A DNA stretch of 51,313 nucleotides from Arcicella aurantiaca (GTDB lineage Bacteria > Bacteroidota > Bacteroidia > Cytophagales > Spirosomataceae). The position numbers and the translations under genes were made by a program. The stretch's first letter is position 1; each line of letters starts with the position of its first letter. A model generated the notes under the pieces. It saw nothing but the letters and a program-made list of their open reading frames with translations, had not been told where the DNA came from and did no database searches. The stretch lies in assembly GCF_003148625.1 (NCBI RefSeq), contig NZ_QGGO01000002.1:37705-89017 (forward strand), read 5' to 3'. Of this stretch, positions 1 through 51,313 are shown piece by piece.

Positions 1-45
1 CATAAACCATAAACTCATAAACCATAAACTCATAAACCATAAACT
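1..45. repeat. 15-bp tandem repeat, three perfect copies
   Basis: Three identical copies of CATAAACCATAAACT run from the first base of the window to position 45, ten bases before the PPK2 stop codon. The array may continue beyond the window edge. It is one of the short-word intergenic patches that recur across this window; no reverse-complement half is visible here, possibly because it lies outside. Confidence 0.9.
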
Positions 46-55
46 CCCCAAAAAA

Positions 56-943
56 CTACTCCAAATTCTGCTCATTGATTCTGGCAATTAAACCTTGTAA
101 AACGGCTTGACGTTCGGGCGTACTTTCTGGGTATTCCATTTTCAATTCTTTCATCTTTTCCAAAATTATACTACTGATAATCAACCGCATATTCTTTTTA
201 TCATCGGCAGGAACTACATACCAAGGAGCATTTTTTGAAGCCGTCTCATTCACCATTTCTTCATAAGCTTTCTGATATTTTTTCCAAGAATCTCGCTCTT
301 TTACGTCGCCTTCTTCAAATTTCCAGTTTTTGGTTGGGTCTTGTATCCGTTCAATTAAACGTTCGGCTTGAACTTCTTTCGAGATATTCAAATAGAATTT
401 AAGAATAACCGTTCCGTTTCTTGATAGATATTTTTCGTAGTTATTAATATCTTCATAGCGTTGTTCCCAAACTTTATCTAAATCTTTGGTAAACTCAGCA
501 GGAATCTTTTGGTAATTTGTCAAGATTTCGGGGTGAACTTTCACCACCAATGTTTCTTCATAATACGAGCGGTTATGAATGACTAATTTTCCTCTTTCTG
601 GCATTTTGAGGGTATTTCTCCACATAAAATCATGGGCTAATTCTTGCTCAGACGGGCGTTTAAAACTATGTACCTCCACCCCTGCTGGATTCACGCCTGA
701 CAATACTGCTTTGATGGTACCGTCTTTACCCGCTGCATCAGAAGCTTGAAAAATCAGAAGCATCGAGTAACGGTCATGGGCGTACATAAGGCTTTGATAT
801 TTATCCATTTTATCATGGAGTTCAGCCATCAGTGTATTATAATCTTCTTCTGATTCATAAAAATCCTTAATTTTAGTATCAGATTTTTTAATATCTAATT
901 TTTTATCACCTGTAAATTCAAAATCTTTAATATCAATTTTCAT
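56..943 (-). CDS. ppk2: Polyphosphate kinase 2 (PPK2) family nucleotide phosphotransferase
   Basis: Cytoplasmic PPK2-family kinase that transfers phosphate between polyphosphate and nucleoside mono- or diphosphates. The 295-residue length fits a single-domain PPK2. A Walker A motif ASDAAGKDG lies at about residues 67-75, followed by the conserved FKRPSEQELAHDFMWR region, and the YEDINNYEKYLSRNGT and RIQDPTKNWKF segments match the later family core and lid. The AGKDG form of the P-loop (rather than AGKGG) is the one I associate with class III enzymes, which act on both AMP and ADP; that subclass is an inference. The gene stands alone, with a 180-bp gap to the divergent downstream gene. The N-terminal Lys/Asp-rich stretch (1-30) is typical. 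Confidence 0.95.
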   Translation of the reverse strand: MKIDIKDFEFTGDKKLDIKKSDTKIKDFYESEEDYNTLMAELHDKMDKYQSLMYAHDRYSMLLIFQASDAAGKDGTIKAVLSGVNPAGVEVHSFKRPSEQELAHDFMWRNTLKMPERGKLVIHNRSYYEETLVVKVHPEILTNYQKIPAEFTKDLDKVWEQRYEDINNYEKYLSRNGTVILKFYLNISKEVQAERLIERIQDPTKNWKFEEGDVKERDSWKKYQKAYEEMVNETASKNAPWYVVPADDKKNMRLIISSIILEKMKELKMEYPESTPERQAVLQGLIARINEQNLE

Positions 944-1123
944 ATTTTTGTTTTATTAAGTTAAATAATAGCGAACGAAAGGCGACTAATGAAAGCAAAT
1001 CAATTTGCTTTCTATTGAATTTGGCAAATATAGATACATAATCATATCACCACTTTTCATCAATCACATTTCACTTGTTATACATAAAAGCAATTTAACC
1101 AAAATTCTTAAACTTTTCTTACA

Positions 1124-1630
1124 ATGACTTTACGAGACATTTTTGCCAATATTTCCGCTAATCCTTCTTTGCTATTATGGTTTCTTTTGTGTGTACCCTT
1201 ATTGACATTCCTGAGTAGTATTTGGCAAAATCCAAATACGCCTCCGCAACAAAGTCCGAACCGTCATGTCTATGCTATTTTGGCTTATTTGGCGTGTATT
1301 CCCGGAATTTTTGCTATTACTTTAAATATGTATCTTTTCCTTTTTGAGCGTCAGAGCATTTGGGATATGAACCTTGTAACACAACTTTTACCAATCGTTA
1401 CGATGGTCGGAACGCTCATTATTATTAAACGAAATATTCCTTTTGAATACGTACCCGCTTTTGGTAAGTTATCGGGCTTTGTCACTTTGGTTTTTGCCAT
1501 GATTGGTATCATGTGGTTTGTAGATAGACTGCGTATATATGCCATTACTTACGTTCCCTTTCAGTATATCGCCATTGGTTTTATCGGAATGTTATTACTG
1601 ATTCGTTTTGGATGGAATAAGATGTTTTAA
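1124..1630 (+). CDS. Hypothetical integral membrane protein (about five TM helices)
   Basis: I do not recognise the family. The 168-residue product has hydrophobic stretches at about 14-32, 50-72, 85-101, 116-133 and 145-162, so it is an inner-membrane protein with about five helices. A short polar, proline-rich loop (NPNTPPQQSPNRH) follows the first helix and a basic motif (IKRNIPFEY) lies between the third and fourth. There is no signal peptide cleavage site or catalytic motif that I can see. It starts at an ATG at 1124 and is monocistronic, with a barrel protein gene 119 bp downstream on the same strand. Function unknown. Confidence 0.75.
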   Translation: MTLRDIFANISANPSLLLWFLLCVPLLTFLSSIWQNPNTPPQQSPNRHVYAILAYLACIPGIFAITLNMYLFLFERQSIWDMNLVTQLLPIVTMVGTLIIIKRNIPFEYVPAFGKLSGFVTLVFAMIGIMWFVDRLRIYAITYVPFQYIAIGFIGMLLLIRFGWNKMF

Positions 1631-1749
1631 ATATTAACATTTATTAATTTATTTCGGAAAGCAACATTTGTTAAGGTTGAGTTACAAAATTATCTCTTAT
1701 CTTTAAACGTATAAACTCTAAAGAGATGCCGCCACCTTAATCAATAAAT

Positions 1750-2418
1750 ATGCGTTTCCTCTATTCAACTATTGTTACGTTATTGTTATTTCAAAGTATT
1801 TTAAATGGTCAGACTAAAAAAGACCATTATATTTTTCATTTTGGGCTTCGTTCTGTTGATGTTCGTAGCGATAATTCCTTGCCCACCAGTTTCAAACCTG
1901 TTGTAGATGTGGGTTTTGGCATCAACTATCAACTTAGTAAAAATCTGCAATTTCAACCTGAAGTACGTTATACTCCACGTGGTTATCGAGCAAAAACTAA
2001 TCTTTCAGATTCTACTTTTATAAGCAATTCCTTATCATTACATTATCTTGATTTGTGTCCAAATTTCAATTATACTTTTGGAAATCCAGCTTATAGTTTT
2101 ACACATTTATCTGTTTGGGGAGGTCCATATTTAGGTATAGGTATTGTTGGGCAATCTGTTACGTCTGGAACAATCTTGAACAAAACCGAAACAAGAGCAG
2201 ATAGCACATTTTCACGAACAAACGCTACTTTTGGCAATGGACTAAACAGAATTGATTATGGCTTAAATCTTGGAATTGGCTTACAATTTGACCGTTTGGC
2301 TCAAGTTGGTATATCTTACAATATGGGCTTTAATAATGTTTCAAGTTTTGCATCTTCACCACTATACAATCAGTCTTGGGGCGTGTATGTGAGAGTTCTT
2401 TTTGATGAAATATTTTAA
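1750..2418 (+). CDS. PorT-like outer-membrane beta-barrel protein
   Basis: Secreted protein with an N-terminal signal peptide (residues 1-20, hydrophobic core LLLFQSILNGQ, likely cleavage after LNGQ). It is followed by alternating amphipathic beta strands typical of small eight-strand barrels: LQFQPEVRYTPRGYRA, LHYLDLCPNFNYTF, GGPYLGIGI, YGLNLGIGLQF and a C-terminal strand ending in an aromatic residue (VRVLFDEIF). The LQFQPEVRYTPRGYR segment is the signature of the outer membrane beta-barrel (PorT/OMP_b-brl_2) group in Bacteroidota. The partner or substrate is unknown. It converges on comM, sharing a strong bidirectional hairpin. Confidence 0.8.
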   Translation: MRFLYSTIVTLLLFQSILNGQTKKDHYIFHFGLRSVDVRSDNSLPTSFKPVVDVGFGINYQLSKNLQFQPEVRYTPRGYRAKTNLSDSTFISNSLSLHYLDLCPNFNYTFGNPAYSFTHLSVWGGPYLGIGIVGQSVTSGTILNKTETRADSTFSRTNATFGNGLNRIDYGLNLGIGLQFDRLAQVGISYNMGFNNVSSFASSPLYNQSWGVYVRVLFDEIF

Positions 2419-2423
2419 TTCAA

Positions 2424-2463
2424 TTGCTCGATGTTGACAGAATATTAGCCCAACATCGAGCAA
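2424..2463. terminator. Bidirectional hairpin terminator between convergent genes
   Basis: A perfect 13-bp stem (TTGCTCGATGTTG at 2424-2436 with its complement at 2451-2463) closes a 14-base loop. It occupies nearly all of the 51-bp gap between the barrel gene and comM, so it probably ends transcription from both sides. Confidence 0.8.
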
Positions 2464-2469
2464 CTAAAA

Positions 2470-4008
2470 TTATCCTGCCCAATTCTCTCTATCCAAACTT
2501 CTATACTGAATAGCTTCTGCGATATGTTCCGTTCTGATGTCTTCTGTCCCTGCCAAATCCGCAATCGTTCGGGCTACTCTCAAAATACGGTCATAAGCAC
2601 GAGCAGATAATTGTAACCGTTCCATAGCACGTTTCAGCAATAAATTACCAACTTCATTAATTACACAAATTTCTTTTACCATCTGAGAAGGCATCATGGC
2701 ATTAGAATATATTTCTGGAAAATCTTTAAATCTATTCGTCTGAATTTCACGAGCTTTAATCACTCTTTCTCTAATTTGTTCTGACGATTCCGATTTCCGA
2801 TTAGAAGATAATTGCTCAAATTTCACAGGCGTAACTTCTACGTGCAAATCAATTCTATCTAAAAGTGGGCCTGAAATTTTATTCAAATATTTTTGAACGA
2901 CTCCCGGTCCACAAACACATTCTTTATCGGGATGATTATAATATCCACAAGGGCAAGGATTCATACTGGCAATCAGCATAAAACTTGATGGAAATTCAAC
3001 TGCCCATCTTGCTCTTGAAATTGACACTTTTCTGTCCTCCAAAGGCTGACGCATCACTTCCAATGCCGTCTTTTTAAACTCTGGCAACTCGTCCAAAAAC
3101 AAAACGCCATTATGTGCCAAAGAGATTTCACCGGGTTGTGGATTACTCCCACCTCCTACCAAAGCAGCATCAGAAATAGTATGATGCGGAGAACGATACG
3201 GTCGGGTAGAAACCAAAGTGGCTTTTGTGCCTAATTTTCCAGCAACAGAATGAATTTTAGTTGTCTCTAATGCTTCATGAAGAGTAAGCGGTGGCAAAAT
3301 AGACGGAATACGCTTCGCCAACATGGTTTTCCCTGCTCCGGGAGGCCCAATCATAATGGCATTATGCCCACCTGCTGCGGCAATTTCTAAGGCTCTTTTT
3401 ATATTTTCTTGTCCTTGAACGTGAGAAAAATCGGCATCATAATCATTTTGAGAACTGGCAAAAATATCTCGTGTATCCGTAACTAAAGGTTCAATTTTCA
3501 GAGAACCTCTTAGAAAATCAATCGCTTCTTTTAAGTTTTTTACGCCGATAATATCCAAATTATTCACAATAGAAGCCTCCATTGCGTTTTCCGTAGGAAG
3601 AATAAAACCTTTAAATCCTCTTTTGCGGGCTTCAATAGCTATTGGCAAAACGCCTTTTATTGGGCGAAGCGACCCATCGAGGGCTAATTCTCCCATGATA
3701 ACGTAATTTTCTAATTCTTTCAAATTAGCTTGTACCGAAGCATGGACAATCCCCAAAGCAATGGGTAAATCATAAGCAGAACCCTCCTTACGAATATCCG
3801 CAGGGGCAAGATTTACGACAACTTTTGTTCTTGGAAAGAAATAACCGACTTGTTTAATGGCAGACTCCACTCGTTGTTCAGATTCTTTGACGGCTCCGTC
3901 TGGCAGTCCCACGATGTAGAAATGTTGTCCTTGTCCTTCGCTAACTTCCACAGTTATTATTGTAGCATCAACGCCGTGAACGGCACTTCCGAAGGTTTTA
4001 GCGAGCAT
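2470..4008 (-). CDS. comM: YifB/ComM family Mg-chelatase-like AAA ATPase
   Basis: Cytoplasmic hexameric helicase of the ComM/YifB family; in naturally transformable species ComM promotes branch migration of incoming DNA. The 512-residue length is typical. The N-terminal ChlI/Lon-like domain covers about 1-170, with the family marker [12 protein letters not shown]-like segment near 75-90. The AAA domain has Walker A GPPGAGKT at 221-228 and Walker [11 protein letters not shown] near 300. A cysteine-rich insert NPCPCGYYN...CVCGP lies near 350-370. A C-terminal Mg-chelatase domain carries the [18 protein letters not shown] signature. The start at 4008 is an ATG opening the conserved [16 protein letters not shown]-terminus. 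Monocistronic. Confidence 0.96.
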
Positions 4009-4182
4009 AGTTGCAGTGTTTTAAATGTTAAGAAATTTGTCAAATATACAAAGAAAATCACCTTGTCACAATCATTTTCCAAGAACTCAATCCACCACAA
4101 TTTGTATTGATATAAGGTAAACCAATCCAACAAAATGCCTATATTTGACTATCAATATCATTCAAAATTACTCGATTGAATC

Positions 4183-4932
4183 ATGCAAGTTGACCATTGG
4201 CAGTTTCTTCAAAATTATACTCCTGCACGTATCGCTCGTGGGCGGGCTGGTCATAGTTTTCCAACAAATGAACTCCTAAAATTTCAAGCAGACCACGCCC
4301 AAGCTCGTGATGCTGTTTATTCAACCCTTAATATTCCTGCATTATCAGAATCCCTACAATTGACTTTAGATTTACCAATCATTCACCTAAAAAGTGGTAT
4401 AGAAAATCGTTCTCAATATTTACAAAGACCTGATTTAGGGCGAACATTAAGCCAAGAGTCTCGGGAAGTCTTGCAGACGATGAAAGCAGAGGAGTCAGAT
4501 GTTTGTTTTGTCGTTACAGACGGACTTTCTGCTGAGGCTATCAATCAAAATATTGGTTCAGTTTTAGAAAATATTATAGCAAAACTCAATAAAATTAATT
4601 GGAAAATTGCATCTATTTGTCTTGTAGAACAGGGACGAGTGGCAGTTGCAGACGAGATTGGCTATCTACTAAAATCCAAAATTGTGGTAGTATTTATTGG
4701 TGAACGTCCAGGACTGACTTCCCCCAATAGTATGGGAGCGTATATCACTTTTAATCCTCAAGTAGGCATAACTGATGAGAGTAGAAATTGTGTATCCAAT
4801 ATCCGCCCTGAAGGCATGAATCCTGAAACAGCTTCTGATAAAATCATCTACCTTTTAAATGAAATGAAAGTAAAAAAGATAAGTGGAGTGCATTTGAAAG
4901 ATGAAGCAAATGACTCAAAATACTTGAATTAA
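4183..4932 (+). CDS. eutC: Ethanolamine ammonia-lyase small subunit (EutC), without eutB beside it
   Basis: Small subunit of the adenosylcobalamin-dependent ethanolamine ammonia-lyase, which splits ethanolamine into acetaldehyde and ammonia. At 249 residues it appears full length. Family signatures are visible: ARIARGRAGHSFPTNELLKF at the N-terminus, DHAQARDAVYSTL near 36-48, a VVTDGLSAEAI segment near 106, and the VVFIGERPGL...PNSMGAYITF and RNCVSNIRPEGM motifs near 165-205. EutC normally follows eutB directly, but the upstream neighbour here is comM on the opposite strand and the next gene is mntR, so eutB and any ethanolamine permease must lie elsewhere or be absent. The start is the ATG at 4183. 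Confidence 0.93.
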   Translation: MQVDHWQFLQNYTPARIARGRAGHSFPTNELLKFQADHAQARDAVYSTLNIPALSESLQLTLDLPIIHLKSGIENRSQYLQRPDLGRTLSQESREVLQTMKAEESDVCFVVTDGLSAEAINQNIGSVLENIIAKLNKINWKIASICLVEQGRVAVADEIGYLLKSKIVVVFIGERPGLTSPNSMGAYITFNPQVGITDESRNCVSNIRPEGMNPETASDKIIYLLNEMKVKKISGVHLKDEANDSKYLN

Positions 4933-5108
4933 CTCCTTAATTCTTAGTATTAGACTTTAAAATATTAATAGAAGAGTGTCAAATTGTTAATGTGAAAACA
5001 GAAAAAACATACTCATTCTTTTTTATCCTTTTTTTCATGCAACTGAGAAACAGAATTCTTTGCTCATGTAATTTTTGCTAAATTTAGGCAAGTTTTAGTC
5101 TTAATTAT

Positions 5109-5139
5109 CTTGCTTTCAAGTGCAGTTTTCCTATTTTTG
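5109..5139 (+). promoter_or_regulatory. Bacteroidota-type promoter with no protein gene downstream
   Basis: CTTG at 5109-5112 is followed after 19 bases by TATTTTTG at 5132-5139, a match to the TTTG-N19-TAnnTTTG pattern known for the housekeeping sigma factor of Bacteroidota. No ORF follows on this strand; the expected start near 5144 is only about 60 bases from a Rho-independent terminator. Confidence 0.55.
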
Positions 5140-5143
5140 TCAT

Positions 5144-5205
5144 GCGTTTTAATAACGCAAATTTTTTTGACCTAATAAAGTGGCGGCTTTATTAGGTCTT
5201 TTTTT
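5144..5205 (+). ncRNA. Candidate small RNA of about 62 nt
   Basis: Downstream of the promoter match, the predicted transcript contains a small hairpin (TGCGTT 5143-5148 with AACGCA 5154-5159). A short A/T-rich linker follows, then a 12-bp terminator hairpin (5169-5198) and seven T residues. No start codon with a useful frame exists in it. The combination of a promoter, two hairpins and a U-tract within 100 bp in the eutC-mntR gap suggests an independent sRNA. It has no homology to a class I recognise, so this is an inference from architecture only. Confidence 0.4.
5169..5205 (+). terminator. Rho-independent terminator, plus strand
   Basis: GACCTAATAAAG (5169-5180) pairs with CTTTATTAGGTC (5187-5198) around a TGGCGG loop, followed by seven T residues. 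The U-tract follows the hairpin only on the plus strand, so it does not primarily serve mntR, which is transcribed toward it from the other side. It may end either the candidate sRNA or read-through from eutC. Confidence 0.85.
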
Positions 5206-5223
5206 ATATCTATACGCACAGAA

Positions 5224-5883
5224 TTACTTCTTTTTGACTAAAATATTTTTGGCAACTTCGTGGCTAATAAAATAATTTGAGTTTCCTCCATTATTTATGG
5301 TCATTGATTTATCAAAATCATTGATTTCAATTATGGTAACATTCGCCCCTAAATTCATTCCAATTTTTGCCAAATATTGCAAAAAACTCGTTGAATGTTG
5401 TGCCACTCCCATCATCACTACCGTTTGATTAATGGCAATACCAGAGAGATTTTTATAACCTAATTCTGGCATTTTTCCATCTTTATCTGGAATTGGGTCA
5501 CCGTGTGGGTCAAACTGTGGATAATCTAAAAATTCATCTAAGCGTTGCACCAACTCTTCCGAATTGATATGTTCCAATTCTTCTGCAATTTCGTGTACTT
5601 CATCCCAATTGAACCCCAATTTATTCACTAAAAAAACCTCCCAAAGACGGTGCTTTCGGATAACCTTCAAAGCCACTTCTGCCCCTTTTTCAGTTAGTCG
5701 AACACCCTGATACTTTTGGTAACTCACCAACTGTTTTTCAGAAAGTTTTCTGAGCATATCAGTCACAGAAGCCGCCTTCGTTTGCGTCAGTTCTGCCACG
5801 GCATTGGTACTGATTTCGCTTTCTGTTTCAGCAGACAGTTTATAAATAATCTTTAAGTAGTTTTCTTCAGTAAATGAAATCAT
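5224..5883 (-). CDS. mntR: DtxR/MntR family metal-dependent transcriptional repressor
   Basis: Metal-responsive repressor, presumably sensing Mn(II) or Fe(II) and controlling the divergent Nramp transporter. The 219-residue protein has an N-terminal winged helix-turn-helix (about 1-60, with TKAASVTDMLRKLSEKQLVSY), a dimerisation/metal-binding domain (about 62-140, with KHRLWEVFLV, EIAEELEHI and the DPHGDPIPDKDG motif of the family), and a C-terminal FeoA/SH3-like domain (about 148-219). The DPHGDPIP segment is conserved in DtxR-type proteins. The start at 5883 is an ATG. Its 5' leader is about 115 nt and contains an inverted low-complexity repeat. An inverted-repeat operator lies between it and mntH. 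Confidence 0.92.
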   Translation of the reverse strand: MISFTEENYLKIIYKLSAETESEISTNAVAELTQTKAASVTDMLRKLSEKQLVSYQKYQGVRLTEKGAEVALKVIRKHRLWEVFLVNKLGFNWDEVHEIAEELEHINSEELVQRLDEFLDYPQFDPHGDPIPDKDGKMPELGYKNLSGIAINQTVVMMGVAQHSTSFLQYLAKIGMNLGANVTIIEINDFDKSMTINNGGNSNYFISHEVAKNILVKKK

Positions 5884-5892
5884 GACTTTGTG

Positions 5893-5996
5893 TTTAGGTA
5901 GTAGAAATTAGGTTTTAGGTTTTGGGAATTAGGTTTTAGAAATTAGATACCTAATCTTTAAAACCCTAAAACCTAAAACCCAACCCCTAATCCCAA
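5893..5996. repeat. Inverted low-complexity word repeat in the mntR leader
   Basis: A run built from the word TTAGGTTTT (TAGAAATTAGGTTTTAGG and variants, 5893-5950) is followed by a run of its reverse complement (CCTAAAACCTAAAACCC, 5951-5996). It can fold into a long imperfect hairpin. It lies between the mntR start codon and the predicted mntR -7 element, so it should be transcribed as the mntR 5' leader. Confidence 0.8.
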
Positions 5997-6003
5997 CAAT
6001 AAA

Positions 6004-6011
6004 CAAAGATA
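6004..6011 (-). promoter_or_regulatory. Predicted -7 element of mntR
   Basis: CAAAGATA on the plus strand reads TATCTTTG on the minus strand, a perfect TAnnTTTG. It lies about 120 bases upstream of the mntR start, and the expected -33 region abuts the operator at 6036. No good -33 TTTG is visible at 19 bp spacing. Confidence 0.45.
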
Positions 6012-6035
6012 TTATTTTTCAACATAATAAATAAA

Positions 6036-6053
6036 TTTTAGACAAGCCTAAAA
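6036..6053. promoter_or_regulatory. Candidate MntR/DtxR operator between mntR and mntH
   Basis: TTTTAGACAAGCCTAAAA is an 18-bp interrupted palindrome with half-sites TTTTAGnC and GnCTAAAA. This resembles the TTAGGnnnnCCTAA-type boxes bound by DtxR/MntR repressors. It sits between the two divergent promoters and ends six bases before the predicted mntH -33 element, a position suited to repress mntH and mntR together. Confidence 0.65.
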
Positions 6054-6059
6054 AAATAT

Positions 6060-6090
6060 TTTGAATTACAAATATTTGAAAATACTTTTG
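6060..6090 (+). promoter_or_regulatory. mntH promoter
   Basis: TTTG at 6060-6063 and TACTTTTG at 6083-6090 are separated by exactly 19 bases, a full match to the Bacteroidota consensus. The predicted transcript starts near 6095, giving a leader of about 30 nt to the ATG at 6127. Confidence 0.7.
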
Positions 6091-6126
6091 TGTAACTTAC
6101 AGTAATACAAATTGATTAATGTAAAA

Positions 6127-7437
6127 ATGGAAATACAAGGCAACAATACAAATCATTCATTACCAGAAGTATATGCGTCGATAAATGTCCCTAAAAATGG
6201 CTCGTTTTGGCGTAAATTATGGGCTTATACAGGGCCGGGACTGATGGTGGCGGTTGGCTATATGGACCCCGGAAATTGGGCAACAGATATTGCAGGAGGT
6301 GCTAAATTTGGTTACACGCTTATTTCGGTTATCCTAATTTCTAATCTTTTTGCGATGTTACTCCAACATCTTTCTTTAAAATTAGGTATTGTCTTGGGGC
6401 AAGATTTAGCCCAAGCCTGCCGAAATGCGTATTCTAAACCGACGGCAATTATTCTTTGGGTTTTATGCGAAGTTGCCATTGCAGCTTGCGACTTAGCCGA
6501 AGTTATTGGCTCAGCCATTGCCCTTAATTTGTTGTTTGGACTTCCGCTGACGGTTGGCGTTGTGATTACGGTATTGGATGTTTTAGTTTTACTTTATTTT
6601 CAAGGAAAAGGATTCAGAGCATTAGAAAGCATTGTTGGTTCATTAATCTTCATGATTTTTTGTTGCTTTGCTTACGAAATTGTTGTTTCTCAACCGTCCG
6701 TTTCTCAAATATTTGGTAATCTTTTACCGAAAACAGAAATTGTAACCAATCCAGCAATGCTTTATGTGGCTATCGGGATTTTGGGAGCGACTGTTATGCC
6801 TCATAATTTGTATTTACATTCAAGTATTGTACAAACTCGAAATTTTGAGAAAAATGCAGAAGGAAAGCGTTCGGCAATATATTTCGCAACGATTGATTCT
6901 ACTTTGTCTTTATCACTTGCCTTTTTTATTAATGCTGCTATTTTGATTATGGCAGCCGCAACATTTCATAATTCAGGAAATCAAAATGTTGCTGATATTC
7001 ATGACGCTTATCATTTGCTCGACCCTGTTTTGGGTGTAAAATTTGCAGGTATTTTCTTTGCCGTTGCTCTTTTAGCATCAGGACAAAACTCCACGCTTAC
7101 GGGTACGTTGGCAGGGCAAATCGTGATGGAAGGTTTTTTGAATATTCGCCTAAAACCTTGGCTCAGACGTTTAATAACTCGTTTAGTAGCCGTTGTGCCA
7201 GCACTTATCGTAACGATTCTTTACGGAGAACAAGGCACAGGCGATTTATTGGTATTGAGTCAGGTTATTTTATCGCTTCAACTGAGTTTTGCGGTAGTGC
7301 CGTTGGTTATGTTTACGAGCGATAAATTGAAAATGGGTGAATTTGTAAACTCAAATCTGTTAAAGATTATGTCATGGATTATTGCCGTCATTATCATTAG
7401 TTTAAACGGATATTTGCTGTGGGATACGCTTTTTTAA
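6127..7437 (+). CDS. mntH: Nramp family divalent metal (Mn/Fe) transporter
   Basis: Proton-coupled importer of Mn(II) and related divalent metals in the inner membrane. The protein has about 11 TM helices. The first carries the metal-binding DPGN motif (GYMDPGNWATDIAGG) and the sixth carries MPH (GATVMPHNLYLHSS), both diagnostic of Nramp. A TTG at 6112 would add five residues, but the ATG at 6127 gives a natural N-terminus and suits the promoter spacing, so I prefer it. The length of about 436 residues is normal. The gene is divergent from mntR and shares its operator region, so repression by metal-loaded MntR is likely. Confidence 0.95.
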   Translation: MEIQGNNTNHSLPEVYASINVPKNGSFWRKLWAYTGPGLMVAVGYMDPGNWATDIAGGAKFGYTLISVILISNLFAMLLQHLSLKLGIVLGQDLAQACRNAYSKPTAIILWVLCEVAIAACDLAEVIGSAIALNLLFGLPLTVGVVITVLDVLVLLYFQGKGFRALESIVGSLIFMIFCCFAYEIVVSQPSVSQIFGNLLPKTEIVTNPAMLYVAIGILGATVMPHNLYLHSSIVQTRNFEKNAEGKRSAIYFATIDSTLSLSLAFFINAAILIMAAATFHNSGNQNVADIHDAYHLLDPVLGVKFAGIFFAVALLASGQNSTLTGTLAGQIVMEGFLNIRLKPWLRRLITRLVAVVPALIVTILYGEQGTGDLLVLSQVILSLQLSFAVVPLVMFTSDKLKMGEFVNSNLLKIMSWIIAVIIISLNGYLLWDTLF

Positions 7438-7471
7438 TCGGAACAATAAAAGGTTTTTCACAAGACAAACG

Positions 7472-7597
7472 ATAGACCACAGATGAAACGGACTATACTG
7501 ATTTTCGCTGATTTTTCTTGATTTTATCCGATTGTGTATCCCAGTGTAAATCTATAAAATCTGTTCAATCTATGGTCTAAATTTGTCTGCGACAAAT
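7472..7597. repeat. Intergenic inverted repeat, 'CCACAGATGAAACGG' family
   Basis: TAGACCACAGAT near 7473 pairs with ATCTATGGTCTA at 7568-7579 (one mismatch) around an A/T-rich interior containing repeated GATTTT-type words. A second hairpin (ATTTGTC/GACAAAT, 7581-7597) follows. The same words (CCCACA..TGAAACGGATTT and AAATCTGT.CAATCTGTGG) recur at 46367-46530, so this is a dispersed family. Confidence 0.65.
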
Positions 7598-7631
7598 AGT
7601 TTATAGTTTCGTTTTTAATTAATTTTATTCC

Positions 7632-7970
7632 ATGAAAATATTAGACCCAAACGGATTGGTTGACAATCTGTACAAATACGTCCAAACCAATATCGAAATT
7701 GCCAAGGTAGAGGTTCAAGAAAGAATTGAAGATACCATCAAGAAAGTAGCGATTATTGCTATTTTGGTATTGTCTGGAGCAATGTTTTTCATTTTTGTTT
7801 TACTTACATTGGCTTTATTTTTGAATCATGTTTTAGCAAGCAACTATCTCGGTTTTTTGATTGTTACTATCCTATTAGCCATTATTATAGGCATTGCTTT
7901 TTTAGTTTTAAAACGCTTTTTACCAACAGCACAACAAGAAGATGATATTCTGAAAGATGAAGAATTCTAA
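7632..7970 (+). CDS. Phage holin/Holin-X-like small membrane protein (DUF1469-type)
   Basis: 112-residue protein with an amphipathic N-terminal helix (VQTNIEIAKVEVQERIEDTIKK, about 18-40), two adjacent TM helices (about 40-64 and 71-95) and an acidic C-terminal tail. This layout fits the Putative Actinobacterial Holin-X/DUF1469 family found in non-phage contexts across bacteria; the cellular role is not established. No phage genes are nearby. The next gene, 112 bp downstream, encodes another small single-pass membrane protein, so the two may form an envelope-stress-type pair; that is inference. Confidence 0.75.
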   Translation: MKILDPNGLVDNLYKYVQTNIEIAKVEVQERIEDTIKKVAIIAILVLSGAMFFIFVLLTLALFLNHVLASNYLGFLIVTILLAIIIGIAFLVLKRFLPTAQQEDDILKDEEF

Positions 7971-8033
7971 TTGTTAAAACCTGTTTAAGAGCGTTAATCG
8001 AAACTTTTTTTTCCATCGAAAAGGCAATTTTTG

Positions 8034-8041
8034 TACTTTTG
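8034..8041 (+). promoter_or_regulatory. Predicted -7 element upstream of the 8083 gene
   Basis: TACTTTTG matches TAnnTTTG and lies 42 bases upstream of the ATG at 8083. No TTTG is present at the ideal -33 spacing, only a T-run. Confidence 0.4.
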
Positions 8042-8082
8042 GGTAGTTTTTATCTTACAAAGAGATTAAAACCATTACAATT

Positions 8083-8484
8083 ATGTTTCCAACCGTAAGC
8101 CCGAAAAAGACCTCAGAACGTAAAATACAACTACACAAAGAGGCACAAGCATATAAAAAAACGATTGATGGTCAGGTAAATGACCTCAAATCTGAAGCCG
8201 CTCGTATTGGCACAACCGCCCTCATTGTGGGTACGGCATTGGCAGGAGTTTATGTGATTTTTAGTTTATTTACCTCCGATTCTAAAAAGAAAAAAACAAC
8301 ACAAGTTGTCGTTGAAAATCCTAATTTACCTGTTGTTGTAAAGAAGGAAAAAGACAAAGAATCGTGGTTAGTTTCGTCAATCAAAAGCTATATGATTGCG
8401 TTTGTAATGGCAGTTGCCAAAGACAAAATCATGGAAGCATTGGCGATTTTAAAAGAAAATAATGACCCAAAATCTACTAAATAA
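8083..8484 (+). CDS. Hypothetical single-pass membrane protein overlapping the PcrB-like gene
   Basis: 133 residues. The N-terminal 45 residues are charged and helical (KKTSERKIQLHKEAQAYKK). One TM helix lies at about 46-66 (TTALIVGTALAGVYVIFSLF), followed by a lysine-rich segment (SKKKKTTQVV) and a second weakly hydrophobic helix near 97-110. I do not recognise the family, although similar small proteins follow Holin-X genes in Bacteroidota. The gene overlaps the next start by 23 bp, which suggests translational coupling with the prenyltransferase. Confidence 0.7.
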   Translation: MFPTVSPKKTSERKIQLHKEAQAYKKTIDGQVNDLKSEAARIGTTALIVGTALAGVYVIFSLFTSDSKKKKTTQVVVENPNLPVVVKKEKDKESWLVSSIKSYMIAFVMAVAKDKIMEALAILKENNDPKSTK

Positions 8485-9208
8485 CCTTTACGAACGAAAA
8501 GCTCAAGGTCAAAAATCTTTTGCCGTTTTGATTGACCCCGACAAAGTAAATCTTGATAACTTTTCTAACTTATTGAATCTCTGCACGGAATATGGTGCTG
8601 ATTATATCTTCGTGGGTGGCAGTTTGATTACTAATTATGTAATTTCAGAAGTGATTGCCCAAATAAAAAGAGAAACGAATATTCCCGTTATTTTATTTCC
8701 GGGAAATAGCCTTCACATTGACGTACAAGCAGATGCCATTTTGTTGTTATCTTTAATTTCGGGTAGAAATCCAGAGTTTTTGATTGGACAACACGTTATT
8801 TCAGCCCCTCTTTTACGGAAAAGTGGTTTAGAAATTCTCCCAACAGGTTATATGCTAATTGATAGCGGAAAGCCAACAACGGTTTCTTATATCTCCAACA
8901 CAACACCCATTCCACACGATAAAGCAGGGATTGCCGCCTGTACCGCAATGGCTGGAGAAATGTTAGGATTAAAATTGACTTATCTTGATGCGGGTTCGGG
9001 AGCGATGAATCCTGTTTCGCCAGAAATGATTGCGGCAGTCAGACAATCTGTCGATACGCCAATCATTGTAGGTGGGGGAATCAATACCGCTAAAAAAGCA
9101 AAAAATGCCCTTTCAGCGGGTGCTGATGTCATTGTGGTAGGCAATGGTATTGAGCAAAATATTGATTTATTGAAAGAAATAGCTATATCAGTGAACAGTT
9201 ATCAGTGA
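8462..9208 (+). CDS. Geranylgeranylglyceryl/heptaprenylglyceryl phosphate synthase family (PcrB-like)
   Basis: TIM-barrel prenyltransferase that joins sn-glycerol-1-phosphate to a polyprenyl diphosphate, the ether-lipid reaction known from archaea and also present in many Bacteroidota. Signatures are FAVLIDPDKVN near 20-30, FVGGSLITNY near 51, VILFPGN near 75-81, TYLDAGSGAMNPV near 171-183, and the phosphate-binding IIVGGGINTAKKA and VGNGIE motifs near 197-228. The product of 248 residues is complete. The last residues (ISVNSYQ) are encoded by the first unit of the downstream word repeat, which also supplies the stop codon. Substrate chain length cannot be read from the sequence. Confidence 0.92.
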   Translation: MTQNLLNNLYERKAQGQKSFAVLIDPDKVNLDNFSNLLNLCTEYGADYIFVGGSLITNYVISEVIAQIKRETNIPVILFPGNSLHIDVQADAILLLSLISGRNPEFLIGQHVISAPLLRKSGLEILPTGYMLIDSGKPTTVSYISNTTPIPHDKAGIAACTAMAGEMLGLKLTYLDAGSGAMNPVSPEMIAAVRQSVDTPIIVGGGINTAKKAKNALSAGADVIVVGNGIEQNIDLLKEIAISVNSYQ

Positions 9209-9443
9209 ACAGTTATCAGTTAACAGTAAGCAGTTATCAGTAGCTTTAATTTGGTAATTGTTCGATGATAATTGATTCATTGAAAGAAATAAATTTGACA
9301 GTGAACAGTTATCAGTAGCTTTAATTTGGTAATTGTTCGATGATAATTGATTTATTGAAAAAAATAAATTTGACAGTGAACAGTAAACAGTTATTAGTAA
9401 TTTTATTGTTCACTGATAACTGTTCACTGATAACTGCCAACTG
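9188..9443. repeat. 75-bp tandem repeat plus inverted word repeat between convergent genes
   Basis: The gap from the PcrB-like stop to the gdh stop is filled by the word GTGAACAGTTATCA. A 75-bp unit occurs at 9231-9305 and 9306-9380 with a partial third copy from 9381. The left arm (25 bases, 9196-9220) has an exact complement within 9406-9436, so the whole gap can fold. The 75-bp unit contains GATT(T/C)ATTGAAAGAAATA, which also occurs as codons near the end of the PcrB-like gene (about 9164-9182), so the repeat seems to have captured coding sequence. Confidence 0.9.
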
Positions 9444-10718
9444 CTAATATCCTCCTCTAAATTTATAAGTATCCGAAACCTTCTTAATCGCTACGATATA
9501 CGCTGCAATTCTCATTGGTACGTTAAATTGTTGAGACGTCAAGAAGACTTTATCAAAAGCATCCTTCATAATTCTATCCGAGCGACGGTTTACTCTGTCC
9601 AACGTCCATTTATAACCAATTCTATTTTGTACCCACTCGAAATACGAAACCGTTACACCTCCTGCATTTGCCAAAATATCAGGCACAACCAAGATACCTT
9701 TGTTGTTGATAATATCATCTGCTGATGCCGAAGTAGGGCCATTTGCCCCTTCAACAATCATTTTAGCTTTGATATAAGGAGCATTTTCATTGTTAATTAC
9801 GTCTTCTTTTGCCGCAGGAACTAATACGTCCACGTCAAGGGTAAGTAATTCATCATTGGTGATTTTCTCAGCTCCGGGGAAGTTTTCTAAAGTCCCTTTG
9901 TTCAAATCACGATATTTGATTGCTCCTTCAATGTCAATTCCATTTTCATTGTAATACGCTCCCGAAATATCGGAAATAGCTTTTACCATCACGCCACGCT
10001 CGTGCAACAATACCGCTGCGTGCGAGCCTACATTTCCAAAACCTTGCACCGCAGCCGTTGCTTTATACGGATTGATTTTTAATTTATCCATACCCGCCAA
10101 AGCTGAAGTCATTACGCCACGTCCAGTTGCTTCGGTACGTCCCAACGAACCACCCAAAACCAAAGGCTTACCTGTTACTACGGCATTTACCGTCATTCCT
10201 TTCGCTTTTGAATATTCGTCCATCAACCAAGCCATTTCACGAGGGCCAGTTCCCATATCGGGAGCAGGAATATCACGGTCAGGACCAAAAACGTCCAACA
10301 TCGCAACGGTGTAAGCACGCATAAGGCGTTCCATTTCTCCTGCCGACATCTCACGAGGATTACAAGCAATTCCACCCTTTGCTCCGCCATAAGGAATATC
10401 CACAACGGCACATTTCCAAGTCATCCATGCTGCCAAAGCACGCACTTCATCTAAATTAACATCTGGGTCAAAACGAATTCCGCCTTTACCCGGTCCTAAA
10501 ATATTAGAATGTAATACTCGGTGTCCTTCAAAAACTCGAATCGAGCCATTATCCATCGTGATAGGAAGCCCAACTGTAACTTGGCGAGCTGGTACTTTCA
10601 AGATATAATACATTTCATCAGAAATTCCCAAAAGTTCAACGGCTTTATCAAAGCGTTGCATCATGGATTCCAATGGATTTTCTTTGTCCTTAATTGGAGC
10701 AGGTTCTATGTATGTCAT
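9444..10718 (-). CDS. Glu/Leu/Phe/Val dehydrogenase (glutamate dehydrogenase)
   Basis: NAD(P)-dependent oxidative deamination of glutamate (or the reductive direction), cytoplasmic. The length of 424 residues fits hexameric GDHs. The N-terminal dimerisation/substrate domain carries GPGKGGIRFDPDV and the catalytic-lysine region VVDIPYGGAKGGI (about 100-120). PAPDMGTGPREMAWL follows near 150, then the Rossmann nucleotide domain with VQGFGNVGSHAA near 225-236. EGANGPTSASAD and PDILANAGGVTVSYFEW occur toward the C-terminus. Cofactor preference cannot be decided confidently. Monocistronic; it converges on the PcrB-like gene through the word-repeat patch. Confidence 0.94.
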   Translation of the reverse strand: MTYIEPAPIKDKENPLESMMQRFDKAVELLGISDEMYYILKVPARQVTVGLPITMDNGSIRVFEGHRVLHSNILGPGKGGIRFDPDVNLDEVRALAAWMTWKCAVVDIPYGGAKGGIACNPREMSAGEMERLMRAYTVAMLDVFGPDRDIPAPDMGTGPREMAWLMDEYSKAKGMTVNAVVTGKPLVLGGSLGRTEATGRGVMTSALAGMDKLKINPYKATAAVQGFGNVGSHAAVLLHERGVMVKAISDISGAYYNENGIDIEGAIKYRDLNKGTLENFPGAEKITNDELLTLDVDVLVPAAKEDVINNENAPYIKAKMIVEGANGPTSASADDIINNKGILVVPDILANAGGVTVSYFEWVQNRIGYKWTLDRVNRRSDRIMKDAFDKVFLTSQQFNVPMRIAAYIVAIKKVSDTYKFRGGY

Positions 10719-11218
10719 GTTTAAAGAAAACCATCTGCAACTGCCTATTTATATTCTATGAAATGACAAATAGTTTGATTAAAAACATAAATTATCATAA
10801 TTCATAGAGGCTGTTATCTCTATATTTGTAAATCTCGACTAATTGACCAAAGACTACAAACAAGCAATTTTAGATGTGTTTGTTGATGATTTGCACAAAC
10901 TTACAACCTTTGAAATGAATAAATCAAGTGTTTTTATTTTAAGTAGAAATACTTGATTTTCAGGCAAAACAGACAAATTTGAAGTGTTTTTGTATTTTAC
11001 TTTTTAACTTTATTGAAGATTAGCGTTTTCACCAAATAATCATTGGTAAAACATAAGAATTAAGAAATCATAAAATTTTAAAAAAATTTAATTAATTCTT
11101 GAAATATTGATATTTAAAACATTTTGATTTTATCTTTGTGAAAATTTTTACGGACAGACGATTCCAAAGTCAATAGAATCCTTATTCTTGAACCCACAAA
11201 CCCTATTCGAAAGTTAAT
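10719..11218. other. 500-bp intergenic region between gdh and the dksA-like gene
   Basis: A/T-rich gap with promoters but no confident gene. TATATTTG at 10821-10828 fits a -7 element. It precedes a TTG-initiated 37-codon frame (10843-10956, beginning LTKDYKQAILDVF) that could be a small protein or a remnant, but I have no homology for it. TATCTTTG at 11131-11138 is the likely promoter element for the dksA-like gene, giving a leader of about 75 nt. No RNA structure I recognise is present. Confidence 0.5.
11131..11138 (+). promoter_or_regulatory. Predicted -7 element of the dksA-like gene
   Basis: TATCTTTG matches TAnnTTTG exactly, 80 bases upstream of the ATG at 11219; a weak ATTG lies about 21 bases further upstream. 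Confidence 0.45.
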
Positions 11219-11611
11219 ATGGAGACATTAGTAGAACAAAAAACCAGATACTCGAGTGAAGACCTTAAAGAATTTGAGGTATTAATCACTAAAAAGTTGG
11301 ATGATATTCGAGCTGAATTAAACTACATTCGTGAAGCACTTCATAAACGTAATGACCCAGGTACTGACGTAACAGGTGGAAGTTCAAAATTGATGGAAGA
11401 CGGAGCTGATAGTTCAGAAAAAGAAAGTATGAGCCAATTGGCAGCACGCTTACAGAAGTTTGCTACACAGTTAGAAAATGCCCTTATCCGTATCAAAAAC
11501 GGAACTTATGGCGTGTGTATTGATACAGGAAAATTAATTCCGAAAGAACGCCTCAGAGCAGTTCCTCATACACAACAAACCATTGAAGCGAAATTAATGA
11601 AGCAACGATAA
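11219..11611 (+). CDS. TraR/DksA family protein lacking the zinc-finger cysteines
   Basis: DksA-like secondary-channel regulator of RNA polymerase. The 130-residue protein has a coiled-coil N-terminal half (KEFEVLITKKLDDIRAEL) and an SSEKESMSQLAARLQKF segment that corresponds to the coiled-coil return helix. It then has the typical RIKNGTYGVC..TGKLIPKERLRAVPHT sequence. In canonical DksA this last part forms a four-cysteine zinc finger; here only one cysteine (in YGVC) remains, and the others are replaced by T, T and E-type residues. Such cysteine-poor forms are known in bacteria, so it is probably functional. A hairpin terminator follows directly. Confidence 0.88.
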   Translation: METLVEQKTRYSSEDLKEFEVLITKKLDDIRAELNYIREALHKRNDPGTDVTGGSSKLMEDGADSSEKESMSQLAARLQKFATQLENALIRIKNGTYGVCIDTGKLIPKERLRAVPHTQQTIEAKLMKQR

Positions 11612-11621
11612 TAAAAAAGAG

Positions 11622-11645
11622 TAGCCAACTTCAAAAAGTTGGCTA
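11622..11645. terminator. Hairpin with TAGCCAACTT stem, followed by T-run
   Basis: TAGCCAACTT (11622-11631) and its perfect complement (11636-11645) flank a CAAA loop, with TTTTC after it. It separates the convergent dksA-like and DUF72 genes. The CCAACTT/AAGTTGG core resembles the two hairpins flanking the RAYT transposase at 34.8-35.6 kb. Confidence 0.8.
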
Positions 11646-11653
11646 TTTTCATT

Positions 11654-12562
11654 TTAAAACAAACTCATCTGCTCGACTTTAGGTAAAAATTTAGGCTCTT
11701 TAATGGAAAGTCCGCAATGTAAATTGATTTGCTGAATCCAATAATTAGCCATTTCTGGAGCAATCGTATTTTCACAAATATGAACAAAAAGCCAAAGTTC
11801 TTCTAAGCCTAAATCCAACCAAGTTTTTATTCTTTGAACCCATTCATCAATTCGTTTATAATCTGATGGATGTTCATTGCCGACCCAACGTATAACAGCC
11901 TTCGGTAAAGATAAACTTTGATGGGCAACATCACGCCTGCCCGCCACGTCTGTAATGACCGTTGCGTGTCCCAAACTATTCAATAAAGCTAAAGCATCTT
12001 GCCAAGCCTTTTCGTTTTTAAACCAATCTTCATTTCTAAATTCAACAGCAATTTTCAGATTATCAGGCAATTGTCTCAAATATTTCTCAAAAACGGCAAA
12101 CTGTCTTGGCGAAAAATACGGAGCTAATTGCAAGAAAGGCATCCCTAATTTCTCCTCTAATTTCAAGATTTGGCGACAAAATTCGTCTGTCAAACCTTCA
12201 GCATTTTGCAATAATTTATCGTGAGAAATTATTTGTGGAAATTTAGTACAAAAGGTAAAATTGGGGCTTGATTCTACTTTCCAACGCTCAATTGTTTCAT
12301 CATTTGGGATTTGATAATGCGTTACATTCAGCTCAATTGTATTAAATTGTTGAGAATATAATTTCAGAAAATCGGGCGTTTTTGCATTGTGAGGGTAGAT
12401 TTTCCCGTTCCAATCTTTATTCGACCAAACAGGACAACCAACTTTAATAACAGGTTTTTCAACCTTTGCCCCCGACAATACTTTTGCATTAAAAGCATTG
12501 TCGGGTTTCAAGGTAAAATCTGTTTTTTCTACATCATATTTTGAAAGTTTTCCAAAATCCAT
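11654..12562 (-). CDS. DUF72 domain-containing protein
   Basis: 302-residue TIM-barrel-like protein of the DUF72 (YecE) family, whose biochemical role is not established. Family features include the opening IKVGCPVWSNKDWNGKIYP, LKLYSQQFNTIELNVTHYQIP near 75-95, FTFCTKFPQIISHDK, LGMPFLQLAPYFSPRQF near 140-155, and IAVEFRNEDWF near 170. The FVHICENTIAPEMANYW segment near the end is the usual C-terminal marker. It lies 10 bp upstream of trpA on the same strand order (trpA is transcribed first, then DUF72), so the two are probably cotranscribed. Nothing unusual in length. Confidence 0.9.
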   Translation of the reverse strand: MDFGKLSKYDVEKTDFTLKPDNAFNAKVLSGAKVEKPVIKVGCPVWSNKDWNGKIYPHNAKTPDFLKLYSQQFNTIELNVTHYQIPNDETIERWKVESSPNFTFCTKFPQIISHDKLLQNAEGLTDEFCRQILKLEEKLGMPFLQLAPYFSPRQFAVFEKYLRQLPDNLKIAVEFRNEDWFKNEKAWQDALALLNSLGHATVITDVAGRRDVAHQSLSLPKAVIRWVGNEHPSDYKRIDEWVQRIKTWLDLGLEELWLFVHICENTIAPEMANYWIQQINLHCGLSIKEPKFLPKVEQMSLF

Positions 12563-12571
12563 TGATTAATT

Positions 12572-13351
12572 TTAACCGTTTTTAACACTACTCACAAAAG
12601 CCTTAATATCACCTGCTAAATCTGTTGACTGACCAATCAATTTGATAAAGGCACTACCAATAATTGCTCCTGCTGCTTGTGAAGACGCCTTTTTAAAGGT
12701 TTGATTATCAGAAATTCCAAAGCCAATCAAACGTGGATTTTTCAAATTCATAGCATTTACACGAGCAAAATACGCTTCTTGGTCAGTGGAAATACTTGAT
12801 TTTGCCCCCGTCGTACTCGCAGAAGAAACCATGTAAATAAAACCATCGGAAATACTATCAATGTGCTTAATTCTCTCTTCTGAAGTTTGTGGCGTAATCA
12901 AAAAGGTATTCAAAATACCATATTTATCAAAAGTTGCTTTGTATTCTTCCTCATAAACGCTGGCTGGCATATCTGGCAAAATCAAGCCGTCCACACCAAC
13001 TTCTTGGCATTTTTGGCAGAAATTTTCAACGCCAAATTGAATCACAGGATTTACATATCCCATCAATAAAATAGGTACAGTAATGCCCGCTTCACGAATT
13101 CCTGAAAGTTGTTCAAAAAGTAATTTTACCGTCATTCCATTATCCAAAGCAATTTGGTTCGACTGCTGAATAGTTTCGCCATCCGCCACAGGGTCAGAAT
13201 ACGGCATTCCGATTTCTACTAAATCAGCTCCACCGTCTTGAAGAGCCTTTAAAATCACGGTTGTATCGTCTATTTTTGGAAAACCTGCGGTAAAATAAAC
13301 GTTAAGAATGTTATTTGTTTTTTCTTGGAAAAGTTGTTTAATACGGTTCAT
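12572..13351 (-). CDS. trpA: Tryptophan synthase alpha subunit
   Basis: Cytoplasmic TIM-barrel enzyme that cleaves indole-3-glycerol phosphate to indole and glyceraldehyde 3-phosphate, passing indole to TrpB. The 259-residue protein has the catalytic-acid segments LVEIGMPYSDPVADG (Glu and Asp near 47 and 58), the GILNTFLITPQTSEERI loop near 125, SSASTTGAK near 176 and the phosphate site IGFGISDNQTF near 209. The rest of the trp pathway is not in this window, and the next gene upstream is fic. The 63-bp fic-trpA gap is one copy of the fic-bracketing repeat. Confidence 0.96.
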   Translation of the reverse strand: MNRIKQLFQEKTNNILNVYFTAGFPKIDDTTVILKALQDGGADLVEIGMPYSDPVADGETIQQSNQIALDNGMTVKLLFEQLSGIREAGITVPILLMGYVNPVIQFGVENFCQKCQEVGVDGLILPDMPASVYEEEYKATFDKYGILNTFLITPQTSEERIKHIDSISDGFIYMVSSASTTGAKSSISTDQEAYFARVNAMNLKNPRLIGFGISDNQTFKKASSQAAGAIIGSAFIKLIGQSTDLAGDIKAFVSSVKNG

Positions 13352-13357
13352 GTTTTT

Positions 13358-13419
13358 GTTACCCGACGCTTCCGCATCGGAATTTATTTTTAACGAACGA
13401 ACTGAAAGTTCGTGTTACA
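13358..13419. repeat. Fic-bracketing repeat, copy 1
   Basis: About 62 bp with two potential hairpins: CCGA(C/T)(G/A)CTTCCGCATCGG and AACGAAC...GTTCGTGTT. Compared with copy 2 (14188-14245) it has five substitutions and a 4-base GAAC insertion. Its right end, TGTTACA, contains the fic stop codon (TAA on the minus strand, 13415-13417). Confidence 0.9.
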
Positions 13420-14182
13420 CACAAGCTACAAGCATATTTACAAAAGGTAAGGTTTTTGAATAATCCATTGTATCATATTCAAAACCAATGCGTTGTAGAT
13501 TGTGATAATATTCGTTTTTGTTTTGGTAATAATATTTTTCTGAGGGAATTTGCCAAGCTTTATCCCCTAACTTTGAAGCTAAAAACCATTTTTCTAAAAG
13601 CCTTGCAGTTCGTCCATTTCCATCATTCAGCGGGTGAATATTTAAGAAAATAAGATGCAATAACGAAGCATAAAAAAAGGTTTCTCGAATGCTTAATTCA
13701 TTTTTCAAAAGCAGTGATAAATCGGCAAAAAATTTTACAAGCTCCCCCTTCACTTGCTCGGGATTGGTGGCAACGTACAATATTCTTTCTCCACCCATTA
13801 CAAACATAGGCGAAACTCGCCATCGTCCTCTTTCTGAGGCTCTTAGAAAGTTTTTAGTGATGAATTTATGGGCTTTCAAAATATTCTTTTCATTCAGCAT
13901 ATTATTTCTTGCAAAGGAATATGCTTCAAATAAATCATCGGCTTTTTTGGTATAATCCACCAAAAATTTAACGCCCAATAATTTATGTTTTAAGTACGAA
14001 TCCAACTCAATTTCAACGCCTTCAATCTTGGAAGAATACACGACCGAACTGGACGTATAAAAAGTAAAATCTTGAATGGTATTCTGAAATTCTTGCAAAT
14101 CAGCCATGCGTTTCCCCAGCTCATCTTCTTGAATAGAGAAATGAGGTAAAAGGGTATCGGATGGAAGAATTTTGAATTTCAT
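13415..14182 (-). CDS. Fic family protein (predicted AMPylator/DNA-binding Fic)
   Basis: Fic-domain protein that transfers AMP (or another nucleotide) to a target side chain. The active-site loop HPLNDGNGRTAR near 177-188 matches HPFx(D/N)GNGR with Leu for Phe. An upstream SSKIEG at about 51-56 fits the (S/T)xxxE(G/N) inhibitory helix, here N-terminal to the Fic core, which would make it a class II, self-inhibited Fic protein. An antitoxin is therefore not required and none is adjacent. At 255 residues it is shorter than Fic proteins with a C-terminal winged helix. Both flanking gaps are copies of one repeat and its stop codon is inside copy 1. Confidence 0.9.
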   Translation of the reverse strand: MKFKILPSDTLLPHFSIQEDELGKRMADLQEFQNTIQDFTFYTSSSVVYSSKIEGVEIELDSYLKHKLLGVKFLVDYTKKADDLFEAYSFARNNMLNEKNILKAHKFITKNFLRASERGRWRVSPMFVMGGERILYVATNPEQVKGELVKFFADLSLLLKNELSIRETFFYASLLHLIFLNIHPLNDGNGRTARLLEKWFLASKLGDKAWQIPSEKYYYQNKNEYYHNLQRIGFEYDTMDYSKTLPFVNMLVACV

Positions 14183-14187
14183 TGTTT

Positions 14188-14245
14188 GTAACCCGATACT
14201 TCCGCATCGGGATTTATTTTTAACGAACTAAAAGTTCGTGTTACA
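14188..14245. repeat. Fic-bracketing repeat, copy 2
   Basis: 58-bp copy between the mpl stop and the fic start. Its two hairpins are CCCGATACTTCCGCATCGGG (6-bp stem) and AACGAACTAAAAGTTCGTGTT. As in copy 1, the TGTTACA end supplies the stop codon of the gene transcribed into it (mpl, TAA at 14241-14243). Confidence 0.9.
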
Positions 14246-15602
14246 TCAAAATTGTTTTAGCTAATTCATTAAAATCCAACCCACCAAAAGTCCCAGAAGA
14301 CATCATTAATAAATTAGCATTACGCCAAGATTGAGATAACAAAAACGCTTTCAGCGATTCGTTATCGGTAAAAACTTGTAGATTTGGATTATTGAAATGT
14401 ACTTTAATATCTTCGGGCGTGATGGCAGGCAACTTTTTATGTTCCAGCGTTTTTGGACTAAAATACACTACTGGCACATCCGCTGCATTTAATTTATTAG
14501 CGTATTCTCCCAAGAAATCTTTGTTCAAACTACTAAATGTATGCAATTCTAAACAAGCTATTAATTGACGGTTCGGGAACTGAGCTTTTACGGCTTTGGT
14601 CGTTGCCTCAACCTTAGAAGGAGCATGAGCAAAGTCTTTATAAATTACTGTTTCGGCATTTTGACCCACTAATTCCAAACGTTTTGCTGCTCCTTTAAAT
14701 GATGGAATCGCTGCATAAAATTCTTCATCTTCAATGCCAATTTGAGAAAGTACAAACTTTGCACCGTTCAAATTTTTGAGATTATGTTCTCCAAAAACTT
14801 CAATTTCAAGTTCTTTTTTATTCGATAAAATCAAGAATGTTTTGCCATCACGTACTTTACTTGGGTGAGCTTGATACGGTAATTTTCTCACGGCTTCACG
14901 TTCTACCGAGCCAATTTTAGCGACTAAAGCGTCTGTTTCATCATAGATAAAACTTCCTGCTTTGGGTAATTCATCGGCTAATAATTCAAACTGATGAACG
15001 TAATCGTTGAAATCTGGATAAACATTGATATGGTCCCAAGCAATGCCCGACATCAACATGACGTGTGGATGATAATGCAAAAATTTAGGCTGACGGTCGA
15101 TTGGCGACGATAAATATTCGTCTCCTTCAATCACAATTACAGGTGCGTCCGACAGTTTCGCCATCGTATCAAAACCTTCAATTCTTGCTCCAACCATATA
15201 ATCAAATTTACGCTTATGGTATTTCAGCACATGTAAAATCATCGAAGTAATGGTTGTTTTCCCATGACTTCCCGCAATGACAACTCTTTGTTTATGAAGA
15301 CTTTGTGAATAAATAAATTCTGGATAAGAGTAAATTTTTATGCCTAATTCTTGAGCTTTAGCCAATTCAGGATTGTCCACACGAGCGTGCATTCCCAAAA
15401 TTACACAACTTAAATCAGCCGTGATTTTCTCAGGAAACCACCCCATTTCAGCAGGAAGAAGTCCTTTATCTGCTAATAATGTTCGTGAAGGTTCATAAAT
15501 TTCATCATCTGAACCCGTAATGACAAAACCTCTATTGTGTAAATCAATAGCTAAATTGTGCATGGCAGCACCGCCAATGGCAATGAAGTGAATTTTTTGC
15601 AT
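14241..15602 (-). CDS. mpl: UDP-N-acetylmuramate:L-alanyl-gamma-D-glutamyl-meso-diaminopimelate ligase family (Mpl)
   Basis: Mur-ligase family enzyme that recycles the cell-wall tripeptide by ligating it to UDP-MurNAc. The 453-residue protein has the N-terminal UDP-binding motif HFIAIGGAAMHNLAIDL with GxxG features (residues 4-20) and the P-loop VIAGSHGKTTITSMI near 107-121. It also has VIEGDEYLSSPIDRQPKF near 155-172, HPHVMLMSGIAWDHINVYP near 177-196 and a C-terminal domain with YKDFAHAPSKVEATTKAV near 325. These match Mpl more closely than MurC. It is the first gene of the mpl-fic-trpA-DUF72 series on this strand. Confidence 0.93.
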   Translation of the reverse strand: MQKIHFIAIGGAAMHNLAIDLHNRGFVITGSDDEIYEPSRTLLADKGLLPAEMGWFPEKITADLSCVILGMHARVDNPELAKAQELGIKIYSYPEFIYSQSLHKQRVVIAGSHGKTTITSMILHVLKYHKRKFDYMVGARIEGFDTMAKLSDAPVIVIEGDEYLSSPIDRQPKFLHYHPHVMLMSGIAWDHINVYPDFNDYVHQFELLADELPKAGSFIYDETDALVAKIGSVEREAVRKLPYQAHPSKVRDGKTFLILSNKKELEIEVFGEHNLKNLNGAKFVLSQIGIEDEEFYAAIPSFKGAAKRLELVGQNAETVIYKDFAHAPSKVEATTKAVKAQFPNRQLIACLELHTFSSLNKDFLGEYANKLNAADVPVVYFSPKTLEHKKLPAITPEDIKVHFNNPNLQVFTDNESLKAFLLSQSWRNANLLMMSSGTFGGLDFNELAKTILM

Positions 15603-15924
15603 AAATAAAATTTAGCGAATTAGCGATAAGCGAATGGCGATAAGTTGAGTATAGAATCGCTATCCACTAATTACATTTCGCTATCAATAAACTAATTTGC
15701 GTTTCAGAACGTTAAATATAAAATAAATACAATTTATTTACTTGCAAAGGTCATACTTTTATTGCACTTTTGCACGCTTTTTGTAGGAATACTTGGCAAT
15801 CGATTATCAGTAATCGGGTGTCAATTTCTGAAACAATTTGCCCCAGAAAATTTTTAAAATCCAATAGCCGAAAGCTAAAAGCTGAAAGCTATACTAACAA
15901 ACAATTTATGCTTTTTAGCTTAGG
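15603..15924. repeat. Intergenic region with inverted word repeat (GCGATAAGCGAAT family)
   Basis: The mpl-proximal half (15603-15690) is a word patch: GCGAATTAGCGATAAGCGAA..GCGATAAG, followed by reverse-complement-like words ATCGCTATCC..ATTTCGCTATC. A second small patch at 15865-15893 repeats GAAAGCTAAAAGCTGAAAGCT. Between them is A/T-rich sequence that must hold the speA promoter, but I see no exact TAnnTTTG with a good -33 partner. Confidence 0.6.
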
Positions 15925-17409
15925 ATGAAGAACTACATTGACCTGATTGACCAAACGATTGAATTCCCAACGTTGGAATTTAACATTGACCAAGATAATG
16001 AACTTTTGTTCAATAATGTGCCTTTAATGGACATTATCAAACAGTACGGTACGCCCCTCAAAATAACGTATCTTCCCAAAATTGGTGAGCATATAGAAAA
16101 TTCAAAACGTCTTTTCAAGAATGCCATCAAAAAGTACAATTACAAAGGAAATTATACTTATTGTTATTGTACAAAATCTTCTCACTTTAAGTTTATCGTC
16201 GAAGAGGTTTTGAGCCATAATGTTCACCTCGAAACATCTTCAGCTTTTGATATTTCAATTATTAGAGATTTATATTCAAAAAATAAAATTTCTAAATCAA
16301 CTTATATTCTTTGCAACGGATATAAATTGCCCCTTTACACACAGTATATCAGCGAATTAATCAACGAAGGCTTTAATTGCGTTCCCATTTTAGATAACCT
16401 AAAAGAGATTGACTTCTATGATAAATCGGTAACGGCTGAAACGGTAAATTTAGGAATTCGTATTGCAACAGACGAAGAACCAGACTTTGCTTTTTATACC
16501 TCACGTCTTGGACTCAGATATTCTGATGTCATGGATTTGTACAAAAATAAAATCCAGAATAGTGAGCGTTATAAATTAAAAATGTTACATTTCTTCATCA
16601 ATACGGGTATTAAAGATAGTGCCTATTATTGGTCAGAATTGAGCCGTTTTATTTATAAATATTGCGAAATGAAGAAGGTTTGCCCAGACCTTGATTCTAT
16701 TGATTTGGGTGGCGGTTTGCCAATTCAAACTTCATTACAATTCAACTATGATTATCAGTCAATGATTGATGAAATCGTTGAATCTATTTCATGGATTTGT
16801 AATAAAAATAACGTTCCTGTTCCAAATTTATTTACGGAATTTGGTTCATATACTGTTGGAGAAAGTGGTGCAGTTTTGTATGAAATCATTGACCAAAAAT
16901 TACAAAACGACAAAGAGCTTTGGTACATGATTGACGGTTCTTTCATTACGCAATTACCCGATTCGTGGGGAATGAACCAAAAATACATCATGTTGCCTGT
17001 GAATAACTGGGGAAGTCCATACCAAAAAGTGAATTTAGGAGGTTTGACTTGCGATTCGATGGATTTTTACAATACAGAAGCACACAGTTCAGATTTATAT
17101 TTACCAATTTACGAAGAAGGTCAAGAGCGTCAATTTGTAGGATTTTTCCATACAGGAGCTTACCAAGAATCTTTAGGTGGTTACGGTGGAATTCAGCACT
17201 GTTTGATTCCTGCTCCAAAACACGTAATTGTGGACAGATTAGAAGACGGAACAATCACAACACGTTTATTTGCCGACGAACAAGGTAAAGAAGGTATGAT
17301 GACGATTTTGGGCTATGGCGACAAAGTTCAAGAGCAAGAAGAAAAAGTATTAGTGATTAGTCAAGAAGATATGGCATTGGCTGAGCAAATGTCATTGGTT
17401 GAGCAATAA
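15925..17409 (+). CDS. speA: Arginine decarboxylase (Bacteroidota type, PLP fold III)
   Basis: Biosynthetic arginine decarboxylase that makes agmatine for polyamine synthesis. The 494-residue protein is shorter than the 630-660-residue E. coli SpeA, as is usual in this phylum. PLP-binding lysine lies in YTYCYCTKSSHFKFIVEE (about residue 77). FAFYTSRLGLRYSD near 190 and the HFFINTGIKDSAYYWSELSRF segment near 217-238 mark the alanine-racemase-like barrel. SIDLGGGLPIQTS near 258 is the glycine-rich phosphate site, and LFTEFGSYTVGESG near 305 belongs to the C-terminal domain. Monocistronic. Substrate (arginine rather than ornithine or diaminopimelate) is assigned from overall family resemblance. 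Confidence 0.88.
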   Translation: MKNYIDLIDQTIEFPTLEFNIDQDNELLFNNVPLMDIIKQYGTPLKITYLPKIGEHIENSKRLFKNAIKKYNYKGNYTYCYCTKSSHFKFIVEEVLSHNVHLETSSAFDISIIRDLYSKNKISKSTYILCNGYKLPLYTQYISELINEGFNCVPILDNLKEIDFYDKSVTAETVNLGIRIATDEEPDFAFYTSRLGLRYSDVMDLYKNKIQNSERYKLKMLHFFINTGIKDSAYYWSELSRFIYKYCEMKKVCPDLDSIDLGGGLPIQTSLQFNYDYQSMIDEIVESISWICNKNNVPVPNLFTEFGSYTVGESGAVLYEIIDQKLQNDKELWYMIDGSFITQLPDSWGMNQKYIMLPVNNWGSPYQKVNLGGLTCDSMDFYNTEAHSSDLYLPIYEEGQERQFVGFFHTGAYQESLGGYGGIQHCLIPAPKHVIVDRLEDGTITTRLFADEQGKEGMMTILGYGDKVQEQEEKVLVISQEDMALAEQMSLVEQ

Positions 17410-17500
17410 TAAAAGAAATTAAGAAAAACTGAGGAAGGTGCATTTCACTAACCGATTGAAAATTAATTACTTGTAGAACAATAATTAAAAACGTTTTTCG

Positions 17501-17508
17501 TAATTTTG
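17501..17508 (+). promoter_or_regulatory. Predicted -7 element of the small lipoprotein gene
   Basis: TAATTTTG matches TAnnTTTG, 43 bases upstream of the ATG at 17551, suggesting the small gene has its own promoter. Confidence 0.4.
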
Positions 17509-17550
17509 TTATGTAATTAATCCTTACACAACCCATACTAATACTGAATC

Positions 17551-17679
17551 ATGAAAAAATCGACCATCATTTTTGGATTATTAGCAGTGCTTTCATTGGC
17601 ATCATGTGCAAGAAAAAACAATTGTCCTGCTTACGGAAGTACAAGCATAGAAAAGCCTGCATATAAAGGTAGAAACTAA
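17551..17679 (+). CDS. Small (42-residue) lipoprotein
   Basis: Short gene with a complete lipoprotein signal: MKKSTIIFGLLAVLSLASC, where the lipobox LASC places the lipidated cysteine at residue 19. The mature peptide is only about 24 residues (CARKNNCPAYGSTSIEKP...), with a second cysteine followed by PAYG. It is supported by an upstream TAATTTTG promoter element and two strong hairpins directly downstream. Similar CPAYG/CPTY-type mini-lipoproteins occur in Bacteroidota as I recall, but I know of no assigned function. Confidence 0.75.
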   Translation: MKKSTIIFGLLAVLSLASCARKNNCPAYGSTSIEKPAYKGRN

Positions 17680-17694
17680 GACCTTGACTATAAA

Positions 17695-17734
17695 AAAGGC
17701 GTTAGAAATGATTTTATTCATTTTTAACGCCTTT
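17695..17734. terminator. 17-bp-stem terminator after the small lipoprotein
   Basis: AAAGGCGTTAGAAATGA (17695-17711) pairs with 17718-17734 (one G-T wobble) around a six-base loop. Its inner part shares the GTTA..AATGA/TCATTTTTAAC sequence with the hairpin at 22780-22826. Confidence 0.85.
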
Positions 17735-17738
17735 GATT

Positions 17739-17772
17739 AACTTCCCGAAAGTTTTAGAACTTTCGGGAAGTT
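17739..17772. terminator. 15-bp-stem terminator with CTTCCCGAAAGTT arms
   Basis: AACTTCCCGAAAGTT (17739-17753) and its perfect complement (17758-17772) enclose a TTAG loop. The CTTCCCGAAA/TTTCGGGAAG core also forms the hairpin at 46410-46454. It is followed by the convergent FKBP gene, which it may serve. Confidence 0.85.
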
Positions 17773-17829
17773 TCATAAATTCTCTTAACTAAACAACATT
17801 GGGTTTAACTCTAAAACCTAACACCTGTA

Positions 17830-18267
17830 TTAGTTCGTTTTCAATAACTCAACTTCAAAAATCAAAGTAGCTCCTCCAGGAATATCAGCACCTGCACCAC
17901 GCTCGCCATAAGCCAAATGATGAGGAATAAACAACTTGTATTTGCTTCCTTCTGGCATTAATTGCAAACCCTCTGTCCAACCCGTAATTACTTGGTTTAA
18001 GCCAAAGCTAATAGGTTCGTTACGCAAAACGCTACTATCAAAAATAACGCCATCGATAGTCGTTCCGTGATAGTGCGTCAATACTTTCGCTCTTGGTCCA
18101 CTTGGTTTCTGTCCTTTTCCTTCTACAATAACTTCATATTGTAAACCGCTTTCTGTTTCAGTAACTTCTGGTCTTTTTTTATTTTCTGCTAAAAAGGCTT
18201 GTCCTCTTTCTATTTCAGCTTTTAAGATTTCTCTCATGTGTCCTTGTTGTCTTTCAAAAATATTCAT
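17830..18267 (-). CDS. FKBP-type peptidyl-prolyl cis-trans isomerase
   Basis: Folding catalyst of 145 residues without a signal peptide. An N-terminal helical region (ILKAEIERGQAFLAENKKR, about 14-32) resembles the FklB/Mip dimerisation helix in short form. The FKBP domain has YEVIVEGKGQKPSG, LTHYHGTTIDGVIFDSS near 66-82, IPFGL-like ISFGLNQVITGWTEGLQLM near 87-105, and the PHHLAYGERGAGADIPGGA and LIFEVELL ends. The residues expected for the isomerase pocket (Y, D, F, W, Y) are present. Probably cytoplasmic. Monocistronic. Confidence 0.93.
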   Translation of the reverse strand: MNIFERQQGHMREILKAEIERGQAFLAENKKRPEVTETESGLQYEVIVEGKGQKPSGPRAKVLTHYHGTTIDGVIFDSSVLRNEPISFGLNQVITGWTEGLQLMPEGSKYKLFIPHHLAYGERGAGADIPGGATLIFEVELLKTN

Positions 18268-18447
18268 GATAATTGATAAAATAATCGTTCAATTTAAACG
18301 TCAAAGATAAGGATTATTCATTCCTTTTTAATCATCAAAGCTTTAATTTATGGTCAGAGAAATCATGGAAATCATCTGTAAAAACCTTAACTTAGAGTAA
18401 GTTTAAAAGAGCAAAGCATTTATTTAAAACTATTATTCAATCACGAT

Positions 18448-19572
18448 ATGTACGCACTCAAAAATGGCAAAATATTCACTTCTGAAGAAATCATCGAAGA
18501 CAAAATCATACTAATTGAAGGTAAAAAAATCAGCAAATTCATTGTAGAAGAAGATATTGAAGATATTGACACAGACATACAAGTTATTGATTTAAAACAC
18601 TTTAATATCGCTCCAGCCTTTATAGACATTCAGATTTATGGCGGTGGTGGAAGTTTATATAATTCAAAAACAACAGAAGAAACGATTAGAAAAACTTACC
18701 TTGAAGTTCGTCGTCAGGGAACAACCTATTTTCAAATAACGCTTTCTTCAACGCCTTTAGATAAAATATTAGAAGCCATTAAAGTAGCTAAAGATTATCT
18801 GAAAAATGGCGGAAAAGGCTTAATTGGCTTACACCTTGAAGGACCTTTTTTTAGTTTTCCAAAGCGTGGAGCTCACGTAGCGGAGTTTATCAGAAAACCG
18901 ACCGATGAAGAATTACAAACCATTATTGAGGCTTGCAAAGGTTTACCCACTTACATGACTGTTGCTCCCGAAGAATTTACCGATGAACAATTACAAATGT
19001 TGTTGAGCAGCGATATTATTCTTTCGGCGGGTCATAGTTCTGCCACTTACCAACAAGCGATGGGAGCTTTTGAAAAAGGCATCAAACGTGTAACGCATTT
19101 GTTTAACGCCATGTCACAATTTCAAAGTCGTGAACCGGGTTTGGTTGGAGCAACTTATGATTCTGACGTTTGGGCAAGTATCATTCCCGATGGCATTCAT
19201 GTGGATTTTAATAGCGTTAGAATTTCTAAGAAAATGATGGGGAAACGATTATTGATGATAACAGATGCCGTAACCAATGATGTTTCGGGCGACTACAAAT
19301 TTATTCATGCAGGAACACACTATACAGACACCAAAGGGGTTCTTTCGGGTTCAGCTTTGAGTATGATGCAAGGTGTTAAAAATTGTGTTGAACAAGTAGG
19401 AGTTTCATTGGAAGAATCTCTCCGAATGGCATCTACTTATCCCGCAGAAGCAGTAAACGCAGGTCATTATCTCGGAAAAATAAAACCTGACTACCAAGCA
19501 AATATGGTCATTTTTGATGATAATTTTGTGGTGAAAGGTATTATTGAACATGGCTGCCTTGAATGGTTTTAA
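18448..19572 (+). CDS. nagA: N-acetylglucosamine-6-phosphate deacetylase
   Basis: Amidohydrolase that converts GlcNAc-6-P to GlcN-6-P and acetate, used in amino-sugar and cell-wall recycling. The 374-residue protein has APAFIDIQIYGGGG near 51-64 and HLEGPFFSFPKRGAH near 130-144, where the metal-ligand Glu lies. It also has LSAGHSSATYQQAM near 192-205, THLFNAMSQFQSREPGLVG near 217-235, and the catalytic Asp in LLMITDAVTNDVSG near 270. The gene is followed 16 bp downstream by an aminotransferase gene, an apparent two-gene operon, although the two enzymes are not in one pathway. Confidence 0.95.
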   Translation: MYALKNGKIFTSEEIIEDKIILIEGKKISKFIVEEDIEDIDTDIQVIDLKHFNIAPAFIDIQIYGGGGSLYNSKTTEETIRKTYLEVRRQGTTYFQITLSSTPLDKILEAIKVAKDYLKNGGKGLIGLHLEGPFFSFPKRGAHVAEFIRKPTDEELQTIIEACKGLPTYMTVAPEEFTDEQLQMLLSSDIILSAGHSSATYQQAMGAFEKGIKRVTHLFNAMSQFQSREPGLVGATYDSDVWASIIPDGIHVDFNSVRISKKMMGKRLLMITDAVTNDVSGDYKFIHAGTHYTDTKGVLSGSALSMMQGVKNCVEQVGVSLEESLRMASTYPAEAVNAGHYLGKIKPDYQANMVIFDDNFVVKGIIEHGCLEWF

Positions 19573-19588
19573 CAGAAAAAAATTAGGA

Positions 19589-20734
19589 ATGAACATTACC
19601 TCAAAACAACCCAATACAGGAACCACTATTTTTACAGTTATGTCAAAGTTAGCCGCAGATTGCGGTGCATTAAACCTATCGCAAGGTTTTCCTAATTTTG
19701 ATTGTTCTCCCAAACTGACTGATTTAGTTACGCATTATCTCAAAAAAGGCATGAATCAATATGCTCCAATGGCAGGGATTCAACCATTTCGAGAAGTGAT
19801 AGCTCAAAAAATTAGTGATGCTTACCAAATCAATTATCATCCAGATACAGAAGTAACCATCGTTTCTGGAGCAACTGAAGCTCTTTACGCTGCCATTGTT
19901 GCCGTAGTTCATCAAGGAGACGAAGTGATTTTACTTGAACCTTGTTATGATTCTTACGCTCCCGCCGTTACGCTCAACGGAGGCACGCCTGTTTATGTAA
20001 CGCTCACGCCCGAAAATGGCTATAAAATTGATTGGAACGTAGTAAAATCTAAAATTACGGAACGGACAAAACTGATAATTTTAAATACTCCACATAATCC
20101 AACGGGAACCGTTTTGAGCGAAGATGATTTAACACAATTAGCAGAAATTGTAAGAGATACCAATATTTTCTTGATTGGTGATGAAGTTTACGAACACATT
20201 ATTTTCGACGGAAGAGAACATTGGTCTTTACTTAGAAATCCTATTTTACAAGAACGTAGTTTTATTTGTGGTTCATTCGGGAAAACCTTTCATGTAACAG
20301 GCTGGAAAATTGGTTATTGCCTTGCCCCTAAAGCCCTCACCGAAGAATTCAGAAAAGTACACCAATGGCTAACTTTTAGCACCGTTACACCCATTCAATA
20401 CGCTTTGGCTGATTTTCTAAAAGAGCCTGATAATTATTTATCCATTCCAAAATTTTATCAAGAGAAACGAGATAAGTTTTTAACATGTATCAAAGACTCT
20501 CGTTTTACGTACACGCCCGCACATGGCAGTTTTTTTCAATGTGTTAACTATCAAAATATTACAGACGAAGGAGATTATGATTTAGCCATAAGACTAACCC
20601 GTGAAATTGGCGTAGCGAGTATTCCTGTTTCGGTATTTTATAATCAGAAAAATGACTATAAAATTTTGCGTTTTTGTTTTGCCAAAGACGATGAAACCTT
20701 AGAACGTGCAGGAGAACATTTATGTAAACTCTAA
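19589..20734 (+). CDS. PLP-dependent aminotransferase, methionine/kynurenine aminotransferase type
   Basis: Fold-type I aminotransferase of the MetAT/KAT (YbdL-like) group, active on methionine and aromatic amino acids in known relatives. From the ATG at 19589 the protein is 381 residues. A longer frame from 19544 overlaps nagA and lacks family support for its extra 15 residues. Motifs: LNLSQGFPNFDC near 28-39, MNQYAPMAGIQPFRE near 55, VSGATEALYAA near 95-105, ILNTPHNPTGTVL near 170, IGDEVYEHIIFDG near 196, and the PLP lysine in GSFGKTFHVTGWKIGY near 229. Complete, with a normal C-terminus. Confidence 0.9.
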   Translation: MNITSKQPNTGTTIFTVMSKLAADCGALNLSQGFPNFDCSPKLTDLVTHYLKKGMNQYAPMAGIQPFREVIAQKISDAYQINYHPDTEVTIVSGATEALYAAIVAVVHQGDEVILLEPCYDSYAPAVTLNGGTPVYVTLTPENGYKIDWNVVKSKITERTKLIILNTPHNPTGTVLSEDDLTQLAEIVRDTNIFLIGDEVYEHIIFDGREHWSLLRNPILQERSFICGSFGKTFHVTGWKIGYCLAPKALTEEFRKVHQWLTFSTVTPIQYALADFLKEPDNYLSIPKFYQEKRDKFLTCIKDSRFTYTPAHGSFFQCVNYQNITDEGDYDLAIRLTREIGVASIPVSVFYNQKNDYKILRFCFAKDDETLERAGEHLCKL

Positions 20735-20816
20735 AAAAAACGATATTTGAGCTTAGATTTATAAAAATTCTTATCTTTACTTATATTTTTTTTATACAAT
20801 TTAACCAATTATCATT

Positions 20817-21281
20817 ATGAAACTCTTATATAAAATCTGTATTCTTTTCTCAACAGTATTGTTGAGTATGAGTTGTAGTAAACAAAGTGTTACTTCAAGT
20901 TCAAATAATAATAACAATTCAGCAATGTATGGAGAAGTCCAACACTCCAGAAATAATACAGGCTCAACGGTAGTAATAGAAGAAAATAATACCATGCAAA
21001 ATGCCACGATGGACTATTATCTTCAACAAGTTGCGGGCGTAAATATTACAGGAACAGGGGCAAGTGCCAATGTTACTATTAGAGGCATTAACTCATTTGT
21101 TTCAAATCTTGAACCCTTATTTTTAATAAATGGTCAGGCAATGAACAACTTCTCTACTGTTTACTATTTATGTAATGCTAATAACATAAAATCAGTCGCA
21201 GTTCTAAAAGACGCAGCCAGTTGCAGTATTTATGGAGCTCGTGGGGCTAACGGTGTTATTGCTATTACCCTCAAAAAATAA
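20817..21281 (+). CDS. Stand-alone TonB-receptor plug domain as a lipoprotein
   Basis: 154 residues. A lipoprotein signal ends at LSMSC (cysteine 20). It is followed by an Asn/Ser-rich linker and then a region matching the plug domain of SusC-type TonB-dependent receptors: MDYYLQQVAGVNITGTG..ANVTIRGINSF near 62-92, PLFLINGQAM near 99-108, and the highly conserved VLKDAASCSIYGARGANGVI near 129-148. The usual SusC barrel (about 700 residues) and carboxypeptidase-like domain are absent, and the frame ends cleanly in a stop with ordinary intergenic DNA after it. It is not an obvious pseudogene. Role unknown; periplasm-facing lipid-anchored location is inferred. Confidence 0.82.
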   Translation: MKLLYKICILFSTVLLSMSCSKQSVTSSSNNNNNSAMYGEVQHSRNNTGSTVVIEENNTMQNATMDYYLQQVAGVNITGTGASANVTIRGINSFVSNLEPLFLINGQAMNNFSTVYYLCNANNIKSVAVLKDAASCSIYGARGANGVIAITLKK

Positions 21282-21344
21282 ATACTCCCAAACATTCCTG
21301 ATGATAAATTGACCTTGTAGAAGCAATCCTCTATTTCATTTACT

Positions 21345-21352
21345 TAACTTTG
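21345..21352 (+). promoter_or_regulatory. Predicted -7 element of the 21406 lipoprotein gene
   Basis: TAACTTTG matches TAnnTTTG, 54 bases upstream of the ATG. A 22-bp perfect palindrome lies between them, in the expected 5' leader. Confidence 0.45.
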
Positions 21353-21367
21353 TGTAATGTTATAAAA

Positions 21368-21389
21368 TAGACTTCTTGCAAGAAGTCTA
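21368..21389. repeat. 22-bp perfect palindrome TAGACTTCTTG/CAAGAAGTCTA
   Basis: The two 11-base halves meet with no loop. It lies between a -7 element and the start codon at 21406. The same TAGACTTCYTGC sequence forms the arms of a larger inverted repeat at 41038-41136. It could be an operator, an attenuating hairpin or a dispersed palindromic repeat. Confidence 0.75.
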
Positions 21390-21405
21390 ATGCAAAATCA
21401 AGCAA

Positions 21406-21786
21406 ATGAAAATCAAATACATATTACCCATGTTCTTCTTAGCAACCGCTTGTACCAAACAGCCTAAGTTAGAAGGACTTGACCTCGAAAAATGGAAAGC
21501 CGATAAAGGCGGGTGTTCGGGCGAGCGTACCAAAAATATTGAAAAATTAAAATCTTTGAAAGAAGAGATAAAAGGGGTTAGCTCAAACGATATTGATGAT
21601 TATTTGGGAAGACCAGACGTTCAACAATTAGCCGACCGCAATCAGGAATATTACATTTATTTTCTTGAAAAAGGAAAACATTGCGAAACCCTACAAGAAA
21701 AGTCTGATGCACAGTCTATGGTTTTACGTTTTTCAGCAATGGGAATGGCTACCGAAGCAACTTTTCAAAGAGGAGTACCCAAATAA
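21406..21786 (+). CDS. Hypothetical lipoprotein
   Basis: 126 residues; the signal MKIKYILPMFFLATAC gives a lipobox ATAC with cysteine 16. The mature part is charged and helical, with GLDLEKWKADKGGCSGERTKNIEKL near 25-49 and DIDDYLGRPDVQQLADRNQEYYIYFLEKGKHC near 62-93. The DDYLGRPDVQQLADRNQEYYIYF segment resembles small outer-membrane-assembly-factor-like (BamE/SmpA-type) motifs in which a LG(K/R)P-D turn precedes a YY.Y strand; that resemblance is only suggestive. Two cysteines remain in the mature protein. A hairpin terminator follows. Confidence 0.7.
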   Translation: MKIKYILPMFFLATACTKQPKLEGLDLEKWKADKGGCSGERTKNIEKLKSLKEEIKGVSSNDIDDYLGRPDVQQLADRNQEYYIYFLEKGKHCETLQEKSDAQSMVLRFSAMGMATEATFQRGVPK

Positions 21787-21804
21787 AAGGATTAGAAGCA
21801 AAAA

Positions 21805-21833
21805 AGTCCTCACGTACAATGTACATGAGGACT
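21805..21833. terminator. Hairpin terminator between convergent genes
   Basis: AGTCCTCA (21805-21812) pairs with TGAGGACT (21826-21833), with an inner GTAC/GTAC stem. There is an A-run before it and only a weak T-tract after it on the plus strand; the A-run reads as a U-run for the minus-strand gene. Confidence 0.7.
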
Positions 21834-21868
21834 ACAAATATTTATTTAAAGTAAGGATTTTCGACTAC

Positions 21869-22369
21869 TTAGAATTTTATTGGTAAAACATAATAAGATG
21901 CTACCTCAATTCCTTGAATTTTTGCTGGATTCCAAGAACCCATCTTTTTCACCACCTTAATGGCTTCAGCACTTAATTGTGGGTCAGAGCTACTGGCTAA
22001 AACATGAACTTTACTGATTTCTCCGTAACGTTCAACCATAAATCTAACTAAAACAGTTTCCCCTTTTGAACCTTTCGGGCGAACAATATTTTGACTAATG
22101 AATTTCTTCAATCCGTCTTGTCCATCTGGAAAAGATGCTGGCAACTCTACATCATAATACGTTGAATCTCTATCAACAGTCATATTCTTGAAACGACTTG
22201 CTCTGGCTTTATCTTTATCAATTAAAAGACCTAATTCACTATCACTATCTAATACACTTGCAATTAACGCTTTATCTTTATCAGAGAAAGTGGTTGGCAC
22301 TAATACACTCTTTTGTGATTTGCCAGAAAATGCTACAAATAGCATTAACATTAGGGTAAAGTTTTTCAT
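21869..22369 (-). CDS. Secreted protein with a TonB C-terminal-like domain
   Basis: From the ATG at 22369 the protein is 166 residues with a signal peptide (MKNFTLMLMLFVAFSGKSQ). A longer frame starting at 22396 adds nine residues in front of the signal and is unlikely. The C-terminal half is a TonB_C-type domain: DGLKKFISQNIVRPKG near 109-124, VLVRFMVERYGEISKVHVLASSSDP near 131-155 (with the first 9 residues removed, subtract 9), and a KMGSWNPAKIQG motif before a final strand. It has no N-terminal TM anchor or proline-rich linker, so it is a periplasmic or secreted single-domain form rather than a full energy transducer. Confidence 0.82.
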   Translation of the reverse strand: MKNFTLMLMLFVAFSGKSQKSVLVPTTFSDKDKALIASVLDSDSELGLLIDKDKARASRFKNMTVDRDSTYYDVELPASFPDGQDGLKKFISQNIVRPKGSKGETVLVRFMVERYGEISKVHVLASSSDPQLSAEAIKVVKKMGSWNPAKIQGIEVASYYVLPIKF

Positions 22370-22396
22370 GACTCTTATAAGTTTAAAAATTTCCAC

Positions 22397-22866
22397 AATT
22401 AAGCATTGAGAAACGTAACTACTTGAAACGAAAACAAGATTGAATATTTTTAAATTTTAAACAAACTTGGATTCTCGACTTTCATGGCGGTTACGGTCAA
22501 GCAATCTTAACGTGAAAATTTTTCTTATACCAAATCATGGCTTATAGGAATAACTTCACAAAGTAAGGATTTTCAAAAAGTATGCCAACTTTTTGTTTGG
22601 TGTACAAAGATATAAAATTACAATTCATAACTCCAAACATTTTGCCAAAAATATTTTTCATCTATTTTGTTGAAAAACAGCAAGTTATACCTTTTCACCT
22701 AAATTTATTATTTAATATAAAATATCAAAAAGGGGCTGAATAAAAATAAAAAATAGAAATATTCTGTGTTCGTGTAAATAAAAAGCGTGTTAAAAATGAC
22801 ATTAGCTCATTTTTAACACGCTTTTTATTTTAATTTTAATATTTCTATTAGGACTTTTTCAAGAAA
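22397..22866. other. 470-bp intergenic region with a long leader and a terminator
   Basis: For the TonB_C gene (minus strand) the best -7 element is TATCTTTG, read from 22605-22612, with a CAAA (minus-strand TTTG) at 22634-22637. This predicts a leader of about 230 nt, long enough to hold a regulatory structure, but I recognise no riboswitch in it. The distal part holds a strong terminator at 22780-22826 for the holin-like gene. No additional ORF is convincing. Confidence 0.55.
22780..22826. terminator. 20-bp perfect-stem terminator
   Basis: The arm at 22780-22799 (AAAAAGCGTGTTAAAAATGA) is perfectly complementary to 22807-22826 around a seven-base loop. T-runs flank it on both sides when read from either strand. 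It ends the his-operon/holin transcript coming from the right. Confidence 0.9.
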
Positions 22867-23211
22867 TTAGTCTTTATCCAAGAACCATCCCAAAACAGTC
22901 GATAGAAAAGAAAGTCCAAAACTAAAGATTAATGGAGGAATAAAGCCTTGAACTGTAAAGCCTTGTATAAAATGAGCAACAACGTAAACAACTATTACGT
23001 TGATTACCAATAAGAAAAGTCCAAGCGTTAGAAAAGTGATTGGAAAACTTATAAATTTCAAAATTGGCTTTACAAAAGTGTTCGCAAAACCCATTGCTAA
23101 AGCTACTAAAACGGAAGTTTGGAAGCTATCAATTTTAATGCCAACAATGTATTTTGTACCAAACATTATTACTACGGCAATAATTAAGTATTTGATAATA
23201 AAATTTACCAT
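22867..23211 (-). CDS. Four-TM phage-holin-family (superfamily IV-like) membrane protein
   Basis: 114-residue, very hydrophobic protein with four TM helices (about 5-22, 30-48, 56-80 and 87-108). It contains the family pattern ALAMGFANTFVKPILKFIS..ITFLTLGLF and a glycine-rich last helix. It matches the mycobacterial 4-TMS holin-type family (YvlD-like) that is widespread in bacteria without phage; function is unclear. It follows hisIE by 15 bp, so it may be read with the histidine operon. Confidence 0.85.
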   Translation of the reverse strand: MVNFIIKYLIIAVVIMFGTKYIVGIKIDSFQTSVLVALAMGFANTFVKPILKFISFPITFLTLGLFLLVINVIVVYVVAHFIQGFTVQGFIPPLIFSFGLSFLSTVLGWFLDKD

Positions 23212-23226
23212 AACTATTTGAAGGTT

Positions 23227-23823
23227 TTATTTGTGTCTTTTACGAAGTACGTCAATAATTTCGTCAAAGTCAATGCCTCTTTGTTCCAATAAAACTAAGT
23301 AATGAAACAGTAAATCGGCAGCTTCTCCTTTGAATAAATCATCGTTAGAATCCATTGCTTCAATGACTAATTCTACGGCTTCCTCTCCTACTTTCTGAGC
23401 AATTTTATTTGTTCCTTTTTCAAAAAGACTTGCAGTATATGATTTCTCAGAAGGATTATTTTTTCTATCACGAATGGTAGATTTTAAATAATTTAACCAG
23501 CCTGCTTGTCCTTCATTAATCTTTTCATTCCAACAAGTATCTGCACCTGTATGACACGTTGGACCATCTGGATTAACTTTTATCAGAAGCGTATCTTCAT
23601 CACAATCGTTTGCGATGCTTACCACATGAAGAAAATTGTTTGACGTTTCACCTTTAGTCCATAAACGTTGTTTAGAACGACTAAAAAAAGTAACGATTCC
23701 GTCTTTTTGCGTTTTTTCAAAAGCCTCTTGGTTCATATAACCAAGCATCAGCACCTTGTCTGTTTTGGCATCTTGAATAATGGCAGGGATAAGTCCGCCT
23801 TGTTTATTAAAATCTATGTTCAT
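23227..23823 (-). CDS. hisIE: Bifunctional phosphoribosyl-AMP cyclohydrolase/phosphoribosyl-ATP pyrophosphatase
   Basis: Two-domain enzyme for steps 2 and 3 of histidine biosynthesis. The HisI domain (about 1-115) has LMLGYMNQEAFEKT, FFSRSKQRLWTKGETS near 48-63, and the metal-binding cysteines in DCDEDTLLIKV and PTCHTGADTCW. The HisE domain (about 116-198) has KIAQKVGEEAVELVIEAM, EAADLLFHYLVLL and the RGIDFDEIIDVLRKRH end. The length of 198 is standard. It is the last his gene in this set and is separated from hisF by a PIN toxin/antitoxin pair. Confidence 0.96.
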   Translation of the reverse strand: MNIDFNKQGGLIPAIIQDAKTDKVLMLGYMNQEAFEKTQKDGIVTFFSRSKQRLWTKGETSNNFLHVVSIANDCDEDTLLIKVNPDGPTCHTGADTCWNEKINEGQAGWLNYLKSTIRDRKNNPSEKSYTASLFEKGTNKIAQKVGEEAVELVIEAMDSNDDLFKGEAADLLFHYLVLLEQRGIDFDEIIDVLRKRHK

Positions 23824-23829
23824 GTTTAA

Positions 23830-24252
23830 TTATAAAATGCTTTCGTCAAAAAAATTGGTGAAGCCTTTCGAAATAAGATGATTTTTCAAAATAACATCTC
23901 GTGTCCAAAGTGGTACATTTAATTCGAGTGAGAGAGCAACAAATGGAGTGTCCTTATCATCTACATCTTTGCATAAATAATAAGCATCTATGAAATTTTT
24001 AACTGAAATTGTGGATTCATTTACGAAATATAACTTTTCTACAACTTTCTCAAAAAGAGTATGAGTATCTTCTTGAGTGCCTTTTGATTTTTCAAGAATC
24101 ATATCGTGATGCAAAAATGTTTCATAGACAAACAAATTTGGAGTCAAAAAGCTATAATCTTGTTGAGAAAAGAAGAATCTGGCACTTTTAGCTTGATTTT
24201 TATGTAGAAAAGCAAAAACTAAATTTGTATCAATGATTACTTCATTATTCAT
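23830..24252 (-). CDS. PIN-domain protein, probable VapC-like toxin
   Basis: 140-residue PIN nuclease. The acidic catalytic positions are visible: D8 in EVIIDTNLVFAFL, E44 in LFVYETFLHH, the DVDDKDTPFVALSLEL segment near 95-110, and D118 in LWTRDVIL. This matches the classic D...E...D...D arrangement. It overlaps its upstream partner by 8 bp, the usual order of antitoxin then toxin. The pair sits inside the histidine operon between hisF and hisIE, so it would be cotranscribed with housekeeping genes. Toxicity and RNA target are inferred from the family only. Confidence 0.85.
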   Translation of the reverse strand: MNNEVIIDTNLVFAFLHKNQAKSARFFFSQQDYSFLTPNLFVYETFLHHDMILEKSKGTQEDTHTLFEKVVEKLYFVNESTISVKNFIDAYYLCKDVDDKDTPFVALSLELNVPLWTRDVILKNHLISKGFTNFFDESIL

Positions 24253-24460
24253 CTTTTATGAATTTATGCTTATTTCTCTCCCACCAATGTGATTTCATTT
24301 CGTTGCCAATTGTTTGAATTGAATCATCGAAATCAACTTCATCAATTAATAATTTTACTTCAAGCCATTCTTTAAATTCTTTAAGAGTAGCTTCTGAAAT
24401 AGGACGTTTAATTCTAAATAAAACCTCCGTTGGTTGATATTCTATTGTTAAAGCTCCCAT
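24245..24460 (-). CDS. Probable antitoxin of the PIN toxin
   Basis: 71-residue acidic protein immediately upstream of, and overlapping by 8 bp, the PIN gene. It opens with a short beta strand (LTIEYQPTEVLFRI) followed by helices (SEATLKEFKEWLEVKLL) and a WWERNKHKFIKDE tail, a form seen in antitoxin-like partners of PIN proteins in Bacteroidota. No ribbon-helix-helix or AbrB DNA-binding motif is obvious. Assignment rests mainly on position and size. Confidence 0.7.
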   Translation of the reverse strand: MGALTIEYQPTEVLFRIKRPISEATLKEFKEWLEVKLLIDEVDFDDSIQTIGNEMKSHWWERNKHKFIKDE

Positions 24461-24498
24461 ATTACTAATATTTTATTTTCGTAAAGATACCAAAATTA

Positions 24499-25254
24499 TC
24501 ATAATCTTATCGCAACGCCTTTTTCTTTCAAATAGGTCTTTAAATCAATAATGTCTATTTCTTTAAAGTGAAAAATGCTGGCGGCAAGTCCTGCATCGGC
24601 TTTTCCTTCTGTAAATACGTCGTAAAAATGTTCCATCGTTCCTGCCCCACCCGAAGCAATAATTGGAATAGATGAATTTGCTGAAATAATAGAAGTTAGC
24701 TCATTGGCAAAACCAGCTTTTGTTCCGTCAGTATCCATTGAGGTCAAAAGAATTTCTCCTGCTCCTCTATCTTCTACTTCTTTTGCCCATGCAATGGTAC
24801 GTAATTCGGTTGGTTTGCGTCCGCCATGTGTATGAACGATATGTTCACCTTCAACAAAACGTGTATCAATGGCAACAATAATACATTGAGAACCAAAATT
24901 TAATGCTAATTCGTCAATTAATTCTGGTCTTCTAACTGCCGATGAATTGATAGAAACTTTATCAGCACCTGCATTCAATAAAGCTGAAACGTCTTCAATT
25001 GATGAAATACCACCGCCAACAGTAAAAGGAATATTTACGTGTCTGGCTACATTTCTAACTAAATCAATTAATGTTTTACGATTGTCAACGGTAGCGGTTA
25101 TATCCAAAAATACCAATTCATCAGCTCCTTGTTCAGCGTAAATGGCTCCCAATTCTACGGGGTCACCTGCATCACGAAGATTAACGAAATTAGTGCCTTT
25201 TACGGTTCTGCCATCTTTTATATCAAGGCAGGGAATTATTCTTTTTGTAAGCAT
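24499..25254 (-). CDS. hisF: Imidazole glycerol phosphate synthase cyclase subunit
   Basis: TIM-barrel cyclase that, with HisH, makes imidazole-glycerol phosphate and AICAR. At 251 residues it is full length. The catalytic Asp residues lie in [15 protein letters not shown] near 6-20 and [14 protein letters not shown] near 168-181; [11 protein letters not shown] near 80 and [13 protein letters not shown] near 198 are the phosphate sites. hisH is not in this window. It is transcribed after hisA across a 117-bp gap and before the PIN pair. Confidence 0.97.
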
Positions 25255-25371
25255 GATTGCTAATTAATAGTTGATAGAGAATAGTGAACAACTTACCTTA
25301 ATTAAAGCTTCTGATTCTAATGGATTGTGAAAAATAACGACAAACTCCATTAGCATTAAAACTATTCACTT

Positions 25372-26094
25372 TTATCTGTTAAACTCTGCCAATTGTTTCA
25401 ACGTAACTCTACCCTCATAAATGGCTTTCCCGACGATTACTCCGAAAATATTCATTTCGTTCAACTTTACAATATCGTCAAAAACGGCAACGCCACCACT
25501 GGCAATTATGTGCAAGTCTGGGAATTTATCTTGCATTTTTTTATATAAATCAAAACTTGGCCCTTGCAAAAGTCCGTCTTTGGCTACATCTGTTGAAATG
25601 GTATATTTTGCTCCTTTTTCAATATATCCTCCTACAAAATCATAAACGGAGGCTGTTGTAGCTTCTTCCCAACCCGAAATAGCAATTTTCTCATCTCTGG
25701 CATCTGCTCCTAAAATGATTTTTTCACCACCATAACTTTTCAACCAACCTTCAAATAAGGTCGGATTCTTTACCGCAATGCTTCCGCCTGTTACTTGTTT
25801 TGCTCCTGAATTGAAAGCAACCGTAATCATTTCGTCTGATTGCACACCACCGCCAAAATCAATGTGTAAATCGGTTTTAGTAGCAATTCTTTCAAGCACT
25901 TTATGATTTACGATTTTCTTTTGTTTTGCTCCGTCCAAATCCACTAAATGTAGGCGAGTGATTCCTGCATCTTCAAAAGATTTAGCAACCTCCAAAGGGT
26001 CTTCGTTATAAATTGTTTTTTGGGAATAATCGCCTTGTGTAAGACGAACACATTTGCCATCAATAAGGTCAATGGCTGGAATAATTTGTATCAT
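25372..26094 (-). CDS. hisA: ProFAR isomerase (HisA)
   Basis: TIM-barrel isomerase of histidine biosynthesis, 240 residues. Catalytic acids are in IIPAIDLIDGKCVRL near 4-18 and STDVAKDGLLQGP near 124-140. Half-barrel phosphate sites are IDFGGGVQSDEMI near 78 and IIASGGVAVFDD near 196. The start is an ATG at 26094. Upstream, instead of hisH, lies an uncharacterised overlapping gene pair. Confidence 0.97.
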   Translation of the reverse strand: MIQIIPAIDLIDGKCVRLTQGDYSQKTIYNEDPLEVAKSFEDAGITRLHLVDLDGAKQKKIVNHKVLERIATKTDLHIDFGGGVQSDEMITVAFNSGAKQVTGGSIAVKNPTLFEGWLKSYGGEKIILGADARDEKIAISGWEEATTASVYDFVGGYIEKGAKYTISTDVAKDGLLQGPSFDLYKKMQDKFPDLHIIASGGVAVFDDIVKLNEMNIFGVIVGKAIYEGRVTLKQLAEFNR

Positions 26095-26120
26095 TTGATT
26101 TTGAAGGAATTTTATAAAAG

Positions 26121-26621
26121 CTATTTCCCTCTGTTATAGCTTTCTATCAGTTTTAAGAAAGCGGTAGAAATTTCTACCTTATAAGGATTTTTTTCCTTAA
26201 AGATAATTGAGACAGGAAACAATTGATGATTTTCATCTTTAATGATGGCATCCATTTTTAGGAAATCATCATTAGTGAAATACAAAAACCATTGTCTAAA
26301 TTTTCTATGTCGAACAAGTTGCCTTTCGTCAGAAGAATCACAAATATAAATCGTTAAATATTCATCGCTTTGCTCATAAAAATCTCTAAAAATACCCGCA
26401 ATTGTATAAGAAGTTCTTGCGTCAAATATTGGGTTTTTACTTGTAGGATTGTCTGCAACGATGATTGAAAACTCATAAGTATTTTCATTAAACAATACTT
26501 CGTTAAACAAATAATCTGTTGGGGTAAATCTTACTTCGTAAAAAATTTCTTTATCAGTTTCAAAAAAATAGCTATTACTTCTCCCACCTCTAAATTCAAA
26601 TTCATATCCTTGGTATGACAA
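26121..26621 (-). CDS. Uncharacterised protein (possible DUF6169 family), TTG start
   Basis: 166 residues, alpha/beta, soluble. Features include an opening YEFEFRGGRSNSYFFETDKEI, an aromatic-rich YEVRFTPTDYLFNE strand, SIIVADNPTSKNPIFDARTSYTI split by turns, and a middle motif VRHRKFRQWFLYF. It resembles the DUF6169-type proteins of Bacteroidota, with low certainty. The apparent start is TTG at 26621, inside the 3' end of the preceding 60-residue gene (20-bp overlap), so the two are probably translationally coupled. Two-gene overlapping cassettes of this kind, placed in a biosynthetic operon, often turn out to be toxin-antitoxin-like; there is no direct evidence here. Confidence 0.65.
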   Translation of the reverse strand: MSYQGYEFEFRGGRSNSYFFETDKEIFYEVRFTPTDYLFNEVLFNENTYEFSIIVADNPTSKNPIFDARTSYTIAGIFRDFYEQSDEYLTIYICDSSDERQLVRHRKFRQWFLYFTNDDFLKMDAIIKDENHQLFPVSIIFKEKNPYKVEISTAFLKLIESYNRGK

Positions 26622-26784
26622 TTCCTTTTTTTGCTTTTTTTTCCCGAAGTCTATTTTTTAATTCTTGAAATTCTGGTGTAAGAGCAAATTCTTTACTCTC
26701 TTGCTCATTTTGTTTTTTGCGTTCTTTCCATTGTTTAATGAAATTCTTAGCATTTATCGAGGTATTTTTTTGTATCGTTTCCAT
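26602..26784 (-). CDS. Small basic helical protein overlapping the 166-residue partner
   Basis: 60 residues, strongly charged and helical (KNFIKQWKERKKQNEQESKEF, then FQELKNRLREKKAKK), ending in KGIVIPRI. It could be a nucleic-acid-binding or antitoxin-type partner. It overlaps the downstream gene by 20 bp. I recognise no family. Confidence 0.55.
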   Translation of the reverse strand: METIQKNTSINAKNFIKQWKERKKQNEQESKEFALTPEFQELKNRLREKKAKKGIVIPRI

Positions 26785-26802
26785 CTGATTTTACCTTTAT
26801 TG

Positions 26803-27222
26803 TTAACTACAACTCTTACAAACACCCTGTACTAAAAGATTGGTTTCAACACGCAGATAACCTTCTGGAAGAATAATACTTGGAATCGTCACGTGGTCTA
26901 AACAAGTTGTTAGCCCGCAAGTTGTACATTTAAAATGTACATGGTCATGATGATGTTTGTGGTCTTCTGTATGGCAATTCGCTTTGCAAATGGCATATTT
27001 TACGCCACCTTCATCATCTAATACTTTATGGATTATGCCTTTATCTAAAAACGTTTTTAGGGTTCGATAAACGGTTACTCGGTCAAACTGCTCGGTCAAT
27101 TGCCCTTCCACATCCGCATGAGCGAGTGCATGAGGCTTGCTCATGAATACCTGCAAGATTTCTTCCCGACAATCTGTTTGACGGAGTTTATAGTCTTTGA
27201 GTATGGTTTTTATTTCGCTCAT
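26803..27222 (-). CDS. Fur family transcriptional regulator
   Basis: Metal-dependent repressor, 139 residues from the ATG at 27222. An upstream frame to 27252 reads into repeat DNA and I discount it. The N-terminal winged helix has LRQTDCREEILQVF and the recognition helix DRVTVYRTLKTFLDKG. The metal-rich region HTEDHKHHHDHVHFKCTTCG carries the histidines, and CTTCGLTTC and a terminal CKSC supply two cysteine pairs for structural zinc. The histidine-rich loop is unusually dense (seven His in about 12 residues), which may suit a Zn (Zur-like) or Fe sensor; the metal cannot be fixed from sequence. Confidence 0.92.
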   Translation of the reverse strand: MSEIKTILKDYKLRQTDCREEILQVFMSKPHALAHADVEGQLTEQFDRVTVYRTLKTFLDKGIIHKVLDDEGGVKYAICKANCHTEDHKHHHDHVHFKCTTCGLTTCLDHVTIPSIILPEGYLRVETNLLVQGVCKSCS

Positions 27223-27235
27223 TACTTTTCGGCAA

Positions 27236-27333
27236 AAGGGTGAACGGTACACAGCGAACGGTAGTTTTCAAAACAGAAATACGGAAAATTTACCGTCAAA
27301 TCCGTTTACCTTTTACCGTTCACCATTCACCGT
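27236..27333. repeat. Inverted word repeat (GTGAACGGTA family) upstream of the Fur gene
   Basis: Left part GGTGAACGGTACACAGCGAACGGTAG, right part ACCTTTTACCGTTCACCATTCACCG (each written here only in part). They are reverse-complement-like and flank an A/T-rich centre. The patch fills the gap from the membrane-protein stop to just before the Fur start, so it would form the leader of the Fur mRNA. Confidence 0.75.
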
Positions 27334-27774
27334 TTAGAATAATTTATCCCAAGGAATACGACTTAACAAAAGAACAAGTCCTAAACCGAAGAAAATCAAG
27401 GCATTTTTATGTCTTACTGCTGAATCGGTTGCTCTTTTATTTTTTGAATAACCCACTGTAATTAAAGCAATGGCAATGATATTTGTAAAAATATGCTCAA
27501 CTGCAATTTTACGATATTCAGCAATTTTCATTACTTCTGAACCTAATTCTGTAAAGGCTTTTAGTCCAAAAGGGCTTAAAAATAAATATAAAACCAAGCC
27601 AATCAATAATTGTGTGTGATTTGAAATCAAGAAGAAAAGACCCAATTTACGGTCTGTTTCAGTAAATTCAGATTTTGAACTAAGTCCCATTGCGGCTTTC
27701 ACCAAAACAACCAGACCTAATATCATCACAACAAAAAAAAGTGTCTTGTGAATAAGTTGAAAAATTTCGTACAT
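27334..27774 (-). CDS. Four-TM membrane protein with conserved histidines (cytochrome-b-like)
   Basis: 146 residues, four TM helices at about 5-26, 44-66, 92-107 and 124-142. Histidines lie at or near the membrane in helix 1 (LIHKTLF), helix 2 (ISNHTQLLIG), helix 3 (VEHIFTN) and the loop RHKNALIF, an arrangement reminiscent of small b-type heme membrane proteins of the SirB/CopD kind. Heme binding is an inference. It lies upstream of the Fur gene on the same strand, separated by a word-repeat patch. Confidence 0.65.
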   Translation of the reverse strand: MYEIFQLIHKTLFFVVMILGLVVLVKAAMGLSSKSEFTETDRKLGLFFLISNHTQLLIGLVLYLFLSPFGLKAFTELGSEVMKIAEYRKIAVEHIFTNIIAIALITVGYSKNKRATDSAVRHKNALIFFGLGLVLLLSRIPWDKLF

Positions 27775-28119
27775 AATCTTGGGATTTTGATTTATTATTT
27801 TTCATCAAAGATACAAAACAATGTTTTCAATGACCATGTAATATTGCAAAAACAGTAAAAGTTAGCCTATCAATGACAATAAAGATGAGCCCCGATGTTA
27901 CCGATTTTCCTTTGAAATATTCAAAATTATCATATCAGGAGAATCTTTCCTGCATTTGTGGTGTTTCTTCAAAACAGGAAAGATTTCTGTGGTATTTCCA
28001 ATATTAATCTGCCCACTAACGTTCATTCTAAAATGATTATAGAGCGAATTTTAAAATAACTAATTTACGTTCCGTAACTTTGCAGACACAAAAACAACAA
28101 GAGAATAGACTCTATTACA
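27775..28119. other. 345-bp intergenic region with an 11-bp-stem inverted repeat
   Basis: The region separates divergent genes. AATCTTTCCTG (27942-27952) and its complement CAGGAAAGATT (27975-27985) form an inverted repeat with a 22-base loop. TAACTTTG at 28075-28082 is the likely -7 element for the DUF4833 gene. No ORF or known RNA is visible. Confidence 0.6.
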
Positions 28120-28680
28120 ATGCAATTTTTCAAAACCACACTGCTTTTTTCTATTTTATTGACATTCAATATTTTAGCACAAAAAAACAAAAATACAGTA
28201 CCCAGTTCAGCCGAACAATTTCCGATTCCTGCTAAAACTCCAAATCAATTATTTTATATTCAGCGTAGCTCAAACATTAATACTATAATCTACGATGCCA
28301 ACTTAGGTTCTGACAAAAAATTAGACCCTAAAAATCCTGTTCATACTTACTGGATTCGTTATACAGAAGGCAATAAAAAACAAGAGCTTACGGGTATTCA
28401 ACGTTCATTGGCTTATGGGTTGCACACCAAACCTGTGGTGGGAGAAGTGAATAGTTATGATGGCTACTTTTTTGCTTACCGTAAACGTAGATTTGTCGTA
28501 AAACAAAACGCAAAAGGCGAACCAATTGCTTTATTTCCAATCAATGGGAAAATGCAAATCTTAGAAAAGGTTTTTGTCAAAGTAGATGAAAGCGGTATGA
28601 TGCCTTCGGTAATTTATATCGAACTTTGGGGACGTGATACCAATACAGACAAAGAAGTTTACGAGAAGTTTAAGCCGTAA
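28120..28680 (+). CDS. DUF4833 domain-containing secreted protein
   Basis: 186 residues with a signal peptide (MQFFKTTLLFSILLTFNILAQ). The mature protein matches the DUF4833 family: FYIQRSSNINTIIYDANLG near 46-64, HTYWIRYTEGNKKQELTGIQ near 78, AYGLHTKPV near 102 and VIYIELWGRD near 164. It is probably periplasmic; no activity is known. Its own TAACTTTG promoter element lies 38 bases upstream of the ATG. Confidence 0.82.
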   Translation: MQFFKTTLLFSILLTFNILAQKNKNTVPSSAEQFPIPAKTPNQLFYIQRSSNINTIIYDANLGSDKKLDPKNPVHTYWIRYTEGNKKQELTGIQRSLAYGLHTKPVVGEVNSYDGYFFAYRKRRFVVKQNAKGEPIALFPINGKMQILEKVFVKVDESGMMPSVIYIELWGRDTNTDKEVYEKFKP

Positions 28681-28839
28681 AAACCTCCTATCCATTCAAT
28701 ATCCCTTTGAACACATAAAAACAATTTTCAAAACTGAATAATTTATTTTTGAGTTATAAACAATAATTGAATAAGCAGATAAGAGTAAAATCCTACGAGC
28801 TATTCTCTTTAATTTGTACAACCAAAACTTAAAAATAAT

Positions 28840-30615
28840 ATGTTACAATTTCTGAAATATGTATTTGCAACCATAATAGGGTTACTTCTATTTACAATTA
28901 TCGGGGTTATCATTCTGGCGGGTATCGGAGCGGCAGTAGGTTCTTCTGAGGAAGCTACATCTTTAAAAGATAAATCTGTTCTAAAATTAGACCTTAATCG
29001 TCCAATCGTTGAAAATGCTTCTGATGACAACAATCCTTTCAAAAGCTTAGGAGGTCCTTTTGTAGAAGATACCGAAGAAATGGGTTTAGTTCAAATCAGA
29101 GATGGCTTAAAACGTGCTGCTGCTGATAGCCATATCAAAGGAATTTATTTGCAAGCCCATTATCCACAAGCAGGTTATTCAACTTTAGAAGAAATCCGTA
29201 ATGCTCTGATAGAATTTAAAAAATCAGGAAAATTCGTTTATAGTTATGGCGAAATGTTCTCTGAAAAAGGCTATTACTTAACCTCTGTTGCGGATAAAAT
29301 CTACTTAAATCCGTCGGGCGGAATGGATTTCAACGGTATCAGTGCTGAAGTTAGTTTCTTTAAAGGAGCGTTAGATAAATTAGATATTAAACCTGTTATT
29401 TTCCGTGTGGGCGAGTACAAATCAGCCGTTGAACCGTATTTACGTGAAAATATGAGTGATGCCAACAAAGCACAATATACTTCGCTTTTAGGTTCTTTGA
29501 ACGACCATATTTACGGTCAAATTGCTAAATCGAGAAATCTTCAAGTTGCAGATTTAAAGAAAGTTGCGGACGACTTAATCGCTTATAAACCACAAGGTGC
29601 ATTGGCTTCTAAATTGATTAGTAATGTTGGATATTACGATGAATTTGAAACTGCTTTAAAGAAAGAATTGAAAGCGGATGAAGACGATAAAATTGAATTT
29701 GTAGGTTTAAGCAAGTTTTTAAAAGCAGAATCAGCTATTCCTTATAATGATTCTGAAAATAAAATTGCGGTAATTGTGGGTGAAGGTGCAATTGTGGGAG
29801 CAAAAGCCGACAAAGGAAATATTGGTTCTGACGACTGGGTGGCTGAACTTCGTAAAGCTCGTGATGATAAGAAAATCAAAGCTATTGTTTTAAGAATTGA
29901 TAGCCCTGGTGGTTCGGCATTGGCTTCTGACGTGATGTGGAGAGAAGTGGAATTAGCGAAAAAAGTAAAACCTGTTATTGCTTCAATGGGTGACTATGCC
30001 GCTTCTGGAGGATATTATATGGCAATGGCTGCCGATGAAATTGTGGCTCAACCAACAACGATTACAGGCTCAATCGGGATTTTTGCTCAGTTTTTCAATT
30101 TTGAGAATTTCTTGAAAAATAAATTAGGAATCACTCACGACCGTGTAAATACCAACGCTCACTCAGATTTCCCAACGGTTACTCGTGACATGGACGAATT
30201 TGAAAAAGCATGGTTTCAGAAAAGTATTGAAGCAGGTTACGAAACCTTTACTTCAAAAGCAGCAAAAGGTCGTAAAATGAGCATTGACAAACTGAAATCG
30301 CTTGCAGGCGGACGAGTTTGGTCTGGCATTGAAGCAAAACAAAACGGCTTAGTTGATGAATTAGGAGGTTTGGAAGATGCGGTAAAACTGGCTGCTAAAA
30401 AAGCAAAATTGAAAGATGGCGACTTCAAAACAAGATTTTATCCACAACCTAAAAACTTCTTTGAAGAGTTTTTGGATAAAAAAGAAGATGAAGCCGAAGC
30501 AAAAATCTTACAAACACAATTTGGAGATTTAGCCCCTTACGTAAAACAATTGAAAGACTTAAAAGCACGTGAAGGCGTAATGATGTTGATGCCAGAAGTG
30601 ATTGAATTTAAGTAA
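28840..30615 (+). CDS. sppA: Signal peptide peptidase SppA (67-kDa type)
   Basis: Membrane-anchored serine protease that degrades cleaved signal peptides. It has an N-terminal TM helix (about 5-32) and tandem S49 domains over 591 residues, the long two-domain form. The catalytic Lys lies in the N-terminal domain (FRVGEYKSAVEPYLRENMS near 190-207) and the nucleophile Ser in the C-terminal domain (MGDYAASGGYYMAMAADEI near 384-402), matching the Ser/Lys dyad of E. coli SppA. VLRIDSPGGSALASD near 347 is the other hallmark. The preceding 28681-28839 gap shows no extra gene. A long hairpin with a T-run follows. Confidence 0.96.
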   Translation: MLQFLKYVFATIIGLLLFTIIGVIILAGIGAAVGSSEEATSLKDKSVLKLDLNRPIVENASDDNNPFKSLGGPFVEDTEEMGLVQIRDGLKRAAADSHIKGIYLQAHYPQAGYSTLEEIRNALIEFKKSGKFVYSYGEMFSEKGYYLTSVADKIYLNPSGGMDFNGISAEVSFFKGALDKLDIKPVIFRVGEYKSAVEPYLRENMSDANKAQYTSLLGSLNDHIYGQIAKSRNLQVADLKKVADDLIAYKPQGALASKLISNVGYYDEFETALKKELKADEDDKIEFVGLSKFLKAESAIPYNDSENKIAVIVGEGAIVGAKADKGNIGSDDWVAELRKARDDKKIKAIVLRIDSPGGSALASDVMWREVELAKKVKPVIASMGDYAASGGYYMAMAADEIVAQPTTITGSIGIFAQFFNFENFLKNKLGITHDRVNTNAHSDFPTVTRDMDEFEKAWFQKSIEAGYETFTSKAAKGRKMSIDKLKSLAGGRVWSGIEAKQNGLVDELGGLEDAVKLAAKKAKLKDGDFKTRFYPQPKNFFEEFLDKKEDEAEAKILQTQFGDLAPYVKQLKDLKAREGVMMLMPEVIEFK

Positions 30616-30624
30616 TTTTATACT

Positions 30625-30737
30625 CGCTTCTTGATATTTTAAATATGGTGATTAGGTATTGGTAATTAGAAAATTGGTAAAATGCTTATTTCTAATTTAT
30701 CATTCTCTTGAAAATTTATTTAAAATATCAAGAAGCG
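30625..30737. terminator. Terminator with a 20-bp perfect stem and a word repeat in its loop
   Basis: CGCTTCTTGATATTTTAAAT (30625-30644) is perfectly complementary to 30718-30737, which is followed by TTTTTT. The 73-base loop consists of GGTAATTAG-type words followed by CTAATTTATC-type reverse-complement words. The terminator thus looks as if a low-complexity patch had grown inside its loop. Confidence 0.8.
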
Positions 30738-30769
30738 TTTTTTCTACTATCATCTAAAATTATACTTAC

Positions 30770-31282
30770 ATGAATAATTCTATCCAAATTCACAATCAAA
30801 TTTTTGAAATTGATTACCATCCTGCTACGGTAGTTCAATCAGACAAATATGAAGAAAGTAGTTTTATCACCAACAATTCATGGTCGCATACACCTAAACA
30901 TGACTTAGCTTTTCGTCTAAAAAATACTGACCAAGAGTTCTTCTTTACAACTGAATATAGTGCAATAAGAGCATACGTTGGGCAAGAGGTACATTTGATA
31001 ACTTTAAATAAAAAAATCATTGGTTTTCTAAACACTAAAAGCAACGATTATTATTATCTGACCAATAAATTTGCTCGTATTTTGGGCTTTGGAGTTAGTT
31101 GGAAATGGATTTTATTGATTGAAATATTATTAGGAATAGCTTTATTTTCTACAAAAGAATATTCTCCAAGAAGTACCATTATACTTGCTCTTTTTATTGT
31201 TCCAGCTATCTACTGGATATTGATGCGAATTTATAATTTATATCTTGAAAAGAAGATTGATAAAGTTGTATCAAATGGCTAA
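30770..31282 (+). CDS. Hypothetical protein with two C-terminal TM helices
   Basis: 170 residues. A soluble N-terminal part of about 105 residues has beta-rich, aromatic sequence (FEIDYHPATVV, FRLKNTDQEFFFTTEYSA). It is followed by two TM helices (about 115-128 and 137-155) separated by a short loop, and a basic C-terminus (YLEKKIDKVVSNG). No family recognised. It starts 33 bases after the sppA terminator, and no -7 element is convincing. Confidence 0.65.
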   Translation: MNNSIQIHNQIFEIDYHPATVVQSDKYEESSFITNNSWSHTPKHDLAFRLKNTDQEFFFTTEYSAIRAYVGQEVHLITLNKKIIGFLNTKSNDYYYLTNKFARILGFGVSWKWILLIEILLGIALFSTKEYSPRSTIILALFIVPAIYWILMRIYNLYLEKKIDKVVSNG

Positions 31283-31365
31283 ACACTCCGTAAAACAATT
31301 GTCTAAATCCAATTATATTTCTATCTTTAACATCATTTTATCTCCTATAAACGCATTTACTCAAC

Positions 31366-31827
31366 ATGACGGAAACATTAGAATCACCTAAACAAGACTT
31401 ACAAAGTACGTGGTTTGATAATTTTGTGGCTAAATTGAGAGTCCACGAACTGGCTTTAGAAACCAATACTGCTTCAGAAGAAGTAAGAAGTTTTTATGAT
31501 ACTATATTCTCTGGTAATATTGATTCAATGGCTTTGATGAATAAAACGCATATTCAAAAACATTTTGTTGGTAAAATTATTGTGGATTATGTCAAAATTA
31601 TCCATCAAAATTCGCCCCTAAAATTAGCATTTGACTATAATGACTCAGAAATATTAGTATGGGCTGAAATTCCAAACGATGATGAAGCTATGGAAAGAAA
31701 ATTGATTATGGCGGAAGCTAAAATCAATGCAAAATACCATGAGTTTGGGTTTGATATGACTACTACTATTGTTGAAGCTCGTGATTTTATGGCTATTCCA
31801 AATCATTATAAAACTTTCATTGATTAA
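31366..31827 (+). CDS. Uncharacterised partner gene of the HEPN-like protein
   Basis: 153 residues, soluble, alpha/beta, with NFVAKLRVHELALETNTASE near the N-terminus, AFDYNDSEILVWAEIPNDDE near the middle and FDMTTTIVEARDFMAIP near the end. It lacks the GSxxxGxxxxSDxD motif of MNT-type antitoxins. It lies 24 bp upstream of the HEPN-like gene on the same strand, which suggests a two-gene unit. No family recognised. Confidence 0.65.
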   Translation: MTETLESPKQDLQSTWFDNFVAKLRVHELALETNTASEEVRSFYDTIFSGNIDSMALMNKTHIQKHFVGKIIVDYVKIIHQNSPLKLAFDYNDSEILVWAEIPNDDEAMERKLIMAEAKINAKYHEFGFDMTTTIVEARDFMAIPNHYKTFID

Positions 31828-31851
31828 CCTAATTAATTCTACTCCAATCAT

Positions 31852-32343
31852 TTGGCTACTTTTGAAGAACACATTAATCAAGCAAAACGAAATCTTGCTT
31901 TTTTAGAATCCATTAACCATAATATCAAAGATTGTATTGACTGGCAAGTTACAGTTTGTTTTTATACGGCTTTACACCTCATTAATGCTCATTTGGCTAC
32001 ATTTGACCTTCAATATCGAAAGCACGTTGATGTAAAAGATGCCCTAAATCCTGAGCGAACATTATCCATTTCTAAACTTCCCGAAGATGAATACATAGCT
32101 TATGCAGCCTTGCAAATGTTATCACGTAGGTCACGTTATTTAGTCAATGAAAAAGATAGACAAATAGGTGCAACTACTGCATTTTTAACCCATGATATTC
32201 ATTTGGCAAAATCAATTAAACATTTGGATTGTTTAGTAACATTTTTTCAGAATAAATATAGTGTTTTTCTTCCTTCTGTATCTATCCAATGCCCTGATTT
32301 GAAAAGTCAATCATTGAAATATTTTACAAAAAAAGTCTCCTAA
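31852..32343 (+). CDS. HEPN-like protein, TTG start
   Basis: 163 residues, all-helical. The pattern CIDWQVTVCFYTALHLINAHL near 27-47, then RKHVDVKDAL near 56 and EYIAYAALQMLSRRSRYLV near 82-100, resembles HEPN proteins (helix with W/Y-aal, an R/H pair, then Y..L..R..RY). The R-x(4-6)-H ribonuclease motif is not clear; the nearest candidate is R-K-H. No ATG is present in frame upstream, so the TTG at 31852 is the likely start. The gene overlaps the convergent barrel gene by 4 bp. With its upstream partner it could be a defence or toxin-antitoxin-like unit; inference only. Confidence 0.6.
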   Translation: MATFEEHINQAKRNLAFLESINHNIKDCIDWQVTVCFYTALHLINAHLATFDLQYRKHVDVKDALNPERTLSISKLPEDEYIAYAALQMLSRRSRYLVNEKDRQIGATTAFLTHDIHLAKSIKHLDCLVTFFQNKYSVFLPSVSIQCPDLKSQSLKYFTKKVS

Positions 32344-33104
32344 AACTTCACCCCAAAATCTAAATAAAACGCTCCATTTTTGGTAACTAAATCGCCAAAG
32401 GTGCGACTTCTATTTATTTCAACTAAACCTCTTTGATATTGAATCCCAAAGAAAAAGGCATCTCCTCCTCTACTTATGGACTTTTCGCCACCAATTCCTA
32501 ATAATAACCCGACATCGCCAAAAGCAAAAATACTTTGTGAACTCGCCAAACGTTCTTGATATTGGAAAAGAGGATTACGGGTTTTATCTAAAGGTTTTTC
32601 TGCAATTTTCACATCAACTGTACCGCCGAATTGCAAATAAACTGGAGTGTCATCTAAAATATTATCGCTAAAGATTTTCATCGTCAATGGCAATTGCAAA
32701 TACTGTAAATTGAAATTAGCTTCCGTTCCTCTAATCTCATCGGCTGTCAGAGGTGTCGTTTTGAAAAGTTCATTATCATAAAAACTCCCGTGCATCGAAT
32801 AATTTACACTTTTAACGGTGTACCAAAGTCCTGTACTGAAAGCATATTTGTCGGTAATATAAAAATCGGCGATTGGTCCTAAACTCAAACGTACATTTGC
32901 TCCGTTCGACTCAAAACCTTTAAAGGCTTTTGAAGCCTCCACGTAATTAATCATAATACCGGGAGAAAACCGAAAACCCATTTTCAGTTTATAAAATCTA
33001 CTAAAGAAGCCTCCTCCATAATTTGCATCGGAATTATACCGTTGTGAAAAACCTTGAAAACTCACTAAGAGAATAAAAAGGCCTATTAATACGTTATTCT
33101 TCAT
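32340..33104 (-). CDS. PorT family outer-membrane beta-barrel protein
   Basis: From the ATG at 33104 the product is 254 residues with a signal peptide (MKNNVLIGLFILLVSFQGFSQ). Amphipathic strands alternate through the mature protein (KLKMGFRFSPGIMINYVE, RLSLGPIADFYIT, YAFSTGLWYTVKSVNYS, LQYLQLPLTMKIF, DVGLLLGIGGEKS, FFFGIQYQRGLVEI) and it ends in FYLDFGVKF with a terminal Phe. This matches the PorT/OMP_b-brl_2 group, some members of which belong to the type IX secretion machinery; the specific role is unknown. It converges on the HEPN-like gene with a 4-bp overlap and is divergent from gldB. Confidence 0.82.
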   Translation of the reverse strand: MKNNVLIGLFILLVSFQGFSQRYNSDANYGGGFFSRFYKLKMGFRFSPGIMINYVEASKAFKGFESNGANVRLSLGPIADFYITDKYAFSTGLWYTVKSVNYSMHGSFYDNELFKTTPLTADEIRGTEANFNLQYLQLPLTMKIFSDNILDDTPVYLQFGGTVDVKIAEKPLDKTRNPLFQYQERLASSQSIFAFGDVGLLLGIGGEKSISRGGDAFFFGIQYQRGLVEINRSRTFGDLVTKNGAFYLDFGVKF

Positions 33105-33235
33105 ATTTTTGTACAAGTAAGGTTTGCTTTAGGCAAAAGCTTCAAGCCTTAATTTCTTCTAAAATCTCAAATAAAAAATACAATAACTCTTTAAAATTAT
33201 CGCCAATTGCATACCGCATAAGGCTCAATGCAACC

Positions 33236-34261
33236 ATGAAATATACGTTCCTTTTACTCTTTACGTGCCTTGTATGTGCGTGTACACAAACACAAGACAA
33301 TCAAACCAGTTCTGACCCCGATGTTAATAACGTAAAAGTTACGGTAAATATTCAACGACTTGATAAAGAATTATTTGCCTGTAAAAGCAAAGCAGAGTTG
33401 TTGACGCTCTTCACAAAACAACCTACCTTCTTTTCTAATTACTTTCAAGTTCCTGCCGCTGGTTTCGACAAATTAGCTGACCAACTTTTACCTTTAATTC
33501 AAAATCAAGGCTTACGTGATTTTTATAATCAATCGCAAGAAGCAGGATTTTTTGGCAATCAAAACTTGGAAAAAGACTTTCGTACTGCTTTCCAACATCT
33601 TAAATATTACTATCCAGATTTTAAAGAACCCAAAATCTATACCATATTTTCGGGTTTCTATGGACAAGGAACTTTACCTAACCGTGAATTGATAGTTTCT
33701 GATACGGCTATTTATATTGGTTTGGACTATTTTATGGGCAAAAAGGGGAAATTCATCCCCGATATTTATGATTATCAGTTAAGAAAAGCCACACCAGAAG
33801 CCATCGCTCCACTTAGCATACTTTTATTGTCAGAGAAGTATAATCTTACAAATCCGAAAGATAAAACCTTATTGTCTGACATGGTTTGGTACGGTAAAAG
33901 TTACGTTTTTGCTCACACAATGTTGCCCGAAAAAGCAGATACTTTATTTATCGGTTACAGTGGCGAACAGTTAGCTGGAAGTTACGAATTTCAGAAAAAT
34001 ATTTGGGCTCATTTTATTGATAGTCAATTACTTTACAATACGCAAGACCCTATTAAAGCCAAATATGTTGGTGAACGACCATTGACTCCAGAAATCGGAA
34101 AGGATTGCCCCGGAAGTATTGGCAGATGGTTGGGTTGGAGAATTGTGGGAAAGTATTTTGACGAAAACGAAAAACTAACCATTCAAGACTTAATGAAACA
34201 GACAGATGCTCAGAAAATTTTTGAGACATCAAAATACAAAGGTTTGCCTGACGAGGAATAA
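33236..34261 (+). CDS. gldB: Gliding motility lipoprotein GldB-like
   Basis: 341-residue lipoprotein; the lipobox LVCAC places cysteine 16 after MKYTFLLLFTCLVCAC. Body features match the GldB family: VNIQRLDKELFACKSKAEL near 33-51, YYYPDFKEPKIYTIFSGFYGQG near 125-146, and IYIGLDYFMGKKGKF near 160. A later KDCPGSIGRWLGWRIVGKYF segment near 289-308 and QKIFETSKYKGLPDEE close the protein. GldB is needed for gliding in Flavobacterium and is found across gliding and non-gliding Bacteroidota. The next gene, 12 bp downstream, encodes a small barrel and is probably cotranscribed. Confidence 0.88.
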   Translation: MKYTFLLLFTCLVCACTQTQDNQTSSDPDVNNVKVTVNIQRLDKELFACKSKAELLTLFTKQPTFFSNYFQVPAAGFDKLADQLLPLIQNQGLRDFYNQSQEAGFFGNQNLEKDFRTAFQHLKYYYPDFKEPKIYTIFSGFYGQGTLPNRELIVSDTAIYIGLDYFMGKKGKFIPDIYDYQLRKATPEAIAPLSILLLSEKYNLTNPKDKTLLSDMVWYGKSYVFAHTMLPEKADTLFIGYSGEQLAGSYEFQKNIWAHFIDSQLLYNTQDPIKAKYVGERPLTPEIGKDCPGSIGRWLGWRIVGKYFDENEKLTIQDLMKQTDAQKIFETSKYKGLPDEE

Positions 34262-34273
34262 ATAACACAACAC

Positions 34274-34744
34274 ATGAAAAAGCACACTATCATTCTATTA
34301 ATCTCATTTTTAAGCATTAGTTTTCTGTCAAATGCACAATTATATAAATCCGCATTGGGTATCAGATTGGGGCCAACAAACGGAATTACGTATAAAACTT
34401 TCGTGAATAGAAATGCCGCTATTGAAGCAATTGGTACATTTCGTTATCGAGGTTTTGGTCTGACGGGACTTTATGAAGTTCATGGCAGAGCCTTTAATTC
34501 AAGAGATTTTAATTGGCTAATTGGCGGTGGTGGACATATTTATGTTTGGGGAAATGACCGTCCAAGTTTTTTGGATAATAATCAAAGAACCGTTTTGGGC
34601 TTAGATGGAATTTTGGGCTTAGAAGCCAAGTTAAGAAATGTTCCATTAGCCGTTAGTTTAGACTGGAAACCAGCTATTAACATAATCAATTATTCAAGTT
34701 TCCTGAACGATGAAATAGCCCTTTCCGTTCGCTATACTTGGTAA
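34274..34744 (+). CDS. Small secreted beta-rich (outer-membrane) protein
   Basis: 156 residues with a signal peptide (MKKHTIILLISFLSISFLSNAQ, cleavage after NAQ). The mature part has alternating strands (YKSALGIRLGPTNGITYKTF, FNWLIGGGGHIYVWG, VPLAVSLDWKPAINI) and ends in ALSVRYTW, a terminal aromatic typical of outer-membrane barrels. The GIRLGPTNGITYK opening is common in small Bacteroidota barrel proteins. Located 12 bp after gldB; a hairpin terminator follows at 34812. Confidence 0.8.
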   Translation: MKKHTIILLISFLSISFLSNAQLYKSALGIRLGPTNGITYKTFVNRNAAIEAIGTFRYRGFGLTGLYEVHGRAFNSRDFNWLIGGGGHIYVWGNDRPSFLDNNQRTVLGLDGILGLEAKLRNVPLAVSLDWKPAINIINYSSFLNDEIALSVRYTW

Positions 34745-34811
34745 TATAGAATAGTTTTTGCTTGTATTTTATATGTTTGTTTTCATATTTGTAATACAAG
34801 AATATGCTCAA

Positions 34812-34840
34812 AATAGCCAACTCTTGAAGGGTTGGCTATT
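34812..34840. terminator. Hairpin upstream of the RAYT transposase
   Basis: AATAGCCAAC (34812-34821) pairs with GTTGGCTATT (34831-34840), followed by TTGCTTT. It lies 31 bases before the transposase start. Its GCCAAC/GTTGGCTATT sequence is the same as in the hairpin at 11622-11645 and related to the one after the transposase. Confidence 0.75.
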
Positions 34841-34871
34841 TTGCTTTAACATCAAATCTACTCGTATTAAA

Positions 34872-35537
34872 ATGGCAAAAAAAGAACACTATTACACCCA
34901 GTTTGAATCAGAAAGGTTTTACCACATTTATAATAGAACCATTGATAAAGGAAAGCTATTTACAAATGAAGGTAATTACGCTTTTTTCTTGAAAAAATAT
35001 GACGAATATCTTTCTGGATTTTTAGATACTTATGCTTACTGTTTACTCGGAAACCATTTCCATTTATTGGTCAAGGTTTTACCAGAATCTACTGTAAGAG
35101 AAAATTTACAAAAATTTGAATCTTTTAATTCTGCAAAGATTTTAGCCCAAAAAACTATTTCAAAAGAGAAAACAATTCATGATATTATTAGTCATCAATT
35201 AAAGAAATTTTTTCAATCTTATTCAATGGCTTACAATAAACAGCAAGATAGAATAGGCACATTATTTCAAAAACCATTTAAACGTGCTTTGGTGGATAAT
35301 GAAAAATACTTCACCAACATGGTTTATTATATTCATGCCAACCCTCAAAAACATGGCATTGTATCTGATTTCAGAGAGTACCAATGGAGTTCTTTTAAAC
35401 GAATCTTAATAGAAAAGCCAAGTAAATTAAAAAAGTCAGAAGTGTTAGAATGGTTTGGAAATAGAGAACATTACTTACACTTTCATAATATTAATAACGG
35501 TTTCAACTTTCCCGAAAATTGGAATTTAGATGAATAA
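34872..35537 (+). CDS. REP-associated tyrosine transposase-like (RAYT, Y1/IS200-type) protein
   Basis: Y1-family single-strand transposase of the REP-associated type. From the ATG at 34872 the product is 221 residues; a longer frame from 34758 reads through the upstream hairpin and is not credible. Motifs: FYHIYNRTIDKG near 16-27, the HUH pair in LLGNHFHLLVKVL near 58-70, FQSYSMAYNKQQDRIGTLFQ near 115-134, and VYYIHANPQKHGI near 152 with the catalytic-tyrosine region. The C-terminus YQWSSFKRIL is typical. It is flanked by hairpins sharing a CCAACT stem, as RAYTs are by REP sequences. No IS ends or target duplication are evident. Confidence 0.9.
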   Translation: MAKKEHYYTQFESERFYHIYNRTIDKGKLFTNEGNYAFFLKKYDEYLSGFLDTYAYCLLGNHFHLLVKVLPESTVRENLQKFESFNSAKILAQKTISKEKTIHDIISHQLKKFFQSYSMAYNKQQDRIGTLFQKPFKRALVDNEKYFTNMVYYIHANPQKHGIVSDFREYQWSSFKRILIEKPSKLKKSEVLEWFGNREHYLHFHNINNGFNFPENWNLDE

Positions 35538-35543
35538 TCCAAA

Positions 35544-35574
35544 GAATTACCAACTTTTTAAAAGTTGGTAATTC
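35544..35574. repeat. 31-bp perfect palindrome downstream of the RAYT transposase
   Basis: GAATTACCAACTTTT (35544-35558) and its complement (35560-35574) meet around a single base. It starts seven bases after the transposase stop. The CCAACTT/AAGTTGG core matches the hairpins at 34812 and 11622. There is no T-run after it, so it is a less likely terminator and more REP-like. Confidence 0.75.
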
Positions 35575-35598
35575 TCATCTTAAACAATCAATAACATT

Positions 35599-36594
35599 AT
35601 GCAAAACACATCATTCAAAGCTCTTCAAATTTCAGAAAACACTGAAAAACAATATATTAGAAATATCATCCAACGCCAAGTATCAGATTTACCTTCGGGC
35701 GAAGTTCTCATAAAAATTCATTATTCAACCCTCAATTATAAAGATGCACTTTCATCAATTGGGAATAAAGGTGTAACTCGTAATTATCCGCACACTCCCG
35801 GAATTGATGCCGCAGGGATTGTAGAACAAAGCGATTCGCCCGACTTCAAAATTGGAGACGAAGTCATTGTAACCAGCTACGATTTAGGCATGAATACCTC
35901 TGGCGGATTAGCCGAGTACATTCGAGTACCTGCCCGTTGGGTTGTTCCCATGCCCGCAGGTTTATCCATGCGTGAAGCCATGATTTTTGGAACAGCGGGT
36001 TTTACGGCAGGTTTATGTATCAATGCACTGATAAACAACGGATTATCTCCCGAAAAAGGAAAAGTTTTAGTAACAGGCTCAACAGGAGGAGTTGGTACTT
36101 TATCTATTGCCATTCTTAAAAAATTGGGTTTTGAAATAACTGCCGTTACAGGTAAACCTAATGCCATTGAATTTTTAACAAAAACTGGTGCAAGCGAAAT
36201 CGTTACGAGAGAAGCACTTGATGACCAATCGGGTCGCCCGATGTTGAAGTCGATTTATGCAGGCGTGGTGGATACCGTTGGAGGAAATATTTTAGCCACC
36301 GCCTTAAAATCATTAAATTATGGCGGAGCTGCCGCAGCTTGTGGTTTAGTAGCTTCACCCGAATTACATACTTCTGTTTTTCCTTTCATACTTCGTGGCA
36401 ATACGCTTTTTGGGATAGATTCAGCAGAATGCCCGATGCCATTACGCAAAGAAATTTGGCATAAATTAGCTTCTGATTGGAAGCCATCAGATTTAGAATC
36501 ATTAGCTACCGAAATCAGTTTGGAAGACGTACCTCAAAAATTAGATTTAATCTTGAAAGGTGGAGCTTTAGGTAAATTTTTGATAAAATTGTAA
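35599..36594 (+). CDS. YhdH/AcuI-type NADPH-dependent quinone/acrylyl-CoA reductase
   Basis: MDR-superfamily oxidoreductase of 331 residues, cytoplasmic. The GroES-like domain has the signature YSTLNYKDALSSIGNKG near 48 and PGIDAAGIVEQSD near 75. VIVTSYDLGMNTSGGLAEYIRVP near 92-114 and AGLSMREAMIFGTAGFTAGL near 120-139 follow. The Rossmann domain has VLVTGSTGGVGTLSIAIL near 156-173. FGIDSAECPMPLRKEIWHKL near 273 is the YhdH/AcuI-type C-terminal marker. The substrate (acrylyl-CoA or quinones) is not decidable. The reading frame is complete. It lies 25 bases after the RAYT palindrome. Confidence 0.92.
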   Translation: MQNTSFKALQISENTEKQYIRNIIQRQVSDLPSGEVLIKIHYSTLNYKDALSSIGNKGVTRNYPHTPGIDAAGIVEQSDSPDFKIGDEVIVTSYDLGMNTSGGLAEYIRVPARWVVPMPAGLSMREAMIFGTAGFTAGLCINALINNGLSPEKGKVLVTGSTGGVGTLSIAILKKLGFEITAVTGKPNAIEFLTKTGASEIVTREALDDQSGRPMLKSIYAGVVDTVGGNILATALKSLNYGGAAAACGLVASPELHTSVFPFILRGNTLFGIDSAECPMPLRKEIWHKLASDWKPSDLESLATEISLEDVPQKLDLILKGGALGKFLIKL

Positions 36595-36735
36595 GTTTCT
36601 AAAAAAAGTCGATTATATTGTATAAAAAATAAATCAATACTTTATACAAAACATGATTTAACAAAATTCCTAAACTTATTTAATGACTTTTACGTTATGT
36701 TATCGTATTGATTATGAAGTTATTACAAGAAGCAT

Positions 36736-36743
36736 TAACTTTG
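36736..36743 (+). promoter_or_regulatory. Predicted -7 element of the 36791 gene
   Basis: TAACTTTG matches TAnnTTTG exactly, 47 bases upstream of the preferred ATG at 36791. Its position inside the longer possible frame argues for the downstream start. Confidence 0.5.
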
Positions 36744-36790
36744 CATTATTATTAAACAACATTATTTATTTAACCACCAAGTCACCGCCC

Positions 36791-36994
36791 ATGAAAAACA
36801 CTCCAATCATCCTGACGCCAGAATCAGTTGAAGCGTTAGTAGCGAATATCGCTGAGGAATTATTAAAAGGTCATAATACATATAAGTCTGAGACCGCAGC
36901 ATTAAAGAAGAAAATTAAAATTGGAATGATGAGAACCCTTTCTTATCAGGAACTTTCAAAAAAACAGTACGAAAACGTAGCAACGATTGCCTAA
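36791..36994 (+). CDS. Small hypothetical protein (67 residues)
   Basis: Charged, helical protein beginning MKNTPIILTPESVEALVAN and ending with SYQELSKKQYENVATIA. A 103-residue frame from 36683 is possible, but a TAACTTTG promoter element lies inside that extension, so I choose the ATG at 36791. No family recognised and no TM segment; the lysine-rich middle (AALKKKIKIGMMR) could bind nucleic acid. Confidence 0.55.
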   Translation: MKNTPIILTPESVEALVANIAEELLKGHNTYKSETAALKKKIKIGMMRTLSYQELSKKQYENVATIA

Positions 36995-37201
36995 GTAGAT
37001 GAATTCCTGAGCCTTACCGCCATAAGGTTCTTTATTACCCACATTTGTTAATCTATTCTCTCTGATTTCCTTCAGCTCTTCTAAAGCCTATCAGGCTTCC
37101 CCAACTGTCTCAAGTTATAGTAATATATCAATAATTTTATAGATTTTTTTAGGCAAAATAAGGTATCTTTATTTTCTTATTTATATCCCAAAAACAATCT
37201 T

Positions 37202-38485
37202 ATGCAACATCAAACCACTATTCTGGATTCTCAGAAATTATCAAATTTACAATTATCCACTATTTTAATCTGTTTTTTAATGAATATGCTCGATGGCATG
37301 GATGTCATGGTAATATCTTATGTTGCCCCACACATTTCGTCGGCTTGGTCAATTAGTCCACAATCTTTAGGCGTTGTTTTTAGTGCGGGACTTTTAGGAA
37401 TGTCTGTCGGGGCTATGTTTTTAGCTCCTTTTGCTGATAAAATTGGTAGAAAAACCATGATTCTGATTTGTGGTTTATTAATGGGAATAAGTGTTTTTGC
37501 TACCATTTTGGCGAATACGGTAGAGACTTTAATATTTTTTAGAGTTATCAGTGGTTTAGGTATCGGTGGAATGTTGGCAAGTACTGCCACCTTAACTGCC
37601 GAATACGCACCCAAACCACAAAAGGATTTTTGGGTTAGTTTTGTCATGTCGGGCTATCCAATCGGGGCAGTTTTGTCGGGCATGGTAGCGGCAAAAGTAA
37701 TTCCAATATATGGTTGGCAAACGATGTTTCAGTTAGCTGGCATTTCCACTTTGTGTACCTTACCAATTACCTTATTTTTCTTGTCTGAATCTCTTGATTT
37801 TTTGTTAAAAACTCAACCCAACAATGCACTAAATAAAGCCAATTCGATTTTAAGTAAAATGGCATTACCTGTCTTGGCAAGTTTACCAGAAGTTAGCCGT
37901 GAATCAAAAATTAAAGTTTCGGTGACTTCTTTATTAATTTCAGAAACTAAAACGGCTACAATTCGCCTTTGGATTGCTATTTTTATGGCTTTTGCAAGTT
38001 TATATTTCCTCACAACTTGGATTCCTAAATTAGCTTCTGCCACAGGTTTATCAGTAGAATTAGCCATTTATGCGGGAACAATTTTCAACTTGGGTGCATT
38101 TTTAGGTATCATCTCACAAGGCTATTTATCAAGTAAATTTGGGCTAAAAAAGACCATTTGTGGCTTTCTGATAGCAACTGCTTGCTTAATGTTAATCTTT
38201 GGTTTCTTCTCTGGCTCGGTTATGACTTTAATCCTTTTTGGGCTAATCGGTTTTGGTATTCAAGGTGGTTTTGTGGGTTTATATTCCGTGGCAGCACGCA
38301 TTTATCCAACCGAAATACGTAATACGGGCGTTGGTTGGGCAGTTGGTGCAGGAAGAATTGGGGCTATCGTTGGTCCACTGTTAGGAGGTTTATTAATTGG
38401 CTTGGGATTATCAATGACGATTAATTTTATCATTTTTGCCATTCCTACACTCATTGGAGGAGTGATTACGTTATATATTTCGTAG
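37202..38485 (+). CDS. MFS transporter, aromatic acid:H+ symporter (AAHS)-like
   Basis: Twelve-TM major-facilitator protein, 427 residues. TM1 carries the AAHS-type DGMDVMVISYVAP motif (near 32-44), and the TM2-3 loop has the MFS signature APFADKIGRKTM near 75-86. TM4 has RVISGLGIGGMLAS near 109-122, and a second signature-like loop SSKFGLKKT lies near 313. AAHS members take up 4-hydroxybenzoate, protocatechuate, benzoate or related acids. No catabolic genes adjoin it here, so the substrate is uncertain. Confidence 0.88.
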   Translation: MQHQTTILDSQKLSNLQLSTILICFLMNMLDGMDVMVISYVAPHISSAWSISPQSLGVVFSAGLLGMSVGAMFLAPFADKIGRKTMILICGLLMGISVFATILANTVETLIFFRVISGLGIGGMLASTATLTAEYAPKPQKDFWVSFVMSGYPIGAVLSGMVAAKVIPIYGWQTMFQLAGISTLCTLPITLFFLSESLDFLLKTQPNNALNKANSILSKMALPVLASLPEVSRESKIKVSVTSLLISETKTATIRLWIAIFMAFASLYFLTTWIPKLASATGLSVELAIYAGTIFNLGAFLGIISQGYLSSKFGLKKTICGFLIATACLMLIFGFFSGSVMTLILFGLIGFGIQGGFVGLYSVAARIYPTEIRNTGVGWAVGAGRIGAIVGPLLGGLLIGLGLSMTINFIIFAIPTLIGGVITLYIS

Positions 38486-38703
38486 GGCGAACTCCGTTAA
38501 TGATGTCTTCGTTTCTATGCAATTTGGTCTTGATAGCGACAACTAAACCTTTTCATCAATTTTATATCAAAGTAAATTGGGGGCGGGATTTAGGTGTTAG
38601 GATTTAGTAATACGATAAACCTGATTATCAATCATTTATAAAACACCAAAGCACTTTATTTTGTCTCATTACTTAGAAACTGAGCTTTAAGGCTAACTCA
38701 ATT

Positions 38704-40074
38704 ATGCAACGAATATTTTACCAAGCACTTTCCATACTTACAGGCTCATTTCTGATGATTTCGGCTTGTACCAAAAACGCTATTGACGATACAACGCCTG
38801 CGACGGTTTCAAGTTTTGGCTTAATGCAAGACCGAATTCTTACGCCGACTTGTGCTACGTCGGGTTGTCATGCTTCAACTGCTGATGCTACTTTCAAACA
38901 ACATGGTTTAGTTTTGGAAAAATCGGTTGCTTATGAAAATTTGGTAGGAGTTGTACCATACAACGCTCTCTCAAAAGCTGATGGACATTGGCGAGTGAAA
39001 GCCTATAAATCATTAGAAAGTCTTTTGTATCATAAACTTAATTGGGACGCTGCCCACCACGGCGGGAAACAATATGGCTCACCAATGCCTTTGGGAAGCA
39101 CCGCTTTGACGGTTGGACAAATTGAATTTGTGCGTCGTTGGATTGAAGCTGGAGCTCCCAAAACTGGTGAAGTGGTTGACGCTAAACTTTTGGACGACAA
39201 AACGCCAAGTGTTTCAACGAATGATGACTTTAAGGCAATCGGAACACCACAATCAGAAGGAGTTGCTGGTTTTCAATTGAAAGTTGACAAATTTGCGATT
39301 CAACCCAATTTTGAACGTGAATTATTTGTGAGAAGAAACATCGGAAATACGGCTGATATTTATGTAAATCGCATCAAATTACAATCTCGTGCTAATAGTC
39401 ATCACATGGTTTTATATGACTTTAATGATAAAACAACTTTGCCTGCAATCGACCAAGTTAGAGATTTACGCAATGCAGATAATACGTTAAATGGATTGAC
39501 TTTTATCCAAATGTCAAATCATATTTTTTTAGGTGGTGGCACACAAGCTAATCAAGAATATACTTTCCCAGAAGGCACTGCACTTTTATTACCCGCAAAT
39601 TATTCGATTGATTTAAACCCTCATTATTTCAATAAGACAACGGGAAATCTTTACGGTGAAAACTATGTCAATTTATATACAACCGACAAAGCAAAGGTTA
39701 AAAATATAGTCAAAACCATTAATTTGAATCATACCAATTTTAGTATTCCTGCTAATACAAAAACAACGATTACGAAGGATTTTAAATTTGATAAGAATGT
39801 AAAAATTATCATGCTTACTTCGCATACGCACAAATACGGAGAAAAATTTGTCATTAAAATAAAAGGAGGAACACGAGATGGAGAGGTTGTGTATGAAAAT
39901 TTGGATTGGGAACATCCTGCAACGATAAACTTTAGTACACCAATATCTTTGAATAAAGGGGAAGGATTAACTTCAATAGTAACTTTTAATAATACTTCTG
40001 CTCAGAAAGTATCATTCGGTTTAACTTCTGATGACGAAATGGACATCATTTTTGGGTATTATTATGAACAGTGA
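38704..40074 (+). CDS. Lipoprotein with c-type heme motif and copper type II monooxygenase-like domain
   Basis: 456 residues. The lipoprotein signal ends at MISAC (cysteine 22). An N-terminal domain has the heme-c-like motif CATSGCH (C-x4-CH) near residues 50-56 and a C-terminal Met ligand candidate in YGSPMPLG, as in planctomycete-type cytochrome c domains. The rest resembles copper type II monooxygenase (PHM/DBM-like) domains: SHHMVLYDF near 231-239, LTSHTHKYGEKFVI (HxH) near 362-375, and SDDEMDIIFGYYY with the Met ligand near 442-454. Heme and copper binding follow from motifs, not proof. Likely periplasm-facing or surface. Confidence 0.8.
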   Translation: MQRIFYQALSILTGSFLMISACTKNAIDDTTPATVSSFGLMQDRILTPTCATSGCHASTADATFKQHGLVLEKSVAYENLVGVVPYNALSKADGHWRVKAYKSLESLLYHKLNWDAAHHGGKQYGSPMPLGSTALTVGQIEFVRRWIEAGAPKTGEVVDAKLLDDKTPSVSTNDDFKAIGTPQSEGVAGFQLKVDKFAIQPNFERELFVRRNIGNTADIYVNRIKLQSRANSHHMVLYDFNDKTTLPAIDQVRDLRNADNTLNGLTFIQMSNHIFLGGGTQANQEYTFPEGTALLLPANYSIDLNPHYFNKTTGNLYGENYVNLYTTDKAKVKNIVKTINLNHTNFSIPANTKTTITKDFKFDKNVKIIMLTSHTHKYGEKFVIKIKGGTRDGEVVYENLDWEHPATINFSTPISLNKGEGLTSIVTFNNTSAQKVSFGLTSDDEMDIIFGYYYEQ

Positions 40075-40082
40075 TTTTTTTA

Positions 40083-40227
40083 GAGAATAGGTTCATAGAG
40101 AATAGATTATAGAGAATAGAGAATAGAGAATAGAGAATAGAGAATAGAGAATAGAGAATAGAGATTTGGTTTTAGAAGTTACGAGGTATTAATCTAACAT
40201 CTATTATCTAATCTCTATTATCTAACA
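40083..40227. repeat. AGAGAATAG tandem array and reverse-complement tail
   Basis: Seven to nine copies of a 9-bp word (GAGAATAGA) run from about 40083 to 40165. They are followed by TTATCTAATCTCTATTATCTAAC-type words (shown in part), the imperfect reverse complement. The patch fills the gap from the lipoprotein stop (40074) to the convergent GIN-protein stop (40228). Confidence 0.9.
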
Positions 40228-40938
40228 TCATTGTTTATGAATATCCGACCCACCTGTTGAGCTTGATTTTACCACTCTTGCACCGCCTTTGTGATAAACG
40301 TCGCTTCCGCCTGTGGCAGAAATGCTGATTTCTTTTTCAGCCCAAACGTAAGCGTCAGAACCGCCCGTTGAAGAAACTGAACAAAAATTGGTTTTCAAAT
40401 TACTGGCTTTTAAGTCAGAACCGCCTGTTGAAGATGCTTTAAAAACCGTAGCCGTTCCTGCCAAAATCACGTCAGAACCTCCTGTGGTTGAACATGTTAA
40501 TTCATCCGCATCTAACGTAAGTCTAATATCAGAACCTCCCGTAGCTCTAAGTTCTAATTTTATTAAATCTAATTTATTTTCCGTATAAACATCAGAACCA
40601 CCTGTTGCAGAAAGAGCATTAAGGTCTTTTACGGTAACATAAACTCTCATTTCTTTTGCTTTTTTCCATTCAAAATCAAACCAATGTTTAGACGATTCTA
40701 CATAGATTTTCAAGATTCCTCCTTCATTTTCGGTAATAATTTTATCCATTCTATCTTTATCAGCAACAACTTTTACCGATTCAGTAGAACCTTGTCTTAA
40801 ATACAAATCAATTCCACCAGAAATTTGAATGCCTTTAAAGTTTGAAACTTTACGTATTTCCTCCGAATTCTGAGAATAAGTATCTGTAAAACAAATAGTT
40901 AAAAAGAAGATAGCTAAAAAGTTGAATAATACTTTCAT
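40228..40938 (-). CDS. Head GIN domain-containing protein with TGGSD repeats (DUF2807)
   Basis: 236 residues with a signal peptide (MKVLFNFLAIFFLTICFTDTYSQ). The DUF2807/GIN domain begins with the usual FKGIQISGGIDLYLRQGS near 34-51 and continues as a parallel-beta array. From about residue 109 to the end there are seven ATGGSD/STGGSD turns, spaced about 17-21 residues apart and separated by short amphipathic segments. The regular TGGSD spacing suggests a beta-helix with a turn at each repeat. It ends STGGSDIHKQ. Probably secreted or outer surface; ligand unknown. Confidence 0.9.
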   Translation of the reverse strand: MKVLFNFLAIFFLTICFTDTYSQNSEEIRKVSNFKGIQISGGIDLYLRQGSTESVKVVADKDRMDKIITENEGGILKIYVESSKHWFDFEWKKAKEMRVYVTVKDLNALSATGGSDVYTENKLDLIKLELRATGGSDIRLTLDADELTCSTTGGSDVILAGTATVFKASSTGGSDLKASNLKTNFCSVSSTGGSDAYVWAEKEISISATGGSDVYHKGGARVVKSSSTGGSDIHKQ

Positions 40939-41037
40939 AATATTATGTGCTTTGCACGGTTTGAGTTATTGATAATATTCAGATGAAAAATCTATATTTA
41001 TGAGATGCAATCATACAGCAAAAGGTTGCATCAATAT

Positions 41038-41136
41038 TAGACTTCCTGCGAAAATGTTTTAAGTCGTAAAACAACATCTTTTCGGCTACCAATAGAGAAA
41101 ATTTTTCAACCATAAAACACTTTCGCAGGAAGTCTA
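41038..41136. repeat. 24-bp inverted repeat TAGACTTCCTGCGAAA...
   Basis: Arms at 41038-41061 and 41113-41136 are complementary with one mismatch around a loop of 51 bases. The right arm ends one base before the transporter stop codon at 41137. The TAGACTTCYTGC core recurs as the perfect palindrome at 21368-21389. Confidence 0.8.
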
Positions 41137-41580
41137 TTAAAACTTACGAATTAAAATAACACCAATAATTAAAAATACTGCCCCTATAATTCTACCCAAA
41201 GAAATCTCTCGAATAGACGTATCCAAAATTCCATAATGGTCAAATAGAATAGAAACTGCCATTTGTCCTGCAACAATAAGCCCGAAAGTCAAAGCAAAAC
41301 CCAAACGTGGAATCAGCACAATAACTGTACTGATATAAAATGCTCCTAAAAGTCCCGCAAACCACACATACCAAGGTGCATTTCTACAATTAGCAAGCGT
41401 ATGCAGTGGAATACGAGCAATCACGGCGTAAATAATAAGTCCAATCAATCCTGTAAAAAAAGAAAGAAAAGCCGTCAGAATTGGATGCTCAACGTGCTTG
41501 GTCATTTGGGTATTCAGACCTGCTTGAAGCGGAAATACTGCCCCACAAAGAAAGGCTAAGAAAATTAGGAAATATTGCAT
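41137..41580 (-). CDS. DMT-superfamily transporter (DUF606/YdcZ-like)
   Basis: From the ATG at 41580 the product is 147 residues with five TM helices; a longer frame to 41616 adds an uncharged, unlikely leader. The opening MQYFLIFLAFLCGAVFPLQA, the PILTAFLSFFTGLIGLIIY second helix, and GFALTFGLIVAGQMAVSILFDHYG near 98-121 match the DUF606 family of half-size drug/metabolite transporters. The IGAVFLIIGVILIRKF end is also standard. Substrate unknown. A 24-bp inverted repeat lies right after its stop. Confidence 0.82.
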   Translation of the reverse strand: MQYFLIFLAFLCGAVFPLQAGLNTQMTKHVEHPILTAFLSFFTGLIGLIIYAVIARIPLHTLANCRNAPWYVWFAGLLGAFYISTVIVLIPRLGFALTFGLIVAGQMAVSILFDHYGILDTSIREISLGRIIGAVFLIIGVILIRKF

Positions 41581-41676
41581 TGAGGGGGTTTGATGAATAA
41601 GTTTATATTTATCCAAAAGTAAAATTTATTCATGAAAATTCGGGTAGAATTGGTTAAAAAGATAATTTGACAGAAG

Positions 41677-41711
41677 TTTTGGCGAGATATAAAATTTATA
41701 TGTCGCCAAAA
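41677..41711. promoter_or_regulatory. 35-bp near-perfect palindrome upstream of the AAA/DUF234 ATPase
   Basis: TTTTGGCGAGATATAAA (left) and its complement ending TCGCCAAAA (right) form a 35-bp palindrome with mismatches only at the central base and one symmetric pair. It lies 47-81 bases upstream of the ATG. Together with the half-site at 41730 it looks like a binding region for a dimeric or multimeric protein. Confidence 0.75.
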
Positions 41712-41729
41712 GTTATATTTTATTAGTAG

Positions 41730-41752
41730 TTTTGGCGACTTATAAAATTTTA
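41730..41752 (+). promoter_or_regulatory. Third half-site TTTTGGCGA-nn-TATAAAATTTTA
   Basis: A direct copy of the left palindrome arm, 53 bases downstream of it (about five helical turns) and ending five bases before the ATPase start codon. Occupancy here would block translation or transcription of the gene. Confidence 0.7.
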
Positions 41753-41757
41753 GACTC

Positions 41758-43191
41758 ATGGAAATAATTGGCAGAGCATCAGAAAAGGATATTTTAAATC
41801 AACTTTTAGCCTCAAAACAAGCTGAATTATTGGCTATTTATGGAAGACGAAGGGTTGGTAAAACATTCTTAATTAGAACATTTTTTGAAGAAAATCTTAC
41901 CTTTGAACTTACAGGTATTCTTGATGGTTCGTTCAAAGAGCAACTTGAAAATTTTGCCATTACTTTAACAAATTTCTCCAAATCCCCTATTCCAATAGGT
42001 GTTCCCAACAATTGGATTCAAGCGTTTCAGTTATTAAAATTGTACTTAGAATCTATTAATTCCAATGAAAAACAAGTCATTTTTATTGATGAATTTCCTT
42101 GGTTAGATTCTCGAAAATCAGGCTTTTTATCAGCATTTGACCATTTTTGGAATAGTTGGGCATCCCGAAGAGATAATATCATCGTGGTAATTTGTGGTTC
42201 TGCGGCTTCATGGATGATTCAAAATATCATTGGCAATAGAGGTGGATTACATAACCGCATCACGCAACGTATTAGATTACAACCTTTTAGCTTAAAAGAA
42301 ACTGAATTGTATTTAAAAAGCCAATCTGTTAATCTTGACAAATACCAAATCTTGCAAATTTTTATGGTGATGGGCGGAATTCCACATTATTTACGTGACA
42401 TTCGCAAAGAACAAAGTTTCGACCAAAATATTGATAGAATGTGTTTTTCAAAAGATGGTATTTTACGAAATGAATTTCAAAATCTATACCCTGCTCTTTT
42501 CGACAAACCTGAAAGACATATTGCTGTTATCAAAAGTTTAGCCAATAAAAATGAAGGGCTTACACGCACCGAAATCATAGAAAGTTGTAATCTATCTTCT
42601 GGAGGAAGTGCAACTAAATTATTGGACGAATTATTGGAATCTGGATTTATCACAAACTATATTCCTTACGAAAGAAATTCCAAAGATGTAATTTATAAAC
42701 TCACCGATGAATATTCTTTGTTTTACTTAAAATTTGTTGAACAAAGTAAAAACTACGGAGACGGAACTTGGTTACAAAAATCTACGACTGCTTCTTGGAA
42801 AAGTTGGAGTGGCTTTGCTTTTGAAAATATTTGCCAAAAACATATCCGAAGCATCAAAAAAGCCTTGGGAATTGGAGCAATTTATACTGAACATTCTGCT
42901 TGGAGATATGTTTCTAAATCAGAAGATAAAGGCTGTCAAATAGATTTACTTATAGACAGAGCCGATAAATGTATAAATATTTGTGAGATTAAATTTTCAA
43001 ATAAAGAGTATCTCATCACCAAAAAATATGCTGAAGAATTATCCTATAAACGACAAGCATTTCTTCAAAAAACGAATACAAACAAGACATTATTTTTGAC
43101 GATGATTACTACTTATGGCATTGTGGATAATGACTATGCAACTAATTTAATTCAGAGTAGTTTAAAAATGGATATGTTGTTTGACGAATAG
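41758..43191 (+). CDS. AAA ATPase with C-terminal DUF234-like (PD-(D/E)XK-like) domain
   Basis: 477 residues; the archaeal-type ATPase_2/DUF234 architecture. Walker A IYGRRRVGKTF lies near 28-38 and Walker B VIFIDEFPWLDS near 106-117, with VVICGSAASWMIQN near 142 as the sensor region. A winged-helix segment follows near 260-300 (NEGLTRTEIIESCNLSSGGS). The C-terminal domain has FENICQKHI near 363 and YVSKSEDKGCQIDLLIDRADKCINICEIKF near 393-422, whose QIDLLIDR..ICEIKF pattern is D-x(n)-ExK nuclease-like. Such proteins are often part of small mobile or toxin-like units. The upstream palindrome suggests self-control. Confidence 0.85.
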   Translation: MEIIGRASEKDILNQLLASKQAELLAIYGRRRVGKTFLIRTFFEENLTFELTGILDGSFKEQLENFAITLTNFSKSPIPIGVPNNWIQAFQLLKLYLESINSNEKQVIFIDEFPWLDSRKSGFLSAFDHFWNSWASRRDNIIVVICGSAASWMIQNIIGNRGGLHNRITQRIRLQPFSLKETELYLKSQSVNLDKYQILQIFMVMGGIPHYLRDIRKEQSFDQNIDRMCFSKDGILRNEFQNLYPALFDKPERHIAVIKSLANKNEGLTRTEIIESCNLSSGGSATKLLDELLESGFITNYIPYERNSKDVIYKLTDEYSLFYLKFVEQSKNYGDGTWLQKSTTASWKSWSGFAFENICQKHIRSIKKALGIGAIYTEHSAWRYVSKSEDKGCQIDLLIDRADKCINICEIKFSNKEYLITKKYAEELSYKRQAFLQKTNTNKTLFLTMITTYGIVDNDYATNLIQSSLKMDMLFDE

Positions 43192-43254
43192 AATAAACAA
43201 CAAATTATCATTCCAATTATCTTTACAAAAAATCATCAACCTAAAATCACCAAA

Positions 43255-46200
43255 ATGAAAAATAGAATTTTACTCTGTGTGGGGCTTGCTTTGACTTTTT
43301 CGGTAAATGCTCAGAAAAAGAAAAAAGAAACCCCAACACCTCTTATCAATCAATCTCTCAATAAAACTACTGCTACTGAACGTCTCAAAGCTCTGGAAAT
43401 TCGTAAAGCATTAGAAGCTAAATCGTTAGTTAATAATGTAAAATTCCGTTCGATTGGTCCAACTGTCATGTCGGGGCGTGTAGTTGATGTGGACGTAAAC
43501 AACCAAAATCCAACAGAATTTTATGTAGCTTATGCTTCAGGCGGACTTTGGAAAACTGAAAATAATGGCATTAGTTTTTCGTCATTATTTGATAATGAAG
43601 CAGTTATGACCATCGGAGATATTGCCGTAGATTGGAAAACCAACGGCAAAACTATTTGGATTGGTACAGGCGAAGCCAATTCTTCTCGCTCATCTTACGC
43701 AGGTGTAGGTATGTACAAAAGCGAAGACGGCGGAAAAACTTGGCAACACAAAGGCTTGAATGAAACGCACCACATTGGCAAAGTGATTTTGCACCCAACC
43801 GACCCCAATACGGTTTGGGTAGCGGCTTTAGGAAGTCTTTATTCTGCCAACAAAGAGCGTGGACTTTTCAAAACAACTGACGGTGGTAAAACGTGGAAAC
43901 AAACACTTTTCATTGACGAAAACACAGGCGGAATTGACCTCACAATCGACCCAAGTAACCCCAATACTTTATATGCAGGAATGTGGTATAAAACTCGTTC
44001 TGCTTGGAATTTTGTAGAATCAGGGAGAACAACGGGCGTTTACAAATCAACTAACGGTGGCGATACTTGGACATTAATCACAGGTGAAAGTTCGGGCTTT
44101 CCACAAGGTGATGGTAACGGTCGTGTGGGCGTGGGAATTTCTCCGAAAAATCCAAATATTGTTTATGCCGTTTTAGACAATCAAAAGAATCGTCCTGACG
44201 ATGGGAAAAAGAAAGAAGAAGACAATCTTTTGACCGCTAAAAAATTGCGTAGCATGAACTCAGAGCAATTTTTGGCTTTATCAGAGAATCAAATTTCAGA
44301 ATATTTAGACGAAAAACGTTTTCCAGAAAAATACACCGCTAAAAGTTTGAAAGCGGACATAAAAGTTGGAAAAATTCAAGTGATGGATATTGTGAAATTC
44401 ACGGAAAATGCCAACGATGATTTATTCGACACACCCATTACAGGAGCAGAAGTTTATCGTTCGGAAGACGGTGGGAAGTCTTGGAAACGTACCCATAAAG
44501 ATTATTTAGATTGGGTTTTCAATACTTATGGTTATTATTTCGGAACGGTTTTCGTTGCTCCAGACAATGCCGATAAAATTGTCATTCCGGGTTATCAACT
44601 CGTTAAATCTGACGATGGAGGAAAGACTTTCCAATCTATGAATGCCGAAAATGTTCATGCCGACCACCATATTGTTTGGATAAATCCGACCAACTCAAAA
44701 CACCAAATTTTGGGAAATGATGGCGGTATCAATATCACTTACGACGATGGGAAAACGTGGTTTAAAGCCAATACACCAGCCGTTGGGCAATTGTATGCCT
44801 TGCAAGTAGATATGGCAAAACCTTATAATGTTTACGCTGGATTGCAAGATAATGGCGTTTGGTTCGGTTCTTCAACCAATAAACCAAACTATGAATGGTA
44901 CGCAGAAGGAGCTTATCCGTTCAAGTCAATCATGGGTGGCGACGGTATGCAAATTGCCGTGGATACTCGTGATAATCAGACGGTTTATACAGGTTTTCAG
45001 TTCGGAAATTATTTTAAATTGAATACTGCGAATGGCTCTCAAAAATATCTTCAAATGCCACAAGAAGTTGGCGAAGTAAAAAACCGTTTCAACTGGCAAA
45101 GTCCGATTTTATTATCACGTCATAATCAAGATATTATCTATTTTGGTGGAAATCGCTTTTTTAGAAGTTTAGATAAAGGCGAGACTTGGAAGGCACTTTC
45201 GGGCGACTTAACAAAAGGTGGAAAAGAAGGCGATGTGCCTTTCGGAACACTTACAACCATTGACGAATCTCCATTAAAATTCGGGCTTTTATACGTAGGA
45301 ACAGACGACGGTTTAATCCATATTTCAAAAGATGGCGGTTATACTTGGGCGAAAATTTCGGACGGTTTACCACAAAACCTTTGGGTTAGCAGAGTAAATA
45401 CTTCAAACCATGCCGAAGGAACAGTTTATGTATCATTAAACGGCTACCGTGACGACCATTTTAACAGTTATGTGTATCGTTCAACAGATTACGGAACAAC
45501 TTGGCAAAAATTAGGCGAAGACCTCCCTGCCGAACCCGTAAACGTGGTAAAAGAAGACCCTAAAAATCCTAATTTATTGTACGTTGGCACCGACCACAGT
45601 TTGTATATTTCCGTGAATCAAGGAAAATCATTTATGCGTATGTCGGGTAATATGCCAGCGGTAGCAGTACATGATTTAATTGTTCATCCACGTGATAATG
45701 AATTAGTTGTGGGAACACACGGTCGTTCAATTTATATTGCCGATGTAAGTTTAGTGCAACAATTAACAGATTCGTTAATGAATAAAGATTTGCATTTATT
45801 CACGATGAAAACTATCAACTTGAATCCACGTTGGGGTAAAGTTGATGCTTCAAGAAAATACGATGAACCCGAAAAAAGAGAGTATTTTATTTCATATTTT
45901 ACTAAAAATACAGGCAAAACGAAAGTAACAATCGCTACCGATAAAGGCTTGGTGTTGAAAGAATTAAGTGATGATAGCGAAGCAGGAATAAATACCGTTG
46001 TTTGGAATTATACCATCAATCCTGCGGTTGTGACAGACTATGAAAAGCACTTAAACGATACCAAGAAAAAAGACGATAAAGCTATCAAGGTTGAAGAAGG
46101 TGAAGACAAAGCATTTTACATCAAAGCGGGCAAATACAAAATCACTTTTGAAACGGCAAACGGTGTAAAATCAGAGAAAGATTTTGAGATAAAAACTCCT

Positions 46201-46299
46201 GAAAGACGTTCGAGAAGAGCAATGATTCCTTCAGCAATGAACTCGCCAGAGGCATTTGAAGAATGGATGGAAGAAGAAGGTTTGGAAGGGAAGAAGTAG
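43255..46299 (+). CDS. Secreted BNR/sortilin-type beta-propeller protein
   Basis: 1014-residue secreted protein with signal MKNRILLCVGLALTFSVNAQ. It contains multiple BNR/Asp-box motifs (S-x-D-x-G-x-T-W), for example SEDGGKTWQHKG near 155-166, TTDGGKTWKQT, STNGGDTWTLI, SEDGGKSWKRT, SKDGGYTWAKIS and STDYGTTWQKLG, consistent with two propeller domains of the VPS10/glycosyl-hydrolase 33-like type. Two insertions rich in lysine and glutamate lie near 320-360. The C-terminal region (about 830-1014) is non-propeller, with a FlgD-like strand pattern (GKTKVTIATDKGLVL, AGINTVVWNYTI) and a charged end. Substrate unknown; no sorting domain of type IX secretion is obvious. Confidence 0.87.
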   Translation: MKNRILLCVGLALTFSVNAQKKKKETPTPLINQSLNKTTATERLKALEIRKALEAKSLVNNVKFRSIGPTVMSGRVVDVDVNNQNPTEFYVAYASGGLWKTENNGISFSSLFDNEAVMTIGDIAVDWKTNGKTIWIGTGEANSSRSSYAGVGMYKSEDGGKTWQHKGLNETHHIGKVILHPTDPNTVWVAALGSLYSANKERGLFKTTDGGKTWKQTLFIDENTGGIDLTIDPSNPNTLYAGMWYKTRSAWNFVESGRTTGVYKSTNGGDTWTLITGESSGFPQGDGNGRVGVGISPKNPNIVYAVLDNQKNRPDDGKKKEEDNLLTAKKLRSMNSEQFLALSENQISEYLDEKRFPEKYTAKSLKADIKVGKIQVMDIVKFTENANDDLFDTPITGAEVYRSEDGGKSWKRTHKDYLDWVFNTYGYYFGTVFVAPDNADKIVIPGYQLVKSDDGGKTFQSMNAENVHADHHIVWINPTNSKHQILGNDGGINITYDDGKTWFKANTPAVGQLYALQVDMAKPYNVYAGLQDNGVWFGSSTNKPNYEWYAEGAYPFKSIMGGDGMQIAVDTRDNQTVYTGFQFGNYFKLNTANGSQKYLQMPQEVGEVKNRFNWQSPILLSRHNQDIIYFGGNRFFRSLDKGETWKALSGDLTKGGKEGDVPFGTLTTIDESPLKFGLLYVGTDDGLIHISKDGGYTWAKISDGLPQNLWVSRVNTSNHAEGTVYVSLNGYRDDHFNSYVYRSTDYGTTWQKLGEDLPAEPVNVVKEDPKNPNLLYVGTDHSLYISVNQGKSFMRMSGNMPAVAVHDLIVHPRDNELVVGTHGRSIYIADVSLVQQLTDSLMNKDLHLFTMKTINLNPRWGKVDASRKYDEPEKREYFISYFTKNTGKTKVTIATDKGLVLKELSDDSEAGINTVVWNYTINPAVVTDYEKHLNDTKKKDDKAIKVEEGEDKAFYIKAGKYKITFETANGVKSEKDFEIKTPERRSRRAMIPSAMNSPEAFEEWMEEEGLEGKK

Positions 46300-46544
46300 A
46301 TTGGTGAATGGTTATTAGTGAATGGAAACTGGCATTAATCAGACAATCTACTGTTTATCGCAAAGCAAAATAGCCCACAAGTGAAACGGATTTAACAAGT
46401 TTTAGGCTCAGCTTCCCGAAAGTTTGACCCCTAACGGAGTTATTTCGGGAAGCTCCTATTCCTATAAGTTATTTCATTCTCTATAACTCTGTGGAAATCA
46501 GTTAAATCTGTACAATCTGTGGGCTATTTTAAATCTTAATTTCA
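46300..46544. repeat. Word-repeat region with nested hairpins after the propeller gene
   Basis: TTGGTGAATGGTTATTAGTGAATGG (in part, 46302-46326) is a short word run. Then AAAATAGCCCACA (46367-46379) pairs perfectly with 46518-46530, enclosing words shared with 7472-7597. Nested inside is the terminator-like hairpin AGCTTCCCGAAA (46410-46421) with TTTCGGGAAGCT (46443-46454), whose stem matches the one at 17739-17772. Confidence 0.75.
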
Positions 46545-47615
46545 TTAAATTCTGCTCAAAATCTCTGCACCGATAGCATCAGTACCCAAAATCATATCTT
46601 TTGGCGTATCTTTGGTAGCGATGTCACCTGTACGGAAACCTGCTTTCAATACTGCATCTACTGCTGCGATTACGGCATTTGCTTCTTCTTTCAAGCCAAA
46701 AGAAATATCTAACAACAACGCTGCTGACAATACAGAAGCCATTGGGTTAGCTAAACCTTTTCCTGCAATATCGTGTGCAGAACCGTGAATTGGCTCATAA
46801 ACACCTGTACTGTCTCCAACTGAAGCTGAAGCTAACATTCCCATTGAACCTGCAATTTGAGAAGCCTCGTCAGTCAAAATATCTCCAAACAAGTTTCCTG
46901 TAACTACTACGTCAAATTGTTTTGGGTCTTTGATTAACATCATCGCTGCCGAATCTACAAATTGGTGTGTAACCTCTACTTCTGGATATTCTGGAGCAAT
47001 GGCTTGTACAGTTTCTCTCCACAAACGACTTGATTCCAATACGTTTGCTTTATCAACTGACATTAATTTTTTACCACGAGTCATGGCTGCTTCGAATGCT
47101 TTACGGGCAATACGTTCAACTTCGTATTTGCTATAAATCATGGTATCGTAAGCGGTATTTCCGTCTTCGATTCTTTCTCTTTTTCCGAAGTAAACATCTC
47201 CTGTTAATTCACGGAAGAAAAGAATATCTGCTCCTTTCAAAATTTCTGGCTTGATAGAAGATGCTTCTAACAATTCATCAAATAATTTGATTGGACGAAG
47301 GTTTGCGTATAAGCCTAATTCTTTACGCATTTTCAATAAACCTTGCTCTGGACGAACTTTTGCGTGTGGGTCGTTATCGTATTTGATGTGTCCAACTGCT
47401 CCGAAAAGGATAGCATCAGAAGCACGCATTTTTACTAATGTTTCTTCTGGAAGTGGGTCGCCTGTTGCTTCAATTGCTACGTGACCGATAAGAGCTTCGT
47501 CATACGTAAATTCATGTCCGAATTTCGCTGCGATTTTCTCTAAAACTTGTTTACCAACGGTTGTTACTTCTTGCCCAATTCCGTCACCTGGGACTACTAA
47601 GATATGTTTTTTCAT
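46545..47615 (-). CDS. leuB: 3-isopropylmalate dehydrogenase
   Basis: NAD-dependent decarboxylating dehydrogenase of leucine biosynthesis, 356 residues. Motifs: VVPGDGIGQEVT near 6-17, LFGAVGHIKYDN near 71 with the substrate-binding Lys, LLKMRKELGLYANLRPIKLF near 92-111, FFRELTGDVYFGKRE near 132, VDKANVLESSRLWRE near 191, DEASQIAGSMGMLASAS near 248-264, and YEPIHGSAHDIAGKGLANP near 270-288. It is transcribed last of the leucine-type genes in the window, after leuD and the synthase, with a four-helix-bundle gene in between. Confidence 0.97.
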   Translation of the reverse strand: MKKHILVVPGDGIGQEVTTVGKQVLEKIAAKFGHEFTYDEALIGHVAIEATGDPLPEETLVKMRASDAILFGAVGHIKYDNDPHAKVRPEQGLLKMRKELGLYANLRPIKLFDELLEASSIKPEILKGADILFFRELTGDVYFGKRERIEDGNTAYDTMIYSKYEVERIARKAFEAAMTRGKKLMSVDKANVLESSRLWRETVQAIAPEYPEVEVTHQFVDSAAMMLIKDPKQFDVVVTGNLFGDILTDEASQIAGSMGMLASASVGDSTGVYEPIHGSAHDIAGKGLANPMASVLSAALLLDISFGLKEEANAVIAAVDAVLKAGFRTGDIATKDTPKDMILGTDAIGAEILSRI

Positions 47616-47631
47616 TTTTTTTATTTTTGAG

Positions 47632-47795
47632 GGACAAAGGAACAGAGGGGTAAAGGAGCAAAGTGATTTTGAGGGACGGGGAATTTAAGGAACAAGGTGA
47701 CAAAGTGTTTGCTACACTTAACATCGCTTGCTGTACTTCCACTTTGTTTCTTTGCTACTCCGCTACTTTTCTCACTTCACTCCTCTGCTTCTTTG
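47632..47795. repeat. Word-repeat patch (GGAGCAAAG family), left flank of the IVP gene
   Basis: GGGACAAAGGAACAGAGG-type words (47632-47710), including GGAGCAAAGT at 47655-47664, are followed by reverse-complement words such as CACTTTGTTTCTTTGC and CACTCCTCTGCTTCTTTG (47735-47800). The same dialect fills the other flank at 48190-48346. Confidence 0.85.
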
Positions 47796-48179
47796 TTACT
47801 TAACTCCTCCCTCTTTTCTAATTTTCAATTTTTGTATTAAACTTGATAACATTCTGTCAATCTCACGACTTTTTTCAAAAATTATTTCAAAGTCTGCTTG
47901 ACCGATAAATTCTAAATTTAATGCTATCTCTATTTGTGTTTGTAATTCAAATAAAGACCCAACTGCAATGTTTAAGAACCGCAAATAATCTCCTGTTGAT
48001 TGGCGACCAAAACCTTCTGCAATATTACTTGGAATGGATATGGCTGCTCTACGAATTTGTGATGTCAATCCGTATTGTTCTTGAACAGGAAAAGACCGTG
48101 ATTTAAGGTATATTTCAGTAACCAAGACCATTGATTTCTGCCAAACCAGTAAATCTCGATGCGTTCTAATTGGGTGCAT
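47796..48179 (-). CDS. Four-helix bundle (23S rRNA intervening sequence/S23-type) protein
   Basis: 127-residue four-helix bundle protein of the family named after ORFs in 23S rRNA intervening sequences. Signatures: HRDLLVWQKSMVLVTEIY near 7-24, the highly conserved QEQYGLTSQIRRAAISIPSN near 33-52, IAEGFGRQSTGDYLRFLNIA near 53-72, and SLFELQTQIEIAL near 75. It is not inside an rRNA gene here but between leuB and the synthase gene. The fold is shared with Avd proteins of diversity-generating retroelements, but no reverse transcriptase is in this window. Both flanks are filled by one word repeat. Function unknown. Confidence 0.93.
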   Translation of the reverse strand: MHPIRTHRDLLVWQKSMVLVTEIYLKSRSFPVQEQYGLTSQIRRAAISIPSNIAEGFGRQSTGDYLRFLNIAVGSLFELQTQIEIALNLEFIGQADFEIIFEKSREIDRMLSSLIQKLKIRKEGGVK

Positions 48180-48189
48180 ATTTTGTTTT

Positions 48190-48346
48190 TTGTTATGTAA
48201 GTGGCAAAGGAGCGAAGGAGCAAAGTTATAGAATCTCCTTGTCTATTAATTTCAAACGCTATTACTTTACTGCTCTATTCATTTGACACTTTGCTACTTC
48301 AAACGTCATATCTTTGCTCCTCTGTTCCTTTGACACTTTGCTACTT
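48190..48346. repeat. Word-repeat patch (GGAGCAAAG family), right flank of the IVP gene
   Basis: GTGGCAAAGGAGCGAAGGAG begins it (48201 onward, with GGAGCAAAGT at 48217-48226), then reverse-complement words follow. An exact 18-bp direct repeat TTTGACACTTTGCTACTT occurs at 48282-48299 and 48329-48346. The second copy overlaps the stop codon of the synthase gene (48345-48347). Confidence 0.9.
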
Positions 48347-49856
48347 AAATCAAATTAAGCATTTTCTGCGTTGCAATGATAGCCGAAACAGTTTGGTCGG
48401 AGTCAAGTCCACGAGTTTTTAAACTTCTACCATTATATGCCCAAGTAATAATCGTCTCACAAAGGGCATCGGTTTTTCCTCCTGGTGGAATCCTTACGGC
48501 ATAGTCCGTCAGTTGTGGAAGTTCGATATTCTTTTGACAATATATCTTTTTCAAAGCATTCATAAAGGCATCGTATTGTCCGTCGCCTTGAGCAGATTCT
48601 TCAAAAATTTCTTCGCCAATTTGTACTTGTAAAGTGGCAGAAGGTTTTAGATTTTTAGAATGTGTCAAAACGTAATTCAGTACGACAACTTTTTCTTCAA
48701 TGGCACTACTATCCAAAATATCCGAAATAATATACGGCAAATCTTCACGAGTAACGGCTTCTTTGCGGTCGCCTAATTCAATGATTCTTTGCGTAACTTT
48801 TTTCAAATCGGCATCGGCTAAAGTGATTCCTAATTCTTGCAAATTTTTCTCAATATTTGCTTTTCCAGAGGTTTTCCCTAAAGCGTATTGACGCAATCGA
48901 CCGAAACGTTCGGGCATCAAATTATTGAAATAAAGATTCTTCTTATTGTCTCCATCTGCATGAATTCCAGCCGTTTGCGTAAATACATTTTCACCCACAA
49001 CTGGCTTATTCACTGGAATTCTGAAACCCGAGAAAGTCTCTACCAATTTACTGACCGAATACAATGATTTCTCAACAACTGCCGTTTTTACATCAGGCAT
49101 AAAGTCATTGATAACCGCAATGGTACTTGCCAAAGGTGCGTTTCCTGCACGTTCACCCATACCATTTACGGTTAAGTGCAAGCCTTGTACCCCCGCACGA
49201 ATAGCCTCCATTACGTTGGCAATGCTTAAATCATAGTCGTTATGAGCATGAAAATCGAAATGCGTATTTGGATAACGCTTTACGATAGCATCTAAGAAAT
49301 CAAAGGTTTCTCTCGGAGTCAAAACGCCCAAAGTATCAGGCAAAAGCACTCTTTTGATGGGTTCTTTGGTCAAGAAATCAAGGTATTGAAAAACGTATTC
49401 GGGAGAATTACGCATTCCATTACTCCAATCTTCTAAATACACATTACATAAAATGTCCTTTGAACGTGCTAAAGCAATTACCTGTGCGATTTCAGAAAAG
49501 TGTTGTTCGGGCGTTTTTTTCAATTGGTGCGTCAGGTGATTCAATGAACCTTTTGTGAGAAGATTCATCACTTTCGCCCCTGCTTCCAACATCCAGTTTA
49601 CAGAAGTTTCGCCATCAACGAAAGTCAAAACTTCTATTTTATCCAAACAATCATTCTCCGCTGCCCATTCTGTAATTTTTTTCACCGCATCAAATTCTCC
49701 CGCAGAAACTCTTGCAGAAGCCACCTCTAATCTATCCACCATTACTTCTTTTAAAAGTAACTGAGCAATCGTTAGTTTTTCAGAAGCCGAAAAAGACACT
49801 CCGCTGGTTTGTTCACCATCACGGAGTGTCGTGTCCATTATTTCGATATGTCGCAT
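48345..49856 (-). CDS. 2-isopropylmalate/citramalate synthase family
   Basis: Acyl-CoA condensing enzyme with a DRE-TIM barrel and a C-terminal LeuA allosteric domain. The ATG at 49856 gives 503 residues; a TTG two codons upstream is less likely. The hallmark IMDTTLRDGEQTSGVSF opens the protein, LLPDTLGVLTPRETFDF lies near 175-191, and the metal-binding FHAHNDYDLSIANVMEAI near 202-219 contains the two His. NGMGERAGNAPLASTIAV near 232 and TAGIHADGDNK near 290 follow. The regulatory domain covers about 390-503. Residues alone do not separate leucine (acetyl-CoA plus ketoisovalerate) from citramalate (pyruvate) activity, so I give no symbol; operon context favours a branched-chain role. Confidence 0.9.
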   Translation of the reverse strand: MRHIEIMDTTLRDGEQTSGVSFSASEKLTIAQLLLKEVMVDRLEVASARVSAGEFDAVKKITEWAAENDCLDKIEVLTFVDGETSVNWMLEAGAKVMNLLTKGSLNHLTHQLKKTPEQHFSEIAQVIALARSKDILCNVYLEDWSNGMRNSPEYVFQYLDFLTKEPIKRVLLPDTLGVLTPRETFDFLDAIVKRYPNTHFDFHAHNDYDLSIANVMEAIRAGVQGLHLTVNGMGERAGNAPLASTIAVINDFMPDVKTAVVEKSLYSVSKLVETFSGFRIPVNKPVVGENVFTQTAGIHADGDNKKNLYFNNLMPERFGRLRQYALGKTSGKANIEKNLQELGITLADADLKKVTQRIIELGDRKEAVTREDLPYIISDILDSSAIEEKVVVLNYVLTHSKNLKPSATLQVQIGEEIFEESAQGDGQYDAFMNALKKIYCQKNIELPQLTDYAVRIPPGGKTDALCETIITWAYNGRSLKTRGLDSDQTVSAIIATQKMLNLI

Positions 49857-49862
49857 ATTCAA

Positions 49863-50018
49863 TTGTGAATGAGCGAATGATGAGTTATGAATTGTGAATT
49901 GTGAGTTGTGAATTATGATTGTGAATTTTTTATGAGTTTTTTCTCATAAATTAATAGTTCACTACTCATAATTTACTGCTCATTAACTCTCAACTCACAA
50001 CTCACAATTCACAACTTC
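49863..50018. repeat. Word-repeat patch (ATTGTGAATT family) between leuD and the synthase gene
   Basis: ATTGTGAATGAGCGAATG and repeated GAATTGTGAATTGTGAG words (49863-49925) are followed by CTCAACTCACAACTCACAA-type reverse complements (49965-50015). The gap of 156 bp is filled completely, from six bases after the synthase start to the base before the leuD stop codon. A small inner hairpin (TATGAG..CTCATA) lies at the centre. Confidence 0.9.
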
Positions 50019-50630
50019 TTAATAAAGACTCTTCTCTGCAAATGTTGCAATTTCACCTTTCATGCTTTGTAGATAATCAATATCATCAAAGCCATTGAGC
50101 ATATTGTGTTTTTTGTATCCATTGATGTCGAAACCTTCGCTTTCGCCAGTGGCAACAATTACAACTTTTTGCTCAGGAAGGTTTACTTCGATTTCAGCTT
50201 TTGGGTCAGCTTCGATAGCAGAGAAAATTTTGTGTAAAAATTCTGGGCTAACAGTTACTGGCAAAATACCGATATTCAAGGAGTTACCTTTGAAAATATC
50301 TGCAAAGAAACTTGAAATTACACAACGGAAACCGTAGTCATAAATCGCCCAAGCAGCGTGTTCACGGCTTGAACCTGAACCGAAGTTACGACCACCCACC
50401 AAGATTGAACGGGGCGACCCTTCGTCTGAGTAAGTTGGGTTGTTCAACACAAAATCTTGTTTTGGAGATTCGTCGTTGTTATAACGCCAGTCTCTGAATA
50501 AATTATCGCCAAAACCTTCACGTTTCGTAGCTTTCAAGAAACGAGCAGGAATGATTTGGTCAGTATCGACATTTTCTATTGGAAGTGGCACTGCTGTCGA
50601 ACGAAGTACCGTAAATTTATCGTATGCCAT
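50019..50630 (-). CDS. leuD: 3-isopropylmalate dehydratase small subunit
   Basis: Small subunit of isopropylmalate isomerase. From the ATG at 50630 the product is 203 residues, opening MAYDKFTVLRSTAVPLP. A longer frame to 50699 is just translation of repeat DNA. Motifs: VPLPIENVDTDQIIPARFLK near 14-33, GFGDNLFRDWRY near 38, and the swivelling-domain GGRNFGSGSSREHAAWAIYDYGF near 79-101. FFADIFKGNSLNIGILPV follows near 108-125. leuC is presumably just beyond the window, past the GxxExxY gene. Confidence 0.96.
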   Translation of the reverse strand: MAYDKFTVLRSTAVPLPIENVDTDQIIPARFLKATKREGFGDNLFRDWRYNNDESPKQDFVLNNPTYSDEGSPRSILVGGRNFGSGSSREHAAWAIYDYGFRCVISSFFADIFKGNSLNIGILPVTVSPEFLHKIFSAIEADPKAEIEVNLPEQKVVIVATGESEGFDINGYKKHNMLNGFDDIDYLQSMKGEIATFAEKSLY

Positions 50631-50639
50631 TATTTTATT

Positions 50640-50775
50640 GTTTAACCGCAAGGACGCTATGTCGCAAGGTTTTTTCACCGCAAAGAGACTATGACGCAAG
50701 AATTTAAATAAATTAGCGTACTTCCGTCCTTGTGGTTATTTTAATTTCTTAGCGTTTTTCCGTCTTTACGATTGA
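50640..50775. repeat. Word-repeat patch (ACCGCAAGGACGC family), left flank of the GxxExxY gene
   Basis: The 24-bp sequence at 50645-50668, starting ACCGCAAGGACGCTATG, matches the one at 51181-51204 at 22 of 24 positions. A second, shorter copy ACCGCAAAGAGACTATGACG follows at 50679. After A/T-rich sequence come reverse-complement words (CGTACTTCCGTCCTTGTGGTT, in part). The patch starts ten bases upstream of the leuD start. Confidence 0.9.
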
Positions 50776-50781
50776 AATTTA

Positions 50782-51168
50782 TTAGTAATTATTTACAAAT
50801 CTTCTAAAACCACTTTTGATAATTGGGACATTAAAATTTATTAGAAACCCTAAACGTTTATCAGCCAATTTTAAATATGAAATTATTTGTGCTTCATGAA
50901 TTGGAAGTAAAGTATCCAGGGCTTTTAACTCCAAAATAATCTCTTTTTCTACCAAAATATCTATTCTAAAATCTTTCGATAATGAAAAACCTTTATAATC
51001 TAAAGGAATTGATACTTGACTTTCAGTGAAAATATTTCTGAGTTGTAATTCTTTCATTAAGCATAATTCATAAACAGATTCCAATAAGCCTGGTCCCATT
51101 ATCTTATGAACTTCCAAAGAAGCAAAAAATACTTCTTTTGCAATTCTTTCATATTCTTCTTTTGACAT
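50782..51168 (-). CDS. GxxExxY family protein
   Basis: 128-residue protein with the family-defining GLLESVY motif near 28-34 (in GPGLLESVYELCLMKEL). The later LDYKGFSLSKDFRIDILVEKEIILELKA segment, about 56-83, has a D-x(n)-E-x-K pattern (FRIDILV..IILELKA) consistent with a PD-(D/E)XK-type nuclease fold; activity is not established. It opens YERIAKEVFFASLEVHKIMG. The gene sits between leuD and the rest of the operon with the ACCGCAAGGACGC repeat on both sides. Such genes are frequent small insertions in Bacteroidota operons. Confidence 0.92.
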   Translation of the reverse strand: MSKEEYERIAKEVFFASLEVHKIMGPGLLESVYELCLMKELQLRNIFTESQVSIPLDYKGFSLSKDFRIDILVEKEIILELKALDTLLPIHEAQIISYLKLADKRLGFLINFNVPIIKSGFRRFVNNY

Positions 51169-51172
51169 GATT

Positions 51173-51313
51173 AGTTTTTTACCGCAAGCACGCTATGACG
51201 CAAGATTTTTAATGTCCTGTCTTTACGGTTTATTTTTTTTAGCGTCCTCTCTGTCTTAGCGGTGATTCTATTTTTTTAACGTCCTCCCCCTCTTAGCGGT
51301 GATTCTATTTTTT
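51173..51313. repeat. Word-repeat patch (ACCGCAAGGACGC family), right flank of the GxxExxY gene
   Basis: ACCGCAAGCACGCTATGACG (51181-51200) opens the patch. CTTTACGG and two copies of a unit ending CTTAGCGGTGATTCTATTTTTT follow (51259-51281 and 51293-51313, written in part), with TAGCGTCCTCTCTG/TAACGTCCTCCCCC between them. It runs to the window end and may continue. Confidence 0.85.

Follow-up and report, generated by a model that had tools for sequence, protein, structure and literature searches.

In REP/BIME systems with RAYT transposases, inverted repeats flank the transposase gene and dispersed repeats occur elsewhere. The 23S rRNA intervening sequences (IVSs) lie within an rRNA gene, and some carry an S23 gene (PMC4990558, there citing Ralph and McClelland 1993). 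One studied IVS is described in that paper as having tandem heptamers directly before the S23 gene, in two or three copies depending on the strain. Runs of short words have also been reported from intergenic DNA, including the tandem heptamer TAACTGA of Beggiatoaceae, Cyanobacteria and Bacteroidetes (PMC4679880), the heptamers GGGAATC of Xanthomonas and GGGGA(C/T)T of Nostoc (PMC4692102), and paired heptamers or octamers in Geobacter (PMC2700814). As presented in these reports, the 7–8 nt runs share with the arrays described here an intergenic position, the arrangement of some runs as inverted pairs that converge (two Xanthomonas genomes have 70 and 75 of these) and indels in steps of 7 nt, but each description traces a single word or a small number of words in a genome, unlike the locus-specific words found here. 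The term S23 is absent from the main texts of PMC4679880, PMC4692102 and PMC2700814, and the literature searched contained no paper tying intergenic repeats of such type to S23 or GxxExxY genes.

In the 51,313-nt window of Arcicella aurantiaca DNA analysed here, many gaps between genes are filled with iterated words. These arrays probably form the arms of small genetic elements that have entered intergenic gaps, and the best reading is that the elements are built like 23S rRNA IVSs yet sited between protein genes. Two pairs of same-word patches, which the original prediction had listed without noticing their contents, enclose small genes. Between leuB and leuA, rather than within an rRNA gene, lies an S23 gene (47796..48179, minus strand; PF05635, E 1.3e-38; TIGR02436; solved relatives 2gsc and 2rld) encoding the four-helix-bundle 23S rRNA intervening-sequence protein. 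Its downstream arm (47632..47795) consists of AAAGGAGC-like words and their reverse complement (inverted 1/300 shuffles, tandem 11/500), while the upstream arm (48190..48346; inverted 0/300, tandem 3/500) extends to the leuA stop, and the inversion of the two flanks exceeded 100/100 shuffles. The second enclosed gene encodes a GxxExxY (PDDEXK_3) nuclease-family protein (50782..51168, minus strand; PF13366, E 6.3e-38; TIGR04256). Its downstream arm of CCGCAAGGACGC-like words (50640..50775; inverted 2/300) is retained in the relative G005, and its upstream arm (51173..51313), cut by the window edge, is non-significant alone; however, one word is common to positions 50647 and 51183, which 0/100 shuffles reproduced. 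Rfam gave no match and ARAGORN no tRNA in the window.

The likeness to IVSs comprises the S23 gene itself, inverted repeats that would pair as a stem and leave the gene looped out, sporadic presence at a fixed site, and tandem heptamers next to the S23 gene as in the studied IVS. The differences are the position between protein genes, often inside operons, the arms built of locus-specific iterated words, and a second and possibly third cargo family in the same layout. The S23 protein is also a weak relative of Avd of diversity-generating retroelements (NF033474, E 8e-5; PF22296, E 6e-5), with both matches below cut-off. A reverse-transcriptase route was considered and no link was found: of the two reverse-transcriptase matches in the genome, the one read fits retron models best, although below their cut-offs, rather than a diversity-generating type accompanied by Avd, and the other lies at C4:101377.

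The remaining arrays of the window enclose no ORF. Between leuA and leuD, a run of GTGAATT words is followed by its reverse complement (49863..50018; tandem 0/500, inverted 0/300), and comparable arrays are formed by GAGAATA words at 40083..40227 (tandem 0/500, inverted 0/300), CAGTGAACAGTTAT words at 9188..9443 (2/500 and 0/300), TTAGGTT words at 5893..5996 (1/500 and 0/300; the word family of an L127 arm) and GTGAACGGT words at 27236..27333 (0/500 and 2/300; a different insert in G005). The array at 9188..9443 also has 75-nt direct repeats. Inverted patches with less marked iteration occur at 46302..46530, with outer TGAATGG and inner GGATT/AGATT-type words (inverted 0/300, tandem 18/500), and at 7472..7597, with AGATT-type words (1/300 and 59/500). 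By eye, the words at 7472..7597 resemble those adjoining another GxxExxY gene, L123. A weak patch of TTGGTAAT words at 30645..30717 was borderline for inversion (14/300; tandem 80/500), and the same junction in G005 holds ACAGATT-type words.

The original prediction described such gaps as iterated words followed by their reverse complements. When its 14 named stretches were scored at their exact coordinates against dinucleotide-preserving shuffles, self reverse-complementarity was borne out in ten (those beginning at 5893, 7472, 9188, 27236, 40083, 46302, 47632, 48190, 49863 and 50640; matched by ≤3/300 shuffles) and tandem iteration at lags of 6–9 in six (5893, 9188, 27236, 40083, 48190 and 49863; ≤5/500), while the four beginning at 1, 15603, 30645 and 51173 reached neither level. 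The stretch 1–45 is of a single orientation and truncated by the window edge. The repeat unit of the arrays is mostly 7 nt. Across 349 kb of the same contig, in which gaps of at least 60 bp were compared with coding stretches of equal length, tandem iteration exceeded all 100 shuffles in 18/202 gaps versus 1/202 coding stretches, with lag 7 in 13 of the 18, and both tests were passed jointly by 12/202 gaps versus 0/202 coding stretches. Inverted repeats alone were found in 84/202 gaps versus 1/202 coding stretches, a count that will include plain terminators. The further claim of one word per gap held for only part of the genome: 23 of its 47 array units stand alone, but two word families, CAGTTAT-like and TTTAGG-like, recur in five units each, and the other units form pairs, several of which come from a single locus, as its two arms or as stretches that overlap.

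The association of inverted flanks with S23 genes extends well beyond the window. From 115 rows we kept 95 S23 genes of this genome, which carries 12, and of 24 relatives, leaving out 20 that were fragments, weak hits or two of three neighbours at G002:C171; five of the 95 copies contain an internal stop. As a 7-mer coverage score proved noisy (22/95 above the 99% null), flanks were compared by local alignment, by which 71/95 genes had inverted flanks scoring above all 100 shuffles, with a mean of 18.5 versus 9.0 for shuffled flanks. When arms were swapped between loci, the mean fell to 9.3 within genomes (502 pairings) and 9.1 between genomes (538). The arms are also polar, the 5′ arm having more G than C in 64/71 of these loci and in 11/12 from a wider Bacteroidota sample, and a 7-nt period was found at S23 loci. 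The predicted RNA fold of one locus (L133) places the S23 gene in the loop. Four of the 12 genes in this genome did not beat every shuffle: L129 has its word in the same direction on either side, L131 failed, and L132 and L136 were equalled by 1/100 and 9/100 shuffles, respectively. In the wider Bacteroidota sample, inverted flanks exceeded every shuffle at 12/29 S23 genes (17/29 at ≤5/100), and among plasmid S23 genes from Cyanobacteria, Gemmatimonadota and Alphaproteobacteria they did so at 11/16 (the plasmid samples comprising 16 of 42 records for S23 and 4 of 7 for GxxExxY). Concerted evolution of the two arms was considered, and similarity within loci (17.2) and between orthologs (16.2) gave no basis for a claim (n = 24, p = 0.11).

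High flank scores are concentrated in the two cargo families. When 1441 genes were scored with function ignored, a score of 16 was attained by 22/34 S23 or GxxExxY genes versus 11/1407 others, and at loci chosen by leuA only, which form part of this gene set, the figures were 14/18 for S23 and 8/10 for GxxExxY. Inverted flanks alone are nevertheless not unique to these families, since 12/29 Y1 transposase genes also have them and 11 genes of other kinds reached the same score (3/30 GxxExxY and 1/30 Y1 loci were excluded from the flank sample for short or masked flanks). An HNH-like gene, present at one junction, is a possible third cargo family.

Comparison of the same junctions among relatives revealed presence, absence and replacement. 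A single gene junction may be empty in one relative and hold a different word or a different cargo gene in others: the leuB|leuA junction measures 8 bp in G007, whereas in G003, G004, G005 and G006 it is occupied by a GxxExxY gene accompanied by different words, and in G005 the junction corresponding to 46302..46530 has a 0.9-kb ORF-bearing insert in place of the patch. At empty sites (for example, those of L127, L128 and L131) arms and gene are missing together. A target duplication was suggested by one 9-bp candidate at L127, identified by eye, and none was seen at the other junctions compared. Differing words between constant flanking genes, as originally predicted, were found at leuA|leuD, where three members of the genus have related words (GTGAATT, ATGAATG and ATGAATT) and two have unrelated ones (TTTCGGC-like and CACAGAG-like); relative to the window array, the words are related in G005 and G007 and different in G001 and G006. 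The expected differences in copy number were likewise observed, with nine forward copies of GAGAATA at 40083 in the window versus one in G005. Among S23 pairs of ≥70% identity, 20/21 occupy the same site, and no fresh S23 jump was found among the 21.

Taken together, these data suggest an element consisting of a run of a 7–9 nt word, then either no gene or one small gene, and then a reverse-complement run, the cargo being an S23 protein, a GxxExxY protein or, at one junction, an HNH-like gene. Once transcribed, such an element could fold with the gene in a loop, as in a 23S rRNA IVS, which RNase III excises from the rRNA. Most sites would represent insertions rather than losses, although the direction is unrooted, and copy number would change by slippage. 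ORF-less arrays are probably relics or gene-less forms, although most of them are not directly linked to any cargo gene. The cargo protein may aid the movement or persistence of the element, and the elements may persist in intergenic gaps because a hairpin there would do little harm.

The original prediction favoured fold-back copying or hairpin-templated expansion local to each gap, seeding a new word each time; on a rival reading built on it, small genes such as S23 would enter existing hairpins later. Such a process would account for words that are locus-specific and mostly non-recurring, for the variable copy number at 40083, for the copies of the upstream gene's 3′ end within the 9188 array and for the word of L134, CAGTGAACAG, which by eye resembles an extension of the host gene's last codons. 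However, gene-bearing loci have word, polarity and period in common, two word families recur, and arms and cargo are jointly absent from clean empty sites. We therefore find a purely local process unlikely and unsupported as the main account, and have altered the interpretation because the arrays have a gene partner, a specific set of small genes that they flank in more than one phylum. Copies of a word may still be gained or lost by local slippage. That the arrays are instead ordinary functional hairpins under selection, such as terminators or mRNA-end and regulatory signals, with the small genes as chance neighbours, was already disfavoured and is very improbable. The abundance of inverted repeats in gaps and the adjoining of stop and start codons by arrays would fit, yet 7-nt word iteration is not a terminator trait, whole arrays are missing at the same junction in related strains, and flank matches are rare among the 1407 other genes.

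The inverted layout and seven Y1-family matches in the genome would also be compatible with ordinary transposon remnants, that is, MITEs or REP elements mobilised by a Y1 (RAYT) transposase, and a gene between inverted repeats with dispersed repeats elsewhere is indeed a likeness to REP/BIME systems. Here, in contrast, the word is iterated and locus-specific and the cargo is not a Y1 transposase. The flanks of Y1 genes are single REP-like palindromes rather than word runs (29/30 loci, by eye), leading us to reject these transposases as movers, no single palindromic family runs across loci, and the arrays have no common fixed terminal sequence of the kind expected of MITEs or insertion sequences, arms from different loci of one genome being on average no more alike than shuffled ones. 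This explanation is accordingly extremely unlikely. The words also vary and abut without spacers (by eye), unlike the identical repeats and unique spacers of a CRISPR array, and the initial view that the arrays are neither REP/BIME nor CRISPR was upheld.

More tentatively, the insertion of small IVS-like elements between genes could be a general phenomenon, in which S23 and GxxExxY proteins might be the functional components of a class of mobile element that is widespread but has yet to be described, with short locus-specific word runs as arms. The rRNA IVS might then be the special case of such an element inserted into rRNA, and most of the unexplained heptamers between genes in Bacteroidota, Cyanobacteria and elsewhere might be arms or relics of these elements. 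If true, this would join two open puzzles, the heptamer runs between the genes of many bacteria and the role of the IVS S23 protein, tying together two unexplained bacterial features. Arms and gene together would form a testable unit, seen in several phyla, and its insertion could be studied at sites that are naturally empty in one genome and filled in another. S23 genes within operons and cas loci may likewise be inserted genes that do not belong to those systems; a survey lists 18 S23 genes in cas loci (PMC3936711), and at three of the plasmid loci analysed here the S23 gene lies between cas genes.

At least ten gaps between genes in the window (bases 37705-89017 of contig C2 in the 5.93-Mb genome) were originally noted from the sequence alone as filled with iterated words, in most gaps with a run followed by its reverse complement. 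Word runs are indeed present: self reverse-complementarity exceeded chance in 10 of the 14 named stretches (≤3/300 shuffles) and tandem iteration in 6 of the 14 (≤5/500 shuffles), and at their exact coordinates the stretches 1-45, 15603-15690, 30645-30717 and 51173-51313 were above chance in neither shuffle test. Across 349 kb of contig C2, tandem iteration beat all 100 shuffles in 18 of 202 gaps versus 1 of 202 length-matched coding stretches, with a lag of 7 in 13 of these 18 gaps, while both the tandem and inverted tests were passed by 12/202 gaps versus 0/202 coding stretches. Inverted repeats alone were found in 84 of the 202 gaps, and as these will include plain terminators, the inverted-repeat test by itself proves little. 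Downstream of the gene at 8462-9208, 75-nt direct repeats hold two further copies of its 3' end together with the CAGTGAACAG word (window positions 9161-9401).

Some word runs form the arms of a unit that encloses a gene, with its own polarity and period, and that is present, absent or replaced at a given gene junction. In the window, patches at 47632-47795 and 48190-48346 enclose a gene for the 23S rRNA intervening-sequence protein S23 (47796..48179, minus strand), and those at 50640-50775 and 51173-51313 enclose a gene of the GxxExxY (PDDEXK_3 nuclease) family (50782..51168, minus strand). The genome contains 12 S23 and three GxxExxY matches. Inspection by eye places most of the S23 genes between a run of G-rich words and a C-rich run of their reverse complement, and the word changes from locus to locus (TTTAGG, TTTATGAG, GTAGGCAGT, CAGTGAACAGT, GAGAATAG and GTGAATTGTGA, among others); at L129, both sides carry the word in the same direction. 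The flanks of 8 of the 12 scored beyond all 100 shuffles.

To score flanks, the 200 bases upstream were aligned to the reverse complement of the 200 bases downstream. In the set of 95 S23 genes (95 of 115 matches), drawn from this genome together with 24 relatives, the mean score was 18.5 versus 9.0 in shuffles, and the observed score was reached by 0/100 shuffles at 71 loci and by ≤5/100 at 77. Swapping arms between loci gave means of 9.3 within one genome (502 pairings) and 9.1 between genomes (538), showing that the arm match is locus-specific. In a function-blind scan of 1441 genes, a high score of 16 was reached by 22/34 S23 or GxxExxY genes versus 11/1407 others (Fisher p = 4e-32, though its true weight is less because many genomes are related) and by 1/213 other ORFs of 90-160 aa. 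Among 80 named loci picked by leuA alone, which belong to the 1441-gene set and are hence not independent of that scan, 14/18 S23 and 8/10 GxxExxY genes passed the shuffle test, as did 16/27 GxxExxY genes drawn from whole genomes. Y1 transposase genes, included as a control against over-reading, also passed in 12 of 29 cases, where the flanks are, by eye, single REP-like palindromes. Long palindromes of this type flank Y1 transposase genes of the relatives (e.g., L235, L236, L252 and L255).

The S23 flanks have a period of 7 nt (observed/expected 1.26 at 7, 1.17 at 14 and 1.14 at 21, compared with 1.06 at 7 nt for all gene flanks of the contig), while GxxExxY flanks have a weaker period of 8-9 nt (1.08 and 1.10). 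The 5' arm of S23 contains more G than C at 64/71 loci, and at 11/12 in a wider Bacteroidota set (one tie), versus 9/17 for GxxExxY, with the opposite at four. The median distance from arm end to S23 start is 49 nt. In the one element folded as RNA (L133), the arms pair and the gene lies in the loop, a fold matched by 0/100 shuffles (z = -3.1). S23 genes at G002:C265:30327-30586, L149, L155, L165, L188 and L200 contain internal stops or give split matches, apparently cases of cargo in decay within its arms.

The state of a junction varies between relatives. Between leuB and leuA, within one genus, G007 has 8 bp without an array, S23 is accompanied by AAAGGAGC-like words in the window, and GxxExxY occurs with ACGAAGGC-like words in G004 and G005, CCAAG-like words in G006 and CACAGAG-like words in G003. 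Between leuA and leuD, gene-less arrays carry related words in the window (GTGAATT), G005 (ATGAATG) and G007 (ATGAATT), and unrelated words in G001 and G006. Clusters of leu genes are a frequent site, with S23 in 14/80 and GxxExxY in 9/80 of the named Bacteroidota loci examined (L043-L122). At the L131 junction, the compared pieces are ~716 bp apart in our genome (by construction) versus 219-359 bp in 8/8 relatives. G006 and G007 lack the L127 element, and in both the stop codon of the preceding gene directly meets the lead of the next gene; G003 has a gene-less array of another word. By eye, AAATA(G/A)TGG borders the L127 element on both sides and is present once where the site is empty, making it a candidate target duplication; none like it was seen by eye at the other junctions compared. 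The L128 element is absent from G003, G007 and G008, and G004 and G005 have a different insert between GGATT-type arms, encoding in G004 an HNH-like protein (best model IscB, below cut-off) that is possibly a third kind of cargo. At L290 (99-750) and L291, at the junction occupied by S23 in our genome, GGATT-type arms enclose an HNH-like gene and a short ORF.

Of 21 S23 pairs with at least 70% protein identity, 20 occupy the same site. Insertions are thus mostly retained and passed on, and no fresh jump within a genome was caught among them. The exception (L172/L175, 81% identity) has TTGGTAA-like words at both of its different sites, by eye. Words drift between orthologs, and comparing orthologs did not show the two arms changing in concert.

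The unit may act like a 23S rRNA intervening sequence, which, as PMC4990558 describes, holds an S23 gene in a stem-loop excised by RNase III. The particular intervening sequence of that study has two or three strain-variable tandem heptamers directly before the gene; tandem heptamers beside S23 are likewise the layout of our elements. ORF-less arrays may be relics or gene-less forms of the elements, to which they are tied only by word style and by having two word families and some junctions in common. A reverse transcriptase gene just left of the window (C2:35358-35993) is best fitted by retron models, below cut-offs. Intergenic heptamers are described in earlier papers for Beggiatoaceae, Cyanobacteria and Bacteroidetes (PMC4679880) and for Xanthomonas and Nostoc (PMC4692102), as are pairs of heptamers or octamers lying on opposite strands in Geobacter (PMC2700814); the term S23 is absent from these three main texts. 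Among the papers listed in searches of the open literature, none connects free-standing S23 or GxxExxY genes to repeats of this kind.

S23 scored above cut-off in 74/99 Bacteroidota genomes, ours included, and had no match in any of 14 control genomes. Of 29 new loci from the wider Bacteroidota, 12 passed at 0/100 shuffles and 17 at ≤5/100, a weaker signal than close to the window. On plasmids (16 of 42 records sampled), 11/16 S23 genes passed at 0/200 shuffles, from three Nostoc, Anabaena, Pseudanabaena, Geminocystis, Calothrix, Stanieria and Leptolyngbya among the Cyanobacteria, and from Gemmatirosa (Gemmatimonadota) and Azospirillum (Alphaproteobacteria). Here, too, the words differ (e.g., GGGAGTA, GGGAACA, AAAAGCT and GGGTGTA). 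Plasmid GxxExxY genes (4 of 7 records, by eye) have CGCGAAG-like arms in Sphingomonas, CACAGAGA-like in Bernardetia and CGCAGAGG-like in Gemmatirosa, with arms only weakly visible on one Fusobacteriota plasmid. Genes annotated 23S_rRNA_IVP have been reported from insertions in the rRNA genes of CPR bacteria (PMC11270868) and from cas loci (PMC3936711), and armed S23 genes between cas genes may account for the latter. On three cyanobacterial plasmids, S23 lies between cas genes (cas6|S23|cas4 twice and cas10|S23|cmr3 once), with word arms at 0/200 shuffles at L305 and L307 and 1/200 at L309.
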